From the NCBI GenBank assembly GCA_009746045.1, contig RPFO01000167.1, positions 2,642,648 through 2,706,647 on the forward strand: 64,000 bases of DNA, read 5' to 3'. The notes under the pieces were generated by a model. The model did no database searches. It was not told where the DNA came from and worked only from the letters and a program-made list of their open reading frames with translations. The DNA comes from Mesostigma viride. Lineage: Eukaryota > Streptophyta > Mesostigmatophyceae > Mesostigmatales > Mesostigmataceae. Both the position numbers and the translations under genes were made by a program. Each line of letters opens with the position of its first letter. Positions within the stretch are counted from its first letter, which is position 1. Shown one piece after another: positions 1 through 64,000 of the stretch.

Positions 1-864
1 TTCTATTCTACCTACCGTGTTGGACCACTGCCTGGCTCGACTACCTTGTTCTATTCTACCTACCGTGTTGGACCACTCCCTGGTTCGACTACCTTGTTCT
101 ATTCTACCTACCGTGTTGGACCACTCCCTGGTTCGACTACCTTGTTCTATTCTACCTACCGTGTTGGACCACTGCCTGGTTCGACTACCTTGTTCTATTC
201 TACCTACCGTGTTGGACCACTGCCTCGCTCGACTACCTTGTTCTATTCTACCTACCGTGTTGGACCACTGCCTGGTTCGACTACCTTGTTCTATTCTACC
301 TACCGTGTTGGACCACTGCCTGGTTCGACTACCTTGTTCTATTCTACCTACCGTGTTGGACCACTGCCTGGTTCGACTACCTTGTTCTATTCTACCTACC
401 GTGTTGGACCACTGCCTGGTTCGACTACCTTGTTCTATTCTACCTACCGTGTTGGACCACTGCCTGGCTCGACTACCTTGTTCTATTCTACCTACCGTGT
501 TGGACCACTGCCTGGTTCGACTACCTTGTTCTATTCTACCTACCGTGTTGGACCACTGCCTGGTTCGACTACCTTGTTCTATTCTACCTACCGTGTTGGA
601 CCACTGCCTGGCTCGACTACCTTGTTCTATTCTACCTACCGTGTTGGACCACTGCCTGGTTCGACTACCTTGTTCTATTCTACCTACCGTGTTGGACCAC
701 TGCCTGGTTCGACTACCTTGTTCTATTCTACCTACCGTGTTGGACCACTGCCTGGTTCGACTACCTTGTTCTATTCTACCTACCGTGTTGGACCACTGCC
801 TGGTTCGACTACCTTGTTCTATTCTACCTACTGTGTTGGATTACTACCTGGTTTCACAGCCTTG
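1..864 (+). repeat. 48-bp minisatellite, 18 copies, in an intron of gene A
   Basis: Eighteen head-to-tail copies of a 48-bp unit beginning ttctattctacctaccgtg, with few substitutions (c/t at the ctggctcg/ctggttcg site) and a decayed last copy running to about 900. The array continues off the left edge. Because 48 is a multiple of three and the unit has no stop in two frames, it gives long repetitive open frames that I do not regard as protein. It ends about 40 bp before the splice acceptor of the exon at 906, so it is intronic in gene A. The unit has no AG dinucleotide on this strand. Confidence 0.95.
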
Positions 865-905
865 TTCTACTGCTACCTTGTTCTATATCCCCTTGTTCTA
901 CCCAG

Positions 906-3139
906 CTGCTGGAGCAGGTGCCGGTCGACTTGTTCGCGCGCATCGCCTCGTTGCGGCAGGAAGTGCGCGTGGGGGAGCTGCAGAAGGGCATCCTGCGTCG
1001 CAGCCTGGTGAGAATGTCACACCTCATATCATAGTTATTACTTCTGTAGGAAGGACAAGGCGCATTGGTAGGGAGATGCAGACGATGATCAAATTTTAAC
1101 CCGTGTTTTTTTACAACGCGATACATCGCGTTGTAGGGTTAGAACGCGATGTATCGCGTTGTAATCTGACTCGTGGCAAACCTATTAAACATGCGATTTT
1201 TGGTCTGAAACTTTCAACATTGGTCAGAAACATCTCATAGAATTCAAGAAAAAGTCCTGGTATTTTTGGTATTTTGTTTGTGACAGCTGCAAACAATATG
1301 TACCACTGAAATCAGGCATTTTCGCGGGACGAAGGTGAAGACGACGGCGATGGCGGCAGGTAGATCTTGCCAGTTTTCGCGCGAATTTCAGTTGCTGTTG
1401 GCTGGCACGACCATGATAATGCGTTCAAAGGTTGATAATTAGGTTTCTACGAGTTTGTTGAGGTACTGGGACAAAGGAAACGTAGTTTTTTCCAGTATCT
1501 CACCCAACTTTCATGCGGAAACCCTGGAAACCGGCATACATATATATTATTACGGCAAGACTCGGGTCTGCTGCGGCACCATGCTTGGTATTTCCATGGT
1601 GTTTCGACTTCTTAACACATGTTTATTCATTCCGAACGCCCGGACTCTCGGCTAAACCGAGATTTGTGCAGACTTTTATTGGGTAGCTCCGGGCATGATG
1701 GTGCCTGCAAATAGCGTAAGGCGTGACCGTGGCTATTGCTACGGTATGCTGTATTTTCCTGGAAATGGCCTCTGCCACCGGCTCAATAGTGCTTGCAGGC
1801 GTAAGTATATCGTGTTTCTACCTAGTTTCTGCCAGTTTTCTACTTATTTCTACCGACCTCTGCCCAGCCTCTCTAAGACCGCCATCCTACTCGACCTTGC
1901 TTGCAGGTCAGCCATAGCAGGTTGCAGTTGTGCAGTATTTAGGTGCTGTATACGTCGTCAAGCCGTGCATATATCGTGAGGATTGGATGTTGATGGTTTA
2001 TGCTGCGTTGATTGTGCAAGAAGATCAGCTAGGTGCCCATAATCATGGTGTATAATCATGTGTTGTTAGCATCTTGCCACCATTTGCTAGCATGCATTCC
2101 AGCGTCATCTTTGCCTGCATGTAAGCTCATGGATCACTCAACCTATCCAAGCCTTGCATTTCACGTGCCTCTTTCTTTCAGTATTGCACGCGTTATGGAA
2201 TGAAAACCCAGCACCTCCGTTCCCACGAGGCACGTGCTCAACACGTTGTGAGAGTGGATGATGCTTTGGCTATGGCTGCCTGATTCAGTCATATTAGGTC
2301 ATCCATTCATGATGTTTGATGCATGTTTGATGCTGTATCACTTATACAACACCTATTTTCAACGTTTTGACCCTCCAAGCTCACTATGGCCCCGTTTATG
2401 GGGCTCGTGTCTTTGCGTCATGTTGTGAAGGGCTCTCATTTTTCCCACTGCGTTGTACTGCGTTGTAATTGTGATGCTAATGAACAATAGCTCCAGTGGC
2501 CCAATGGGCCTGAGTTTTGTTCCACAAAGCCTGCATATGTTGCCCATAGCTCGTGCAAGAAGCCAGATTTTTTTCATGAACCATTTGTGAATAAGCACAT
2601 GACTTGTGACCTAGGGTCAACAAATCGCGGTCATGGTTAGACCTCCCTGTATTCAAACCAGTGTATCTCTCTGATGCATTAGCATGTTGTAGGTCTGAGT
2701 AGCTCAAAAAAAACTTTGATTTATGGGCTTTCAGGAAAGTATATACATGACCATGAAAAAAAAAATTCCGTAGGTGCTATACGCGTTCTAAAAAAAGCTT
2801 ACAACACGATATATCGCGTTCTAATTAAAAAAACACGGGTTAAATATTTGACTCATTTTTGGAGTATTTGACTCAATTTGGGATGTTGGGCATGTTTCGT
2901 CTGCATGAATGTGTGTGTTACAGAAAGCCCAGCGGGCGCTTGAAACGGAGATGGAACGCGAGCTGGAGCGCTTGCAGTACCAACCAGCACCGCGCGCCCC
3001 AGGGGCACCTCAGGCATCCCCCGTAACATTGACTCCTGTCGCTTCGGATGGGAAGCGTCGGGGGGATGGGAATGATGGCGCAGGCCCGAGTGATCCGCCT
3101 GCCAAGAAATCAAGAAAGACTGAAAGTCAAATGCTGTGA
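906..3139 (+). CDS. Gene A, last two exons of a spliced gene; coiled-coil protein with basic tail, function unknown
   Basis: Two exons are visible, 906-1007 and 2924-3139 (stop TGA at 3137), joined in phase 0 across an intron of 1916 bp. Acceptors are ttctacccag/CTG and gtgttacag/AAA, and the donor is CTG/gtgaga. The first exon reads LLEQVPVDLFARIASLRQE and continues as a charged amphipathic helix. The second starts KAQRALETEMERELERLQ, which extends the helix, then becomes Pro/Ala-rich and ends in a basic nuclear-localisation-like stretch (KRRGDG, then PAKKSRK). The 5' part lies outside the window. The intron contains a TTAA-flanked transposon. I do not recognise the family; a chromatin or transcription subunit would fit a coiled coil with a basic tail, but that is a guess. 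Confidence 0.62.
1100..2839. mobile_element. piggyBac-like non-autonomous element in the gene A intron
   Basis: Flanked by TTAA at 1096-1099 and 2840-2843. The termini are inverted repeats starting CCCGTGTTTTTTTA, perfect over 14 bp. Just inside lie near-perfect 24-bp palindromes built on aacgcgatNNatcgcgtt (1113-1136, 1141-1164) and a related one at about 2800-2822. TTAA target sites with CCC-starting termini are the hallmark of piggyBac elements. No transposase is visible in the 1.74 kb, so it would be mobilised in trans. Confidence 0.7.
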
Positions 3140-3150
3140 AACACTTCGTT

Positions 3151-3192
3151 TGTAATGCCCGTTCTGCAGTTGATGCAATCCCCCACATGTAA
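3151..3192 (+). terminator. Polyadenylation signals of gene A
   Basis: TGTAA, the chlorophyte polyadenylation motif, occurs at 3151-3155 and again at 3188-3192, which is 12 and 49 nt after the stop codon of gene A. Confidence 0.55.
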
Positions 3193-3299
3193 GCCCACTC
3201 AGCCTGAGCACTGTTCCCTGATTAACAAATTAATTAAATAAGCAAGTTACACGTGGACTGTTCCCTGATTGATTAATCAGTGCATTCATTAATTAACTT

Positions 3300-3375
3300 G
3301 ATACTAGTATACCTCGGTGGGGAGGATATGTAACACATATCCCCGAGAAAGGGCATATCAAGGAGACAACCTGGG
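3300..3375 (-). mobile_element. Fragment of a type-A LINE/ORF1-element 3' tail
   Basis: Reverse-complement match to the tail seen at 25380-25440: the two adjacent hairpins (gccc...gggc and the terminal one) can be recognised, with a diverged stem at cctccccaccgagg. Confidence 0.55.
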
Positions 3376-3694
3376 CATATATCTATTCTGAGCGACAACC
3401 TGCATTCAATCTGTTCCCTGATGTTGATCGGCCCTTAATCTTTGTTAATTTGGGCCCAGGGTCCTAAATTGTGTAGTACATGTGGTGGATGGTCCGGCCT
3501 TTTGCACATGGGCACTCCACATTGTAAGTCGTGAGACAACAATTCCTGGATGCTAGAATTCCTATTGTGTTTGTGAGTTTCACACGATGGGCAGCATATG
3601 CCTAGCTTTGATCATCCTAGCCCCATGCAGAGGGATCGAGACCTGTTGATGTCGATCTTGGGGAGATCGACGTCTACTATCCTAAATAGGGAAT

Positions 3695-3765
3695 TCAGCT
3701 AGTGCTCCGCGGTCCCCCAACGGGGACACGAGACTAACTAAATTTATTAATTCATTAATTAATGC
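3695..3765 (+). mobile_element. Fragment of a type-C LINE 3' tail
   Basis: Resembles the tail at 27421-27470. The terminal hairpin reads gtcccc-caac-ggggac and is followed by an attaatt-rich tail. The stem pairs differ from the other copies but still pair. Confidence 0.55.
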
Positions 3766-3918
3766 AGAGGCCGGGAGACCTGGAGAGACTTTTTTACTGA
3801 GATCGAGACTTTTTTTTACTTTCTTGTAAACTAGCTTTGCATGCCCATGCATGCATGGAGCTCAAGAGCAGAGCAGAGCTACTTCAATTGTCCAATATGC
3901 CGTGACCCCGGATCAACA

Positions 3919-4105
3919 TAAAAAAAATTATAACATGACTCCGTTGGGAGATCATGTAGCACGTTTTCCATTAGTGTTGGTTGGGGGAGAGCGGAGCCGT
4001 GAAAACTAACTAAGCTAACTCTAATTAATATAATCTAATATCTATATAGTCTACCAAAACCCTAACTACTCTACTCAGTAAAGCACCCCTTCGATCCTCC
4101 TGGGC
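3919..4105 (-). mobile_element. 5'-truncated LINE-B copy (3' tail)
   Basis: On the minus strand this is the LINE-B 3' end: the coding end, the tagttag...ctagata leader, then atgtgctacatgatctcccaacgg... and a ttataattt tail. It is the same sequence found downstream of the LINE-B coding ends at 20820 and 22012. Confidence 0.75.
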
Positions 4106-5150
4106 CGGGGCCGGATCGACATTGTAACAGCCAACTTGCACGCTGTACAATCATGTAATAAGATTATGCACGGACACACATGTGAAATCGACTGATCTTT
4201 CTACATGAAACAGTATTTATATGCTTTTGTTAAGCGAGACAACTATTTCTGGACGCCAAGCTACAAGTTGGATCCATGAAATTCCTCTTGCACGTGCATG
4301 TGCACAGTTCTAAAGCTTGCACATGGAATTATTCAAAGCAATATTTTATAAGGGCACAGCCCTGGAGTATCACAGAGGCCTAGAGTAGCTGGCCATAACA
4401 GAAAATATCTGGTTGATGGTCCGAACACTCTCATATCGAATGGCACATATGGCTATAGACTTTGTATAATCGGCAAGGACCTGTGTATGTAGGACATGGT
4501 GATCAGCCATAAAGACAAAGGAAACAACTCCCATGTCTTTCAAGGCTTCCCTTGTAAGGGCCATCCCCCGTCAAGGAGGTCGCAATCTAAAGCTCTAAAA
4601 CCTTACCAGTCAGAAAATTGCTAGTTGTATTGAGTGAGACAAGTATTTTTGCTCCGGTGTTCAGTGCATATTATAGCATTGGCCTAGTCTTGCTTGACTT
4701 CTTCCGATGCTTCAGTGACGGCGTCGCTGACGAACCTGATAAAGGGAAACACACAGGGAAAATCAAGTCCAGGTGTACCAACCAATCAGACCAATGTAGA
4801 AATGATACCCAAGAATCCAAACAACCCACCCTACCCCTTCATTGACTGGAAAAGTGAACCCCCCCCCCCCCCCCCCCCCCGGGGGGTCACCCTCACGAAA
4901 CGGGGGGGTCACCCTTCGCATATTGGGCAGATGTGCTTGTTGAAGGTATACTAAAGCAATAGTTGTCTCGTTGATAGTGACCCCAAACCTCCGGGGCTCA
5001 CCCTCGCAAAGTGTTGCTCCCCAGCCCACCCCACCCCACCCCACTCCACTCCATCCGCATTCCCCAAACCTCTTTCCTGCCCCTCTCCCCTTTCTTCCTG
5101 GCCCCCATCTATGGCACCCATTCTCCCCACCCAGGTGCGATTCCTCCTCT
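4106..5150. other. No gene recognised; short repeats and homopolymers
   Basis: I see no convincing exon. It holds two GAGACAACTA-type motifs as an inverted pair (see the repeat at 4231-4975), a run of about 22 C followed by G at about 4859-4886, and a C-rich CACC stretch at 5020-5060. Confidence 0.5.
4231..4975. repeat. Candidate MITE bounded by inverted GAGACAACTA motifs
   Basis: The left end reads aagcgagacaactattt, and the right end (4955-4975) is its reverse complement with two changes. The same motif recurs in inverted pairs elsewhere in the window (25719-25894, 23415-23444, 55022-55585). No coding capacity. The boundaries are only motif-based. Confidence 0.4.
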
Positions 5151-5152
5151 TG

Positions 5153-5395
5153 TTAACCCCTTCCCCACCGCTCTCCCACCCTGCTTTGCTCGCAGCAAGG
5201 CCACACCAGGCATCTTGAACTTGTTTGGCCACACTTTCCTGAGACCAGTGGGACTGGGGACTTGTGCACTCCCCCAACATTCGCAAATGAACAGTATGAC
5301 AGGCAGAGCTGCGCTTGCACATCGAAGCCCATGAGACTCTGGCTCTTGTCCAAGGCATCAGACAAGCGCATTCGAGAGAGTTGCGCAGCCTGGCC
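5153..5395 (-). other. Candidate downstream exon of gene B
   Basis: On the minus strand a good acceptor (tttttccgcacag) at 5396-5397 is followed by open sequence in more than one frame. The phase left by the last firm exon of gene B (ends with two bases at 6160) would select the frame starting ARLRNSLEC. Coding character is weak and gene B could instead end at the in-frame TGA at 6157-6159 if the last donor is not used. Confidence 0.25.
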
Positions 5396-5586
5396 CTGTG
5401 CGGAAAAACATGCCACCGTTTCTAACAGCTCCACTAAAAGAACGTGTTCCCAGTACAGTCCTTACTTCTTTGTGCCGCAAGGAGTGCATTTGTGGCAACA
5501 AACACGTATAAAACATAGCTAGCACACCCCACGATGCAGATCTGGACCTAGCACGCTTCACGTGGCAAAATGGTCCATTAAGTCCA

Positions 5587-5930
5587 TACATATAGGGGGG
5601 GGGGGGGGGGATAACGTGCCAAAAGCTAACCTAAAAAGTCACTTAGCAAGTCATCAATTACTACACCCCTAGCCCCACGTTTTAGATTCCCAGCTTTAAG
5701 ATCTTAAGACCCTGGATTTTGGAATTTCAGGTTTAGGATCACAGGGCTGGTTTTGGGCAAAAGATCTTAAAGTAGGTACAAATGGCTGGTCAGTGGTATG
5801 CGATATAGATTATGTACTCAGGTATACCGCATCAGGTTTAAGATCCTATAACTCTCAACTTTAAGATCGTCAGCCCTGGATCTGATTTTAGGTTTAAGAT
5901 CGCAGCCCTTGGTCGGCGGGACACCAATCT
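5587..5930. repeat. G homopolymer followed by degenerate tttaagatc repeats
   Basis: A run of about 17 G near 5596 is followed by six or so imperfect copies of tttaagatc(g/c)N in 5690-5910. Nothing coding is seen. It lies in the 3' part of, or downstream of, gene B. Confidence 0.5.
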
Positions 5931-6159
5931 CAAACGTGTGTGTGGGGGTGTATAAGCAAGTTGCTGGCATGATCCACTAACTTGGGGAGCTTGTCCTCGG
6001 GGAGGCGCATGAGCAGCTGTTTGGTTCATTCACCAAGTAAATGAGCGCCTCATTTATCAACTTTGGAAAAGATTTTTTGATCTCTTCTCCAAATAAAGGC
6101 ACATGAGCAGCTATTTGCGTCATTCACAGAGCAAACGAAAACGCCATTCCTCTACTCAC

Positions 6160-9100
6160 TTGGAGAACTTGTCCTTGGAGCCGTGCACGATGACATACAT
6201 GAGGAAGAGAGAGGCCAGCAGGCCTGGGGGCAGGCCAAAAGAATCGACAAAAGGAAAAGCAACCAACCAAGACACCCACCAACACATGGACCGCGGGACG
6301 GCAACTGTTAGTGAAAGCCACGCCAACAGGCGCACGAGGCAACGAGAAAGGGAGGGAAAACAGAGCACAGACGGAGCAGTGCGGTGACACACAAGTTATA
6401 GGGCGAGGCCAGCAGGCATGGGGGTGCATGAACAGACAGGAGACAGAGCGAAGGGGGTGGGGACCTCGCAACAAAGTCGCTGCCCTTACAGGCAACTGCT
6501 TCGTGCTTGCTGGCCGTATGGAACCCTTCTATACTGGAAAATGACGTCATCCAGGGACCCTGGATGCCCTCTCTCCCATTGGATGCCAGCTGTGCAGGGC
6601 ACCGCCATCCGTGGTGGTGGATTCCCTACCATCATGGACTCGGGATCCTGTGGAACTGAACTGAAGGCTGGAAGCAGCACGGCCGCTGCCTATCCAAAAG
6701 CTCTACTGCTGTAGTCTCCTGCTTCTCCAGCATTGAATTGGCCACTAGGCAAGCATCCCCTTTATCCCCAAACCAGCACCCCACAATTCCAGAAACAGTG
6801 GCCATGCAGTCACACAGCCACGTGCTGCTGTTAGACCCACAGCACCAGAAATAGTGGCAGGAGTAACGTTACCTAGCACGCAACGTAGCACATCATATGG
6901 CACGCAACGTAGCACATCATATAGCACGTAACGTAGCACATCATTTAGCACGTATCGTAGCACATCATATAGCACGTAACGTAGCACATCATATAGCACA
7001 TAACATAGCACATCATATAGCACGTAACGTAGCACATCATATAGCACGTAACCTAACCGTATCCTAGCACGGCAACAAGCCAGTCCAGAACAGAATGGAC
7101 TTTTTCCCAATCATGATTCCAAATGTGTTTCCTGCACAGGCAGACGAGAACCGAGTCCTCCTGACGTCTGGGAAACTGACCTGCCCCGAACAGCACATAC
7201 AGCCCTGTGTTGAGATCCACCTCCGACGCTTGCACCCTGTCAGATAGCAGCAAGGAGAAGGTATACAGCATGGTACGAGTAAATAAAAAGCAGCATGAAG
7301 TCATGCGTCAGTGTTCCTAACAGGGCGCTTGAGCCTTGATCCTGTGGAAAGTAGACCGGCCAAACGTACAAAAGAGTACCTGGGTGCGTGAAAACCATGA
7401 TGATAGACGGCTATTTTCAGGCTCTCCCATAGGTAGACAATCCTTTGCCCTGAGCCTATGGCTAGCCGCTAACTAGGTCTTATATCAACACGTACTACGA
7501 CTGCTACTGCAACGGAGACCTGGAGATAGACAGCCATCGAGCTACCATGGACCAGAAATTCCAGATTCCTGGACTGCACTTTATATTTCTTGGTTGTCTC
7601 ATTGACAGTGCCTAGATGATAAGGTCAAAAAACAAAAAAAACAACATAATCCTTGCCTAGCCGTTTGTGGGCATGCAGATCTAGCAAAGCTTTCAGAAAA
7701 GGAAACCTTTGAGAGATGGAAGGCGTTAGGCGTTCGCGAGTACCCGCCAGGCCCTACACCTGACACTTCTATTAGTATGGCACCGAGGCAAGCTGTACAT
7801 GGGTGACAGCGAAAAGGGCACCCACCACTAATGCGACACCCATAGTCACAACTACAGCTTCGCAAGGCAAACCCCTTCCATAAAGGGGTTGGTGTCTGTG
7901 CTTGTTGAAGAGAAATGAAACGAGCACGCAATGGTGGTAGGCGGCAGGCGAGAAAGGGGGCATCCACCAGCAGTAGGACAACCGCGCGGGTTTGGGCCGA
8001 TCCCAGTGACACAAACAACCGAAATTCTCCAGATTTCTGGCCTGAGCGGGTTGTCCCATTGATAACAACCGCATGCGGGCATGAAGGGGCACCCGCCAGC
8101 GGTAGCACACAAACCACCCACAACAACCGTGCGCATGCGGGCATGAAGGGGCACCCGCCAGCGGTAGCACACAAACCACCCACATCAACAACCGCATGCG
8201 GGCATGAAGGGAGCATCGAGGGAAAATAAACACATTCGTGTGTCAAAGAGCACCCACCAGCGGTAGGACACCAGAACATGCTTGGGCCAGTGCGTCGCGT
8301 TGCGGTACTGCTCCTCTAAGTCCACGTGCAGCGCCGCATCTGGGGCGATGAAGCGGCATGACAATGGGCGCGCCATAAAAGAATGAAGTCTCAGGGAGAT
8401 GTTCATAGAAAACGTCGATAGGAAAAGTCAACAGGAAATGTCAATAGGCCTACTGCCGTAGTAGGTAACATGGAGCCCCACGCCTGGAAGGGCGCGTGAC
8501 AGTGTTCATATATCAGCCTAGCAAGTGTGTGTGTGCAGCATCGGATATATGTGCAGCGATATGTCTAGCAAGGGTGTGTGTGCAGCGACATGAGGGTGCG
8601 TGTGCAGCATAGGTGAGAAGGGGGGGTGGGGGGAGGGGTAATTACCCGTACGCCACTTGGTGGCAGCATGACATCGGCAGCACGCCAACAGAAGCAAGAA
8701 CACCAGCAGCAAGAACACCAGCAGCAGGAACACCAGCAGCGTGTCCACAGCAGCGCCGTTACTAGTCAAGAGCATACTGCTATAAGTCTACTATAAGTTT
8801 ATGGGGTGACACAATTTGCGGTCCACGTGGACCCCCCAAGCTTGAAAGTGGAACGCCATAGACAACGGGTGAAGATAATATTCAAAATGGGTGACAATAG
8901 TATCCATAATACTCAAAATGGGTGACAATAGTATCCATAATACTCAAAATGGGTGACAATAGTATCCATAATATTCAAAATGGGTGACAATAGTATCCAT
9001 AATATTCAAAATGGGTGACAATAGTATCCATAATACTCAAAATGGGTGACAATAGTATCCATAATATTCAAAATGGGTGACAATAGTATCCATAATATTC

Positions 9101-12100
9101 AAAATGGGTGACAATAGTATCCATAATACTCAAAATGGGTGACAATAGTATCCATAATACTCAAAATGGGTGACAATAGTATCCATAATACTCAAAATGG
9201 GTGACAATAGTATCCATAATACTCAAAATGGGTGACAATAGTATCCATAATACTCAAAATGGGTGACAATAGTATCCATGATACTCAAAATGGGTGACAA
9301 TGGTATCCATAATACTCAAAATGGGTGACAATAGTATCCATAATACTCAAAATGGGTGACAATAGTATCCATAATATTCAAAATGGGTGACAATAGTATC
9401 CATAATATTCAAAATGGGTGACAATAGTATCCATAATATTCAAAATGGGTGACAATAGTATCCATAATATTCAAAATGGGTGACAATAGTATCCATAATA
9501 TTCAAAATGGGTGACAATAGTATCCATAATACTCAAAATGGGTGACAATAGTATCCATAATATTCAAAATGGGTGACAATAGTATCCATAATATTCAAAA
9601 TGGGTGACAATAGTATCCATAATACTCAAAATGGGTGACAATAGTATCCATAATACTCAAAATGGGTGACAATAGTATCCATAATACTCAAAATGGGTGA
9701 CAATAGTATCCATAATACTCAAAATGGGTGACAATAGTATCCATAATATTCAAAATGGGTGACAATAGTATCCATAATATTCAAAATGGGTGACAATAGT
9801 ATCCACAATACTCAAAATGGGTGACAATAGTATCCATAATACTCAAAATGGGTGACAATAGTATCCATAATACTCAAAATGGGTGACAATAGTATCCATA
9901 ATATTCAAAATGGGTGACAATAGTATCCATAATATTCAAAATGGGTGACAATAGTATCCATAATATTCAAAATGGGTGACAATAGTATCCATAATATTCA
10001 AAATGGGTGACAATAGTATCCATAATACTCAAAATGGGTGACAATAGTATCCATAATACTCAAAATGGGTGACAATAGTATCCATAATACTCAAAATGGG
10101 TGACAATAGTATCCATGATACTCAAAATGGGTGACAATAGTATCCATAATATTCAAAATGGGTGACAATAGTATCCATAATACTCAAAATGGGTGACAAT
10201 AGTATCCATAATATTCAAAATGGGTGACAATAGTATCCATAATACTCAAAATGGGTGACAATAGTATCCATAATACTCAAAATGGGTGACAATAGTATCC
10301 ATAATATTCAAAATGGGTGACAATAGTATCCATAATACTCAAAATGGGTGACAATAATATCCATAATACTCAAAATGGGTGACAATAGTATCCATAATAC
10401 TCAAAATGGGTGGGTCATGGTGGTGAATACCTGAACTAGCACGCCTCAGACACAAGGACTGTACAGGAAAAACCTAGGCCTGCCCATACTTGTCAGCAGC
10501 TTGCCTGCCCACTCTAGTCCGAAACTGAACACACTCGACGCTCGACAGATAGCCAACAACAAGCAATAGCCATGGGCTGACCCCCAATAAGAGTGTTCTG
10601 AGGCAGGCACGCAAATAAATTACAACAAGCACAACATGAACCATCAACGTCAGCCAAACGTGTGTCACGACATGACATCTAGCATGCCCGGACACTCACG
10701 ATGGGCTAAAGTGCGCATTAAACGAGACCCAGCATGCTTCATGACCGCCGGCACACGTTACTCACATGGGCGTCTACCAGCACCCAACACAGGCGTCTAC
10801 GGGCGCCCTGACCACCAGCATCCCTTGGAAACTCAAAATGACCGAACACGGGCGTAAACAAGACCTAGTAATATGCGCCACGACCACAAGCACGCGTCAC
10901 TCACAATGGTCCGACACAGGAGTCACGGTCGAGCGGACGGCGCGCAGCTCGCCCGCCGAGTGCACCTGGCAGGGTGCGAGAGGATGGGGTAGAAAAAAGG
11001 GCAGGGAAAAATCGCTGACATGTCGATTGACGCAGAGCAAGTTGTGAAGGGTACGGTGGCGATGAGGGCAGGCGTGCAGGCTGCAATGGGCCAGTAGCTA
11101 TCAGGGGCGGGGTAGAAAGGTGAAGCAGCCATACGGGCAGAATTGGAAGAATTTAAAACTCTGATGCAGTCCCAGGGTCCCATAGGTGGCATGTTCTTTC
11201 TCCACCGCCGGGAACAGCTACCAACCACCACCTTGCACCTTGCGGCATCACATTCCTCAAAGCCCCACGAATCATGTCCGCGTGGACGTGGTGCCTTGCA
11301 ACATGCCCTTGTCCCCACCTTCCTGCACCAAAAAGGTATGGCGTCGACAAAAACGCGCCATGTGCACACCCAGTGGATATGTGCGGCAGCACGCAAGAAT
11401 TCGGTAACTAGAGTCAGCAGGGGCCCTCCCTTGTCTGCCTGACCAAGTGCTACAGAAGCCACCACCACCACTGCTACAGAGGCCACCACCATGCACCATG
11501 TCCACGTCATCGCAGGCATGTGCGGTAGCTTGTCAGCTGACAGCATGGCTACAACCAGTGACCCGCTGTCCTTTGCTCCGCACTCATTTGATATATATAA
11601 AACCACTGCCACCCACCGGGTCCACATGGATATCGTGTGTCGGATAACAAGTAATGTACCTCATGTCAGTAATAGCTACATAGCCCATGGGATAACAAGC
11701 CATGTACCTCATGTCAGTAATAGCTACATAGCCCATGGGATAACAAGCCATGTACCTCATGTCAGTAATAGCTACATAGCCCATGGGATAACAAGCCATG
11801 TACCTCATGTCAGTAATAGCTACATAGCCCATGGGATAACGAGTAATGTACCTCATGTCAGTAATAGCTACATAGCCCATGGCCATGAAACCAATCGGAA
11901 TAAGCCACCACCACTCGCCATGCCCACGTGGTCGTGGCGCCTCACGTTATGTAGCGTACAGTGCCCACAGGCCATGCCTTTGTCCCTTCGTTTTCCACCA
12001 CAAGCAGGCCACCACGCACCATGTCAACGTGGATGTGCGGCAGCTTGTCAACGCCAGGGCCAAAGATGAGCATCCAGGGCAGCAGGTAGCGGTCGCCTGC

Positions 12101-14232
12101 AAACGCCAGAGACCTGCGGGGACGGAAGGGGGTGATGGTGGAGCAGCAAGAACAAAGGGTGGGTGGTCAGATGGGGCAGTAACAAGTGTTACAGTGACCA
12201 CACAAAACCAAGCAGGAGAGAGACCACACGAAACCAAACACGAGAGAGACCACACGAAACCAAACACGAGAGAGACCACACAAAACCAAACACGAGAGAG
12301 GCCACACGAAACCAAGCACGAGAGAGACCACACAAAACCAAGCACGAGAGAGACCACAAGAAACCAAACACGAGAGAGACCACACAAAACCAAACACGAG
12401 AGAGACCACGCAAAACCAAACACGAGAGAGACCACACGAAACCAAACACGAGAGAGACCACACGAAACCAAACACGAGAGAGACCACACGAAACCAAGCA
12501 CGAGAGAGACCACACGAAACCAAGCACGAGAGAGACCACACGAAACCAAGCACGAGAGAGACCACACGAAACCAAGCACGAGAGAGGCCACACAAAACCA
12601 AGCACGAGAGAGGCCACACGAAACCAAACACGAGAGAGACCACACGAAACCAAACACGAGAGAGGCCACACAAAACCAAACACGAGAGAGACCACATGAA
12701 ACCAAACATGAGAGTGAAGAGTGGGTGCTCATACGGCCTATACACTATACCGGGGTAGCCGGTTGGGACAGTCATATGCAGGGGTGGTCCAATGCTAGTA
12801 AATGTTCATGGGGAGAAGAGCCTTGGGGTGGGTGGGGAGGTCACCACCACCGGGCAAAAACATTTAATCAGCACCCAGCAAAGATGCCCCCAACTGCCCC
12901 CCAACAAAGCAATGCAGAGAAGTGCAGAATTGCTGCCACCCGCCACACCCCACGCACAGTTTGTAGACGTCCTCTTCTTGGAAGCCGACCGGTTTGGGGA
13001 TGGGGAGCGCCACCTGGGGGATTGGCGTCGCACAGAACAAGGGCCACAACAGCGCATAGAACTTTTCTGGATAAGGCGGTAGCCCATTATGAAGCGTAGA
13101 AGGTTTTTTTAACGAGGCAACGACAGCGCATAGAAGTTTCCTGGATAAGGCCTACGAAAAAGCATAGAAGGGCCATGGCAAAGCACAGTTCCATTTGAGA
13201 AAAAGTCACCTCCTTGCGGAAAACCCAAACCATGTATAGACTGCCCGGACCCACCTTGAAGTCTGCAGCTTGGGAGTAATTGATCGATACCAAACAGACT
13301 GCCAAAGGCATGCGCTGGTTACAGGTTACATCTTAAATCGCCATAGAGACCCACACCTAACCCACACCTACCATGAAGCCTGCTGTTTATAAATCAATGA
13401 TCAGGATAAATCATCGAGGCGGGATAAATATAATACGCGTCCGTTATTTATCATTCTCAATGAATACTATACATATATATGTGTTCCAAGTATTCCATCA
13501 AGATGCATGTTCCGAGTATTATCAGGATGCGCATTCACCATGGTGTCGACGTTGAACTTTGGGCAGTGGCGGCCCAGCGCGTCGTGCCAGTGGGTGCGCG
13601 TCTGCAACGGGGCATGAGCATCGAGTGCAGATGCAAGATGAGTGCAAGGAATACACAATACTGGACGCAAACCCAGTATACAGGGGAACATACAGAAGGT
13701 GAGTGCAAGGAATACACAACACAGGACGAATACCCAGTATACTATACAGGAGATACACAGTACACTATATACCCATAATAGTTGTTACAACCTGACAGCC
13801 TGCGAAGTCGGTACTCATGGTTGTTAGTCATGAACATCCAGGTCACACATGCAGTTTGATAGACACAGGTGTTGGTCGGCTCGTGCATATAAAGCATGGC
13901 TGCCTTTCGCACGCCACTTGTAAGGGAATTGGCCTGGCCAGGATAAACAGATGGGAGCTGAGTAACGAGCCAGGTGATCCCAAGCCCGGGCGTGGGTCGC
14001 TTCTTTCAGTTTCTAACTGACACTCAAGCACATGTTACGAGTTGTCTCGCTAATCACGACCAGGAACGCAAGCTGACAGCTTAGATAACAGTCGGTATGA
14101 ATCACGCACCCCGTGATATTGTCCTCGCCTCGCCATGGGAACGGAATCGCCATCTCGGAAGGTGGCGCAGCACTCGTGGAAGAGCGAGCACGTGGCCAAG
14201 ACGACAACTGTTAGATATAGGACAGCCCTCAT
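6160..14232 (-). CDS. Gene B, spliced single-pass membrane protein with signal peptide; family unnamed
   Basis: Eight minus-strand exons: 14232-14110, 13601-13539, 13013-12958, 12113-12020, 10965-10927, 8339-8258, 7236-7181 and 6223-6160. All have GT-AG borders and the phases agree at every junction except between exons 5 and 6, where one short exon ending in phase 1 must be missing. Exon 1 starts with ATG and a signal peptide (MRAVLYLTVVVLATCSLF). The lumenal part includes HWHDALGRHCPKF, ALPIPKPVGFQEEDVYK, GDRYLLPWMLIFGPG and THWPKHVLVSYRW. Exon 8 gives a membrane helix (LLASLFLMYVIV) followed by a short basic tail. This predicts a type I membrane protein of about 190 residues or more. From memory plants have an uncharacterised protein with similar blocks, but I cannot verify that. 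The gene is convergent with gene A and divergent from ALAD. Confidence 0.75.
6875..7051. repeat. 24-bp tandem array in the last intron of gene B
   Basis: About 7.4 copies of acgtagcacatcatatagc + acgta (24 bp) with scattered changes. It lies between exons 7 and 8 of gene B. On the gene B sense strand the unit contains no AG. Confidence 0.9.
8062..8210. repeat. About 58-bp tandem array in gene B intron 6-7
   Basis: Two full copies and a partial third of a unit containing gggcatgaaggggcacccgc and cggtagcacacaaacc. It lies between exons 6 and 7. No AG occurs on the gene B sense strand across the unit. Confidence 0.85.
8690..8748. repeat. 15-bp tandem array in gene B intron 5-6
   Basis: About four copies of cagcagcaagaacac with changes. 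AG-free on the gene B sense strand. The run makes a poly-Leu/Val open frame on the minus strand, which I discount. Confidence 0.8.
8874..10411. repeat. 31-bp minisatellite, about 50 copies, in gene B intron 5-6
   Basis: Perfect period of 31 bp (aaaatgggtgacaatagtat + ccataata[c/t]tc). About 50 copies differ almost only at one c/t site, with rare extra changes (atgatac, tccacaata, aatggtatcc, acaataata). There are no spacers between units. The array lies in the intron that should also contain the missing exon of gene B. Confidence 0.97.
11497..11545 (-). pseudogene. Decayed duplicate of gene B exon 4, inside the next intron
   Basis: The minus strand reads tgacaagctaccgcacatgc ... tgacgtggacatggtgcatg. 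This parallels the end of exon 4 (gttgacaagctgccgcacat ... gttgacatggtgcgtggtgg), including its donor, but with small insertions that break the frame. A further related block lies near 11240-11330. Confidence 0.6.
11643..11886. repeat. 48-bp tandem array, 5 copies, in gene B intron 4-5
   Basis: Five copies of ataacaagccatgtacctca (48 bp unit), nearly identical. Unlike most other intronic arrays here, it does contain AG on the gene B sense strand. Confidence 0.95.
12208..12718. repeat. 26-bp tandem array, about 19 copies, in gene B intron 3-4
   Basis: Unit cacgagagagaccacacgaa + accaaa, 26 bp, about 19.5 copies. Because 26 is not a multiple of three, every frame on both strands is open with a 26-residue period, so the long open frames here are artefacts. 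The sense strand of gene B reads as a GT/pyrimidine-rich tract (tggtctctctcgtg) without AG, about 95 bp upstream of the acceptor of exon 4. Confidence 0.95.
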
Positions 14233-15099
14233 ATTATGTGCACTTGCACGGCGACGCTTTCAGCTGCCTTTACAGTGCGCAATAGCGTCAGAATAACTGA
14301 GCCATGAATCCCGAAGAGAATGGCACTATGGCGTTTAGCAGGCTACCCCAACCGAAAGGTCTAGTTAGATACAATTATAAATGAACCTTCCACCATCCAC
14401 GACATCTAGAGGCGGCACTAAATGCAACAGCAGCAATTTCAAGCAACAACTACACAATATCTCCAGGGTATCCGGGTTATGTAGCCACAAATTCCAATGC
14501 CGAAAAACGCAATTACGTGCTTGCTTGACATAACAAAACCTCTGTTTACTTGTCAACGTCGCGTGAAAGTCCGAACTCCATAGCCGGAGGTGACACTGTC
14601 AAGCATAATGTGGCGTACGGTGCTCGCTTGCCAGCGCGCAGGATGCCAGAAAAGGAAGGGTGTCAGAAATGTACGTTTGGGTCCCATGAGTGATTCTATT
14701 AGCGGTCAGTCAGGAACTCAAGAAAGGATCAAGAAACGATCAATAATACCCGCGATTCACGAACCGGCGCCGCTTCACAGAGAAATGACTCGCCAGCCGT
14801 GTCCCCAACTTGCGCAACTGCGCTGTACTTACAACAACAAAATCGTGGCAGGGCGTGCTTCGTGCCGTATTCTACCGTCTCAACCGGCGCGGCGCGTGAC
14901 GTTGTGAGAACTGATGGCCGAGAGGCGAGTAGAGGATGATGTCGATCGTGTAATCATTTCCGGATTGCCCTTATATTTCGGCGAGCGATGCCACGGTCGG
15001 TCCTCGTGCAGAATCAAAGCCCGAACCGCTGGGCGAAGGGGCAGGAAAGACGATTTCTGTAAATAATTGATTCTGTAATACCCAACATTTTTACTTAGA
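14233..15099. promoter_or_regulatory. Shared upstream region of gene B (-) and ALAD (+)
   Basis: 867 bp between the two divergent start codons. No other gene is seen. A ttatattt box lies at about 14968-14976, some 125 bp before the ALAD start, and is a possible TATA element. A bidirectional promoter is an inference from the layout. Confidence 0.45.
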
Positions 15100-16362
15100 A
15101 TGGCCGCTGTGGTGTCGATGCAGGCGGGCTCCGCGAAGTCTGCCTTCGCGGGCGCCAAGGTGGAGCTCCGCTCGTCCGCGTCCACGGGTCTGACCCTCCG
15201 CGCTGTCCTGCCCGCGCAGCGTTCCAGCCGTGTGGCGTCAGTGACATGCAAGGTCGCTGAGACGCACACCCGCAGTGTCGAGGAAGCCGAGAAGGCGGTT
15301 GTCGCTGGAAACATCCCAGAATGCCCGGCGGCCCCCGTTCGTGCGAAGGGGCCAACCGGAACCCCCGTCGGAGTCGCTCAAGACCTGGCGGTGCGTCCAC
15401 GACGCAACCGCAAGAGCCCCGCGCTCCGCAAGGCCTTCGCCGAGACCCTCATCACCCCCGCCAACCTGATCCTGCCACTGTTCATCCACGAAGGTGATCT
15501 GCCCCAACCCATCGGCTCCATGCCCGGCTGCTACCGCCTGGGCTGGCGCACCGGTCTGCTCAAGGAGGTCCGCCAGGCGGTCGCGGAGGGCGTGAACAAC
15601 GTCATCCTCTTTCCCAAGGTCCCTGACGCGCTCAAGACGCGCTGCGCCGAGGAGTCCTACAACCCGGACGGCATCGTTCCCCGCTCCATCCGCCTCCTCA
15701 AGTCCGAGTTCCCAGACCTGGTCATCTACACCGACGTGGCGCTCGACCCGTACAACTCGGACGGCCATGACGGAATCGTTCGCGAGGACGGCGTGATCAT
15801 GAACGACGAGACCGTCCACCAGCTGTGCCGCCAGGCGGTCATGCAGGCCAACGCGGGCGCGGACGTCGTCGCGCCCAGCGACATGATGGATGGCCGCGTC
15901 GCCGCGCTCCGCTCCGCGCTCGACAAGGCGGGCCACCAAGAGGTCAGCATCATGTCCTACACGGCCAAGTACGCGTCAGCGTTCTATGGCCCGTTCCGGG
16001 AGGCCCTGGACTCCTCCCCCCGTTTCGGCGACAAGGCGACGTATCAGATGAACCCAGCCAACTGGCGCGAGGCGCTCCGTGAATGCATGCTGGACGAGGC
16101 TGAGGGCGCGGACATCATGATGGTCAAGCCCGCGATGCCCTACCTGGACATCATCCGCCAGCTGCGCGATAATTCTACCATCCCGATCTCCGCGTACCAG
16201 GTCTCGGGTGAGTACGCGATGATCAAGGCGGCGGTCGAGCGCGGGTGGCTGGACGAGCGCAAGGCGGTGCTGGAGAGCCTGCTGTCGATCAAGCGCGCGG
16301 GCGCGGATCTTATCCTGACGTACTTTGCGACCCAAGCGGCTCGTTACATGAATGAGAAGTAG
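15100..16362 (+). CDS. ALAD: Delta-aminolevulinic acid dehydratase (porphobilinogen synthase), plastid precursor
   Basis: Condenses two 5-aminolevulinate molecules to porphobilinogen, the second step of the tetrapyrrole (chlorophyll and haem) pathway, in the plastid stroma. The 420-residue protein starts with a Ser/Ala/Arg-rich region of about 50-55 residues (SMQAGSAKSAFAGAKV) typical of a transit peptide; the catalytic domain begins near residue 95. Lys290 (SYTAKYASAFYGPFR) and the Schiff-base Lys343 (MMVKPAMPYLDI) are present. The metal site is the plant/Mg type, rich in Asp and lacking the zinc cysteines (D212, D216, D221, D224 in DVALDPYNSDGHDG). The gene is intronless and unbroken, with strongly GC-biased third positions. 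The start is the only ATG that yields a full transit peptide. Confidence 0.97.
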   Translation: MAAVVSMQAGSAKSAFAGAKVELRSSASTGLTLRAVLPAQRSSRVASVTCKVAETHTRSVEEAEKAVVAGNIPECPAAPVRAKGPTGTPVGVAQDLAVRPRRNRKSPALRKAFAETLITPANLILPLFIHEGDLPQPIGSMPGCYRLGWRTGLLKEVRQAVAEGVNNVILFPKVPDALKTRCAEESYNPDGIVPRSIRLLKSEFPDLVIYTDVALDPYNSDGHDGIVREDGVIMNDETVHQLCRQAVMQANAGADVVAPSDMMDGRVAALRSALDKAGHQEVSIMSYTAKYASAFYGPFREALDSSPRFGDKATYQMNPANWREALRECMLDEAEGADIMMVKPAMPYLDIIRQLRDNSTIPISAYQVSGEYAMIKAAVERGWLDERKAVLESLLSIKRAGADLILTYFATQAARYMNEK

Positions 16363-16481
16363 ATAGGAGCATTTTGAAGGAATGATTAATGAGGAATGGG
16401 AAGGTGGATAAGAAGAAATGTAGATAGGAGCATTTTGAAGGAATGCTTAATGAAGAACGGAAAGGTGGATAAGAAGAAATG
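16360..16481 (+). repeat. 61-bp tandem duplication overlapping the ALAD stop codon
   Basis: Two copies of a 61-bp unit beginning tagataggagcattttgaag. The first three bases of copy 1 are the ALAD stop codon, so copy 2 is 3' UTR. A few substitutions separate the copies. Confidence 0.9.
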
Positions 16482-17659
16482 TTCAATAAGTAGGCGGAGT
16501 CTCCGCGTAGTGAAAGGATATGCTACTGCATCAGGGTTCATGTATCTAGACAGTCCTTTGTTTGGAATCCGCTAATTTGAGAATATTTTTTATGCTGGAA
16601 TGCCAAACACGCCTGTGCTCTTGCTGTGTCAAGCCTGTGCTGGTTGCCTCAGGGATCAGATGTGCCCCTCACATCAGTGTCAACTGATGTTCATTGAAGT
16701 TCATAGTGAGGGTGTCTTACAGCATGTCACACTCGCCTCTTATTCCGTAGAAGTAGGATCCAGACCTGTTTCTAAAACCCCCTATTTGCATTCACATCGG
16801 GAGTACTCCCACCTGAACAGCAAATCTGGCCAATTTTGTTTAGTGACCCCCTGTGACCTCACCTGACCGAAGTTGTTGCGAATACGCCCAAGTTCCCATG
16901 AATTACGGTGGGAGTGGCTGGAACGGACCATGAGCTGGACCAGAGCAGTCTCGATCATACACTCCCACTCCAAAAGCCCTGATTTGTTTGTGCCCTGAAA
17001 ACTATTTCGAGCCGTACATTTCCTTGTTGATTCCTTAACATTAGTACGGTCTGAACAAAGAATTTGTTGAATACGAGCGATGTCGTAGGACTCTGTTGCC
17101 GCGCCGCGCCGATCCTTATCATGCATGCATAGGAAATTTGGTGACCCTACAAGGGCCGACGCGTGTCAGTCCCGCGTCACTCCCAAAACGCACCAAATAT
17201 TCGGGCTCTTATCAGCATCGCGATCGTCGTCAACACACGTCCCCGGCGAGGAGGGAGCCCCGTAAGGGCACACCCTCGCGGCCTCGCGGTACAATAGGCT
17301 TCGGGCACAGCCTAGCTTTATTTTTAAGCAGGCCCCTTTCCATCTCCATGCCAAAGCCGTGCGAGCATGATTGGGATGGTGCAAGGTCACCCGGCACATG
17401 CACCACGTTCGACCCTCCCGCCTAATTTCCAGCCAATTTTCCGGCTTCCATAGACCGTCTTGAGCGGGACAGGGCGCAGTCAACACGCCGGAGACCCCAG
17501 AAAGGTCGGGTCTCGAAGACGCATATCGGGCAGGTCTGAAGGAAAGACTCCATGCCAAGAGTTAACCCCAATCGCCACCCCTCTCCCCCACCCCCTCCAC
17601 CCCCACCCCCACCCCACCGCTTATAGGGCAACGGCCCATCCCTGGTATTACGTGGGTAT
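16482..17659. other. No gene recognised
   Basis: The start is the presumed ALAD 3' UTR. The rest shows no convincing exon, only a C-rich low-complexity stretch at 17575-17620. Confidence 0.5.
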
Positions 17660-17715
17660 TACGTACCCACTCCCCAACGGGAGCACGAGTCTAATATTTA
17701 ATTAATTAATTAATT
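17660..17715 (+). mobile_element. Type-C LINE 3' tail fragment
   Basis: Ends with hairpin ctccc-caac-gggag and a tail of taattaattaatt, as at 27421-27470. Confidence 0.6.
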
Positions 17716-17899
17716 ACGTACCCGGGCCGGCTCCGCCGGCCAAGCGGATCCGCACCTGGGCCGCAGCCACTGCCGACGTGATCTTGGGGACGGGTGCGCC
17801 GCCCTCGCGCCCCTGCTACCGGCCCAGCCGGGGTCAGCGGCAGACTACCTAGTACCCCCGCTGATCGCGGGCCCGCTCGGCGACCCATGCATAAGACAT

Positions 17900-19071
17900 G
17901 CCACCTTTCACCTCAGCCCCGCGAGGTCACACCGTCACAGGGGCGGTCCAGCGCCTGCGTTACGATGCAGCCACAGGCTCCGATGAGATTCCGGCATGCA
18001 GCGGTCGTGAACTGACTCGCCGCCGAGTTTGAGGACACTGGTGTCATGCAGCTCTTCCCCGGGACATCTGCAATCGCGCATTCTGCAGTCGTCGCAACCG
18101 CCCCCCGAGCGGCCTGGCAACACAGTTTTCGCACGCTGCTGTACAAAAACAAGTGGTCGCCCGCCGACCCCAGCAACTACAGAGGGGCCGCCGGGCCGGT
18201 GTGCATCCAAAGTGCCACCCTCAAGCTTCTCATGCGGCTCATCCTGAACCGCCTGCGCACTGCCCTGGACGGCCACCTCAGCGAGACCCAAGCTGAGCTC
18301 GGCTACCGTCCAGGCCGCAACACCGGCCGTACAAGCACTCATCGCTACTCGCCGCCTCGTGGAAGAACTGCACCGCCTCCAGCCTGGTGAGTCCTCTCTG
18401 CACCAAGGTTGTGCTGGTGGACTTCATCAAAGCCTTCGATTCCGGCGGTGTTCTGGTCTGCGCTGTGGGACATCCTCGCTCTATTCCGGATCCCCCCGAT
18501 CCCCCTTATTGCTGTCATCCGCAACCTGTACGTATGAAGGGTGGACCCACCACCTCGGTGCGCACTTCCTACGGGTCCACGCCAGCATGCCCTTTACAGA
18601 CGGGTGTACGTGTGGCAGGGCTGTGTGCTATCGCCATACCTGTTCATTATTGTGGTCGAATAAATAATGATTCAGGCGCGCAAGCAGTTTGCTCGCATTG
18701 TGGGTAGGGAACCAGGGGTGAAGGTCGCCACTCGCCGACCATCAGTTTCTGGCATGGCGGGGAGACACGGAAATTCGGCTAGCGGGAATCATCTATGCAG
18801 ACGACTCCACCCTCTTCGAGGACACTGAGCACGTGACGTGGCTTGACTGCCTCGATCGCAATCGAGGCCCGTGTGGTGGGGCTTGAGGTCAGCAAGAAGA
18901 CAGAGTGAGGCCCTGGCGGTTGGGCTCACGTGCGCCAGTACTCCGCCACTGCCCGACCTCTTTCTCCTTGATGGCTCTCTGTCGAGTCCAGTATCGGGAC
19001 CGCGTCCAGTTGCTGGGTAGCTTACTCCCCAGCTGCGAGGCCGACGTGGACCACCGTATCTCCCTCGCCAC
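17900..19071 (+). pseudogene. Decayed LINE ORF2 reverse-transcriptase fragment
   Basis: Pieces of a non-LTR reverse transcriptase in shifting frames: KWSPADPSNYRG and LNRLRTALDGHLSETQ with GYRPGRN (18145-18330), LVDFIKAFDS (18414-18443) with the first catalytic Asp, and IYADDSTLF (18791-18817) with the YADD box. After this, a diverged copy of the segment seen at 26070-26200 runs to about 19071, where it is cut off by the next element. Several stops and frame changes make it inactive. Confidence 0.8.
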
Positions 19072-20299
19072 GAGCCACGAGGTAGCCATGGCTGACGGCG
19101 GAGCTCATAACTTTCACGTTTGAGCACCGAATTGAGCCGCGAATATCACTATCGCTTCGTCTTTCTAAGACGCACATGCTGATCTATAATTTTCCGAATC
19201 TACTATTACGCAATATATGACGAGCAAACGCACCTCGAGTCCTCGACGCAACGCAGTTTGGCGGATGCGCTCGGCCATGAAAATACGTCTGCAGCCCAGA
19301 CTGCACGGCTTCGCCCTCAGGTCCAGCAGGCAGCGGTGACACTAGTCGTGCACTGGTGGTCGCCCCGCACCCTCCCGGGCTTAATGCCTCGCCATCTGCA
19401 TCGCCTGACCGGCCTACACGCACCCGCCCAGCCGACAAAACAGGAGGGTCTTCACGCCCCTCAGAACCGCGCTTTTGGCCCCGGCCTTTCAAGGTCAATG
19501 ATCACGATCGCTGGACCAACATGCCTCCGAGCGATGCTATGACCTGCATCTTCTTCGGGGACTACGCTTCCCTTTATGACGACCGGTGCCTCCATCTCCA
19601 CGACAACAATCGCCTCCTCCTCCCGGACGGCCGCAGCTGGCCAGCACAATTAACAATTTAACATCAGCCTGCTGTTCGGCTGCACCCGCCCCGAACTCCA
19701 GCATACCATTCTCAACTCCCTTCTCATGCGCTCTGATGGCGAGATCTGCCCATGCAGGCTCCATCCATCTCCGCCCCCACACTCCGCTCCATCCTTACGG
19801 AAGCCTTTCAGCAGCACGTGACACCGGCCCCTTGCCGCCGATGTGGCAGCAATGGGTGGCACGCTGGCTACTGAACTTCCTCACCTTTCCACCACCGCGG
19901 CCGCCTCCACGTACCTCCACTGCCATTTCCGCCTCCACTGCCGACATCAAAGCCCAGCTCCTCGATCTCGACCAACGCCTTCAAGCCACCGCCACCGCCC
20001 TTATGTGCTTGCATGACACCGCCGGCCTCACCGCCCACCAAGCGGTGAAGGACTTCGCTGCCCAGCCGGCACCTGCTGGCCCGGCCATTGATGTTCCGGC
20101 CTCCACCTGGGCGGACTAAGTTGCTTAACCACCTCCACCATCGCGGCACAAATCAAGCAACAAGCTCTCGACCTTCGCGAGGAGGCCGACATCACTTGGC
20201 GCAGCCACAATGTCATCGTCAAGCACTTCGACCAGCCAGCAGGTGAGACCAGGCTCCACTGAGCCTTCTCGAGGCATTTAAGCGCACCATTCTTGCCCC

Positions 20300-20976
20300 C
20301 GGTGCTCACGTATGGCGCCGAGGCGTGGACACTCACACCCACTCTGGCAGCTAGGCTCAACGGCACGGTTTACAGGATGCTCCGACAGGTCCTTAACGTA
20401 GGGGTTTCCAAGTGCCCATCATTTGAGTCTTTGTATCATGGTATGCCTCGTATTTCGGACGAGATTAGGCATGCAGCGTAGGATAGCATTTGTAGGACAC
20501 CTTGCTCGCACCAGCCAGGCCGGTCGACACCGCCCTTGGTCTGGCAGGCCCCCAGCGGCTTGGCCAGCCAGGGCGGCACATTCTGACCTGGCCTGGCCCG
20601 AAGGGCATTCCCAAAGGGTAGGGAAACCTGTCACGAACTACATCCAGATGTTGCTGGACGACCTAGTGGTCCCAGCCCAGTTTGAACACCGCATCCACTC
20701 TCTCTCTCCCGTCTTTGGAAGTCCATGCAGGACAAGACGCGGTGGCAGAAGATTGTCAAGGCTCACACGCCAGACCCTGTGGGCAAGCCCCCTCCCCAAA
20801 AGAGGAGGAGGCGTTTTGATGAGTAGTGTAGCTATTAGGCTTTTCTAGACTAGATAGCTTAGAGTTAGGTTAGTTCGATTACGCGGCTTCCTCCACTCCA
20901 CCCATCCATCATGGAATATGTGCTACTACATGATCTCCCAACGGAGGCATGGTATAATTCAATTTAATTTGATTTA
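20300..20976 (+). mobile_element. 5'-truncated LINE-B insertion in ORF1 (C-terminal ORF2 + tail)
   Basis: Flanked by an 11-bp direct repeat attcttgcccc (20289-20299 and 20977-20987), the target-site duplication expected of target-primed reverse transcription. It carries the last part of ORF2 (LTYGAEAWTL ... GHLARTSQ ... KRRRRFDE), broken by small indels, followed by the 3' tail with hairpin at 20928-20952 and a tataattcaatttaattt end. Confidence 0.88.
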
Positions 20977-21473
20977 ATTCTTGCCCCGGCCCATGCAACT
21001 CACTGGTGAGCTGCGGATGTCGGCTGTCCGCCTCCCCCGCGCGCGGGGTAAGGCTGGCCCGGCACCCGTGCTCATCGATCACCTTTAAGTACATGGCGGA
21101 CAAGCTGGCGTTCCTTAAATGCCGCAAGAAGCTCTCGGAGACTCGCTTCACGCTGGACGACGACTTGACCCTGGCCCAGCACTGAACAGCGGCGACGTAG
21201 CTATGGCCGACCTACCTTCAGCTCCGGCAGATCGAGCGCAGGGGGGAAGCCGGTATACTTGAGGGGGGCGGTAATCCACGTTGACCACAAGCTCTGCATG
21301 ACAGGCACCTCCAGTGCCACCTCAGACTAGGGAACATATACCAGTATAGTGTAGATTAATAGTCAGGCTTAGCCTAGCATGTGGCCCATGCGCATGTGCG
21401 CCCATAATGGCCCCCATCGATGATGCCTTCAGTATAATTTAGCCACGCCATGCCACGCCACGCCACGCCATGC

Positions 21474-22145
21474 TCTTCAAGGTCCTCGTCCTCACGGTGC
21501 TCACGTATGGCGCCGAGGCGTGGACCCTCCCACCCAAACTGGCAGCTCGGCTCGACGGCACAGTTTACAGGATGCTCCGGCAGGCCCTTAACGTAGGTTT
21601 TTCCGAGCGTCCGTCATCAGAGTCTTTGTATCATGGCATGCCTCGTGTTTCGGACGAGATTAGGCAGCGTAGGATAGCATTTGTAGGACACCTTGCCCGC
21701 ACTAGCCAGGTCGATACCACCCTTGGTCTGGCCGGCCCCCAGCGGCTTGGACAGCCAGGGCGGCATATTCTGACCTGGCCTGGCCCCGCGGACATTCCCA
21801 AAAGGGTAGGGAAACCTGTCACCAACTACGTTCAGATGTTGCTGGACGACCTAGTGGTCCCAGCCCAGTTTGAGCACCGCATCCACTCTCTCTCCCGTCT
21901 TTGGACTGTCATGCAGGACAAGACGCGGTGGAAGAAGATTGTCAAGGCGCACACGCCCGACCCTGTGGGCAAGCCACCTCCCCCCAAGCGGAGGAGGCGT
22001 TTTGATGAGTAGTGTAGTTAGGATTTTCTAGATAGCCTAGCGTTAGTATAGTTCGATCACGCGGCTTCCTCCACCCCATCCATCATGGAATATGTGCTAC
22101 ATGGCCTCCCCACGGAGGCATGTTATAATTTAATTTTTAATTTTA
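21474..22145 (+). mobile_element. 5'-truncated LINE-B insertion, ORF2 C-terminus intact
   Basis: Splits the ORF1-element tail at cacgccatgc / ctataatggg (4-bp atgc repeat at 21470 and 22146). The ORF2 C-terminal 180 residues are open to the stop at 22010-22012: LTVLTYGAEAWTL, RRIAFVGHLARTSQ and a basic end KRRRRFDE. This is the region that follows the RT domain in LINEs. The tail ends with hairpin 22099-22123 and tataatttaatttttaatttt. Confidence 0.85.
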
Positions 22146-22177
22146 ATGCCTATAATGGGACCTCCCATGGATGTTGC

Positions 22178-22268
22178 CCATGGATAGTTCGATCACGCGG
22201 CTTCCCCCACCCCATCCATCATGGAATATGTGCTACATGACCTCCCCACGGAGGCATGTTATAATTTA
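22178..22268 (+). mobile_element. 91-bp LINE-B 3'-end insertion
   Basis: Only the last 91 bp of LINE-B, flanked by direct repeats atggatgttgc at 22167-22177 and 22269-22279. Contains the complete terminal hairpin (22235-22259). Confidence 0.85.
22235..22259 (+). other. 3'-terminal RNA hairpin, LINE-B
   Basis: ACATG-A-CCTCC-CCAC-GGAGG-CATGT: a 5-bp lower stem, a single bulged base on the 5' side, a 5-bp upper stem and a tetraloop, followed at once by the A/T-rich tail. Confidence 0.75.
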
Positions 22269-22411
22269 ATGGATGTTGCAGTACAAGAATTTAGCCATGC
22301 TATGCCTATGCAGGGAGTTACTCTCATGCATGTTGAGATGCCATGTGTACCCCAGCTATAGCCTATTGAGCCATACGTACACCTTCCACCCCATATGTCA
22401 TGCAGGCCTTC

Positions 22412-22501
22412 CGATTACGCGGCTCTTTCCACTCCACCACCCATCAAGGAATATGTGCTACATGATCTCCCAACGGAGGCATGTTATAATTTTATTTTTT
22501 T
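22412..22501 (+). mobile_element. 90-bp LINE-B 3'-end insertion
   Basis: Last 90 bp of LINE-B flanked by a perfect 14-bp duplication tcatgcaggccttc (22398-22411 and 22502-22515). Contains hairpin 22460-22484 and the ttataattttattttttt tail. Confidence 0.9.
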
Positions 22502-22700
22502 TCATGCAGGCCTTCTAGGCGCCCTCTCCTCAAGCCGCTCTGTGTGCGCATGTTTAGTAGGAGGCATGAACCATCATGGCGGTGCAGGTGCACCTTGTGC
22601 ACCCAGAGCAGGTGCTAGACTTGTACATCCTACACCTGCAGGTTGTCGCCCTGATTGTATTACAAACCCATAGATGCCCCTTTCTCAGGGCTATGTGTTA

Positions 22701-22723
22701 CATATGCTCCCCACGGAGCTATG
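22701..22723 (+). other. 3'-terminal RNA hairpin, ORF1-element copy 1
   Basis: CATA-T-GCTCC-CCAC-GGAGC-TATG. The first upper-stem pair is G-C here, where other copies have A-T, T-A or C-G. Confidence 0.75.
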
Positions 22724-23009
22724 ATTTTAAATAATTAATTAATCTCCCTCGCCTGGCACGCTTTACGCCAATACTAAACTATTGAGCGAATGGAGCCTGG
22801 CCCAGGCCTGGATGCCGATGCCGGCGATGTGGTGGGTGTCCACATTCAGTTGTCGATCGGCGGTGTCGGGGCCGGGAGCCGAAACCTGGCCCAGGCCAGG
22901 CCGATGCGGGTGTCGACCACATCGTCGGCGGTAGACCAGTAGGATTGTCTGTCTGTAACTAGATAGAATAGATCGGTCGAGGATTGCATGCACCCATCCA
23001 TCCATTCAT

Positions 23010-23285
23010 TTAAAAAATGAAATTAAATTTTAACATGTCTCCGTTGGGAGATCATGTAGCACATATTCCTTGCTGGATGGATGGAGGTGGGTGAAGCCGC
23101 GTAATCGAACGAACCTAACTCTAAGCTATCTAGTCTAGACTATCTATATCTATCTATCTATCTAGAATCCTAACTACACTATTCAGCAAAACGCGCCCTT
23201 TCCGCTTGGGGGGAGGGGGCTAATTGCCCGCAGCTAGGGGCTTGCGTGTGAGCCGGGACAATCTTCTGCCACCGCTTCTTCATCC
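23010..23285 (-). mobile_element. 5'-truncated LINE-B copy, minus strand
   Basis: On the minus strand it carries the ORF2 end (RWQKIVPAHTQAP ... FAE stop at about 23185), the LINE-B tail and hairpin 23057-23033 (ACATG-A-TCTCC-CAAC-GGAGA-CATGT), then an aattt-rich tail. Confidence 0.8.
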
Positions 23286-23414
23286 ATCCATCCATCAAGG
23301 TTAATAATAATGCTCCGCGACTCCCCAACGGGAGAACGAGCTCGAGTAAGTAATTAATATAAAATAAGTAATTAATATATATATAAGGATTCTCCCGATT
23401 TCTGGCCTGCGCTG

Positions 23415-23444
23415 GTTGTCTCCTTGATAAAAAAAGGAGACAAC
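23415..23444. repeat. Perfect 11-bp inverted repeat gttgtctcctt / aaggagacaac
   Basis: Arms at 23415-23425 and 23434-23444 with an 8-nt loop. It is the collapsed version of the inverted pair at 25719-25894. Confidence 0.7.
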
Positions 23445-23625
23445 TACTATAGCGCAAGCCGGGCACCATGGGCGCTGACGAGCCACGAGCCACGAGGTAG
23501 CCATGGCTGTCGGAGCTCATAACTTTTGAGCACCGAATTTAGTCGTGAATATCACTACTATCGCTTCGTCTTTGTAAGACGCAAATGCTGATATAATTTT
23601 CCGACGCTATTACGCAATATACGAT

Positions 23626-24977
23626 GAGCAAACGCCCATCGACGCAACGCAGCCTGACCGTCGGCTGCGCTCGGCAATGAAAATACGTCTGCAGCTCAGG
23701 CTGCAGCTTCGCCATCAGGTCTGGCAGGCAGCGGTGACACTAGTCGTGCACTGGTGGTCACCCAGCAACCTCCCGGGCTCAACGCCTCGCCATCGGCATC
23801 GCCTGACCCTAAACGCAGCCGCCCAGCCGACAACATGATAGGAAGGTTTTCACGCCCCAAAGAACCGCGCTTTCGGCCTGAACCTTTCAAGGTCGATGAT
23901 CACGACTGGACCAACGTACATGTCCCCGGCAACTGCCCTGCGTTGCATCTTCTACGGGGACTACGCCTCGCTTTATGACCTGTGCCTCCATCTCTACGAC
24001 ATCAATCGCCTCATCTGCGCCGACGGCAGCTGGTGGCACAACATCAGCGTGCTGGACGGGTGCAACCGCGCTCACCTCCAACACACCATCCTCAACTCCC
24101 TTCTCATGCGCTCTGACGGCGAGATCTGGGCTCCATCCATCTCCGCCTCCACACTCCGTTCCATCCTCACGGAAGCCTTTCAGCAGCACGTGACCCCCCT
24201 TGCTGCTGACGTCGCAGCAATGGGTGGTCCGCTGGCTGCTGAACTTCCTCACCTCACCGCCACCTCCACTGCCATTTCCGCCTCCACTGCCGACATCAAA
24301 GCCCAGCTCCTCGACCTCGACCAACGCCTTCAAGCCACCGCCAACGCCCTTGAGAGCTTGCATGACACCGCCGGCCTCACCGCCCAAGCGGTGAAGCCGT
24401 GAAGTACATCGCCGCCCAGCCGGCGCCTGCTGGCCCGGCCGGCGATGCTCCCTCCACCTGGGCGGATTTGCAGCACACCACCTCCACCACCTCCACCATC
24501 TCGGCACAACTCAAGCAACAAGCCCTCGACCTTCGCGAGGAAGCCGACATCGCCCGGCGCAGCCACAATGTCATCGTCAAGCACTTCACCCAGCCGGCAG
24601 GTAAGACCTCCACGAGCCTTCTTGAGGCATTTAAGCGCGCCATTTTTGCCCCCATGTTACTCACTGGTGAGCTGGACATGTCGGCTGTCCGCCTCCCCCG
24701 CGCGCGGGGGAAGGCTGGCCCGGCACCCGTGCTCCTCACCTTTAATAAGTACATGGCGGACAAGCTGGCGTTCCTTAAATGCCGCAAGAAGCTCGCGGAG
24801 ACTCGCTTCACGCTGGACGACGACTTGACCCTGGCCCAGCAACAGCGGCGACGCGAGCTATGGCCGACCTACCTTCAGCTCCGGCAGAGCGCAAGGGGGA
24901 AGCCGGTATACTGGAGGGGGGCGGTCATCCACGTTGACCACAAGCCCTGGCAGCCCCCTCCTGCCACCTCAGACTAG
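23626..24977 (+). pseudogene. ORF1 protein of copy 2 (nucleic-acid-binding, broken by small indels)
   Basis: Reads well from 23896 to 24402 and, after a small duplication (cggtgaagccgtgaag), in the next frame from 24399 to the stop at 24975. Order: a Pro/Ser-rich N-terminus; a conserved block around FYGDYASLYDLCLHLYD; heptad-like segment ADIKAQLLDLDQRLQATANA; then a C-terminal domain with NVIVKHF, PAPVLLTFNKYMADKLAFL and LAQQQRRRELWP. That C-terminal pattern resembles the RRM plus C-terminal domain of L1 ORF1p, which binds the element RNA. The resemblance is by eye only. Confidence 0.65.
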
Positions 24978-25407
24978 GAATATATATGTATTAATAATAT
25001 AATTAGGACTAGGAATATATATACCAGTAGTGTAGATTAGTAAGGCTTAGCCTAGCATGTGGCTCACGCGCATGTGCGCCGATAATGGCCCCCATGGATG
25101 TTGCCTTCAGAATTTAGCCACGCCATGCCTATAATGGGACCCCCATGGATGTTGCATTAAGAATTTAGCCATGCTATGCCATGCAGAGAGATGCTCTCTG
25201 TCGAGAAGCCATGTCCTAGCTCTTGTATAGCCATGATGATCTTCCTCCCTCACAGGCATGCTCCCCCCTTACTGGCATAGCGTGATAGACCATGAGGGTG
25301 CAGTTGCCCTGGTGCACCTAGAGCAGGGGTAGCTTACATTCCCACCCTTGCATGAAGTAGCCTAGAATGTATTAAAAGCCATATGCCCCTTCTCAGGGCT
25401 ATGTGCT

Positions 25408-25432
25408 ACATCTACTCCCAACGGAGTGATGT
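25408..25432 (+). other. 3'-terminal RNA hairpin, ORF1-element copy 2
   Basis: ACATC-T-ACTCC-CAAC-GGAGT-GATGT. The lower stem covaries with that of LINE-B (ACATG/CATGT). A second hairpin lies just upstream (CATA-T-GCCC ... GGGC-TATG). Confidence 0.78.
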
Positions 25433-25718
25433 TGATAATTATTAATTAATTAATTAATTAGCGCGAACCCCCCCAAACGACTTATTCAGCGGAATTTTCG
25501 GTGCCCGGTGTGAACACTCTGTTTGTTACTGTGTTTCTATGAGATAATTCCATTAACAATTAATTTATAAGTCTCGTGTCCGGGCCGTTGGGGGACCGGA
25601 CGGAGCACTGAATTCCCCAGTTTAATTTCGTACTTGATATAGTGGACTTCTCCCCAATTAAGCCTCACGGTGTCATGGTGGCCATCTTGTCCATGAACGT
25701 CCATGCCTCGGCGCCATA

Positions 25719-25894
25719 TATCAAGGAGACAACATATATGCATGCGGACTATAGAGCGAAGTTGTCTGAGATGAAAGGCGCGGCAATGTCGCGGAAGCCC
25801 AACTGCCAGCTGTTAATTTGTGTGAAGATCTGTTAGTTTTTTTTTTTTTACTATTTTCTATAATGAGATCAGCAAAGCAATTGTCTCCTTGATA
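25719..25894. repeat. 176-bp MITE-like element with 14-bp perfect TIRs
   Basis: Begins tatcaaggagacaa at 25719 and ends with its exact reverse complement at 25894. No coding capacity. Confidence 0.6.
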
Positions 25895-25904
25895 GCATGC
25901 AGCA

Positions 25905-26060
25905 TTAATTAATGAGACTCGTGCTCCCGTTGGGGAGTCACGGAGCATTAACCCCGAGGGATGGATGGATGGGTGCAAACAGTCCTACCGGTCTAATCTA
26001 TCTACAACAGCTACCTAGCTACAGCATCTATCTAAGCTATCAACATCTACTCTATACCCT
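25905..26060 (-). mobile_element. Type-C LINE 3' tail, minus strand
   Basis: Reverse complement of the tail at 26812-26920 plus 27396-27470, including gtcctaccggtcta, ggatggatgggtgcaaac and the terminal hairpin ctccc-gttg-gggag. Confidence 0.75.
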
Positions 26061-26075
26061 ATAGGGGAGCTCCCC

Positions 26076-26788
26076 TGGCGGTTGGGCTCACCAACCCACC
26101 GCCGCCCCTCTTTCTCCTAGACGGCTCTCGAGTCCTGTATCGGGACCGCGTTAAGCTGCTGGGCAGCCTGCTCCCCAGCTGCGAGGTTGATGTGGACCAT
26201 CGCATTTCCCTCGCCTGGCACGCTTTACGCCCATACCGGGCCCTGTGGCGCAAGCCCCTGGGCAAGATCGAGAAACAGGACCTGTTCAAGGTCCTCGTCC
26301 TTCCTGTTCTCACGTATGGAGCCGAGACGTGGACCCTCACCGCCGACCTGGCCCGCAAGCTGGACGGCGCGGTCACCAGCATGCTGCGATCCATTTACAG
26401 AGTAGGATATGCTGCTCATGTCCGCAACGAGGACCTGTACCAGGGCATGCCCTATATCACCAGCACCATTAAGCAACGACGCCTGCAGCTAGTAGGGCAC
26501 CTAGCTCGCACCAACCAGGTAGACACCTCACGTGGCCCCCCCGCAGGACTGCGACCAGCCCAGCCTGGCCGGCACCTCCTGACGTGGGCTGGGCCCAGTG
26601 ATGTTAGACGCCGCAAGGCCCGCACCTTCAAAGAACAGCTAGTAGAGGACATGGGGGGCCTAGGCCTCTCCGTGATTTGGAAGAAGATGATGGACAAGGC
26701 CAAGTGGGCCCAGGTCATAGAGGACAACGAGCCCCCCCCAGTGGGGAAGCGCCCGCGTGTGCAATCTCGTGGGAGGCACGCCAGATAG
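26076..26788 (+). CDS. LINE-C ORF2 C-terminal fragment
   Basis: Open to the stop at 26786-26788. Shows the region that follows the RT fingers and palm in LINE ORF2: LLGSLLPSCEVDVDHRISLA, VLPVLTYGAETWTL, IKQRRLQLVGHLARTNQVD and a basic end. No catalytic YxDD remains because the copy is 5'-truncated. A shorter, frameshifted copy of the same family lies at 59187-59400. Confidence 0.75.
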
Positions 26789-26924
26789 CCCCCTAGGGCA
26801 GCGTGCGGCTGCCTAGATAGATGTTGTAGTTAGAATGTTGTTAGATAGATGTAGTATGTAGCCGATGTAGATAGACTAGACCGGTAGGACTGTTTGCACC
26901 CATCCATCCATCCATCCGCGGCCC

Positions 26925-27395
26925 CAGCGACTCCAGACGCCCCAGCTTAGGGGAATACAGCAGTAGTAGTGTAGAATAGATAGACCGTGGCCATGTACAT
27001 GTACGCCTCCTAGAGGCCCTATTCCAGCTAAGCCACGCGCTTTATGTAATCATGTACATGTGTGCCTATGATGAGCCACACTCCAGACGATGCCTAGTTT
27101 TATTTAGTAATGCTGTGCCCATGCAGAGAGCTGCTCTCTGCTGAGATGCCACGCTCTAGTTTTTGTATAGCCATGATGATCTTCCCCCTCACAGGCATGC
27201 TCCCCCCTTACCCGGGCATAGCGTGATAGACCATGAGGGTGCGGGTGCCCTGGTGCACCTAGAGCAGGGGTAGCTTACATTCCCACCCTTGCATGAAGTA
27301 GCCTAGAATGTATTAAAAGCCATATGCCCCTTCTCAGGGCTATGTGCTACATCTACTCCCAACGGAGTGATGTTGATAATTAATTAATTAATTAA
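26925..27395 (+). mobile_element. Type-A tail insertion inside the LINE-C tail
   Basis: A 3' end like that of the ORF1-only elements (cctagaatgtattaaaagcc ..., hairpin 27349-27373, ttgataattaattaatt), inserted between two copies of tccatccatccatcc, which are the probable target duplication within a simple repeat. Confidence 0.7.
27349..27373 (+). other. 3'-terminal RNA hairpin, type A
   Basis: ACATC-T-ACTCC-CAAC-GGAGT-GATGT, identical in structure to 25408-25432. Confidence 0.75.
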
Positions 27396-27426
27396 TCCAT
27401 CCATCCATCCATCGGGGTTAATGCTC

Positions 27427-27449
27427 CGTGACTCCCCAACGGGAGCACG
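27427..27449 (+). other. 3'-terminal RNA hairpin, LINE-C
   Basis: CGTG-A-CTCCC-CAAC-GGGAG-CACG. Same architecture as types A and B with different paired bases in both stems. Confidence 0.75.
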
Positions 27450-27470
27450 AGTCTAATTAATTAATTAATT

Positions 27471-28045
27471 TATAGGGGAGCTGCCTGGCGTGCCTCCTGC
27501 GGCATTCATGGCGCATGCCTAGCTGTGCGCGCATGACACACAATTAAAATTAAATTAAATCAAACGTACTTGAATGAAGTAGTCTTGTGTCCATATGTTG
27601 AGTGGGGGACCACGGAGCACGCAGTGAATCCCCCAATGAATTCGCAAGTACTTAATTACTTACTTGCTTATCTGCGCATGGAGGGATGATGGCTAGCGCA
27701 AAAGGGGCTGACTGGGTGGTGGATGGAAATAGAGCTCTAGCATGAATAGGGAGGAAAATAAAGAAATCAATGGAGGTAACGTTAGCGGCCAGTCAGTTAT
27801 AGCGGCCTTGTGGTGCACTCCGGAGTAACTAAAGCCAAGGAAAGTGGCCAATATACCGACTTGGGGCTTCTTTCTTACTAACGTTACATGAGATTTGCCA
27901 CCGCTAATTTCTGCGAGTGATCTGCACCCCCGGCACTGAGGTAACTGACAAAACAGGTAGGTCGAATATCCCGGCCAAAAAACAACCAAGATTAGTCTCA
28001 TGCTAGGCCATGTAGTTGTTTAATGTAGTACAGAAATGGGCACCC
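27471..28045. other. No gene recognised
   Basis: AT-rich start with tttaattaa runs, then unique-looking sequence with no convincing exon on either strand. Confidence 0.5.
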
Positions 28046-28094
28046 ATGCCCAGCGGCTTGGCCAGCCAGGGCGGCATATCCTGACGTGGCCTGG

Positions 28095-28667
28095 TGTTAC
28101 GTCGCGTAACAATTCGTTGTAGTTACGGACGTAAATTAGGTCTTTTGCCTCGGTTGTCCCTAGGTTTACGTTTAGGCTCCTACCGGGACATTATTGTCCT
28201 CGTAACAGTACTGTGGTACATTGGGTGCCGTTGGGCGCCGCGCCGCGTACTTTACTAGTGGTCCTGATCCTGTGGTAGAATGTAGTGGACCAGCGTGCAT
28301 CAGTAGATGTAGTGGACCAGCGTGCATCTGTAGGCGAGGGCCATGTCGGCCCGAGCGTGTTGGACCGTTGGTGACCATTTATGCGCGTTCTACCCTTTGT
28401 GTGTGCACTCGGCGTGTGTTAAATGAATTAACACATATAGGCTTGGGTCACGGCAGTGTAGTTGTGTTTCCTTCCTCTATTCCTGGAGTAAACGGGTTTT
28501 GATAAATGGTTGTATGGCGTATTATAGTAACACTTACGTTAATGCATTGAGATCAGCTCCGTCACGTTCGTCTTTCGCCAGAGGGTTAAGTAGAGGAGGC
28601 CTGACCAGTTTAGGTAGTATCAGGCCCATTAGAGGTAGAGGTGGAGGTAGATATCCGCGGCGTAACA
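28095..28667 (+). repeat. Gypsy-1 5' LTR
   Basis: 573 bp, starts tgttacgtcgcgtaacaatt and ends gcggcgtaaca, so TG...CA with longer inverted ends tgttacg/cgtaaca. Confidence 0.93.
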
Positions 28668-28668
28668 A

Positions 28669-28686
28669 TGGTTCCGGAGGAACTTC
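28669..28686 (+). promoter_or_regulatory. Gypsy-1 primer-binding site
   Basis: TGGTTCCGGAGGAACTTC begins one base after the LTR. TGG matches a tRNA 3' CCA end; I cannot say which tRNA. Confidence 0.55.
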
Positions 28687-29198
28687 AGTAGGTAGTGAAC
28701 GAGACGACTATCCCTTGCCACATACACCTGTTCAAGACCCCTTCCGCGTCCAGGAACAAGAAGTCGACACTTCCTTGATAGGTAATGGGCGGGTCGCCTT
28801 CAAGCTAGGAGAGTAGTGCTGCCCGTTTCGGGACACGCTCTACCTAGAAGCTAGACCTGCTCGCAGCGGATAAATCCTTTCGTAGTTAGCCTGTCCTTCG
28901 CCTTGTTTTCCTGCTTACGGTTGTTTCCTGTCTTAGATAGGGGAGTATTACTGTTCGGAGACGATTAGCGTCGCAGTACCTACACCTTTTTCCTTGTGCT
29001 GCTGCTTTATTAGACGGCCGCACCCGCAGAGTTACGGGGCGCTGTGTTAGGACGAGCGCTGGATATCCGGCCGCTGACTTAGGACGAGAGCTGGAAACTC
29101 CGCCCTCCTTCTTCTTTCGGTGATCCAGATCGTCCAGCTAAGTCGCCTACCCCTACCTCGTCTAGCTTGACATCACAAGACACGCCAGGTGAGTTATC

Positions 29199-29591
29199 AT
29201 GAGTCAACGTCGTGTTTTTACTGCGCCTTCCCATTCATCTAGTGATAATAGTTTAGCTAAGTATTACGTAGTTATTACCCCTCAATGGTCAGCCATTTTC
29301 CTCTCTTGGTCAGATGCTAGGAAGATAGTGCAAAATCGTACATATAATGTAATTAGGTATAAGAAATTTGTTACCTTCGAGGAAGCTCAACAATTCCTTA
29401 TAGACCATAGCGTATCAGATCTAGGCCTACACGTACGTTCTACTCCTCATGGTCGCCCTCCTGTAGAAGCTCTAGATTTTGCTACCCCTCCTTCGTCTCC
29501 CCCTAAGAGGGCTGCATCCTCATCTAGCTTAGATACTCCTCTCACCTTAGAATTCGGTTCCCTATCCATTACTGTTGTTAAAAAGGATTGA
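29199..29591 (+). CDS. Gypsy-1 ORF0: small protein with RNase HI-type hybrid-binding domain
   Basis: A 130-residue ORF between the PBS and gag. Residues about 21-70 match the N-terminal hybrid-binding domain of eukaryotic RNase H1, which is also present in caulimovirus P6: YYVVITPQWSAIFLSW, then RYKKFVTFEEAQQFL. In RNase H1 this fold binds RNA/DNA hybrids or dsRNA. No RNase H catalytic part is attached. The C-terminus is Ser/Pro-rich and ends LTLEFGSLSITVVKKD, similar to the end of the matching ORF in Gypsy-2. Its place before gag is not part of the standard chromovirus layout. Role inferred: binding of the replication intermediate or a translation helper. Confidence 0.75.
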   Translation: MSQRRVFTAPSHSSSDNSLAKYYVVITPQWSAIFLSWSDARKIVQNRTYNVIRYKKFVTFEEAQQFLIDHSVSDLGLHVRSTPHGRPPVEALDFATPPSSPPKRAASSSSLDTPLTLEFGSLSITVVKKD

Positions 29592-29715
29592 TTTAAATTG
29601 TTTCCTTCTTTTAAGCCATTAAAATCTTTTCCTTTTCTTTCCTTGCCTTATATTAGGCCTTGTCCTTTATCCTTGTTGCTTTCAGTTAGATTTTTGATCA
29701 TTTACTTAAACAAAA

Positions 29716-31455
29716 ATGGATCCAGTGGGTGGTAACATGTCGCCTATACCTACCAATACTCCTACTATGAGTAATAATAATAATAATAATAACAACCATA
29801 ACAACAATCGTGGTAACCGACGGGACTCACTTGAAACGGTGCACCATCTCACTCCTCAAGGTAATCTTCGTGCCTCACCTCCTTCTCCTCTTGCTGATGG
29901 TCGCCGTCGTCCCTCACTTACCCCTCCTACCTATGAACAACGTCAACGTATGCAAGTCAGATTTAGTGATGACCCTTCCCTTACCCTGAACCAGGCCCCT
30001 GCCCCTCCTGCAACCTTGGCTCAACCCTCCAGCAGGTCCTCACTAACTAACAATGTTTTTAGGCCTCCTTCCCACCCTGTGCCTTCCATGCCTGCTCTTA
30101 ACACGGGTCGTGCCTCTGCCCCTGTCGGTCCTTCTGGGCGCCCTAGTGCAGTTCCCTTTTACCCACCTGCTTCCTGGTCCTACCCTGAGACGGCCTATGA
30201 GGCAGCCCAGGTCCCTACCCGTGTGGCTGATTTAGAAGTTAATAGTGATTTCAGCACCATGCCCTTAGATGACAGAAATTATGATCATTTTGCCTATTCC
30301 TCTCTTCGTGAGCAATATACTGTCCCCTTCTCTTATGGGCACCAGCCTGAAACGGTGGCCCCTTCTAGACCCCTACCCAAGACTTTTCCTCTTCCTTCCT
30401 TCTATCCCGCTTATGTAGCAGTGGAAGATAGTGGCCCTATGGGAAAAACTGACTCTTCTAATCCCCCTAAGCCCCCTGCTCTTCCCCTCTTTGCTAACCT
30501 TCCCAAGCTGGATGTCAAGTCTACCCCTCAACAGTTTTTCACCTTTATTATGTTGCTTACCCAGAACACGGAGTCGTGGCAGAATCATAATAGATGGCGT
30601 CTTTCTGATGCTGTATTAGTTCCTCACTATCTCACAACCTGTATTACTCCTGAGCTTGCTAACCTCATTCAGTGTGAGTCTTTGGCCTCTCATGCCTACC
30701 CTAACTCTGTAGCAGAATTGTTTAAGCGTTTAGAGAACCATTTAGTCCCTCCTGATTCAGATTGGCAGGATAGATTAGCCTTTGGTACCTTGCAGCAGGG
30801 TACTAAATCATTTAAGGAGTATATGAAAGAGTTTGATGCTCAGATGGTACGAATTAGGGATTTGTCGGGTGCAGAAGTACGTGCTCGCTTCCTCCAAGGC
30901 CTCAGTAGACCCTTATTACGTGAAGTCAAGCGCCAGTTCTCTGCCTACCGTTTTACTGATCTGCCCCTCAAGCATGTGCGCCAGCATCTCTTGCGTGTAG
31001 CAGATTTCTTCACCACCCCTTCTCTTCCTACCCGTTCCCGTATTAATAATATTATCCTTACCCCTGAGGAGGAGAACTCCTATGTAGAAGAATTAGATAT
31101 CTGTGTTACTGACCTTTCAGCCCTTGATGTCTCTCATATCACATGCTATCATTGTAAGGAAGTAGGTCATCTTAAACGTGAGTGCCCCAAGTTCCTTTCG
31201 GGTGCTCCCCCTCATCCCGACGCTCGCCCTCCTCGTACCCCTCAGCGTGCTCCTATTCGTCCTACTTCAGGACGCATTCCTTCAGCTACCCCTAGTAGGC
31301 TGAATGCTGTGCAGACAGGATCCCCAGGGTTCCCCTATGATAATCAGGCTCCCGCACCCTCTTCGCTCCCTCGTGACCCTCCAGCAGTGGCTTTTTCGCC
31401 AGGGTCTTCTTCGGGGTTAGTTCCTATGGATTTGGGGGGGGAGGGGGAACAGTAG
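29716..31455 (+). CDS. gag: Gypsy-1 Gag
   Basis: 579 residues, the capsid/nucleocapsid precursor. The N-terminal half is low complexity (poly-Asn, Pro/Ser). The capsid-like core is around residues 255-430 ([58 protein letters not shown]). A single CCHC zinc knuckle, [16 protein letters not shown], is near residue 475. The frame is intact. The stop at 31453 follows a run of eight G; the protease frame is open across this stop in the -1 frame. Confidence 0.9.
31428..31452 (+). promoter_or_regulatory. Candidate -1 frameshift site between gag and pol
   Basis: The sequence tttggggggggagggggaac precedes the gag stop. The -1 frame stays open upstream of and through the gag stop into pol. Poly-G is a plausible slippery site but this is unproven. 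Confidence 0.4.
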
Positions 31456-32570
31456 GCCTGTCAGCCGGGGGTAACCTGGACAGGTCCTTAGATAGTACCC
31501 CAGATAAAAATTTTTGCCTGCCTGTTTTTATAACCTCTGTAGGAGCTGAATCTTCCCTACCACTACGTGTGCGTCCTCTTATGTTCTTGAATGGTGGTTT
31601 AACCGTCCCTCACACTGTTGTAGACCCTTTCCTGCATGCTGATGAACTCTTGAATGTCTCTGTGTTGGTAGATAGCGGTGCGGCTAGCTCCTTTGTGAGC
31701 GAGGCCCTAGTTAGGCGTTTAGGACTAGTCCCTACCCCTCACACCAAACCCGTTACTGTTCATTATGCTGATGGTCGCACCAGTCATTCCCCGGGTACGG
31801 TGTCCCTTCCCATGGTTATACAAGGACGTACTGTCAACCTGACGGCCACTATAGGCCCTATCACTACCGCTGATGTATTACTAGGATTAGATTGGCACCA
31901 GGATAATAAGATTACTATTAATTATGATACCATGGTCATTTGGTTTCCAGATAGCTCTTACTGGGTACCGGAACGTCATTATAGATTGGAAAATTTATCC
32001 TTGGTAGATATTACTCCTCCTACACCTGTTGATCCTCCTGTAAGACCTATACCTGAAGTATTAATGTCCAATGATGAGTTGCGTTCTGAACTAAAGGAAT
32101 ATGGATATTTACTATGTATGTTCCTTCAGTTAGAAGTACAGGAGATACCTATCACTAATAATAGTGTGGATATAGATGTAAATACAGTGGATACAATAGG
32201 AGTGGGATTTACTGAAAATGAAATAGTCAGATACATGGCTGTGATAGATTCCTCAAAAGTATTTGAAGAAAAGACTCCTTCTTATCCTCCTCCTCGTTCT
32301 GTTTTACACCGTGTAGTTATCAAGGACGGTGCAGTTCCTACGCACTCTCCGATGTATAGAATGGGCCCTACAGAATTAAAGGAACTAAAACAGATTTTAG
32401 TGTCATTATTAGAAGCAGGATTGATAGAGCCTAGTAACTCCCCCTACTCAGCTGGTGTCCTGTTAGTTCCTAAGCCAAACGGCAAGTTTCGCCTAGTTAC
32501 TGATTATAGGAAGTTGAATGATATTACTGTGAAGTCTAAATACCCTCTACCTCGTATTGATGATATATTT
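31456..32570 (+). pseudogene. pol: Gypsy-1 pol, part 1: protease and RT fingers (cut by an insertion)
   Basis: The retropepsin has the active-site triad in [20 protein letters not shown] (31662-31721), followed by the second half [15 protein letters not shown]. After a linker comes the start of the [22 protein letters not shown] and [10 protein letters not shown]. The sequence breaks at 32570 where the endonuclease-type LINE is inserted and resumes after 33513 in the matching frame. Confidence 0.88.
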
Positions 32571-33500
32571 TAAAAATATAATTACTTACAGCAGAGTGAA
32601 ATCACTCAAACCAAAGCAAACGCCCAGCTATAAACCTATATACAGAGCCATGTCAAAGCTCTATACTACGATAAGACCAATGGAAACGCCTAACGGGAGG
32701 AACCTAATAGCCCTGCTGCACCGCAAAATCAGCTCGCGTACGGCGGAGCATGATGTCAGCCATGGCCCGAGTCAGCGCCACCGACAAGCGCTGACGCCAA
32801 TATGACGTCCAGGTCCGCGCCGACCATGGGGCCCGCTGGCCCTCCAGGTCCAGCCGGTCCTCCCGGAGCCGGCAACACTCCTTGAAGAAGGCGGAGGTCA
32901 GGGGCCCCATGGCCCCAAACTCCTCCAGGACAAAGGGCACCACACGATGGTGCCCGACGTCGCCGTAGGCCAGGAGCTTGGCCCGCTCCGCCCGGTCCGC
33001 CGTGTAACCTGCCGTGAGGGAGGCCCCAGCCACGTGGCTAAGAGCCAAGGGCCGCGCCACCGAAACGTCAATAAGCAGATGCCGGCCACCCCCCTCAAAA
33101 TCCAGCACCACGATGTCAGGCCGGTGGTTGGGGGAATAGAAGGCAGCGCCATCCGCATCCTCGGACCGGATGTTCGCGTGGGGGAAAACCGACCGAATCA
33201 TGGCGAGCACCACCGTCAGGAGGACAGTGTGCAAATACAAATACCAATTCTGATTCTGTTGGCCCCCCATGCAGGCAAGGTAGTGAGTCCCCGTGGGATC
33301 CAGCGGCTGCCCACAGCTACCACAAGGCCGCCCGGCCGGAACAAGAGGCTGCGGGGCAAATAGCTGGTGCCGGAGCGCCACCGAGTAGTGGCTGGGAGCC
33401 AAGGCGAATGGGGGGGCCATGGGAAGAGCACGAAGGTACGCCGAGCCCACACTCCGCAAGGAAAGCGAGAACAGCCACGCACGTCCCTGAGCGTTGATTA
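32571..33500 (-). mobile_element. 5'-truncated non-LTR element with restriction-like endonuclease
   Basis: 930 bp inserted in Gypsy-1 pol and flanked by a 13-bp duplication tgatgatatattt (32558-32570, 33501-33513), typical of target-primed reverse transcription. The coding frame is open right to the 5' junction, as expected for 5' truncation. Confidence 0.85.
32704..33487 (-). CDS. C-terminal endonuclease domain of a non-LTR retrotransposon ORF (5'-truncated)
   Basis: About 255 codons with no start codon, entering from the truncation point. A zinc-finger-like motif CGSCGQPLDPTGTHYLAC (C-x2-C-x7-H-x4-C) is followed by a PD-(D/E)xK-type nuclease core, HRPDIVVLDFEGG then LLIDVSV. This combination at the C-terminus after the RT is the signature of restriction-like-endonuclease LINEs (R2/R4/CRE/Utopia groups). 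Those elements nick the target for reverse transcription. The RT itself is lost. A different lineage from LINE-A/B/C, which carry no such domain in the parts seen. Confidence 0.75.
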
Positions 33501-33513
33501 TGATGATATATTT

Positions 33514-34439
33514 AATAAGGTTAAAGGTTCCACTTGTTTCACAGTACTACTGGATTGTGCGGATGGTTTTTGGCAGTTGCGGATAGCTCCTGAGGATTGC
33601 CATAAAACCGCCTTTGCTACCCCTTTTGGTCATTACCAGTTTAGAGTAGCGGCTATGGGACTTTGCAACTCGCCTGCCTCTTTTCAAATGTTAATGAATG
33701 AAGTGCTTAGACCTGTTATGGGAAATTCTCATCTTCCTCAGGTGTCCTCTGATTTAAAGGATCCTTCCTTCTCCTCTGTTTCTTTATCTGAGCATGACCG
33801 TTCTTGTGCTCAAGCTTACTTAGATGATATTCTTATTTACTCTCCTGATTTTGAAACGCACCTACGTGATTTAAAGAAAGTATTAGAAATAATGGCTGAA
33901 AATTCTTTGTGGGCGCGCCGTGCTAAAGTGCGTTCGGGTAGGAGTGTCCCATTTTTAGGGCACGTTCTGTCAGATGCCGGGGTCGCTACCGACCCGGATA
34001 AAACTAAGTCAATTCAGGAATGGCCTACTCCTACCGACGTTAAAGGTGTACGTAGTTTCCTAGGAATTGCTTCTTACTATAGGCGTTTTATCCCGCGTTT
34101 CGCAACTATAGCAGCCCCTATTAATCATTTATTAAAGAAGGATATCCCCTTTCTTTGTTTGGAGTAGTGAATGTCAGTCGGCTTTTCAGTGCCTAAAATC
34201 CCTACTCCTTTCCCCTCCTGTACTCATCCTACCGGATACTACTAAACCCTTTGTTGTGGCTACAGATGCTAGTAAAGTAGCTATAGGTGGTGTCCTTCTC
34301 CAGGATCAGGGTCAGGGCTTACAGCCAATTGAGTATATCTCTAGGACAATGCTCCCTGCGGAGCGTAACTATCCCGTACACCAGCAGGAACTCTTAGCTG
34401 TGGTGTATTGCTGCCACGCGTGGCAGCACTTCCTTAAAG
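33514..34439 (+). pseudogene. pol: Gypsy-1 pol, part 2: RT palm/thumb and start of RNase H
   Basis: FTVLLDCADGFWQLRIAPED carries the first RT Asp, and AYLDDILIYSPDFE (about 33817) the YLDD box. A frame change at about 34160 (premature stop 34165) interrupts the connection. RNase H begins VATDASKVAIGGVLLQDQ and HQQELLAVVYCCHAWQHFL, then is cut at 34439 by Gypsy-2. Confidence 0.88.
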
Positions 34440-35021
34440 TGTTACGTCCCGGCCCAGACTCACCTAGCCTGAGCTACGTAGCGAAAGACCCTTCTTGCCG
34501 GAATTAGGAATAATCCAAGATAGCCTAAAGTAGGTTTCGCTTCACGACGTGAGTCGTGAGATATCTGGCATCACGGCTTAATGCCAAGCTAATCAGTTCA
34601 CACTTATAATGGCTAGCAATACCAATTACAAATGGATAATGCCCCGGGCTCAATGTGTAGGCGTATTCGCACTTATCAATCATTAAACCAAGAGGACGAG
34701 ACTCTCGTCCTCGGACCAATTTAACCTAGGTTGATTGCGGCGCAGATACTTGCCAATTTCCCTGGACCAATCCAAGCCAAACATTCCACGTAGGATCCGG
34801 GCCGACATCGACCCTCAACTACAGGATCCACGCCTAGTACTACGAATGGACTCAGAACTGACGCGGCGCCACCGCACCGGTTCCTAAAAGGGCAACCTAG
34901 GACCAAAATAACTAGTCCAATTCACACAAGAGTCAATGTCCATAAAACTTAGTACAACGGCCACAAGGCCTTAGTAATTTATTCCATTGTTACGTCCGAC
35001 CTAAAGGGCCGGGACGTAACA
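34440..35021 (-). repeat. Gypsy-2 3' LTR
   Basis: 582 bp, ends tgttacgtcccgg and ccgggacgtaaca. Nearly identical to 45517-46098. Confidence 0.93.
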
Positions 35022-35033
35022 CTCCTCCCCCCC
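35022..35033 (-). promoter_or_regulatory. Gypsy-2 polypurine tract
   Basis: Minus strand GGGGGGGAGGAG directly abuts the 3' LTR. It is the primer site for plus-strand DNA. Confidence 0.8.
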
Positions 35034-35239
35034 ACGGGGGTCGGTAGTCCCTACCGTACAAAGGTATAATAGGATCACACAACAAGACTACTATGAGAGT
35101 ACTATGTCCCGACCTCGGTTCACCCGCAGGTCAGTAATGCCAGTTCCTCTAGAGGTCGATACACAAGCCCAACCCTGACGTAGTAGCCAAAACCTTGGGG
35201 ATTGGACTCCGCTATCCATCCCGAACTAAACGATTTACT

Positions 35240-37787
35240 CTAGCGTCCACCGCTAGTAGCCCGCCGCAGCTGCTGGGCCTCAAGGAGAGCCCGTCGCCCC
35301 GCAGGGGTCATGATATGAGTCATCACCCCTGGATGCGCACGTAGGTCCGCCTCGAAGGCGATCTGATATGGGGACGTCTTCTGCCGACCCAACCGGGACA
35401 GCTCGACCCACGTGCCCGGGGCCACATGGCCAGGAACCCGGCGAGGTACTGGGGGTGGGTAAAGAGAAGGGTCAGCGCCGACCAATCCGCCACCCCACAG
35501 CGGTGATCACGAACAAACTGCACCCCCATCATGAAAACTTCGGTGCGCACGTGATCCTCAAGGATGGTTGCCCTGGGGGCCCCTACAATGTCCGGCACCA
35601 CCCGACCCAGGAAGGCGCGCCCTTCCGCCGGGGCCACCTTGGGCGGCGTAACCACGTGCCCCACTCCATCCACCTGATACCTCCAATCCCACCATTCCTC
35701 GGTGCCGAACCGCACCGTGTTGCCCACCGTCCGGGGAAAACGAAGGTCGTCAGGTTGCGGCAAGGGCAGCGGCGCCTGTGGGAAGAAGGTGATCTCGAGT
35801 TGTTCCCAGTAAGCACCCCGGTCAACCGCGCACCAAGGGCCCGCTTGAAAAACCAAAGGGGCGGGCAGGTGCATACCAGGAGGGACCGGGAACAAGGGAC
35901 CCTCGAACACCACACACAACTTCTCCGTGCGAGGCCCCGGCCCACCGTGTCTTACGGTCCTTCCCGGAATGGTTCGTATGAAGTCCCCCAACGACCATTC
36001 CTCATGTGAGGCTGCCCGGGAAGCGGCCTCGTAGCCTACTGAGGTGGCGACTGAATGATCGCCCTGGCGCCCGAGCTGGTCCAACATCCGCTGTATGAGA
36101 CCCTGCCCTGATTGCACCGCTGCCACGAGTGTCTCAATGGTAACCACGGGCTCCGCCGGCACCATGACACCCGCCACGCTGGGACCCTCCGCGGCATTCC
36201 GTACGGTATGCAAGCACGGTCCCTCCGCGGGAAGATGCGAATGTCGGTCCGAGGTAGTAGGCCTGCTGGGTCCCTCCGCAGGACGTGACATCGACGGTTC
36301 AGCCTGGGCAGGCCGGTGACGAGGCTCCAAGGAGACCAAGAAGTGGGGCTCCGGTGGGACCTCTTCCACTCGGGAGCGAGGCTCCAGGGAGACATGAAAG
36401 GTAGTCTCTTCTTGGCCCGCATCGGGCGGGTTGCTAGCGGGAACCTCATCAATAGGCTCCTCTCTAGCCGGCCGTTCGGCCATGGCCACCGCGGCCTCTG
36501 TCGGATCCGTTCGCCGTCGCCGATTCTCCCGCTCTTGCTCCAACTCTACCGCCGACCCCCACGTGCGCTCCCATTGCCGATCCGCTGGTCGGCGAGGTGG
36601 TGGGACGCTTGGCGAGCGGGCGTACCTCAGTCCCGGAGTCCGAGCGGGAACGCGAACGTGAGGGCGGGGATGGCGAGCGACGACGTGCCTGCCCCTCCGG
36701 AACACGTCGAGGAACGGCTTGGCTGTCCCCACCCCATCCGGTCGCCCTTGGAAGACTCCGCGTCTCGCGCCCTAGAGGTCGCCCCCAGCCCGTCGCCGGC
36801 GGTGGCGCCTCATACGAGGCACAGGACGGCTTCTTCCGCCGCTCCCCTGGGAACCCCGAGACGGCGGATCCCGCGGAGGGGAACGAGAGGGAGGGTGGTG
36901 TGGAGGATGGTCTTCGTCGTCGGAACTGGAGTCATATCCCTCACTCCCATCATCCTGGTCCTCCTCGTCCATCGCCACAATGTGATCCAGAGCCTGCCGC
37001 AACGAATACTGCCCTTCTCGCATGCATTTCTGACCCCGTAGCGCCCCTTCTGGCGGAAGATACCGGGGGAAGTGGTATTCCAGCAGCTTTCGCACTGGAG
37101 GTGGAAGTAAGAGGAGAAGGAGCCGTGGGAACGCCAGGCCCGCCTCAAGCGTGTTCATGCACCCGTGACAGGCGCATTCCCGCTCATGTGTCTCCCATCG
37201 GTCCCAACCACCACTCCGTTGCGCGCAGCCGTGCGGGTCTCGATCCGGAATCTCACGTTGCGCCTCACGAACCCTCGGAAAGTCTCCATCTGCGCAGGAC
37301 CGACTCGCGCCATGATAGAATCAGCGCGGAGGTGCGACGGCATTTGATTACGACGACGCCGTCGTCGTTCCACCAGGGCTTCCCCCTCTCGACCGTAGTC
37401 ACGCAAGAACACCCGAGGATTGAACGTCTCCTCGTGCAGCTCCTTTACCAGCGCCAACGTACGCGCGTCCGGAGCTCCAGGCCTTGACGAGGTTTCTTGC
37501 CGGCGCTCGCGACTAGAGGAGGGCCCCGTCTGTCCGCCACCATCTCTCGAGCCCCCGGCCCCTGGTGCATCCCTTCGGACCGCAGGCTCTCCGCGAGCTA
37601 TCTGCGTCCTTACCCCCGCTTCCGGTTCTGGGACCTCCGGATCGTCGGGTATATCCATGTCGACCAAATCCCCCTCACTGGACTCCCCTCTGCACCCGGA
37701 ATCCTGCGTCAGCAGCCTCCACGGCGCCGACGGAAGTCTGGTCTCTGGGAAGCGCCTCCGCGGCGTCCCCCTGTACAGCCCACACAC
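35240..37787 (-). pseudogene. Gypsy-2 ORF3: accessory protein of unknown function (frames broken)
   Basis: Follows the chromodomain and ends about 220 bp before the 3' LTR. It reads in pieces: 37787-37155, 37158-36772, 36732-35323 and 35485-35240, with frame changes between them. The middle is Pro/Glu/Arg-rich. The C-terminal domain includes WWDWRYQVDGVGHVVTPPK, CGVADWSALTLLFTHPQYL, and after a frame change TWVELSRLGRQ. The last part resembles the C-terminus of Gypsy-1 ORF3 (DW...THxxY..FL..xP.GxW...). No known domain recognised; neither env-like signal peptide nor clear membrane span. Confidence 0.6.
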
Positions 37788-37870
37788 AAGATGTCAGGGC
37801 GTTAGTCGACGCGTACCAAATACCTGGCTCACGCACCACCCTCACCCTACACCCTACCGGCTGTGGTCTG

Positions 37871-40800
37871 CTAACGCAACTGGTGCGTCTTCTTGTATGC
37901 TTCTAGTAAGCGGGCGCACCCCGCTAACTCGGTAGCGGTGCGCCAGGAGTCCTCAGACTCGTGTTGTGCGAATCGCCATCGCACCCGATATTGTCGCTGG
38001 ACCCCTCGTCCCCGTTTGACATCCCGGTGACCCACGATTGCGGCCACCTCGTCCTCCTGTTCCCCCGTATCAGGATTGAACTCCAGTGGGGCTGGGGGAT
38101 TGACCCTACCCTGAATGGTGTTCTGGTGATACAACTTGAGCTGGTCACGGTGGAAACGGTTGGACGTGAGGTTCCATGACACTGGAATGTCCACCTGGAA
38201 CATGACGTCATCGAACTTGGTGAGGACCTTGTAGGGTCCCAGGAACATGGGTCGGAGCTTAGTCTTCAGCTCCTTCTCCACCTTGTGCGAAAATCGCCCG
38301 ATCTGCGGGCCCTCAACCAGGACCCAATCGCCCACCTCGATGGACGGCGCCCTGGGATCCCGCTTGCCGGCTGTCCTCTCCAGATACCGCGCTGCCGCTG
38401 CGCGATAGCCCTGAACCGCGCTGTTATGCGCTTGGTGCATCCGCTGCAGCAACCGGTCGACCCCTTGCAGGGTATCCAGCTTGACCTGATCCTCTCCCAG
38501 CTCGTGGCTCCCAAGCAAGTCGAGCGGTGTGAGAGGGTGTCGGCCGGAGTTGAGGAAAAAGGGGGTGAACCCATGGGCGGCCTGGGGGGCATTGTTCAGG
38601 GAAAACTCCACCAAGCCCAGAAGTTCTTCCCAATTGCTGCCCACCGTGTCGGTGTAGTGTCGCATGGTCTCTTGCACCGTGCGGTTCAACCGCTCCACCA
38701 GGTGCGACGACGAGCTGTGATAGGCCGTGCCCAGCGACACCTTGGTGCCCAGTTGCTCGAAGAACTCCTGCCAGAATTTGGCCGTGAAGAGCTTGTCGCG
38801 GTCAGAGATGAACTGCCGGCTGAGCCCATGAAACCGAAAACGTGCGTCAGGTATATCTTGGCGCACTCCTCCGCTGTGAGGTCGACCGGACACGGGGCCA
38901 GGTGACACATGCGCGTCAGGCGGTCCACAAACACCAAGACCATGCTGTTGCCGTTCTTCGTCTTCTTGAACGGGCCGATGAAGTCCATCATGATAGAATC
39001 CCAAGGACCCATAGGATCCGGCAGCGTCTTAGGGACGGCCTGAGAGCCCGTGTTCCTGGACTTCATGATCTGACACGAGGGGCACTGGCGCACATACGTC
39101 TCGATATACTCCTTCATCCCTGGCCAGTAGAAGTGCTTACGTGCCCGGGGAAGGAGACGGTGGCTTCCCTGATGTCCGCCCAGGAGAGAATCATGGAGCT
39201 CGTGAAGCAAGGCAGCCCTACAGAGCTCAGGAACATACAGCCGCCATTCCTCCGGCTGGGGACTCACGAACAGTTTCCCCTCCTGGAACTTGCAAGGATA
39301 GGCCCCCATCTGCTGGGGATGTGCCCGGATGGCTTCAAGTGCTGCTTCCTCCGTGATTGTGAAACGGCTGATCAGCATCTCCAAGTCCGACGTGACTGTG
39401 AACGCGTCCGCCGCCGGTTCTGCCGCATCCGTACCCGCCTGGTTGACGAATTCTGAGAAGACTGTGGGAGGGCCGAGCGGCTGAAGCTGAAAAATTCCCT
39501 GGGGCGGCACCACATGACTAAGGGGCACTCGCGCATGCGACCCCTCCCCCTCCCCGGGGGTGTCCACGTCCTCGTGGGCTCGTGGTGAACCGTCTCCTCC
39601 GGGAGGGGTGACAGGTCATCCATGGTGGTGTGCCCAAGATGAAACAAGTGGCGGGCCGGGGGACCGTGGTTCCACACCGTAGGCGGTCCCCGGGGCGGCC
39701 ACTGGGACACAGGTGGTATGCAGCACGTCCATGTCCTCGTAGAACCAGTAGTCTGCCCGTCGCGAGAGAGCGTCGGGCACCACATTGTCCGCGCCCTTGA
39801 CATATTGGATCTTGAACGGCGCGAACTGTGACAGGTACTCCATCCACCGCGCCTGGCGGGGCGTCAAGTTGGGCTGCACCAGGAGGTGGGTGAGCGGCCG
39901 GTGGTCCGTGTGGATCACCAGGCGATGGGGGTCGAGATCCCCCTGCTCACTGATGGCCACCGAAAACTGGGCCCCCAAGAGATGATGACGCCACGTGTGG
40001 CAGCTGTAGACGACTGCCAGGAGTTCCTGCTGATGCACTGGATAATTCCGCTCCGCCGGAATCATCGTTCGTGAGATGTACTCGATGGGCTGAAGGCCCT
40101 TGCCGTGGTCCTGCAGGAGAACACCCCCGATGGCCACCTTGCTGGCGTCCGTAGCCACGACGAAAGGAAGGGCCGGGTCCGGCAGGATAAGGACTGGCGC
40201 TGTGGTGAGGTGGCGCTTGAGCGCCTCGAAAGCCTGTTGGCACTGCTCAGCCCAAAGGAACGGAGTACCCTTTTTGAGAAGAGCATTGATCGGGGCGGCG
40301 ATGGTGGCGAACCGCGGGATGAACCGGCGGTAGTAAGATGCCAATCCCAGGAAGCTGCGACCCTTTCACGTCCGTAGGGACAGGCCATTGCTGGACAGAC
40401 TCGATCTTCTCAGGGTCGGTCGCGATGCCGTCCGCGGACAGGGTATGACCTAGAAACGGCACGCAGCGGCCGGCGCGCACCTTGGCCTTCCGCGCCGAAA
40501 GGTGCTCATCCTCCATGATCTGCAGCACGGCGTCCACATCCTCCAGGTGCTCCTCGAACGTCTTGGAGTACACCAGGATGTCGTCCAGATACGCCAGCGC
40601 GCACGTGCGCTTGTAGGTCCAGGGCGGGCGCGCTCCCTTCTGCGGGTCCGCCAGGTCCTGGAGACCTGCGGCAGGTGGGCTGTACCCATCACCGGACGGA
40701 GGATGTCATTCATCAGCATCTGGAAGGACGCGGCGAGTTACACAGCCCCATTGCCGCCACCCGAAACTGATAGTGACCGAAGGGCGTAGCGAACGCGGTC

Positions 40801-41589
40801 TTGTGGCAGTCTTCTGGCGCGATGCGCAGCTGCCAAAACCCGTCCGCACAGTCGATGACGGTGAAACACGTCGCCCCCTGGACACGGTTGAAGATGTCGT
40901 CGATCCGCGGTAGAGGATACCGGGACTTGACGGTGATGGCGTTCAGCTTCCGGTAGTCAGTCACCAGACGCCACTTGCCTCCTGGCTTGGGAACGAGCAG
41001 CACGCCCGCTGAGAAGGGGCTGTTGCTGGGTTCAATGAGCCCAGCGTCGAGCAGTGAAATGAGGATCTTCTTGAGCTCCACCAGCTCGACTGGGCCCATG
41101 CGGTACATGGGAGACACAGTAGGCCCGGAACCCTCCTGGAGCTGGACACGATGTAACACCGATCGATTGGGAGGGAACTGGGGGTGCGATCGCGAAGAGG
41201 GCAGTGCGCTTCTCCAGGACGGCATTGAACCGCGCCAGCTCGTCCGGTGTGAACCCAGCACCAATCTCGTTAAGCAGAGCCTGAGTGCTGTCCAGGTCTA
41301 TGCGATACATCGCGTACTCCTTGCCCTTCCGGAGCTGGCGCGCCAGCGTCTTGCTACTCATCAGGATCTGGGACGCTGGTCGGGGCCCGTCCGCCGAGCG
41401 CTCGTGTGTAATGTTATGGACCTCCGCGGCCTGTGCCCTATACTCGCTGTCTGGGCACCAGAAGGAACCATCCGGAAACCAAACCACCCGCCGGCGCACA
41501 CTGATGTCCACATCCTGCTTGTCCAGCCAGTCCACTCCAATGATGATGTCGGCAGCGCCCAACGGCGCAATAGTCGCCACCAGGTCCAC
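37871..41589 (-). pseudogene. pol: Gypsy-2 pol: RT, RNase H, integrase, chromodomain
   Basis: Includes the second half of the protease (IIIGVDWLDKQDV). [41 protein letters not shown] and LAYLDDILVYSKTFEE, so catalytic residues are kept. RNase H: VATDASKVAIGGVLLQDHG. Integrase: zinc finger around 39200-39060 (HDSLLGGHQG ... CPSCQIMK), catalytic Asp in MMDFIGPF and FISDRDKLFTAKFW, Glu in HLVERLNR. A GPY module (LRPMFLGPYKV) and a C-terminal chromodomain (VAAIVGHRDVKRGRGVQRQY) follow. Frame changes near 41250, 40710, 40360, 39590 and 38850 break the reading frame. Confidence 0.88.
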
Positions 41590-41621
41590 CGGCGTGCCCT
41601 GCAGTACACCCTTGATGTCTG

Positions 41622-43910
41622 CTAGGCCCGGCGATTGGTGTCGCCGACCGTCTGAGTAGGTGACATATACTGCCGTGGTGTGAGGTCGGGTACCAGGCCC
41701 AGCCGACGCACCAGGGCCTCGTTGATGAAGGACGTGGAGGCGCCGGTGTCGACCAGGAACTTCACGTCCATGATCGTTTTCTCCTTCAAATACGGATCAA
41801 GGACGGTGGGAGGGACCAGTAACCCTCCGCTGAAAAGAAACAGATGCCGCGAATCTCCTTGAGATGCACGCGCCGCCGGTTGGGTGGACGCGTCTGCGGC
41901 CACGTTATTGACGTCTACCTCTACTCTAATTGACTCCGCGTCTGGGCTACCATCTGATTTTTCTACCCTATCCCCTACCCCGGGACCCAAGCCCATGGGC
42001 AGGGCTACTACTCCCGAGGAGCGGTGGGACGGGAGGCCGCCTCGCCCGACCACCCGCCCTCTTCCCCCCCTCCTCCTCTTCGTCAGCCCCCTCCTCGTCG
42101 TCATACTCGTAGCCAGCCACTGCCTGCGTTTGGCCGGAAGAGGAGGACTGTCGCCGCGCCTCAATCTCGTTGACCGCGCGCAACACACCCTTGGTAGAGC
42201 TGGTCGCGGGGGTCGCGGCTGCTGGTACTGCGTCGGGACCTGTCTGGCGTGCTGCAGGCGAGCCGCACGCTCACCCGCGTTGCGGGGTCGGTCCCGAGGG
42301 CCGGAGGAGTCGGGGCGGCTGCCGAAGGCCGGGCCGGAGAAACGAACGCTGGGTGTCCCTTCTCCTGCCCCGCGACCGGCGTTCTTGCCCCGGAGCTTGG
42401 GGCAGTCGCGCTTGAGGTGCCCCACCTCACTGCACATGAAGCAGCGCGCCTTGCTAGCATCGATCGCGTTGACGCCAAGGTCAGTGTAGCCATCATCAGG
42501 GTCGTCGGGGTACTCCTCCTCCTCCTCGCCGGTGAGCTCCGTAGAGTACATCTGGTTCACCCGTCGCGGACCTGCAGTGGCTGACCTGAAGAAACGGCGC
42601 ACCGAGGGTGCGCGCCCGCGAGACACCACGTCGGCCACCTGCAGAAGGTATCTCTGGATATTCAGGATGTCCCACTCCTTCCAGGGGACCTCAGCGTAGT
42701 GTTTGAATACCTCGTCCTGCAGCTCGGGGCTGAGCGCCTCGATGAATCTGATCTTGTACTCGTACCAGGTCATGTCGGTTAGATAAGCGGCGCTGGACTC
42801 AAACTTGGACAGAAACTCGCGATATGGGGTGGTCCCCTGGCGCAGCTTGCCGAAAGCGATCCGCTCGTGGAGCTCCGCGTCTGGGGGTATCAGCTTGCGG
42901 CGCACCCGGTCCATCAGCTCCTCCACGGTTTGCGGGTATGACTGGGATGCGATGCTCTCACAGTTCAGGATGCTCACCACCGAGGGGTCCATGCAGGTGT
43001 TAACCACATGTGGGATCAAATCGCAGGTGGCCAGTTCCCAGCTGTTGTGATTGCACCAAACGGTATACTGCTGTTGCCACATGCGTCCCCATTCGTCGAC
43101 CTCTCGCGGTTTCATATCCGCGTGCAGCTTGGGTACATTCTTGAAGGTAGGCATCGGTGGGGCCTTTACCGTGTTAAGCTTAGGCCCCCGACCTCTCTGT
43201 AGGAGATGGAGCCGAATGCTGGAGGCTGCGACCGCGGGAGAGATCCGGATCTGTCCGGTGTGCCGTGTGTCCGGCGCACCTGTACCGACGAGGGGTGTTC
43301 GTACCCCGGGTCATCCAGTGCCACCCTGCTGAAACTGAGGTTGCCAGCAGGCGCAGGCGAGGGACCACGCTTCGGTCAAGCACCCGTGGCGCTGCGGTTG
43401 AGGTGCCGGGCGCTGGGCTGGCGTGTGAGTCTCCTCGTCGCGGGTGGTGACACTGCTCCGGGTCTCCCTGGGCTGGTCCGTGGTCTATGAGTACCAACGG
43501 GCGGGCCCTGCGTGACAGATCCCTCGTCCGCCTCGTTAGTCCCTCCAGGTCATCGAACTCGCCATCTGCCCCTGGGACCTCCCCTTCCTCGTCCGAATAC
43601 CATAGCGCCGTGGGTAACAGGGACGTGCTGCCGAAGGACACTCTGCGTCTGCCCCGGTGTGGGGGACCCGGTGGAGGTCCTGGGGCCGCCCCCGACCTGC
43701 CCAAGGATGCGTTGGCCGCCCGGTGACTGGCTGCTGCTGGCGGTAGTGCAGGGTATCTCCATTCTCGTCTCCCTGCTGCTCTGGATCCGGTGGTAGCCAT
43801 TGTGGTCTCGTCTGGGGTTGTGCTGCTGCATCCGGGGTTGCTGCTGTTGCCATTGCTGCTGTGGTGACCGTTGCTGCTGCTGATGCTGCTCTGCTGTTGC
43901 TGCTGCTGCG

Positions 43911-43953
<43 letters not shown>

Positions 43954-43972
43954 TTGCTGTTGCTGTTGCTGC

Positions 43973-44019
<47 letters not shown>

Positions 44020-44317
44020 CGGTTGCTGCTGCTGCTGGTACTCTGGAGCCTCTCTCGGTCGTTCCTGTCATCTCCTGCCTGGTTAAGGCGTCTATATTGT
44101 CCCCATCCGCTGGGGAGCTAGGTCTGGATCGTAGGGAGCCTTCCACAGGTCTCTCCATGACCTCACCTGTACCTGTCTCTACTTGTGGTGGTACCTCTAG
44201 CCCTTCTGTACCGTGCTCGTGGTTGTCTACCGGTTCTATCTCTCTATTATCTGGGTCTCTCTCCCTAAGCTCGTCTTCTGTCTCTCTGGCGTTCCTTGTT
44301 TGGTACCGTGTTGGCAT
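41622..44317 (-). pseudogene. gag: Gypsy-2 Gag with fused protease
   Basis: The N-terminal part begins MPTRYQTRNARETEDE at 44317 and runs into a CAG/CTG trinucleotide tract (43888-44036) giving poly-Ala/Thr in this frame. The capsid-like core is from 43154 (FKNVPKLHADMKP, CESIASQSYPQTVEELMDR, FGKLRQGTTPYREFLSKFE), parallel to Gypsy-1 Gag. One CCHC knuckle, CFMCSEVGHLKRDCPK, is near 42440. The protease active site FLVDTGASTSFINEALVRRL is near 41760 in the same frame as the capsid core. The N-terminal and core parts are in different frames. Confidence 0.82.
43888..44036. repeat. CTG/CAG trinucleotide tract in Gypsy-2 gag
   Basis: About 150 bp of ctg with scattered ttg and cgg interruptions. 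Confidence 0.92.
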
Positions 44318-44444
44318 GGTGCTCGTACCGGTACCTTACACAGCAGGCATCACCTCCCCAGGAAGAAGAGAGAGAGAAAGAGCAACCACGTGCTATGGAT
44401 CTATAGATATAGAACCTAGTATCACTTCCTAGTAATAGTATCCT

Positions 44445-44783
44445 CTACTGTTTGCTAGGGCCAATGGTCAGCTGAGAGAAGGTAACTGTAACTGCTGTCC
44501 CCTCCCCCTGGCTGCTGAGCGTGGGTGGCTTGGAGCATTCACGAGTGATGTGCATCCCCTCAGGCAATGGCATATGTTCCCTAACAAACCTATCTGCATC
44601 TGCAATGTTATCAAACCCTTTCCACTTAGCACTAGAGCCTTGGGACAATATCTTATCTTTTATGTGTTCCTCACAAGTCTTCCAGCTGTAGAATATAGCA
44701 GGTCTACCCTTATCCCCGTCGTGAGCTACTGCATAGTAAGGATATCCAGACTGTCCACCCTTGTTTATTTTACGTCGGGGCAT
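44445..44783 (-). CDS. Gypsy-2 ORF0: hybrid-binding-domain protein
   Basis: A 112-residue intact ORF between the 5' LTR and gag. It carries the same RNase HI N-terminal/caulimovirus P6-type domain as Gypsy-1 ORF0: YYAVAHDGDKGRPAIFYSW, then AKWKGFDNIADADRFVREHM. It ends TAVTVTFSQLTIGPSKQ, comparable to FGSLSITVV of the other element. Sequence identity between the two is low, yet position, size, domain and tail agree, which points to a conserved component rather than chance capture. Basic N-terminus (PRRKINKGG). Confidence 0.75.
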   Translation of the reverse strand: MPRRKINKGGQSGYPYYAVAHDGDKGRPAIFYSWKTCEEHIKDKILSQGSSAKWKGFDNIADADRFVREHMPLPEGMHITRECSKPPTLSSQGEGTAVTVTFSQLTIGPSKQ

Positions 44784-45501
44784 GTTACATCATAGTCTGG
44801 CAGCGGCTTGCAAGCAGGAGAGAAAGGGGAAACCCAGGCTACCTCTAATGCAGTGACCTTAAACAAACGAGGAGAGAGCACGGAGTGTAGTACAGCACAC
44901 GCCCCCAGCCATCCGCGGCAAAGAGGCTATACAACGATTACACGGAGGTAAACACCGTCAACACAGTCGGCAACAGCCAGACGGTATTCACCCCCACAAC
45001 ATGTAAAACAACGAATGGTTGTCGTCCGCAACTTCCATTCGAACCAACGACATTCACACCCTATAGAGGCACAACGTATAACGAGAACCCCTACGCGTGC
45101 GAACCCGGAGAGGAAGCGAGCATGCCAGCTAGCCTTCCACAGGCATAGCTTGTATCCTATCTAGGGGACGCACCATAATCGATGACGTTAAATCCTCCTG
45201 AGCTGGCCGCCACCCGGTGTCGTTGAAGGCAAGCCCTGGCCGCCACTAGGTGTCGTTGAAAGCAGGAGAGCTGAACGCTATCGTTTACAGCACCTCACCA
45301 CAGGACTATTGCTAGCCCCGCCGAGTATCCCAGACTGGCCGCTTGCTGGCTAGGTCGTCGTTGAATCCCTTTACGGGCTGGCCGCCGACCAGTCAGCAGT
45401 CGTTGAATTCCGGAACCTCTACCTACGTCAAACTCAGCCTTGGTATCCTAATTGGCTCACTAACCCTCTCCGCGAGAGTTAGCTAACCTTTCCAGCACAT
45501 T

Positions 45502-45515
45502 TCCTCCGATAACCA
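45502..45515 (-). promoter_or_regulatory. Gypsy-2 primer-binding site
   Basis: Minus strand TGGTTATCGGAGGA begins one base after the 5' LTR. Compare TGGTTCCGGAGG in Gypsy-1. Confidence 0.5.
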
Positions 45516-45516
45516 G

Positions 45517-46098
45517 TGTTACGTCCCGGCCCAGACTCACCTAGCCTGAGCTACGTAGCGAAAGACCCTTCTTGCCGGAATTAGGAATAATCCAAGATAG
45601 CCTAAAGTAGGTTGCGCTTCACGACGTGAGTCGTGAGATATCTGGCATCACGGCTTAATGCCAAGCTAATTAGTTCACACTTATAATGGCTAGCAATACC
45701 AATTACAAATGGATAATGCCCCGGGCTCAATGTGTAGGCGTATTCGCACTTATCAATCATTAAACCAAGAGGACGAGACTCTCGTCCTCGGACCAATTTA
45801 ACCTAGGTTGATTGCGGCGCAGATACATGCCAATTTCCCTGGACCAATCCAAGCCAAACATTCCACGTAGGATCCGGGCCGACATCGACCCTCAACTACA
45901 GGATCCACGCCTAGTACTACGAATGGACTCAGAACTGACGCGGCGCCACCGCACCGGTTCCTAAAAGGGCAACCTAGGACCAAAATAACTAGTCCAATTC
46001 ACACAAGAGTCAATGTCCATAAAACTTAGTACAACGGCCACAAGGCCTTAGTAATTTATTCCATTGTTACGTCCGACCTAAAGGGCCGGGACGTAACA
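45517..46098 (-). repeat. Gypsy-2 5' LTR
   Basis: 582 bp, 99.5% identical by eye to the left LTR. Confidence 0.93.
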
Positions 46099-48203
46099 TA
46101 AAGGTGCTCAATTTGATGTCTGCCTGAATGAACCCTGTGAGCTAGATCCTTTTAGGTTAGTTATCCAAACGGATCATCGTCCCCTTACCCATCTTCTCTC
46201 CCAACCCAACCTTACCCCTCCGCAAGCGCGCTGGATGGAATTTTTAGCACAGTTTTCCCCTTTCAAACTTCAGTATGTCAAGGGTGTAGATAACATAACT
46301 TACCAGATGCACTTTCTCGTCGTGCAGACTACTCCTTTTTCGAGGACCTTGATGTTCTCAATACTACTCTAGTTCCTACTACTATGGGTGTAACCCCTTA
46401 TGGTGAACTACCTGATGATGAATCCTATGCCTACCTCTTTCATACAGCTGTTCGCATGCCTGATCTTCTTTCTCACGTAGGACTCTCTCTCCCGTGTGAG
46501 GCCCTTCCCGTGGCCTCGGTGGGGGGGGAGGGGAAAAATAAAATTTCTATACCGCTTAGCCATATAGCGACTAGGTCAGGAAAGTCTTATGAGAACGTAG
46601 TCCCTCTAGGACCTCCCCTTCTCTTTGGCAAGGCGGTAGGAGATCTCTTTAAACCTGTTCTGGATACTTCTGTAGCGATGCCTACCTCTGATCTTGAACG
46701 CCTTATTAGTAGATTTACGGCCACTGAGCCGGAAGCATTAGCTGCCATTGCTGCACATCCCCAACAATTAGGCAAGCACCCTTGTAAATTTGTAGGTGGG
46801 TTTTTATATGTGCAGATAGCAGATTCTCCCCCCAATGGCGCCTGTATGTCCCTCCTATCTGTCGCTCCTCCTTGCTCTTTGAGTTGCATGACTTAGCTGC
46901 TCATCAGGGTGGTAAACGGGTACGGGACCTAGTAGCCCGCTCTTATTACTGGCCTTCCCTTTATAAGGATGTAGATGAGTATGTTAGAACTTGTCAATCT
47001 TGCCAGGAAATGAAACCCAATAATGTAGGACAGATAGCAGAACCTAGGACCTTGCCTGACCCCATCATGCCTTGGGATTCTATCATGATGGATTTTGTAG
47101 GACCTTTTAGAAAGAATGATAGGGGCAATGCCCAAATCCTTGTGTTCATAGATCGTTTTACTCGTATGTGCCATCTTGTGCCGTGTCCTTTAGAACTCAC
47201 CGCACGTGATTGCGCACGCCTATACCTCAATAATGTATATAGATATCATGGATTGAGTAGGCAGTTTATTAGTGATAAGGATAAATTATTTACCTCAGAT
47301 TTTTGGCAGCAGTTTTTCGCTGCCATCGGTACCAAGGTTACCTACGGTACTGCCTACCACTCCTCCTCCTCTCATTTAGTAGAGCGTCTTAATAGAGTAG
47401 TAGAAGAAGCGCTTAGGCACTATGTTAATGGCTCGGGTAGTGATTGGGAGGATTATTTATGTTTGGTAGAGTTCTCCCTCAACAATTGTCCCCAAGCTGC
47501 GCATGGATATACGCCCTTCTTCTTAGATACTGGTAGACAGCCCCTTACCCCTACCTCTCTCTTAGCTAGTCCTCTACGGGACAAGGATGATGTGTCCCGA
47601 GATACTGTAGAAGGTGTACAGTCCTTACTAGATAGAATGAAAACTGCTCATGACCACGCGATCTCAGGGTACCAAAAAGCTCAGGCTAAGTACCTTGCTA
47701 GGTTGCGTGCCTCCTTAGATAGACGAGCACCTGAGATAGAAATAGGAGATCTAGTATTAGTAGAAGGCCCCCGTGTTGGCCGTTTTGCTCATAAGTTTGA
47801 AGCAGAACTGAAGGTCAAACTTAGGCCCGCCTTCTTAGGACCCTTCCATGTGTTGTCTAGGGTAGGAAATTTCTTATATAAAGTCGATATCCCTACCTCC
47901 TGGCAAACGCATTCAAACACCTTCCATAGGAGCCAGCTTAAACTGTACCATCCTAGTACGTTCGCTGGCAGGGAGTTAGCGCCTGCCCCTTTAGAGCATA
48001 ACCCTGACACTGGGGAAGTAGAAGACGAAGTAGAAAGCATCGTGGCCCATAGAGATATCAAAAAGGGCCGCGGTACCCAGCGTCAGTATAAAGTGAAGTG
48101 GATGTATGCTCGTAGTGAAGTAGATAAGGTTTGGTATACGGAGAGTGAGCTAGATGGGTGTAGTCGCCTGCTGCAGGAATATAAAACCCTGCACAAGCTC
48201 TAG
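46099..48203 (+). pseudogene. pol: Gypsy-1 pol, part 3: RNase H end, integrase, chromodomain
   Basis: Resumes RNase H after the Gypsy-2 target duplication (VIQTDHRPLTHLL). There is a frame change near 46300 and another near 46860. Integrase: HHCC finger (HDLAAHQGG ... CQSCQEMK), catalytic Asp in MMDFVGPFRK and FISDKDKLFTSDFW, Glu in HLVERLNRVV; GPF module LRPAFLGPFHV. The C-terminal chromodomain VESIVAHRDIKKGRGTQRQY, ending at 48203, places it in the chromovirus branch. Chromodomains direct integration through histone marks. Confidence 0.9.
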
Positions 48204-48279
48204 TTGTAGGCCTTCTCCTCTCTTATGTTATGTCTGCTGTCGACGGGTGGTTGGTTGTCCCCTCCCCTCCGCAGCCGTC

Positions 48280-50568
48280 ATGTCAGAGCCTACCCCTCCG
48301 GCTGAGAGCCCGCTGCCGTCCCTGCCCCTACCGGACCCTGAGCTGTACTTCGAGGCCCTTCCGGGTCGTTGGGTTTCACGGTCTAGTTTCCCGGGTGGCG
48401 TCGTGCATCCGGCCCTCCAGGCCCAGCATGCGGGCATAGTCCGGGCGGCTCTCTTCGGGGTCACGTGGTACGGTCCTTCCCCTGCTGAACCGCATCAGCT
48501 TGTTTTGCACGGATTTGACGATGCCGGCCACTGTTTGCTAGAATGTGGCTCCAGCTGTCCAGCCCTGGGACAGATAGCTGCGATTCTCCAGTGCCCCAGG
48601 GTGTTTTCCTACCTTTCTACCCCTGTGGGCCGCTCCTGCCTACGGGATGTGTTCCCCTGGCTTCCTGCCGAGGGTGATGCGGAGCTGGATGAGAACCCCT
48701 GCGACCTGTTACGGGCCGTAGAGTTTATGGAGATAGCAGACCAGAACGCGGGTGTAGGATTTGGCGACCCTACCCCTACGGACGCGCCGGTAGAGGCGCA
48801 GTATTCCCCTGAGTATTCGGCCTCCCCTGCGGCGTCCTCCTCTTCAGTGTCGGCGCCTTCCCCTGTCCCGTCTTCACCGAGGTCGGTCCTGTGCGCATCG
48901 GTGGAGCCTACCCCTTCGGGCTCTGGTCGTGAGCCTGATCCTCTTGCGGCGACAGTTTCTGCGATGCAGGCGCAGATCCAGTCCCTGACGGCGGCCTTCG
49001 GGGCCTTCATGGCGGCCCAGGCGCACGCTCCAGCCACGCCAGGTGGGGTGTCTGTTGCAGCTGTGCCCCCTTCCCCTTCGGTCGCCTCGGCGTCTACGGT
49101 TCCCTCTGGTGCTGCAGCTCCTACGCCTTCGGCTACCGCTGCGCCTGCTACTGACGTACCTGCGCCTCGGCGCGAGTCCGCCGTCCCAGTGGCAGCGCCC
49201 GCCGCCGCCGCGTCCGAGCCGCCCACCACGTCAGCGCCGCCCTCGCGGGGTTTCTTCAGCGACCCGGGCGGTCTTCCCAGGCTTTGGGAGGGCGGTCCTC
49301 CGCAGAGGATCCCGGTGCCTGACTGGAGCTTGGACGGTAACCAGTCGTATGCCGGATTGCCTGTCCCCACGGGTCCTATTTTCAACATGTGGCCTGGTGG
49401 TGCTCCACCCCCAGAGACCGGCGCGCCAGTTGCGGAGGCGGGTCCGTCGCGACCCCCTGCGGCCTCGGGTCCGACGCGGCCCCCTGTTGTACCGGCACCT
49501 TCTGCGCCTGCGCCGGTTCCTACCCCTTCGTCGGCCCCTGCCCCTTCGGCCCCGCGGTCTTTGGCTGCGGTTGTTCGGTCCAGTGGCTCTGACCCGCGCG
49601 CCACCCGCGCTGCCGATTCCCTTCGGGAGTTGTCAGAGGGCGATCGGGATCGGGCCCCTTCTGTGGTGCATGCGACTCCGGAGTCGCGCGACACGCCTGT
49701 CTTCGGGTATGGTATGTCTGCGCTCGCTTGCCGCCAGTGTGACCTGCCGCGCGCCTCCGCCGAGCTGGCCATTTCGCCCATGTCCTACGGGTTCTCCCAG
49801 GTGTGTCGGGCGCCGCGGGACCGTAACCTACCAGTTGAGACTGATCGGCCTCCTTTCGACATGGTTATTTTGGCTGATCCGGTGTTCCAGGGTGAGATCC
49901 TGGTTCGGCGCGTCCTGTACCGCTGGGCGCGGCGCCACAATGACTTGGACACCTACGGCGGGTTCCAGTGGGCCTACCCTCCGCCTCTGGGCATTATGGC
50001 CTCAGATGCTCTTACGGTAGATTTTCCTGCGGTGCCGGGTGCCACGTACAGCACCGTCCTTCAGCCCATCCTAGAGTGGGATGCCCGTCGTCCAGCGCCC
50101 ATCCCGGGCCAGGGTTTGGACTCTCGGGGTCATCCTCCTCCCCGGGCTAGCGACTACCTTGAGACGTTCGGGTCGCGACAGTGTGCCCGCCGGTGGCGTT
50201 CCCGCGAGATTCGGCACATCCGGTTGTGGCCGTCCAACGTGGAGCCCCTGGTAGATCTGTTTTTCCCGACGGGTATGCGCCCTCGGATCCGGTATCATCG
50301 CCTGCTCCTTCGGGCTCTCTGCCTGATCGCGGTAGAGCCTTTCCTACGCCTCTTTGCCTGCGGTTTCCTGGACTGGGCCCGGGGCCAGGTCGTTCTTACA
50401 CAGCATAGGTACTACTGGGCCTTCCTGGGACTTTTCCCTGACGGCGTGTGGGCCGATGTTTTCCTCACTGTAGATAGGCACGACAATGCTGAGGATGTGT
50501 CTCACTACCAGGCTTACCTGGATGTCCTGCTGGCCTCCCGTGGTACCTACCAGACGGATGGCCATTAG
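48280..50568 (+). CDS. Gypsy-1 ORF3: 762-residue accessory protein, function unknown
   Basis: Intact ORF after the chromodomain. ATG 48280 lies just after a splice-acceptor-like cctccgcag, so a spliced subgenomic RNA is possible. Structure: a conserved-looking N-terminal domain (about residues 10-145, with GRWVSRSSFPGGV and FGVTWYGPSPAEPHQLVLHG); a long Pro/Ala/Ser-rich middle (about 170-470); and a C-terminal domain (about 480-762) with FDMVILADPVFQGEILVRRV, the hydrophobic segment LLLRALCLIAVEPFLRLF and DWARGQVVLTQHRYYWAFL. No recognised domain. The C-terminus resembles Gypsy-2 ORF3. Being intact while pol is broken suggests either recent origin or selection. Confidence 0.7.
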   Translation: MSEPTPPAESPLPSLPLPDPELYFEALPGRWVSRSSFPGGVVHPALQAQHAGIVRAALFGVTWYGPSPAEPHQLVLHGFDDAGHCLLECGSSCPALGQIAAILQCPRVFSYLSTPVGRSCLRDVFPWLPAEGDAELDENPCDLLRAVEFMEIADQNAGVGFGDPTPTDAPVEAQYSPEYSASPAASSSSVSAPSPVPSSPRSVLCASVEPTPSGSGREPDPLAATVSAMQAQIQSLTAAFGAFMAAQAHAPATPGGVSVAAVPPSPSVASASTVPSGAAAPTPSATAAPATDVPAPRRESAVPVAAPAAAASEPPTTSAPPSRGFFSDPGGLPRLWEGGPPQRIPVPDWSLDGNQSYAGLPVPTGPIFNMWPGGAPPPETGAPVAEAGPSRPPAASGPTRPPVVPAPSAPAPVPTPSSAPAPSAPRSLAAVVRSSGSDPRATRAADSLRELSEGDRDRAPSVVHATPESRDTPVFGYGMSALACRQCDLPRASAELAISPMSYGFSQVCRAPRDRNLPVETDRPPFDMVILADPVFQGEILVRRVLYRWARRHNDLDTYGGFQWAYPPPLGIMASDALTVDFPAVPGATYSTVLQPILEWDARRPAPIPGQGLDSRGHPPPRASDYLETFGSRQCARRWRSREIRHIRLWPSNVEPLVDLFFPTGMRPRIRYHRLLLRALCLIAVEPFLRLFACGFLDWARGQVVLTQHRYYWAFLGLFPDGVWADVFLTVDRHDNAEDVSHYQAYLDVLLASRGTYQTDGH

Positions 50569-50926
50569 ATAGAGGGCCTTAGGCCCGACCTGAGGGTGTT
50601 GTCCCTCCGGTATGTAGAGTCGCCCTCATGTTCTGGCCAGTTGACTGGTCGTTCTTGGTCCTTGGTGCTGATTGGTTTACTCTGTGTGTCCTGCCCAGTG
50701 CCGTTCCCCCCGGCAAGGACTTTGTTCCAGGCAGTTAGGGGAACCTACCACCAGGCTTGGTGCTGGCTAACCCTACACCTCCAGGCGTGGTGGTGGAGAC
50801 CGTGTGAACTATTGGTGCCTTGTATCTTGGATGGCCTGCTGACTGTGTTAGTGTGTGCTGGGTGCATTAGGTTTCCTACCCCTTGTTTTCCTCCCTGTGC
50901 GTAGGGAGAGGGCTCCCTACCTTTGT

Positions 50927-50937
50927 GGGGGGGGAGG
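50927..50937 (+). promoter_or_regulatory. Gypsy-1 polypurine tract
   Basis: GGGGGGGGAGG directly before the 3' LTR. Confidence 0.8.
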
Positions 50938-51514
50938 TGTTACGTCGCGTAACAATTCGTTGTAGTTACGGACGTAAATTAGGTCTTTTGCCTCGGTTGT
51001 CCCTAGGTTTACGTTTAGGCTCCTACCGGGACATTATTGTCCTCGTAACAGTACTGTGGTACATTGGGTGCCGTTGGGCGCCGCGCCGCGTACTTTACTA
51101 GTGGTCCTGATCCTGTGGTAGAATGTAGTGGACCAGCGTGCATCAGTAGATGTAGTGGACCAGCGTGCATCTGTCGGTAGGCGAGGGCCAGGTCGGCCCG
51201 AGCGTGTTGGACCGTTGGTGACCATTTATGCGCGTTCTACCCTTTGTGTGTGCACTCGGCGTGTGTTAAATGAATTAACACATATAGGCTTGGGTCACGG
51301 CAGTGTAGTTGTGTTTCCTTCCTCTATTCATGGAGTAAACGGGTTTTGATAAATGGTTGTATGGCGTATTATAGTAACACTTACGTTAATGCATTGAGAT
51401 CAGCTCCGTCACGTTCGTCTTTCGCCAGAGGGTTGAGTAGAGGAGGCCTGACCAGTTTAGGTAGTATCAGGCCCATTAGAGGTAGAGGCGGAGGTAGATA
51501 TCCGCGGCGTAACA
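50938..51514 (+). repeat. Gypsy-1 3' LTR
   Basis: 577 bp; four bases longer than the 5' LTR because of a small insertion near 51172-51176. Confidence 0.93.
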
Positions 51515-51923
51515 CCTGGCCCCAAGGACAAACCCAGAAGGGTTGGTAGACCTGCCATGAACCGCTATACAGATCAGTTGGGCGACCTAGTGGTCTCAGC
51601 CCAGTTTGAACACCGCATTTCATCCCTGCCTCTTGCTTGGACTGCTATGCAGTACACTGAAGAAGAGGTGGCAGACCATTGTCAAGGCTCACACTGACAC
51701 GCCAGCCCCTGCCGTGGGCAAGCCCCCCCCCCCCCCCCCCCCGGAGGAAGGGGCGTTTTGCTGAGTAGAGTAGTTAGGATTTTTGTAGATTAGCTTAGAG
51801 TTAGCTTAGTTAGGTTTCGCGGCTTCGCTCACCTCCATCCATCAAGCAAGGGGATACGTGCTACATCATGATGATCTCCCCGCGGAGTCATGTTATAATT
51901 TAATTTAATTTCATTTAATGCCC

Positions 51924-53100
51924 TGCATGTGACGGAATCAAGAAGCTAGCTACGACCCTGAAACTATTGGACAAAATCCAATCATTCACGTCGATAGTCC
52001 GCAAACTGAACTGATGCGAAGAGGTCACCGACGTGGTCCTACCCGGCCACTAAGGGCGGTGCGCCGGCAGTGCGCGTGCAGCCATTATAATTCCACTAGT
52101 GCGGACGTCCCTACATCATTTCATTCATTTGAGACATGGGTCTACAAAAAACAAAGAACCGGTCACTTTGCACAGTAGCCTCTGCTCAGTTGCGACTTCC
52201 ATGCATCTGGCCGGGATATGGCGTCGCCAGCCTGCCGGGAACTGAATTCCAGGTAAATATGACCGTAGTGGCTAGAATCTATTTACGAATAATGTTTACG
52301 AATACCCCCCCGAAAATGCTTGAAATCCGGGTTCATTTTGGCCCGGAAATCATGAAACCCGGGGTACGCTTTGGGCGCCGCGCTGGCGTTTCCAGCGTCG
52401 CGCCGCGGCGCCGCGCAGCGTTTTGCCGTCTGTTTAGGGTTTCAATGAGACAACCGCCATACTAGGTACCTACCTGGCTACCTCATAAAAACACGGGAAA
52501 GATACGCATAAAGGGCTTTCATAAACGGTGAAGAATACCGGTGAGGTATGAACAAGGGCAATTACCTAAGTACGTGGCGGGGTAGCAAAGCCAATGGCCT
52601 AGTACTAGCGTTTGGCACAAACGGGGCCCAGGCCACGGAAATGTGCAAAACCGGGATGGAAAACCCTCGGAAAAAGGAAATCCGGGACCAAAAACCCTCG
52701 GAAATATAATTATTCGTAAATAGATTCTGCCCACTACGGTAGGTGTACGTTTATTCCAAACGGCCTGCCGGGAACTGAATTATGACGTTCCCAGGCTTAC
52801 GGAAAAGTGGTTGGAGAATGCCAGAATGCCCACACGCTTCTCCGTCAACAGCGGAATTTTTGCCTAGGTAGTTCAGTGGTTCTAGAAAGGGATTCAGATA
52901 ACTAATAAGTTAGAGACTCGGGAGTCGGGAGTCGGCCGTCAGGAGAAACTCGGTCTGTGAATTGTGACAGGGTGGTGTTCTATGTAGCTCTCGAGAAAGT
53001 TATAACTATGTTAGGTTTTAGGACCTGCTAAATTAGGAGTGGACGGTGGACCAGGATTGGACAAGAGTCTAGAAGGAGAGACGAGAGGAGATGCTCCAGA
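51924..53100. other. Mostly intergenic; contains one TIR element
   Basis: Apart from the TIR element at 52262-52740 I see no gene. Confidence 0.5.
52262..52740. mobile_element. 479-bp element with about 32-bp terminal inverted repeats
   Basis: Ends accgtagtggctagaatcta and its inverse copy (accgtagtgggcagaatcta), both continuing tttacgaataat. No transposase. The element sits between two direct copies of gcctgccgggaactgaatt (52230-52248 and 52763-52781). Confidence 0.75.
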
Positions 53101-53106
53101 TTCCAG

Positions 53107-53222
53107 AATTATACTGACGTCGCCCATCGGAGCGTTACTGCCCTTCTGGCCGATCTGGCGCCAAGCTGGTCACGTGAGCCTGCCAATTTACCCGCGCTGA
53201 GGAATGAAGGGCATGCAGCTGG
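53107..53222 (+). other. Candidate upstream exon of the 2H phosphoesterase gene
   Basis: Open frame between agattccag and GG/gtaaga with coding character (NYTDVAHRSVTALLADLAPS). It ends in phase 2. I could not find a downstream exon in matching phase, so its link to 53657 is unproven. Confidence 0.3.
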
Positions 53223-53656
53223 GTAAGACGTTCCGATCATCGACATTCGACACCACCCCATGTGGGCTACGGTGTATGGGCTCGACATTACTGAGTAGCA
53301 TTCGGAATGGAACCGTAAACCATCACAGACCCCAATCAGCCACACTTTCCGATTACGTGTTTCTACAGTTACGCCGGAGGTCTTCGTTGCCTGTCCCCAT
53401 GGGTGGCGAGCATGTGCCTTTCCGCGCTGCGGATCCTCGGAGCCCTAAGCCCCAGAGTACCTTTTCTGTTTCCTAGACATGCCTTCCCGGTGTTTGTCTG
53501 CTAATCAAATACTGTCTCTCATTGCGGACCGGCTTGCCAAAAATGCCGATTCCCTGCATTCATCTGAGTAGGTTTAGGCTGACGACCGTCTCCAGTCAAA
53601 CTTCGGTGCGCTCCTCGTCGCGCGCTGTCAAAACCAGCCCGGTAGATCGCGGCGAC

Positions 53657-54920
53657 ATGGAGAGCAAAACCAAGGTCTTCAAAAGCGCACTCGTGGTCAT
53701 CCCTCCACCAGAGCTCTGGGCCCCCATCCAGGCGGTTCGCAGGGTTCATGATAAGAACTTTCACAGGTCAGTGACGTTGTTGACTGTCGAGGCAGCTGTA
53801 ATCATCACCGTCCTCGTCTGCCTGCGTACCTGCTTATTTCGCCTTAGTGTTTTTCTCACCTATATCCCCAGGCCCCTCCCCACATGTCCCTCCCCACATT
53901 CCCCTCGACACATTCCCCTCGCCAATTTCCATCCCAAATTTCCATCCCCAATTTTCGCCCCCACTTTCCGTTACCCCGGCCCTCCCCAGCCCAGTAGTCA
54001 TGCCCTCATACTCGATATCATAAATGCCCCTCCCCCAATGTTGCCACTTTTACAGGTGGCCCCCTCATGTAAACCTGCTGTACCCATTCTGGCAAGACAA
54101 TCTGGCCAACTTTCACGAGGCCGCCAGCATAATCCAGTCGGCCCTGGCGCACGTGCGACCCTTTCCCCTGGAGCTCACCATGCTGGGCTACTTCAAGCAC
54201 GGCCGCAGCTGCACCCTGTGGGTGAACCCAGGCGAGCCACCGGAAGGAGGCCTGGCACAGGACCTCCCAGAACCGCTCCCAGGTTCTAGTGGTGAGGTTG
54301 AAAGGTCGTCAATCTCTCATGCCACCGTTGCAGCTCACAGCAGAGCGCAGCTACTGTCACAACAGGCCGCGTGCTCGAGTGACCTGGCATCTGGATATAA
54401 AGAAGGTCTGGATAGAAAGAAGATCTCTACCAGCCCGCATAGGCAGCGTGGCACTGTGTCGCCATCGCCTGCGCTGTGCTCCCTGCAGGAGCGTCTAGTG
54501 GCGGCCTTCCCCGGGTGCACTGACTTGTCCGATGACCCGGAACGGGGTATCACCCAATTCACTCCACATCTTTCCCTCGGCCAATGGCGCGACGAGAGGG
54601 CCATCCGGGCCGCCGTGGCAGACTTGGCCGACCAACGGCCACTGGGCCAATGTACAGGAGGCCTGCAGGGATCCAGTACAGGGCCTGGACAGGCGTTGGA
54701 TGGGACGCGCTGGCGATGGCTACAGGGTGAGGGCCAGGTGTGCACGTTTCTGCTAGATAGTGTGTACCTGATCAGCCGGAAGGGCTATAAAGACCCTTTT
54801 ACTGTAAGGTACAGAATCCCGTTGGGGACGGCATGTGTTGGGGTAAAGGACAAAGCCCTGGCACTGGGTGGTGCTGCCCCTCGCTTTCAAGAGGTCAACG
54901 AGCCCTACATTGCCGCCTAG
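53657..54920 (+). CDS. 2H phosphoesterase (LigT / 2'-5' RNA ligase-like) protein
   Basis: Two exons, 53657-53766 and 54056-54920. The donor cacag/gtcagt and acceptor ttttacag/GTGG restore the family signature DKNFHRWPPHVNLLYPF across the junction in frame. The two H-x-[ST/N]-x motifs are HVNL (His41) and HLSL (His208, in TPHLSLGQW). 2H enzymes act on 2'-5' or cyclic phosphodiester bonds in RNA or nucleotides; the substrate here is unknown. Predicted 324 residues from ATG 53657 (MESKTKVFKSALVVIPPP). An in-frame ATG at 53522 would add 45 residues, possibly a targeting sequence. A Ser-rich stretch between LWVNPGEPP and LQERLVAAFPGC (54290-54488) has intron-like ends but is open in frame; it could be an insert or a retained intron. 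Confidence 0.8.
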
Positions 54921-55393
54921 GCAAGGTTAGAGATTCGCAGCTCGTAGCTGTACATAGTTATTTGACGGTAGCCTTTTGGTGCGCTGGTACAAGTAAGCAC
55001 AACTGATGTAGAGACTATTAAGTGAGACAACTATGACAACATGTTCCTGTTACAAGTAATTGTACCCGGCGAATGTCTGTAGTAACTCTGTACATACATA
55101 GCTACCTTCATGGGGGCATGCATGACCATTGAGGTTTAGCTAGGCCTCTCAGCTAGTAATACATGGAAAAAGATGCAGCTAGGACAACGTGAAGGATATA
55201 TGTCAAAGAGACAAGTATTTGTGTTTGAAGAGCTAGCTTCTCTATGGGTAGTAAATTTGCATGCCTCGCGATCGAGTTGATCATGTTGCACATGTGTACA
55301 GCGTAAAAAACTCATACGCAAGACACTAAATATATGATATCTACGAAAACGTGGGGTATATGGTACGTGTACAAATCGCCCACCCAATTAATT
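54921..55393. other. No gene recognised; GAGACAACTA motifs
   Basis: Presumed 3' UTR of the 2H gene, then AT-rich DNA with gagacaacta at about 55024 and gagacaagta at about 55206. Confidence 0.45.
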
Positions 55394-55480
55394 AATGAAG
55401 AACATAACTCCGTTGGGAGTATACGTAACACATGGCCCTGAGAAGCTAGGGGGGCCTATGGTTTTTAATACCCACCAAAG
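55394..55480 (-). mobile_element. Type-A 3' tail fragment
   Basis: Hairpin 55426-55402 on the minus strand: ACGTA-T-ACTCC-CAAC-GGAGT-TATGT, paired with one G-T wobble. It is followed by a taattaatt tail and preceded by the ggccctgagaag hairpin remnant. Confidence 0.7.
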
Positions 55481-55802
55481 TGTGCAATTAATTATTAATT
55501 AATTAATGAAGCGAGACAACTATGCCTGGACGCATGGCGATCCAATTAACGCCGTACGTGTCCAGAAGGACTAGGGTAGTTGTCTTAGAGCTAGGAAAGA
55601 CGCGAAGGCCGCGGGAGCCGCATGGCTATCTCTAGGTAGACCTGCATGGAGGGAGACAAAAGGTTAACAAGAAAGGTTGATAGGGAAAACACACATGTAT
55701 ACACACATACACACACACGCACCATGCACCACGACCAACACAAACAACCAAAACTAATGATAAGAAGGAAAAGAGGGAACACATACACAGTACACGAGTT
55801 AA

Positions 55803-57501
55803 CCCCTAAATGGGCAGAAATACTGCCGATGCATCGGCTGTAACTTAACAATTTTGCAAACCAGATGCCATCCAACCCACCCATATCCAATGGCTGTCCT
55901 TGGGGGCCAAGCATGTCCATGAGTTGCCCTTCGGGTTGGTATATCACAACCTTACATATATGCAGGGTAGGCCATGTATAACTGCCGTCAAAGTCAGGGG
56001 GGTCAAGACGATCGTTTTCATTTTTGGTAGAATGTGCATTTTGAATTATGTTGTAAGAGCTAGGCACCTACCACTTCAGGGATGATAAACAATTAGTTGC
56101 TGAACAGTTTGAGCCATTGGGGTCATCATTTGGGTGGGTATACCAGCAGTTACACCCAGTACAGCCCATAGGGGTACCGTTGGTAAAAAGCAACCAAGGG
56201 GGTAGGAGTGGGCATACTACCTACTAATACCTACTAATATGGCCCCCAACCATGCCACACAATACATTTCCCTTCCACAATGATGGGGAAACATAACTGC
56301 ATCATCACACTGCCCTTACATGGCACCTATGTGCAGGTGCCACCTTGTCCATGCACGTAGGTAGCGTGGTACGGATACCCTACGCAAGGCATGCATTCTA
56401 GGAGGCAGCCACCAACAAACTAGTGATTTTAAGCCTATTTCAGCTTGCCCGAGCAAGGATAAACTAGGCATAAGCTGCTATAGCTTGCCAGGTGATGGCC
56501 AGCACACCTGGTGGCACATGCTGAGAATGGGAAGCTTCTACTCACCGGTTACATGCTTGATGATGCCACAGAGACCAGCCAACTGCCTCACACTCATGCA
56601 ATATGTGTGTGGGAAATGTATAACAAACATATATGGAGGTATTCAAACCCATACAGCCTCTAAAACTTATCACCATCACCCTGTGGCAGGTCAACTGACT
56701 GAGGGAAGCATCTAAGAAGGGTGTTTTAGAAAGGGGCCAGGCCAGGGTCAAGAAAGAGCATGAATCATGCAAAAAGAATGTGCTACACAAGCTAGAACGT
56801 ATATATAAACGTCAAACATCGATAGGAAAACGATGATTAAGCTTTACCATGCATGGATGGCGTTACCTTGGCCCAGGCGGTGGCCGCAAAATGGCGCATT
56901 TCGGCACACCAAAGTTGTGCAGCATGGTCGCTGGATTCGGCGATTTCTGGCCACCCTTGCACGTTTACGACTACTATGTATCATAAAAAGTACAAAGAAA
57001 CCAATATATCCTTTAAAATACGCCGGAAAGGTATTGCTGTCAACGTTTCTATCGTCCGGCCTGATCGCAGTTTTTTCCAGCAAGAACGCTGCCGACACCT
57101 ATCAAATGGCATTCCCGCGAACCAAAAATTGGCCTGTATCATCTTTAGGACGTATAAAACCAATTTCCTAAGTTTGGCCAGAAAATTCGAACGCAAACGT
57201 AAATGCCATGCGTGGGCGCAAGCCGCCATGGCCAGGTCGTCGTTTTCCGGAATGCACGTTTTACGTGAAAAAGTACCCTGACCCCTTGTACTTTGACCGG
57301 CCAGAACACCTCTATAACTTTGTCAGAAGTATGCAAACCCTAGTACCATGCTGTGAGGAAAATTATAAACTTTCGATCTTCTCAGCTAAACTTTTCCTAA
57401 TTCTCAATAGTTTTCGCGGCATTTGGTCCCCCGAGAAGGGGCCGACGTGTCGGCTGTAACTCAGTTTTAGGCGGAAAATCGGCAGCCAGACCATTTAGGG
57501 G
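55803..57501. mobile_element. Second piggyBac-like TTAA element, non-autonomous
   Basis: TTAA at 55799-55802 and 57502-57505. Termini CCCCTAAATGG / CCATTTAGGGG are perfect over 11 bp, with a second pair of related blocks inside (ccgatgcatcggctgtaact near 55840; tgtcggctgtaactcag near 57450). The interior (1.7 kb) has ORFs up to about 140 codons but no DDD transposase that I can recognise. Confidence 0.72.
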
Positions 57502-57505
57502 TTAA

Positions 57506-58120
57506 GGGGCTAAAAGAATGAGTAAGGAGTATACATTACAAAGGGAAAAAGAAAAAATAGAAAGAAAGAAAGAAAAAAGATAAGAAGATGTAAAAGATAA
57601 TAATACGAACAAAAATAAATAAAAACAAAGTAAAGAGTAATAACAAAAACATAAATGGAATACAGGAAGGTCATGGCTGGGATTGATGTGGTGAGGCACA
57701 GGCGATGTTGGAGTATGGGTCAGGAGTTCGATTTTTCAGCTAGAATTAATAGACACGTGACTGGCTGACTGCGTCACGTGAGCGTACTGAAGTCATCAGT
57801 GGGAGGGGAACATGGGATGGAATGGATGGTGTAAGCTATCTAGGTCGGTCCTAGCTAGTTACAGGGTTGCGGGCACCACGGCCCGAATCGCTGTGAGTGC
57901 CATACGCGGTCACGCGCGGAGCCCCCCCAGATTTGGGGGTGCTCTCCTTCATCACTACTAGCTTGCCATCTATCCTTGCGTACCATATTACAGACAAAAC
58001 AGGAGGCTGCCCGGGTGTGAGCCCGTCACGTCTAGTGTAGCACATGTCCATGCCGAGTCAGTCTATGATCATGGAAAGTCGATCCACGGGTGGCGGCCCT
58101 GCCGCGCGCGGGCCTGGGGA
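57506..58120. other. No firm gene; one minus-strand ORF of uncertain status
   Basis: An A/G-rich stretch (57540-57640) is followed by a minus-strand open frame 58051-57849 (GLTPGQPPVLSVIWYARIDG) with coding-like composition. It lies downstream of a minus-strand LINE remnant and may be its diverged end or an unrelated last exon. Confidence 0.35.
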
Positions 58121-58124
58121 ACGC

Positions 58125-58600
58125 CAGGTGAGGACATATCGCGCAGGCTGGGCGGGCTTGGTGCCAGCTAGTCTATATCTGATGTGTCTACCTGATCTGT
58201 GCGGGCCAGGTGCCCGGCTAGGCCCAGGCGCCTGTGCCTAGCTAAGAATGTGGGAAACATGGGGCAAATCAGCGTACAAATCCTCATTGTCTCTTTGAAA
58301 TCCTCATTACTAATGTGTGCACAAACCAAAGGGGACAGTTAGGCAGCATCTTGGTGACATTACCATGGAGTCGTTGCTCCAGCTCCTGCGTCAGTGTCCA
58401 GGTCTCGGTGCCGTAGGTCAGGATCGTCAGAATCACGACCTTGAAGAGGTCACGCTTCAATGACGATCCGCCGGGTAGGGCGGGGCTGCTCCACCAGCGG
58501 CGGTGGTCATGGAGTTGCGCCCACGCGCCAATGATGCCGATCCGTATCGTCAGGTCGTCCTAGCTCGCAGTCGGGAAGCCAACTGCCGAGCGGCTCCGTA
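58125..58600 (-). pseudogene. LINE ORF2 C-terminal remnants, minus strand
   Basis: Minus-strand translation shows LFKVVILTILTYGTETWTL (about 58450-58390) and HLARTDQVDTS (about 58210-58170), the same blocks as in LINE-B and LINE-C ORF2, in broken frames. Confidence 0.7.
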
Positions 58601-58656
58601 GGGGTCCTTTCAAGAGGATAATTCGAATTATCCTCTTGAAAGGACCCCTACGGAGC
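58593..58656. repeat. 64-bp perfect palindrome
   Basis: Centre between 58624 and 58625 (aattc/gaatt). Each 32-nt arm starts gctccgtaggggtcctttca. There is no spacer and no mismatch. Confidence 0.97.
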
Positions 58657-58834
58657 AGTATAGGGAGGCCGGCCTATCCCTATACGGCCGGCCCCTGGGA
58701 CCAGTGCCCTAATATGGGCTGACGTGCTGCCAACGGTGGCGTGTCAGCGCCTCAGCGGTCCGACACGCCCCGGGCAACGGCGGCGCGTCAGCCGACTGAC
58801 GCGTGCCAAAAACCGGCCCTTACAAAAAGCACTG

Positions 58835-59130
58835 CCCAGAATGTATTAAGAGCCATACGCCCCTTCTCAGGGATATGTGCAACATGTACTCCCAACGGAG
58901 ATAGGTTCCAATTTTATTTAGTTTTAATTTAATCCGTCCATCCATTGGGGTTTATACTCCGTGACTCCCCAACGGGAGCACGTACGCGTTTAATTAATTA
59001 ATCAAACTCGTGCTCCCGTTGGGGGAGTCACGGAGCATTAATTACCCCGATGGGGATCCATGATGGTACACGCAATCCTACCGGTCTAAGCTATCTAAAA
59101 AAACTGTCCGGTCTACTCTATAACTATGGT
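58835..59130. mobile_element. Type-A tail, then two type-C tails facing each other
   Basis: A type-A tail runs 58835-58925 (+). A type-C tail end (+) at 58930-58995 is joined through taattaattaatt to a type-C tail on the minus strand (59003-59130), tail to tail. Both type-C hairpins are kept. Confidence 0.72.
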
Positions 59131-59186
59131 GCCCGCGACCGGCCCTAGGGGTCTTGTCTAGCATGGCGCATGCTTTCCACATCATT

Positions 59187-59575
59187 GTGGGCTGGGCCCA
59201 GTGATGTTAGACGCCGCAAGGCCCGCACCTTCAAAGAACAGCTAGTAGAGGACATGGGGGGCCTAGGCCTCTCTGTGATTTGGAAGAAGATGATGGACAA
59301 TTAAGGCCAAGTGGGCCCAGGTCATAGAGGACAACGAGCCCCCCCCAGTGGGGAAGCGCCCGCGTGTGCAATCCCGTGGGAGGCACGCCAGATAGCTCCC
59401 CTAGGGCAGCGTGCGGCTGCCTAGAGATAGATGTAGTAGTTAGAATGCTGTTAGATAGATGTAGTATGTAGCCGATGTAGATAGATTAGACCGGTAGGAC
59501 TGTTTGCACCCATCCATCCACCATCCATCGGGGATAATGCTCCGTGACGTACTCCCCAACGGGAGCACGAGTCTA
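59187..59575 (+). mobile_element. 5'-truncated LINE-C copy
   Basis: Nearly the same as 26588-26920 plus the end of the LINE-C tail. The ORF2 end is broken by a 4-base insertion (gacaattaaggcc). Hairpin near 59541-59561 with cgtactcccc-aacg-ggagcacg. Confidence 0.78.
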
Positions 59576-59846
59576 TTCCACATGTGCAAACGCGCGGCTT
59601 CCCCACTGCAGGGGGGTTACGTTGTCCTCTATTAATTATTAATTAATTAGGAACATATAACTCCACATGCTATACATGTACTCCCATTCCACGAGCCACG
59701 AGCCACGAGCCACGAGGTAGCCATGGCTGACGGCGGAGCTCATAACTTTCACGTTTGAGCCCCAAATTCAGCTGTGAATATCACTATCGCTTCGTCTTTC
59801 TAAGACGCACATGCTGATATAATTTTCCGAATCTAAAACGCAATAT

Positions 59847-61206
59847 ATGACGAGCAAACGTCCTTTGACGCAACGCAGTTTGGCGGATGCGCTCGCCCAT
59901 GAAAATGCGGCAGCTGCGGCTGCAGCTTCGCCATCAGGTCCGGCAGGCAGCGATGACACTAGTCGTGCACTGGTGGTCACCCAGCAGCCTCCCGGGCTTA
60001 ATGCCTCGCCATCGGCATCGCCTGACCCGAAACGCACCCGCCCAGCCGACAAAACAGGATGGTCCCGCCCCTCGGAACCGCGCTTTCGGCCCCACCCTTT
60101 CAAGGTCGATGATCACGACTGGAACAACATGTCTCCTTACGATGCTATGGACTGCATCTTCTTCGGGGACTACGCCTCGCTTTACGACCTGTGCCTCCAT
60201 CTCTACGACCAAGGTCGCCTCCTCGGCAACAGCGGCAGCCGCTGGCAAACCCACGGTGCCCTGCTTGGCTGCCCCCGCCCCCAGCTCCAGCACACCATCC
60301 TCAACTCCCTTCTCCAGCGCTCTGACGACGAGATCTGGGCTCCATCCATCTCCGCCCCCACCCTCCGTTCCATCCTCACGGAAGCCTTTCAGCAGCACGT
60401 GACCCCCCTTGCTGCTGACGTCGCAGCAATGGGTGGCATGCTGGCTGCTGAACTTCCTCACATTTCCGCCGCTGCCGCCTCCACCTCCACTGCCATTTCC
60501 GCCTCCACTGCCGACATCAAAGCCCAGCTCCTCGACCTCGACCAACGCCTTCAAGCCACCGCCAACGCCCTTGAGAGCTTGCATGACACCGCCGGCCTCA
60601 CCGCCCAGGCGGTGAAGGACATCGCCGCCCAGCCGGCTCCTGCTGGCCCGGTCGGCGATGCTCCCTCCACCTGGGCGGACTTGCTTAAGCAACACACCAC
60701 CTCCACCACCTCCACCATCTCGGCACAACTCAAGCAACAAGCCCTCGACCTTCGCGAGGAAGCCGACATCGCCCGGCGCAGCCACAATGTCATCATGAGT
60801 CGTCAAGCACTTCGACCAGCCGGCAGGTGAGACCTCCACGAGCCTTCTTGAGGCATTTAAGCGCGACATTCTTGCCCCCATGCTACTCACTGGTGAGCTG
60901 GACATGTCGGCTGTCCGCCTCCCCGCGCGCGGGGAAGGCTGGCCCGGCACCCGTGCTCCTCACCTTTAAGTACATGGCGGACAAGCTGTCGTTCCTTAAA
61001 TGCCGCAAGAAGCTCTCGAGGACTCGCTTCACGCTGGACGACGACTTGACCCTGGCCCAGCAACAGCGGCGACGCGAGCTATGGACGACCTACCTTCAGC
61101 TCCGGCCGGCAGAGCGCAAGGGGGAAGCCGGTATACTGGAGGGGGGCGGTCATCCACGTTAATGACCACAAGCCCTGGCAGGCCCCCCCTGCCACCTCAG
61201 ACTAGG
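59847..61206 (+). pseudogene. ORF1 protein of copy 3, best-preserved N-terminal part
   Basis: Open from ATG 59847 for 327 codons. It contains MTSKRPLTQRSLADALAHEN, an Ala/Pro-rich stretch, the block IFFGDYASLYDLCLHLYDQG, Ala/Ser/Thr linkers and a heptad-rich helix (LLDLDQRLQATANALESL). A 7-bp insertion (atgagtc) near 60797 shifts the frame; the C-terminal RRM-like part (PVLLTFKYMADKLSFLKC) continues in another frame to about 61200. Presumed RNA-binding protein of the element. The N-terminal block is unknown to me. Confidence 0.65.
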
Positions 61207-61338
61207 GAATATATACCAGTAGTGTAGATTAGTCAGGCTTAGCCTAGCATGTGGCCCACGCGCATGTGCACCCATAATGGCCCCCATGGATGATGCCTTC
61301 AGATAGCCACGCTATAACGGGACCCCCATGGATGTTGC

Positions 61339-61925
61339 ATTAAGAATTTAGCCATGCTACGCAGTGCAGAGAGATGCTCTCTGTCGAGAAGCCATGCCCT
61401 AGCTCTTGTATAGCCATGATGATCTTCCCCCACATGACATACTCCCCCTTAGCTGGGCATAGTGTGAAGATCATGAGGGTGCAGGTGCCCTAGTGCACCT
61501 AGAGCAAGTGTTGTTTACATTCCCACCCTTGCAGGAAGTAGCTTAGAATGTATGATAGGCCATATGCCCCTTCTCTGGGCTATGTGCTACATATACTCCC
61601 AACGGAGTTATGTTACAATTCAATTCAATTCAATTCAATTCAATTCAATATAACTCCGTTTGGAGTACATGTAGCACATATCCCTGAGAAGGGGCATATG
61701 GCTTTTTATACATTCTGGGCTACTTCCTGCAAGGGTGGGAATGTAAGCTACCCTTGCTCTAGGTGCACCAGGGCACCTGCACCCTCATGATCTATCAAGC
61801 TATGCCCATCTAAGGGGGAGCCTGTCATGTGGGGGAAGATCATCATGGCTATACAAGAGCTAGGGCATGGCTTCTCAACAGAGAGCATCTCTCTGCATGC
61901 ATAGGCATAGCATGGCTAAATTCAT
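61339..61925. repeat. Tail-to-tail inverted repeat of two type-A tails
   Basis: The arm 61339-61613 (+) and its diverged reverse complement 61648-61925 are separated by about 30 bp of (caatt)n. The right arm is the 3' end of a minus-strand LINE copy. Confidence 0.9.
61589..61613 (+). other. 3'-terminal RNA hairpin, ORF1-element copy 3
   Basis: ACATA-T-ACTCC-CAAC-GGAGT-TATGT. The fifth lower-stem pair is A-T, where other copies have G-C or C-G. Confidence 0.78.
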
Positions 61926-62029
61926 TGTCCAAGTTGTGTGCAAATTCCAATCGTTGTCCTCTATGACCTGATCCCACTTGGCCTTTTCCATAATCTTTTT
62001 CCGAATCACGTGCTTAATTAATTGATTGA
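61926..62029 (-). pseudogene. End of a LINE ORF2, minus strand
   Basis: Reverse complement of the LINE-C-like coding end (KKIMEKAKWDQVIEDN), joined almost directly to the type-A tail at 61925. Truncated at its 5' side by the LTR at 62030. Confidence 0.65.
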
Positions 62030-62730
62030 TGTAACGACTAAAAATGTTGTGTTTGCAACAGCCTCAGTTTCAACATTGATGTGAAAAGATCTTTATACCT
62101 GGGTTGGAGTCGCGACAGATAACTTCACGTCCAGAGAAGCAATGAAGATGGATCTTCAACAGTTAAGGGAATGAGTCCCCACCCTTGTTAGACACAACAG
62201 ACAATGTTATATCCAAGTCGACTATCTGTTGAAGTTATAGTTGACTTTTAGCGAGGGTTCATTTGGTTGATGAAACAAGGAATCCCTTGAATTACACCAT
62301 AGCTTAGCTTTCTTACACGCACACATGCACGGCCGCCACAAACAGTATAAAAGTCATCGTGCACGCAGAGTCGGCTCAACCCTAACCCGAAAGAACCAAT
62401 CAAAAGTGAGGATCACTCAAGGTAAGATCCTGTCCTCAGAATCCACAACACAGCACAAGGCCAGCACTACAGAATCTCCGTGACCTGGAACCAGATCCAC
62501 CAGGTACGACAGTCTTAAAGAGAATCTATGACTGGCTGAACTAAACCATGCAAAGTACCCCACGTGGATCAGGCCACGACCAATGAGGGTAGAACAATAA
62601 TTCGACAGATCTCAGCAGGCCCAATATCAATCATACGTCGAAGCCTCCTAACTATCCAAATAATTGTCCCCAAGAACTCATAATAAGGTCACCAGTAGGA
62701 AAACTTTGGATGTAACATTTGGTTGTTACA
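62030..62730 (-). repeat. LTR of a third LTR retrotransposon (Element 3)
   Basis: 701 bp from tgtaacgac to ggttgttaca, so TG...CA with inverted ends tgtaac/gttaca. On the right it abuts tatctccccctcaag, whose complement cttgagggggagata is a good polypurine tract. This makes it the 3' LTR of a minus-strand element that continues past the window. A tataaaag on the + strand at 62346 argues the other way, so orientation is not certain. The PPT form resembles Ty1/copia elements of plants. Confidence 0.6.
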
Positions 62731-64000
62731 TATCTCCCCCTCAAGACAGGAACTCCCAGTTCCTAGAAGCCAAGAAGAATAAACAACAACCTACACAAGA
62801 ACAACACAACAATAAACAGGAAGTCCACCATCTCTTGGGACAAGCAGATGGGTTTTTACATCCCTGAAGCCAGGGCCTCCTATCTCATAAACATCTAGTC
62901 ACAGGTGCTTAAAGAAGACAAGTCACATCCTTATCCACTACAAGCCCAGATAATCACAGCAATACGGGAAGTCATCCCGTCATCATTCTGGAATTCTGGA
63001 ACTCTGGACTGGAACATCAGAACTGGAATGGAGCCCCCCCATCATCCATCCTGGAATCCCCCCCCTCACACCACAATCCAAAGCCCCCTTTCCTTCTCAG
63101 CCCTGTTCCTCACAGGCTATACCAATCCCCATTCAGGCCACCTTGCCATTGGGTCCACACATGGGAAACTGCTCGTGGGCCAACTCTCGTCAGTTCCTGC
63201 TGACCTGCAGCACCATGCAAGTCTCAGTAGCCCCTGCCACCATCTGGACAGCATAGCGAAAGCATGCCCCAGGAGAGGAGCACCACAGACTGACTCGCCG
63301 GGTCCATCACCCAAGTAGAGGACGTCTTGTGCCTGCTCACCCCTGATCTGTACGCTCACCAGAACTGCAGAAAGGTCTTGACCACAGACCACTTAGCACC
63401 TATCAGGGCACCAGCACCCGTAGTGGCATCAGACGGACCCTAAGTTCCACAGTGTACTGGGGCAACCCGGGATTGCAAAAGAGGTAGAAGTCTCCAAAGG
63501 AAAACACCTTCTGGCTGAGCTGGAGAAAGAAGGAACCAAATCAAAGTCACCCTTCTGAACTGAAACTCCAACAGCTCCCGGTAGGAAGCCTCTCCCATAC
63601 TCACTGGCTGCAACTGAGTAAATGCCTCCTTCAAGGCCTCAGGTAAGGCTGCTAGCATGTCCTGCCCCTCAGTAGGCCTCATATCAAACTCAGGTCCTGG
63701 TGACAATGCATACATCCTATGCAGCAGATGAGCCACAAAAAGGGGAGCCACTCTCATACAGGCTGGTGTGCATACATGAACCACGTGTCTTAATCATACC
63801 AGGCATCAAGCCCTAGGTGAACAACTCCATATGTCGGGGTACAACACAGAAGTCACTCTCCATGTGCCATCCAGGCTCAGATCCCCTCAACCATCCTCAG
63901 AAGCTGGTCACCAAAATCTGGATGTCATCTCAGCTTAGTCCACCAAACTCCCACCAGAGTCCATCCCACTCAACTCAGATCCCAGTCGGATTCGATGAGT
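62731..64000 (-). mobile_element. Internal region of Element 3 (partial)
   Basis: Lies inside the LTR/PPT boundary. Minus-strand ORFs 63392-63117 and 63784-63440 are the longest; I recognise no retroviral domain in them. The rest of the element is outside the window. Confidence 0.4.

Follow-up and report, generated by a model that had tools for sequence, protein, structure and literature searches.

Signals at the 3' end of LINEs have been described in elements of fish, insects and plants, and the case in the window (the whole 64-kb stretch of Mesostigma viride DNA analysed here) is new and unusually well-stacked. In the L2 clade, UnaL2, ZfL2-1 and ZfL2-2 carry a 3' stem-loop, after which come short tandem repeats; the zebrafish stem-loop is required for retrotransposition and is bound by ORF2 between EN and RT, and a single bulged base in the UnaL2 stem matters (available part of PMC4176376). 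The UnaL2 repeats are TGTAA according to the available part of PMC3747384, which also describes a 3' end of ~50 nt common to autonomous and non-autonomous elements of monocots (LINE1-1_ZM of the L1 clade and ZmSINE2/3), with compensatory changes in its hairpin. The same text gives Chlamydomonas SINEX / L1-1_CR and RandI (Dualen) as LINE tails common to non-autonomous elements, reports non-poly(A) tails to be common among green-algal LINEs, and ascribes a poly(A) end to Zepp. Stem-loops have been found for L1 in algae (excerpt of PMC5135761), and Zepp and Zepp-like algal LINEs nest in earlier copies and are often 5'-truncated (excerpt of PMC8226300). The texts consulted contain no algal hairpin model. 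Published cases include both algal LINE/SINE pairs with common 3' ends and compensatory changes in LINE 3' hairpins.

The window contains 22 copies of a bulged hairpin, distributed over two LINE families (A and D) and one ORF1-only element (B), and two further copies of a looser form, E (3705 on the plus strand and 25605 on the minus strand). Set side by side by description, the eel UnaL2 and zebrafish ZfL2 tails resemble this hairpin in combining a 3' stem-loop with a repeat tail, and UnaL2 also in its bulged base. The parallel is one of function and not of membership, as the ORF2 parts in the window carry no clade assignment; membership of the UnaL2 family was rejected for want of an Rfam match. 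At the gathering threshold Rfam gave 0 matches in the whole window, and at E up to 10 none fell on the hairpins in positions 20800-27600. As far as the monocot hairpin is described in the available text, it has a UCU loop and CGAG 3' of the stem, whereas in the window hairpin TGYT precedes the stem on its 5' side and the loop is mostly CAAC; the monocot partner is a SINE and the partner here is an ORF1-carrying element. The Chlamydomonas LINE-SINE pairs, likened by their partial description and not by their letters, share tails as the window families do. Zepp resembles the window elements in nesting and 5' truncation, but the available part of its description (PMC8226300) includes no hairpin. 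The features are as follows, in window positions.

3933..3957, minus strand: A hairpin, bulge slipped; TSD of 12 nt with 1 mismatch
20928..20952, plus strand: A hairpin of element 20301-20976, inserted in B0; TSD ATTCTTGCCCC[C/G]
22099..22123, plus strand: A hairpin of element about 21455-22145 in B0; only 4-5 nt of TSD discernible
21474..22009, plus strand: C-terminal part of A LINE ORF2
22235..22259, plus strand: A hairpin of element 22178-22268 in B0; TSD ATGGATGTTGC, exact
22460..22484, plus strand: A hairpin of element 22412-22502 in B0; TSD CATGCAGGCCTTC, exact
23033..23057, minus strand: A hairpin of element 23010-23280 (minus strand); possible TSD only a GGAT-repeat match
51863..51893, plus strand: A hairpin with 6-nt insertion in the 5' arm; A copy split by an LTR element
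3307..3331, minus strand: B hairpin, partly decayed; TSD ATCAGGGAACAG
19070..22741, plus strand: B0, ORF1-only; contains four A insertions and is an insertion within a D-type ORF2
22700..22724, plus strand: B0 hairpin; TSD ATCTCCCTCGCC, exact
23478..25459, plus strand: B1, ORF1-only LINE-like element; no ORF2 between ORF1 and tail
25408..25432, plus strand: B1 hairpin; no TSD found
27349..27373, plus strand: B hairpin of 5'-truncated element about 26918-27397 in a D 3' UTR; TSD low-complexity
55402..55426, minus strand: B hairpin of a short 5'-truncated element; TSD low-complexity
58882..58906, plus strand: B hairpin, decayed/broken
59665..61647, plus strand: B2, ORF1-only LINE-like element, inserted in B3
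61589..61613, plus strand: B2 hairpin, followed by (CAATT)n; TSD ATATAACTCC
61648..61672, minus strand: B3 hairpin, 3' arm interrupted by the B2 insertion; B3 TSD CGTTGTCCTCTAT, exact
17669..17687, plus strand: D hairpin remnant, upper stem and 3' arm only
17714..19069, plus strand: D-type LINE ORF2, frames broken; RT motifs read by eye
23316..23338, plus strand: D hairpin, lower stem decayed
25920..25942, minus strand: D hairpin
26072..26785, plus strand: C-terminal part of D LINE ORF2
27427..27449, plus strand: D hairpin, 3' end of D LINE copy 26072-27470; TSD TATAGGGGAGCT, exact
58960..58982, plus strand: D hairpin
59009..59032, minus strand: D hairpin with one extra C
59543..59569, plus strand: D hairpin with 4-nt insertion, after D ORF2 end and 3' UTR (59187-59575)
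3705..3732, plus strand: E hairpin; CTC/GAG outer stem, internal loop, 6-bp upper stem, CAAC loop
25573..25605, minus strand: second E copy with other stem letters, aligning to the first

An earlier note on this DNA had listed 12 copies. All were found where it placed them, but the list was an under-count, as ten more are present (3331, 3957, 25942, 59032 and 61672 on the minus strand; 17669, 23316, 51863, 58882 and 59543 on the plus strand). The copy it put at 22701 begins one base earlier if the first A is counted. Its view that LINE and ORF1-only families, at least three of them, have the hairpin in common was borne out, as was the 4-bp lower stem of D, the outermost lower pair being missing in 6 of 7 D copies. 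The loops CAAC (16 copies) and CCAC (4) that it gave account for 20 of the 22; the others are CCGC in 51863 and AAAC in the minus-strand copy at 61672. In the alignment TGYT lies just 5' of the hairpin in 19 of 22 rows, and the two apical stem pairs are C-G in 22/22 and 21/22 copies. A short A/T-rich tail follows, often of 4-5-nt repeats.

A structural scan of the window (TGYT, 4-5 bp stem, CMRC loop and A/T-rich tail, fixed after the copies were known) returned 15 sites, one of them an E copy and the other 14 belonging to the 22; 20 mononucleotide block shuffles yielded 0-1 sites apiece. Furthermore, a model of the hairpin matched the E site at 3700-3741, which was outside its training set, at E 1.5e-5; the second E copy was a weak match (E 0.11) with a fold z-score of -0.42. 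Pattern scans of viral contigs and of genome contigs gave 0 matches each.

TSDs place the hairpin at the 3' end of the elements, and so does the comparison of nested insertions with uninterrupted copies. The distance from hairpin to insertion junction ranges from 1 to about 37 nt. TSDs of 10-13 nt with at most one mismatch, read without a shuffled control, flank 9 of the 24 copies; 5 others have weak or low-complexity TSDs and 10 have no clear one. The junctions of the four A insertions in B0 were read against two uninterrupted B copies. The variable-length TSDs, 5' truncation and A/T-rich 3' tails are features of non-LTR retrotransposons, and the D copy at 17669, only about 45 nt long, is 5'-truncated inside the hairpin, which fits synthesis beginning at the tail. 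The hairpins at 27427 and 58960 were considered as second hairpins of the preceding elements, a reading that was rejected: they are the 3' ends of D copies interrupted by B. For 27427, the TSD and the D copy 59187-59575 indicate a D 3' end with B inserted just upstream; we infer the same arrangement for 58960.

Pairing is retained across the alignment. The stem cells are paired in 198 of 220 cases over the 22 copies, as against only 31-47% for slid partners, and the covariation score of 0.445 (shuffled mean 0.191) was reached by 0 of 500 shuffles. A tree-based null, a home-made stand-in for R-scape with the tree drawn from the same 49 columns, was also employed. Pairing is kept beyond this null for all 22 copies (0/1000 nulls reach the observed value), for A and B together (15 copies, 0-2/1000) and within B (8 copies, 1-2/1000), and is not clearly over it within A alone (95-128/1000) or D alone (31-199/1000). 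When the ten stem pairs were tested singly, only the two flanking the bulge were significant (E 0.0048 and 0.023); among all 1176 pairs none fell below 0.05 under the tree-based null, and the top-ranked pair, 19-34, is not one of those that make up the structure. Over the 22 copies neither pairs with double changes (187/500) nor the number of pair types (203/500) exceeded shuffles.

The pair types named previously are all present, A-T, T-A, C-G, G-C and T.G at the outer upper pair and G-C, C-G and A-T at the inner lower pair, where G.T occurs in addition. Within B, the inner lower pair is C-G, A-T or G.T and the outer upper pair A-T, G-C or C-G, with one A.A. The statement that these two pairs always compensate is correct for the 12 copies on which it was made, but not over all 22: the outer upper pair is unpaired in three (T.T in 51863 and in 3957 on the minus strand, A.A in 58882), and two decayed D copies are unpaired at the inner lower position. 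Twelve copies were folded singly, with z-scores of -3.05 to +0.64. The bulged hairpin was the minimum-energy fold in 9, including the minus-strand copy at 3957, in which 10 pairs are recovered by shifting the bulge one base. The minus-strand copy at 61672, cut by another insertion, retained the upper stem only, and 51863 and 58882 adopted another fold. Small stems upstream of the hairpin were seen in folds of B and D.

The ORF2 parts of A and D share 45% identity over 160 aa, the D-type ORF2 segment 18911-19069 matches 26073-26215, and no ORF2 stretch between EN and RT survives in the window. The ORF2 fragments had no Pfam match, no NCBIfam match above the cut-off and no PDB match; among viral contigs, a pattern search for relatives of D ORF2 gave 17 matches, none of them confirmed. 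B0, B1 and B2 are collinear, with ORF1, no ORF2 and a 3' tail, as in an ORF1-only LINE derivative, and B1 is 86% identical to 59698-61645 (B2) over 2032 columns. B ORF1 had no Pfam or PDB match, and an AlphaFold model of the C-terminal part of B1 ORF1, made without an alignment, was discarded (mean pLDDT 45). HAL1 (half-L1) of mammals is an ORF1-only LINE derivative; B is likened to it in that respect only, and differs by its structured tail and A/T repeats.

The best-supported reading, as the earlier note proposed, is a structured 3' end analogous to the stem-loops of stringent-type LINEs, given its terminal position and kept pairing. As in stringent-type tails, the 3'-terminal stem-loop is common to a LINE and a non-autonomous partner. 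The hairpin is probably the 3'-terminal element by which, in a group of stringent-type non-LTR retrotransposons, the RT recognises its template, a function proposed from sequence. The possibility was considered that it serves instead in transcript 3'-end formation or RNA stability while the RT reads only the A/T-rich tail (relaxed type), and the tail does adjoin the insertion junction. This is unlikely. When one copy each of A and B was compared, the last 49 nt were strongly similar (0/300 shuffles as high), whereas the 150 nt upstream showed no similarity (126/300 shuffles score as high), so that the two have only the hairpin region in common. Moreover, the tails vary among families (AATTT, AATT, CAATT) while hairpin and TGYT persist, and the D copy 59543-59569, with a weak TSD, ends almost without an A/T tail.

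Alternatively, descent or tail capture might suffice, with B having acquired its A-like tail through template switching or recombination and no selection acting on the fold. The A and B tails are indeed alike apart from the varying stem pairs. Letter homology of A with D is weak: similarity does not rise from the upstream stretch (matched by 15 and 8 of 300 shuffles) to the last 49 nt (16 and 10), so hairpin homology between these families rests on form and position. Within B, however, the stem changes keep pairing beyond the tree-based null, which makes this explanation quite improbable. Capture of the tail as such is likely, and is compatible with a recognition element. A DNA-level inverted repeat, such as a DNA-transposon or Helitron end, has very little probability: Helitrons too have a 3'-terminal hairpin, and wobble pairs do not prove which strand is folded, G.U-type cells being hardly commoner than A.C cells (5 vs 4 outside the outermost pair), but such an end was rejected on the ORF2 parts, the 10-13-nt TSDs and the A/T tails, which with 5' truncation are non-LTR features.

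If the hairpin is a recognition element, the element RNA would end in hairpin plus tail, and the LINE ORF2 protein would grip the hairpin through TGYT, the two apical C-G pairs, the mostly CAAC loop and the one bulge. It would then set the tail on the nicked target, where target-primed reverse transcription would begin at the tail, with slipping on it. B is most likely a tail-sharing passenger: a LINE whose hairpin matches that of B would provide the RT to copy it in trans, and A is closest in sequence. A more tentative possibility, which we consider rather doubtful, is that one hairpin is common to the two LINE lineages and the ORF1-coding passenger, such that their RTs could cross-copy templates including B, with B perhaps giving ORF1 in trans; the stem letters would drift by compensated changes, with TGYT, the apical pairs and the CAAC loop remaining constant.

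Ohshima has made a proposal on ancestral LINE stringency that gives green algae a key place (available part of PMC3747384). The locus is a compact case, in which the tail is short and has exact ends, compensatory variants occur naturally, and two diverged LINE partners stand beside a coding passenger, and it bears on how LINE enzymes pick their templates and on whether ancestral LINEs were stringent.

The 12 hairpins of the earlier note were all present in the window. Further copies were identified by a regular-expression scan, self-comparison (rows above 60 bits, outside satellites), inspection and a covariance model, bringing the total within the window to 22; a looser form, E, is present twice. 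The 22 copies fall in the LINE families A (7) and D (7) and in B (8), an ORF1-only LINE-like family. The training alignment of the covariance model took in all 22 copies, 17669 only in truncated form, and their scores are therefore set by construction. Site 3700-3741, an E copy outside the training set, was matched with an E-value of 1.5e-5. The second E copy gave a weak match (E-value 0.11) and was retained on the strength of an alignment of about 70 nt with the first. No match to the hairpin was found in Rfam at the gathering threshold over the whole window, or at E-values up to 10 in 20800-27600.

The B elements B0 (19070..22741), B1 (23478..25459) and B2 (59665..61647) are collinear, each with an ORF1-like frame, a 3' UTR, the hairpin and a tail, and none has an ORF2 of its own. 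The ORF1-like frame had no match in Pfam. B1 and B2 are 86% identical over 2032 columns of the self-comparison. B0 sits inside a D-type ORF2, flanked by the TSD ATCTCCCTCGCC, and the ORF2 frame resumes beyond it. B0 itself hosts four A insertions, of which three show 11-13 nt TSDs, and the uninterrupted counterparts of these sites are visible in B1 and B2. B3 is interrupted, within the 3' arm of its own hairpin, by B2, which lies in the opposite orientation; the TSDs of B2 and B3 are ATATAACTCC and CGTTGTCCTCTAT, respectively. Other features of the window include the following.

26072-27470, plus strand: D copy with the C-terminal part of ORF2, TSD TATAGGGGAGCT and the CGTG-A-CTCCC hairpin as its 3' end
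28093-51514: Gypsy-type LTR element, with gag and zinc knuckle at 29710-31455
34438-46098, genes on the minus strand: second LTR element with a chromodomain integrase, nested in the Gypsy-type element
54024-54917: frame encoding a domain of the 2'-5' RNA ligase superfamily (PF13563, E-value 1.1e-23)
15079-16362: ALAD gene, with a stretch reading like a plastid transit sequence, in keeping with a host that appears to be a green alga
8875-10412: minisatellite with a 31-bp unit, about 50 copies, 98% matches
1-878: minisatellite with a 48 bp unit

A B element lies in the 3' UTR of the D copy at 26072-27470, immediately before the D hairpin. Another D copy, 17669-17714, is only about 45 nt long and is truncated right at the hairpin bulge, as if reverse transcription had stopped there. 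The Gypsy-type element, whose direct LTRs (28093-28667 and 50936-51514) are 98.6% identical, interrupts a LINE copy of family A, whose two parts lie at 28049-28094 and 51515-51920; 5 bp (CCTGG) are duplicated at the insertion. Its RT gene is seemingly interrupted by about 0.9 kb (32574-33540) holding a minus-strand 280-aa frame (32704-33546), for which Pfam gave nothing above the cut-off. The direct repeats of the second LTR element (34438-35021 and 45515-46098) are 99.5% identical, and this near-identity suggests recent insertion.

Pairing was scored on a 22-copy alignment with the structure of the earlier note (10 pairs, 220 cells). Stem cells were paired in 198/220 (90.0%) vs. a shuffled mean of 75.8%, a level reached in 0/500 shuffles, and pairing fell to 31-47% when the partners were slid by 1-3 columns. 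The covariation score was 0.445 vs. 0.191 in shuffles; for the 16 copies aligned first, pairing was 94.4% vs. 84.0% and the score 0.350 vs. 0.141. Both-sided changes occurred in 6 of the 10 pairs. This count and the number of pair types say little, since shuffles reached them in 187/500 and 203/500 cases, respectively. A tree null was also employed, in which inferred substitutions were re-dealt along the tree (paired figures refer to stem columns or all columns). It matched the observed pairing in 0/1000 cases for all 22 copies, in 0/1000 for the 20 left without the two most decayed D copies, in 0-2/1000 for A and B together and in 1-2/1000 within B. Pairing was not clearly above this null within A (95-128/1000) or D (31-199/1000).

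The first upper-stem pair and the last lower-stem pair had been described as "always compensating". Over the 22 copies pairing is kept beyond the tree null, but per-pair support is modest and there are exceptions. Significance was limited to the two pairs beside the bulge (E-values 0.0048 and 0.023, 10 tests), and none was significant when all 1176 column pairs were tested; the top-scoring pair overall, 19-34, joins the bulge base and a lower-stem base. Two pairs distinguish A/B from D (C-G vs. T-A and T-A vs. C-G); these differences fall along one tree branch and are not independent events. The outer upper pair is T.T in 3957- (minus strand) and 51863. In the predicted fold of 3957-, ACATGA pairs with TCATGT, shifting the bulge by one base and keeping 10 pairs. 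The best predicted fold differs from the hairpin in 51863, which has a 6-nt insertion, and likewise in 58882. The broken cells counted for 61672- stem from the insertion of B2, which cut its 3' arm. G.U-type cells (5) were hardly commoner than A.C cells (4, with the outermost pair excluded), and wobble pairs therefore do not fix the strand.

The families were compared by one representative pair each, scored against 300 shuffles. A and B were not alike over the upstream 150 nt (126/300 shuffles as high) but strongly so in the last 49 nt (0/300). D vs. B gave 0 and 4/300 in the last 49 nt and 12 and 216/300 upstream. For D vs. A, the last 49 nt (16 and 10/300) were no better than the upstream sequence (15 and 8/300), so the tie between the D and A hairpins is one of form, register, loop and place, and less of letters. 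Judged by sequence, the ORF2s of A and D are homologous (45% over 160 aa). Inspection by eye of the broken frames at 17690-19069 showed the RT-like motifs NYRG, GYRPGRNT, FIKAFD, QGCVLSPYLF and YADD. An ORF2 fragment of a LINE (TYGTETWTL) lies on the minus strand at 58287-58559, with the covariance-model match absent on that strand back to 55439; it is perhaps a related LINE with a different tail, or a shortened copy.

TSDs of 10-13 nt, exact or with a single mismatch, were found in 9/24 copies (20928, 22235, 22460, 22700, 27427, 61589, 61672-, 3331- and 3957-). They were weak or of low complexity in five (55426-, 27349, 17669, 3705 and 59543), and a clear TSD was absent in 10. The search reached up to 3.8 kb upstream with no shuffled control; by simple reckoning, a chance 12-mer match is unlikely and a 9-10-mer match is not. 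Where the junction could be placed, it lies 1 to about 37 nt from the hairpin, across mostly A and T. Tail type varies: A has AATTT-like tails, D and some B copies have AATT, and B2 has CAATT.

Taken together, these are the features expected of a stringent-type LINE tail, in line with the parallel drawn earlier to LINEs such as UnaL2. Zebrafish L2 LINEs need their stem-loop, which ORF2 binds through its part between EN and RT; in UnaL2 a bulged base matters (PMC4176376). A shared hairpin with compensatory changes has been published for monocots, and LINE/SINE pairs of Chlamydomonas that have their 3' ends in common have been tabulated (PMC3747384); stem-loops are stated as found for L1 in algae (PMC5135761). 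On these precedents, this kind of signal is already known. No description of this hairpin was found in the open-licence literature searched. What is added here is a specific, Rfam-unmatched hairpin common to the LINE families A and D and to the ORF1-only family B, together with the ends of hairpin elements as read from nested insertions in one window.
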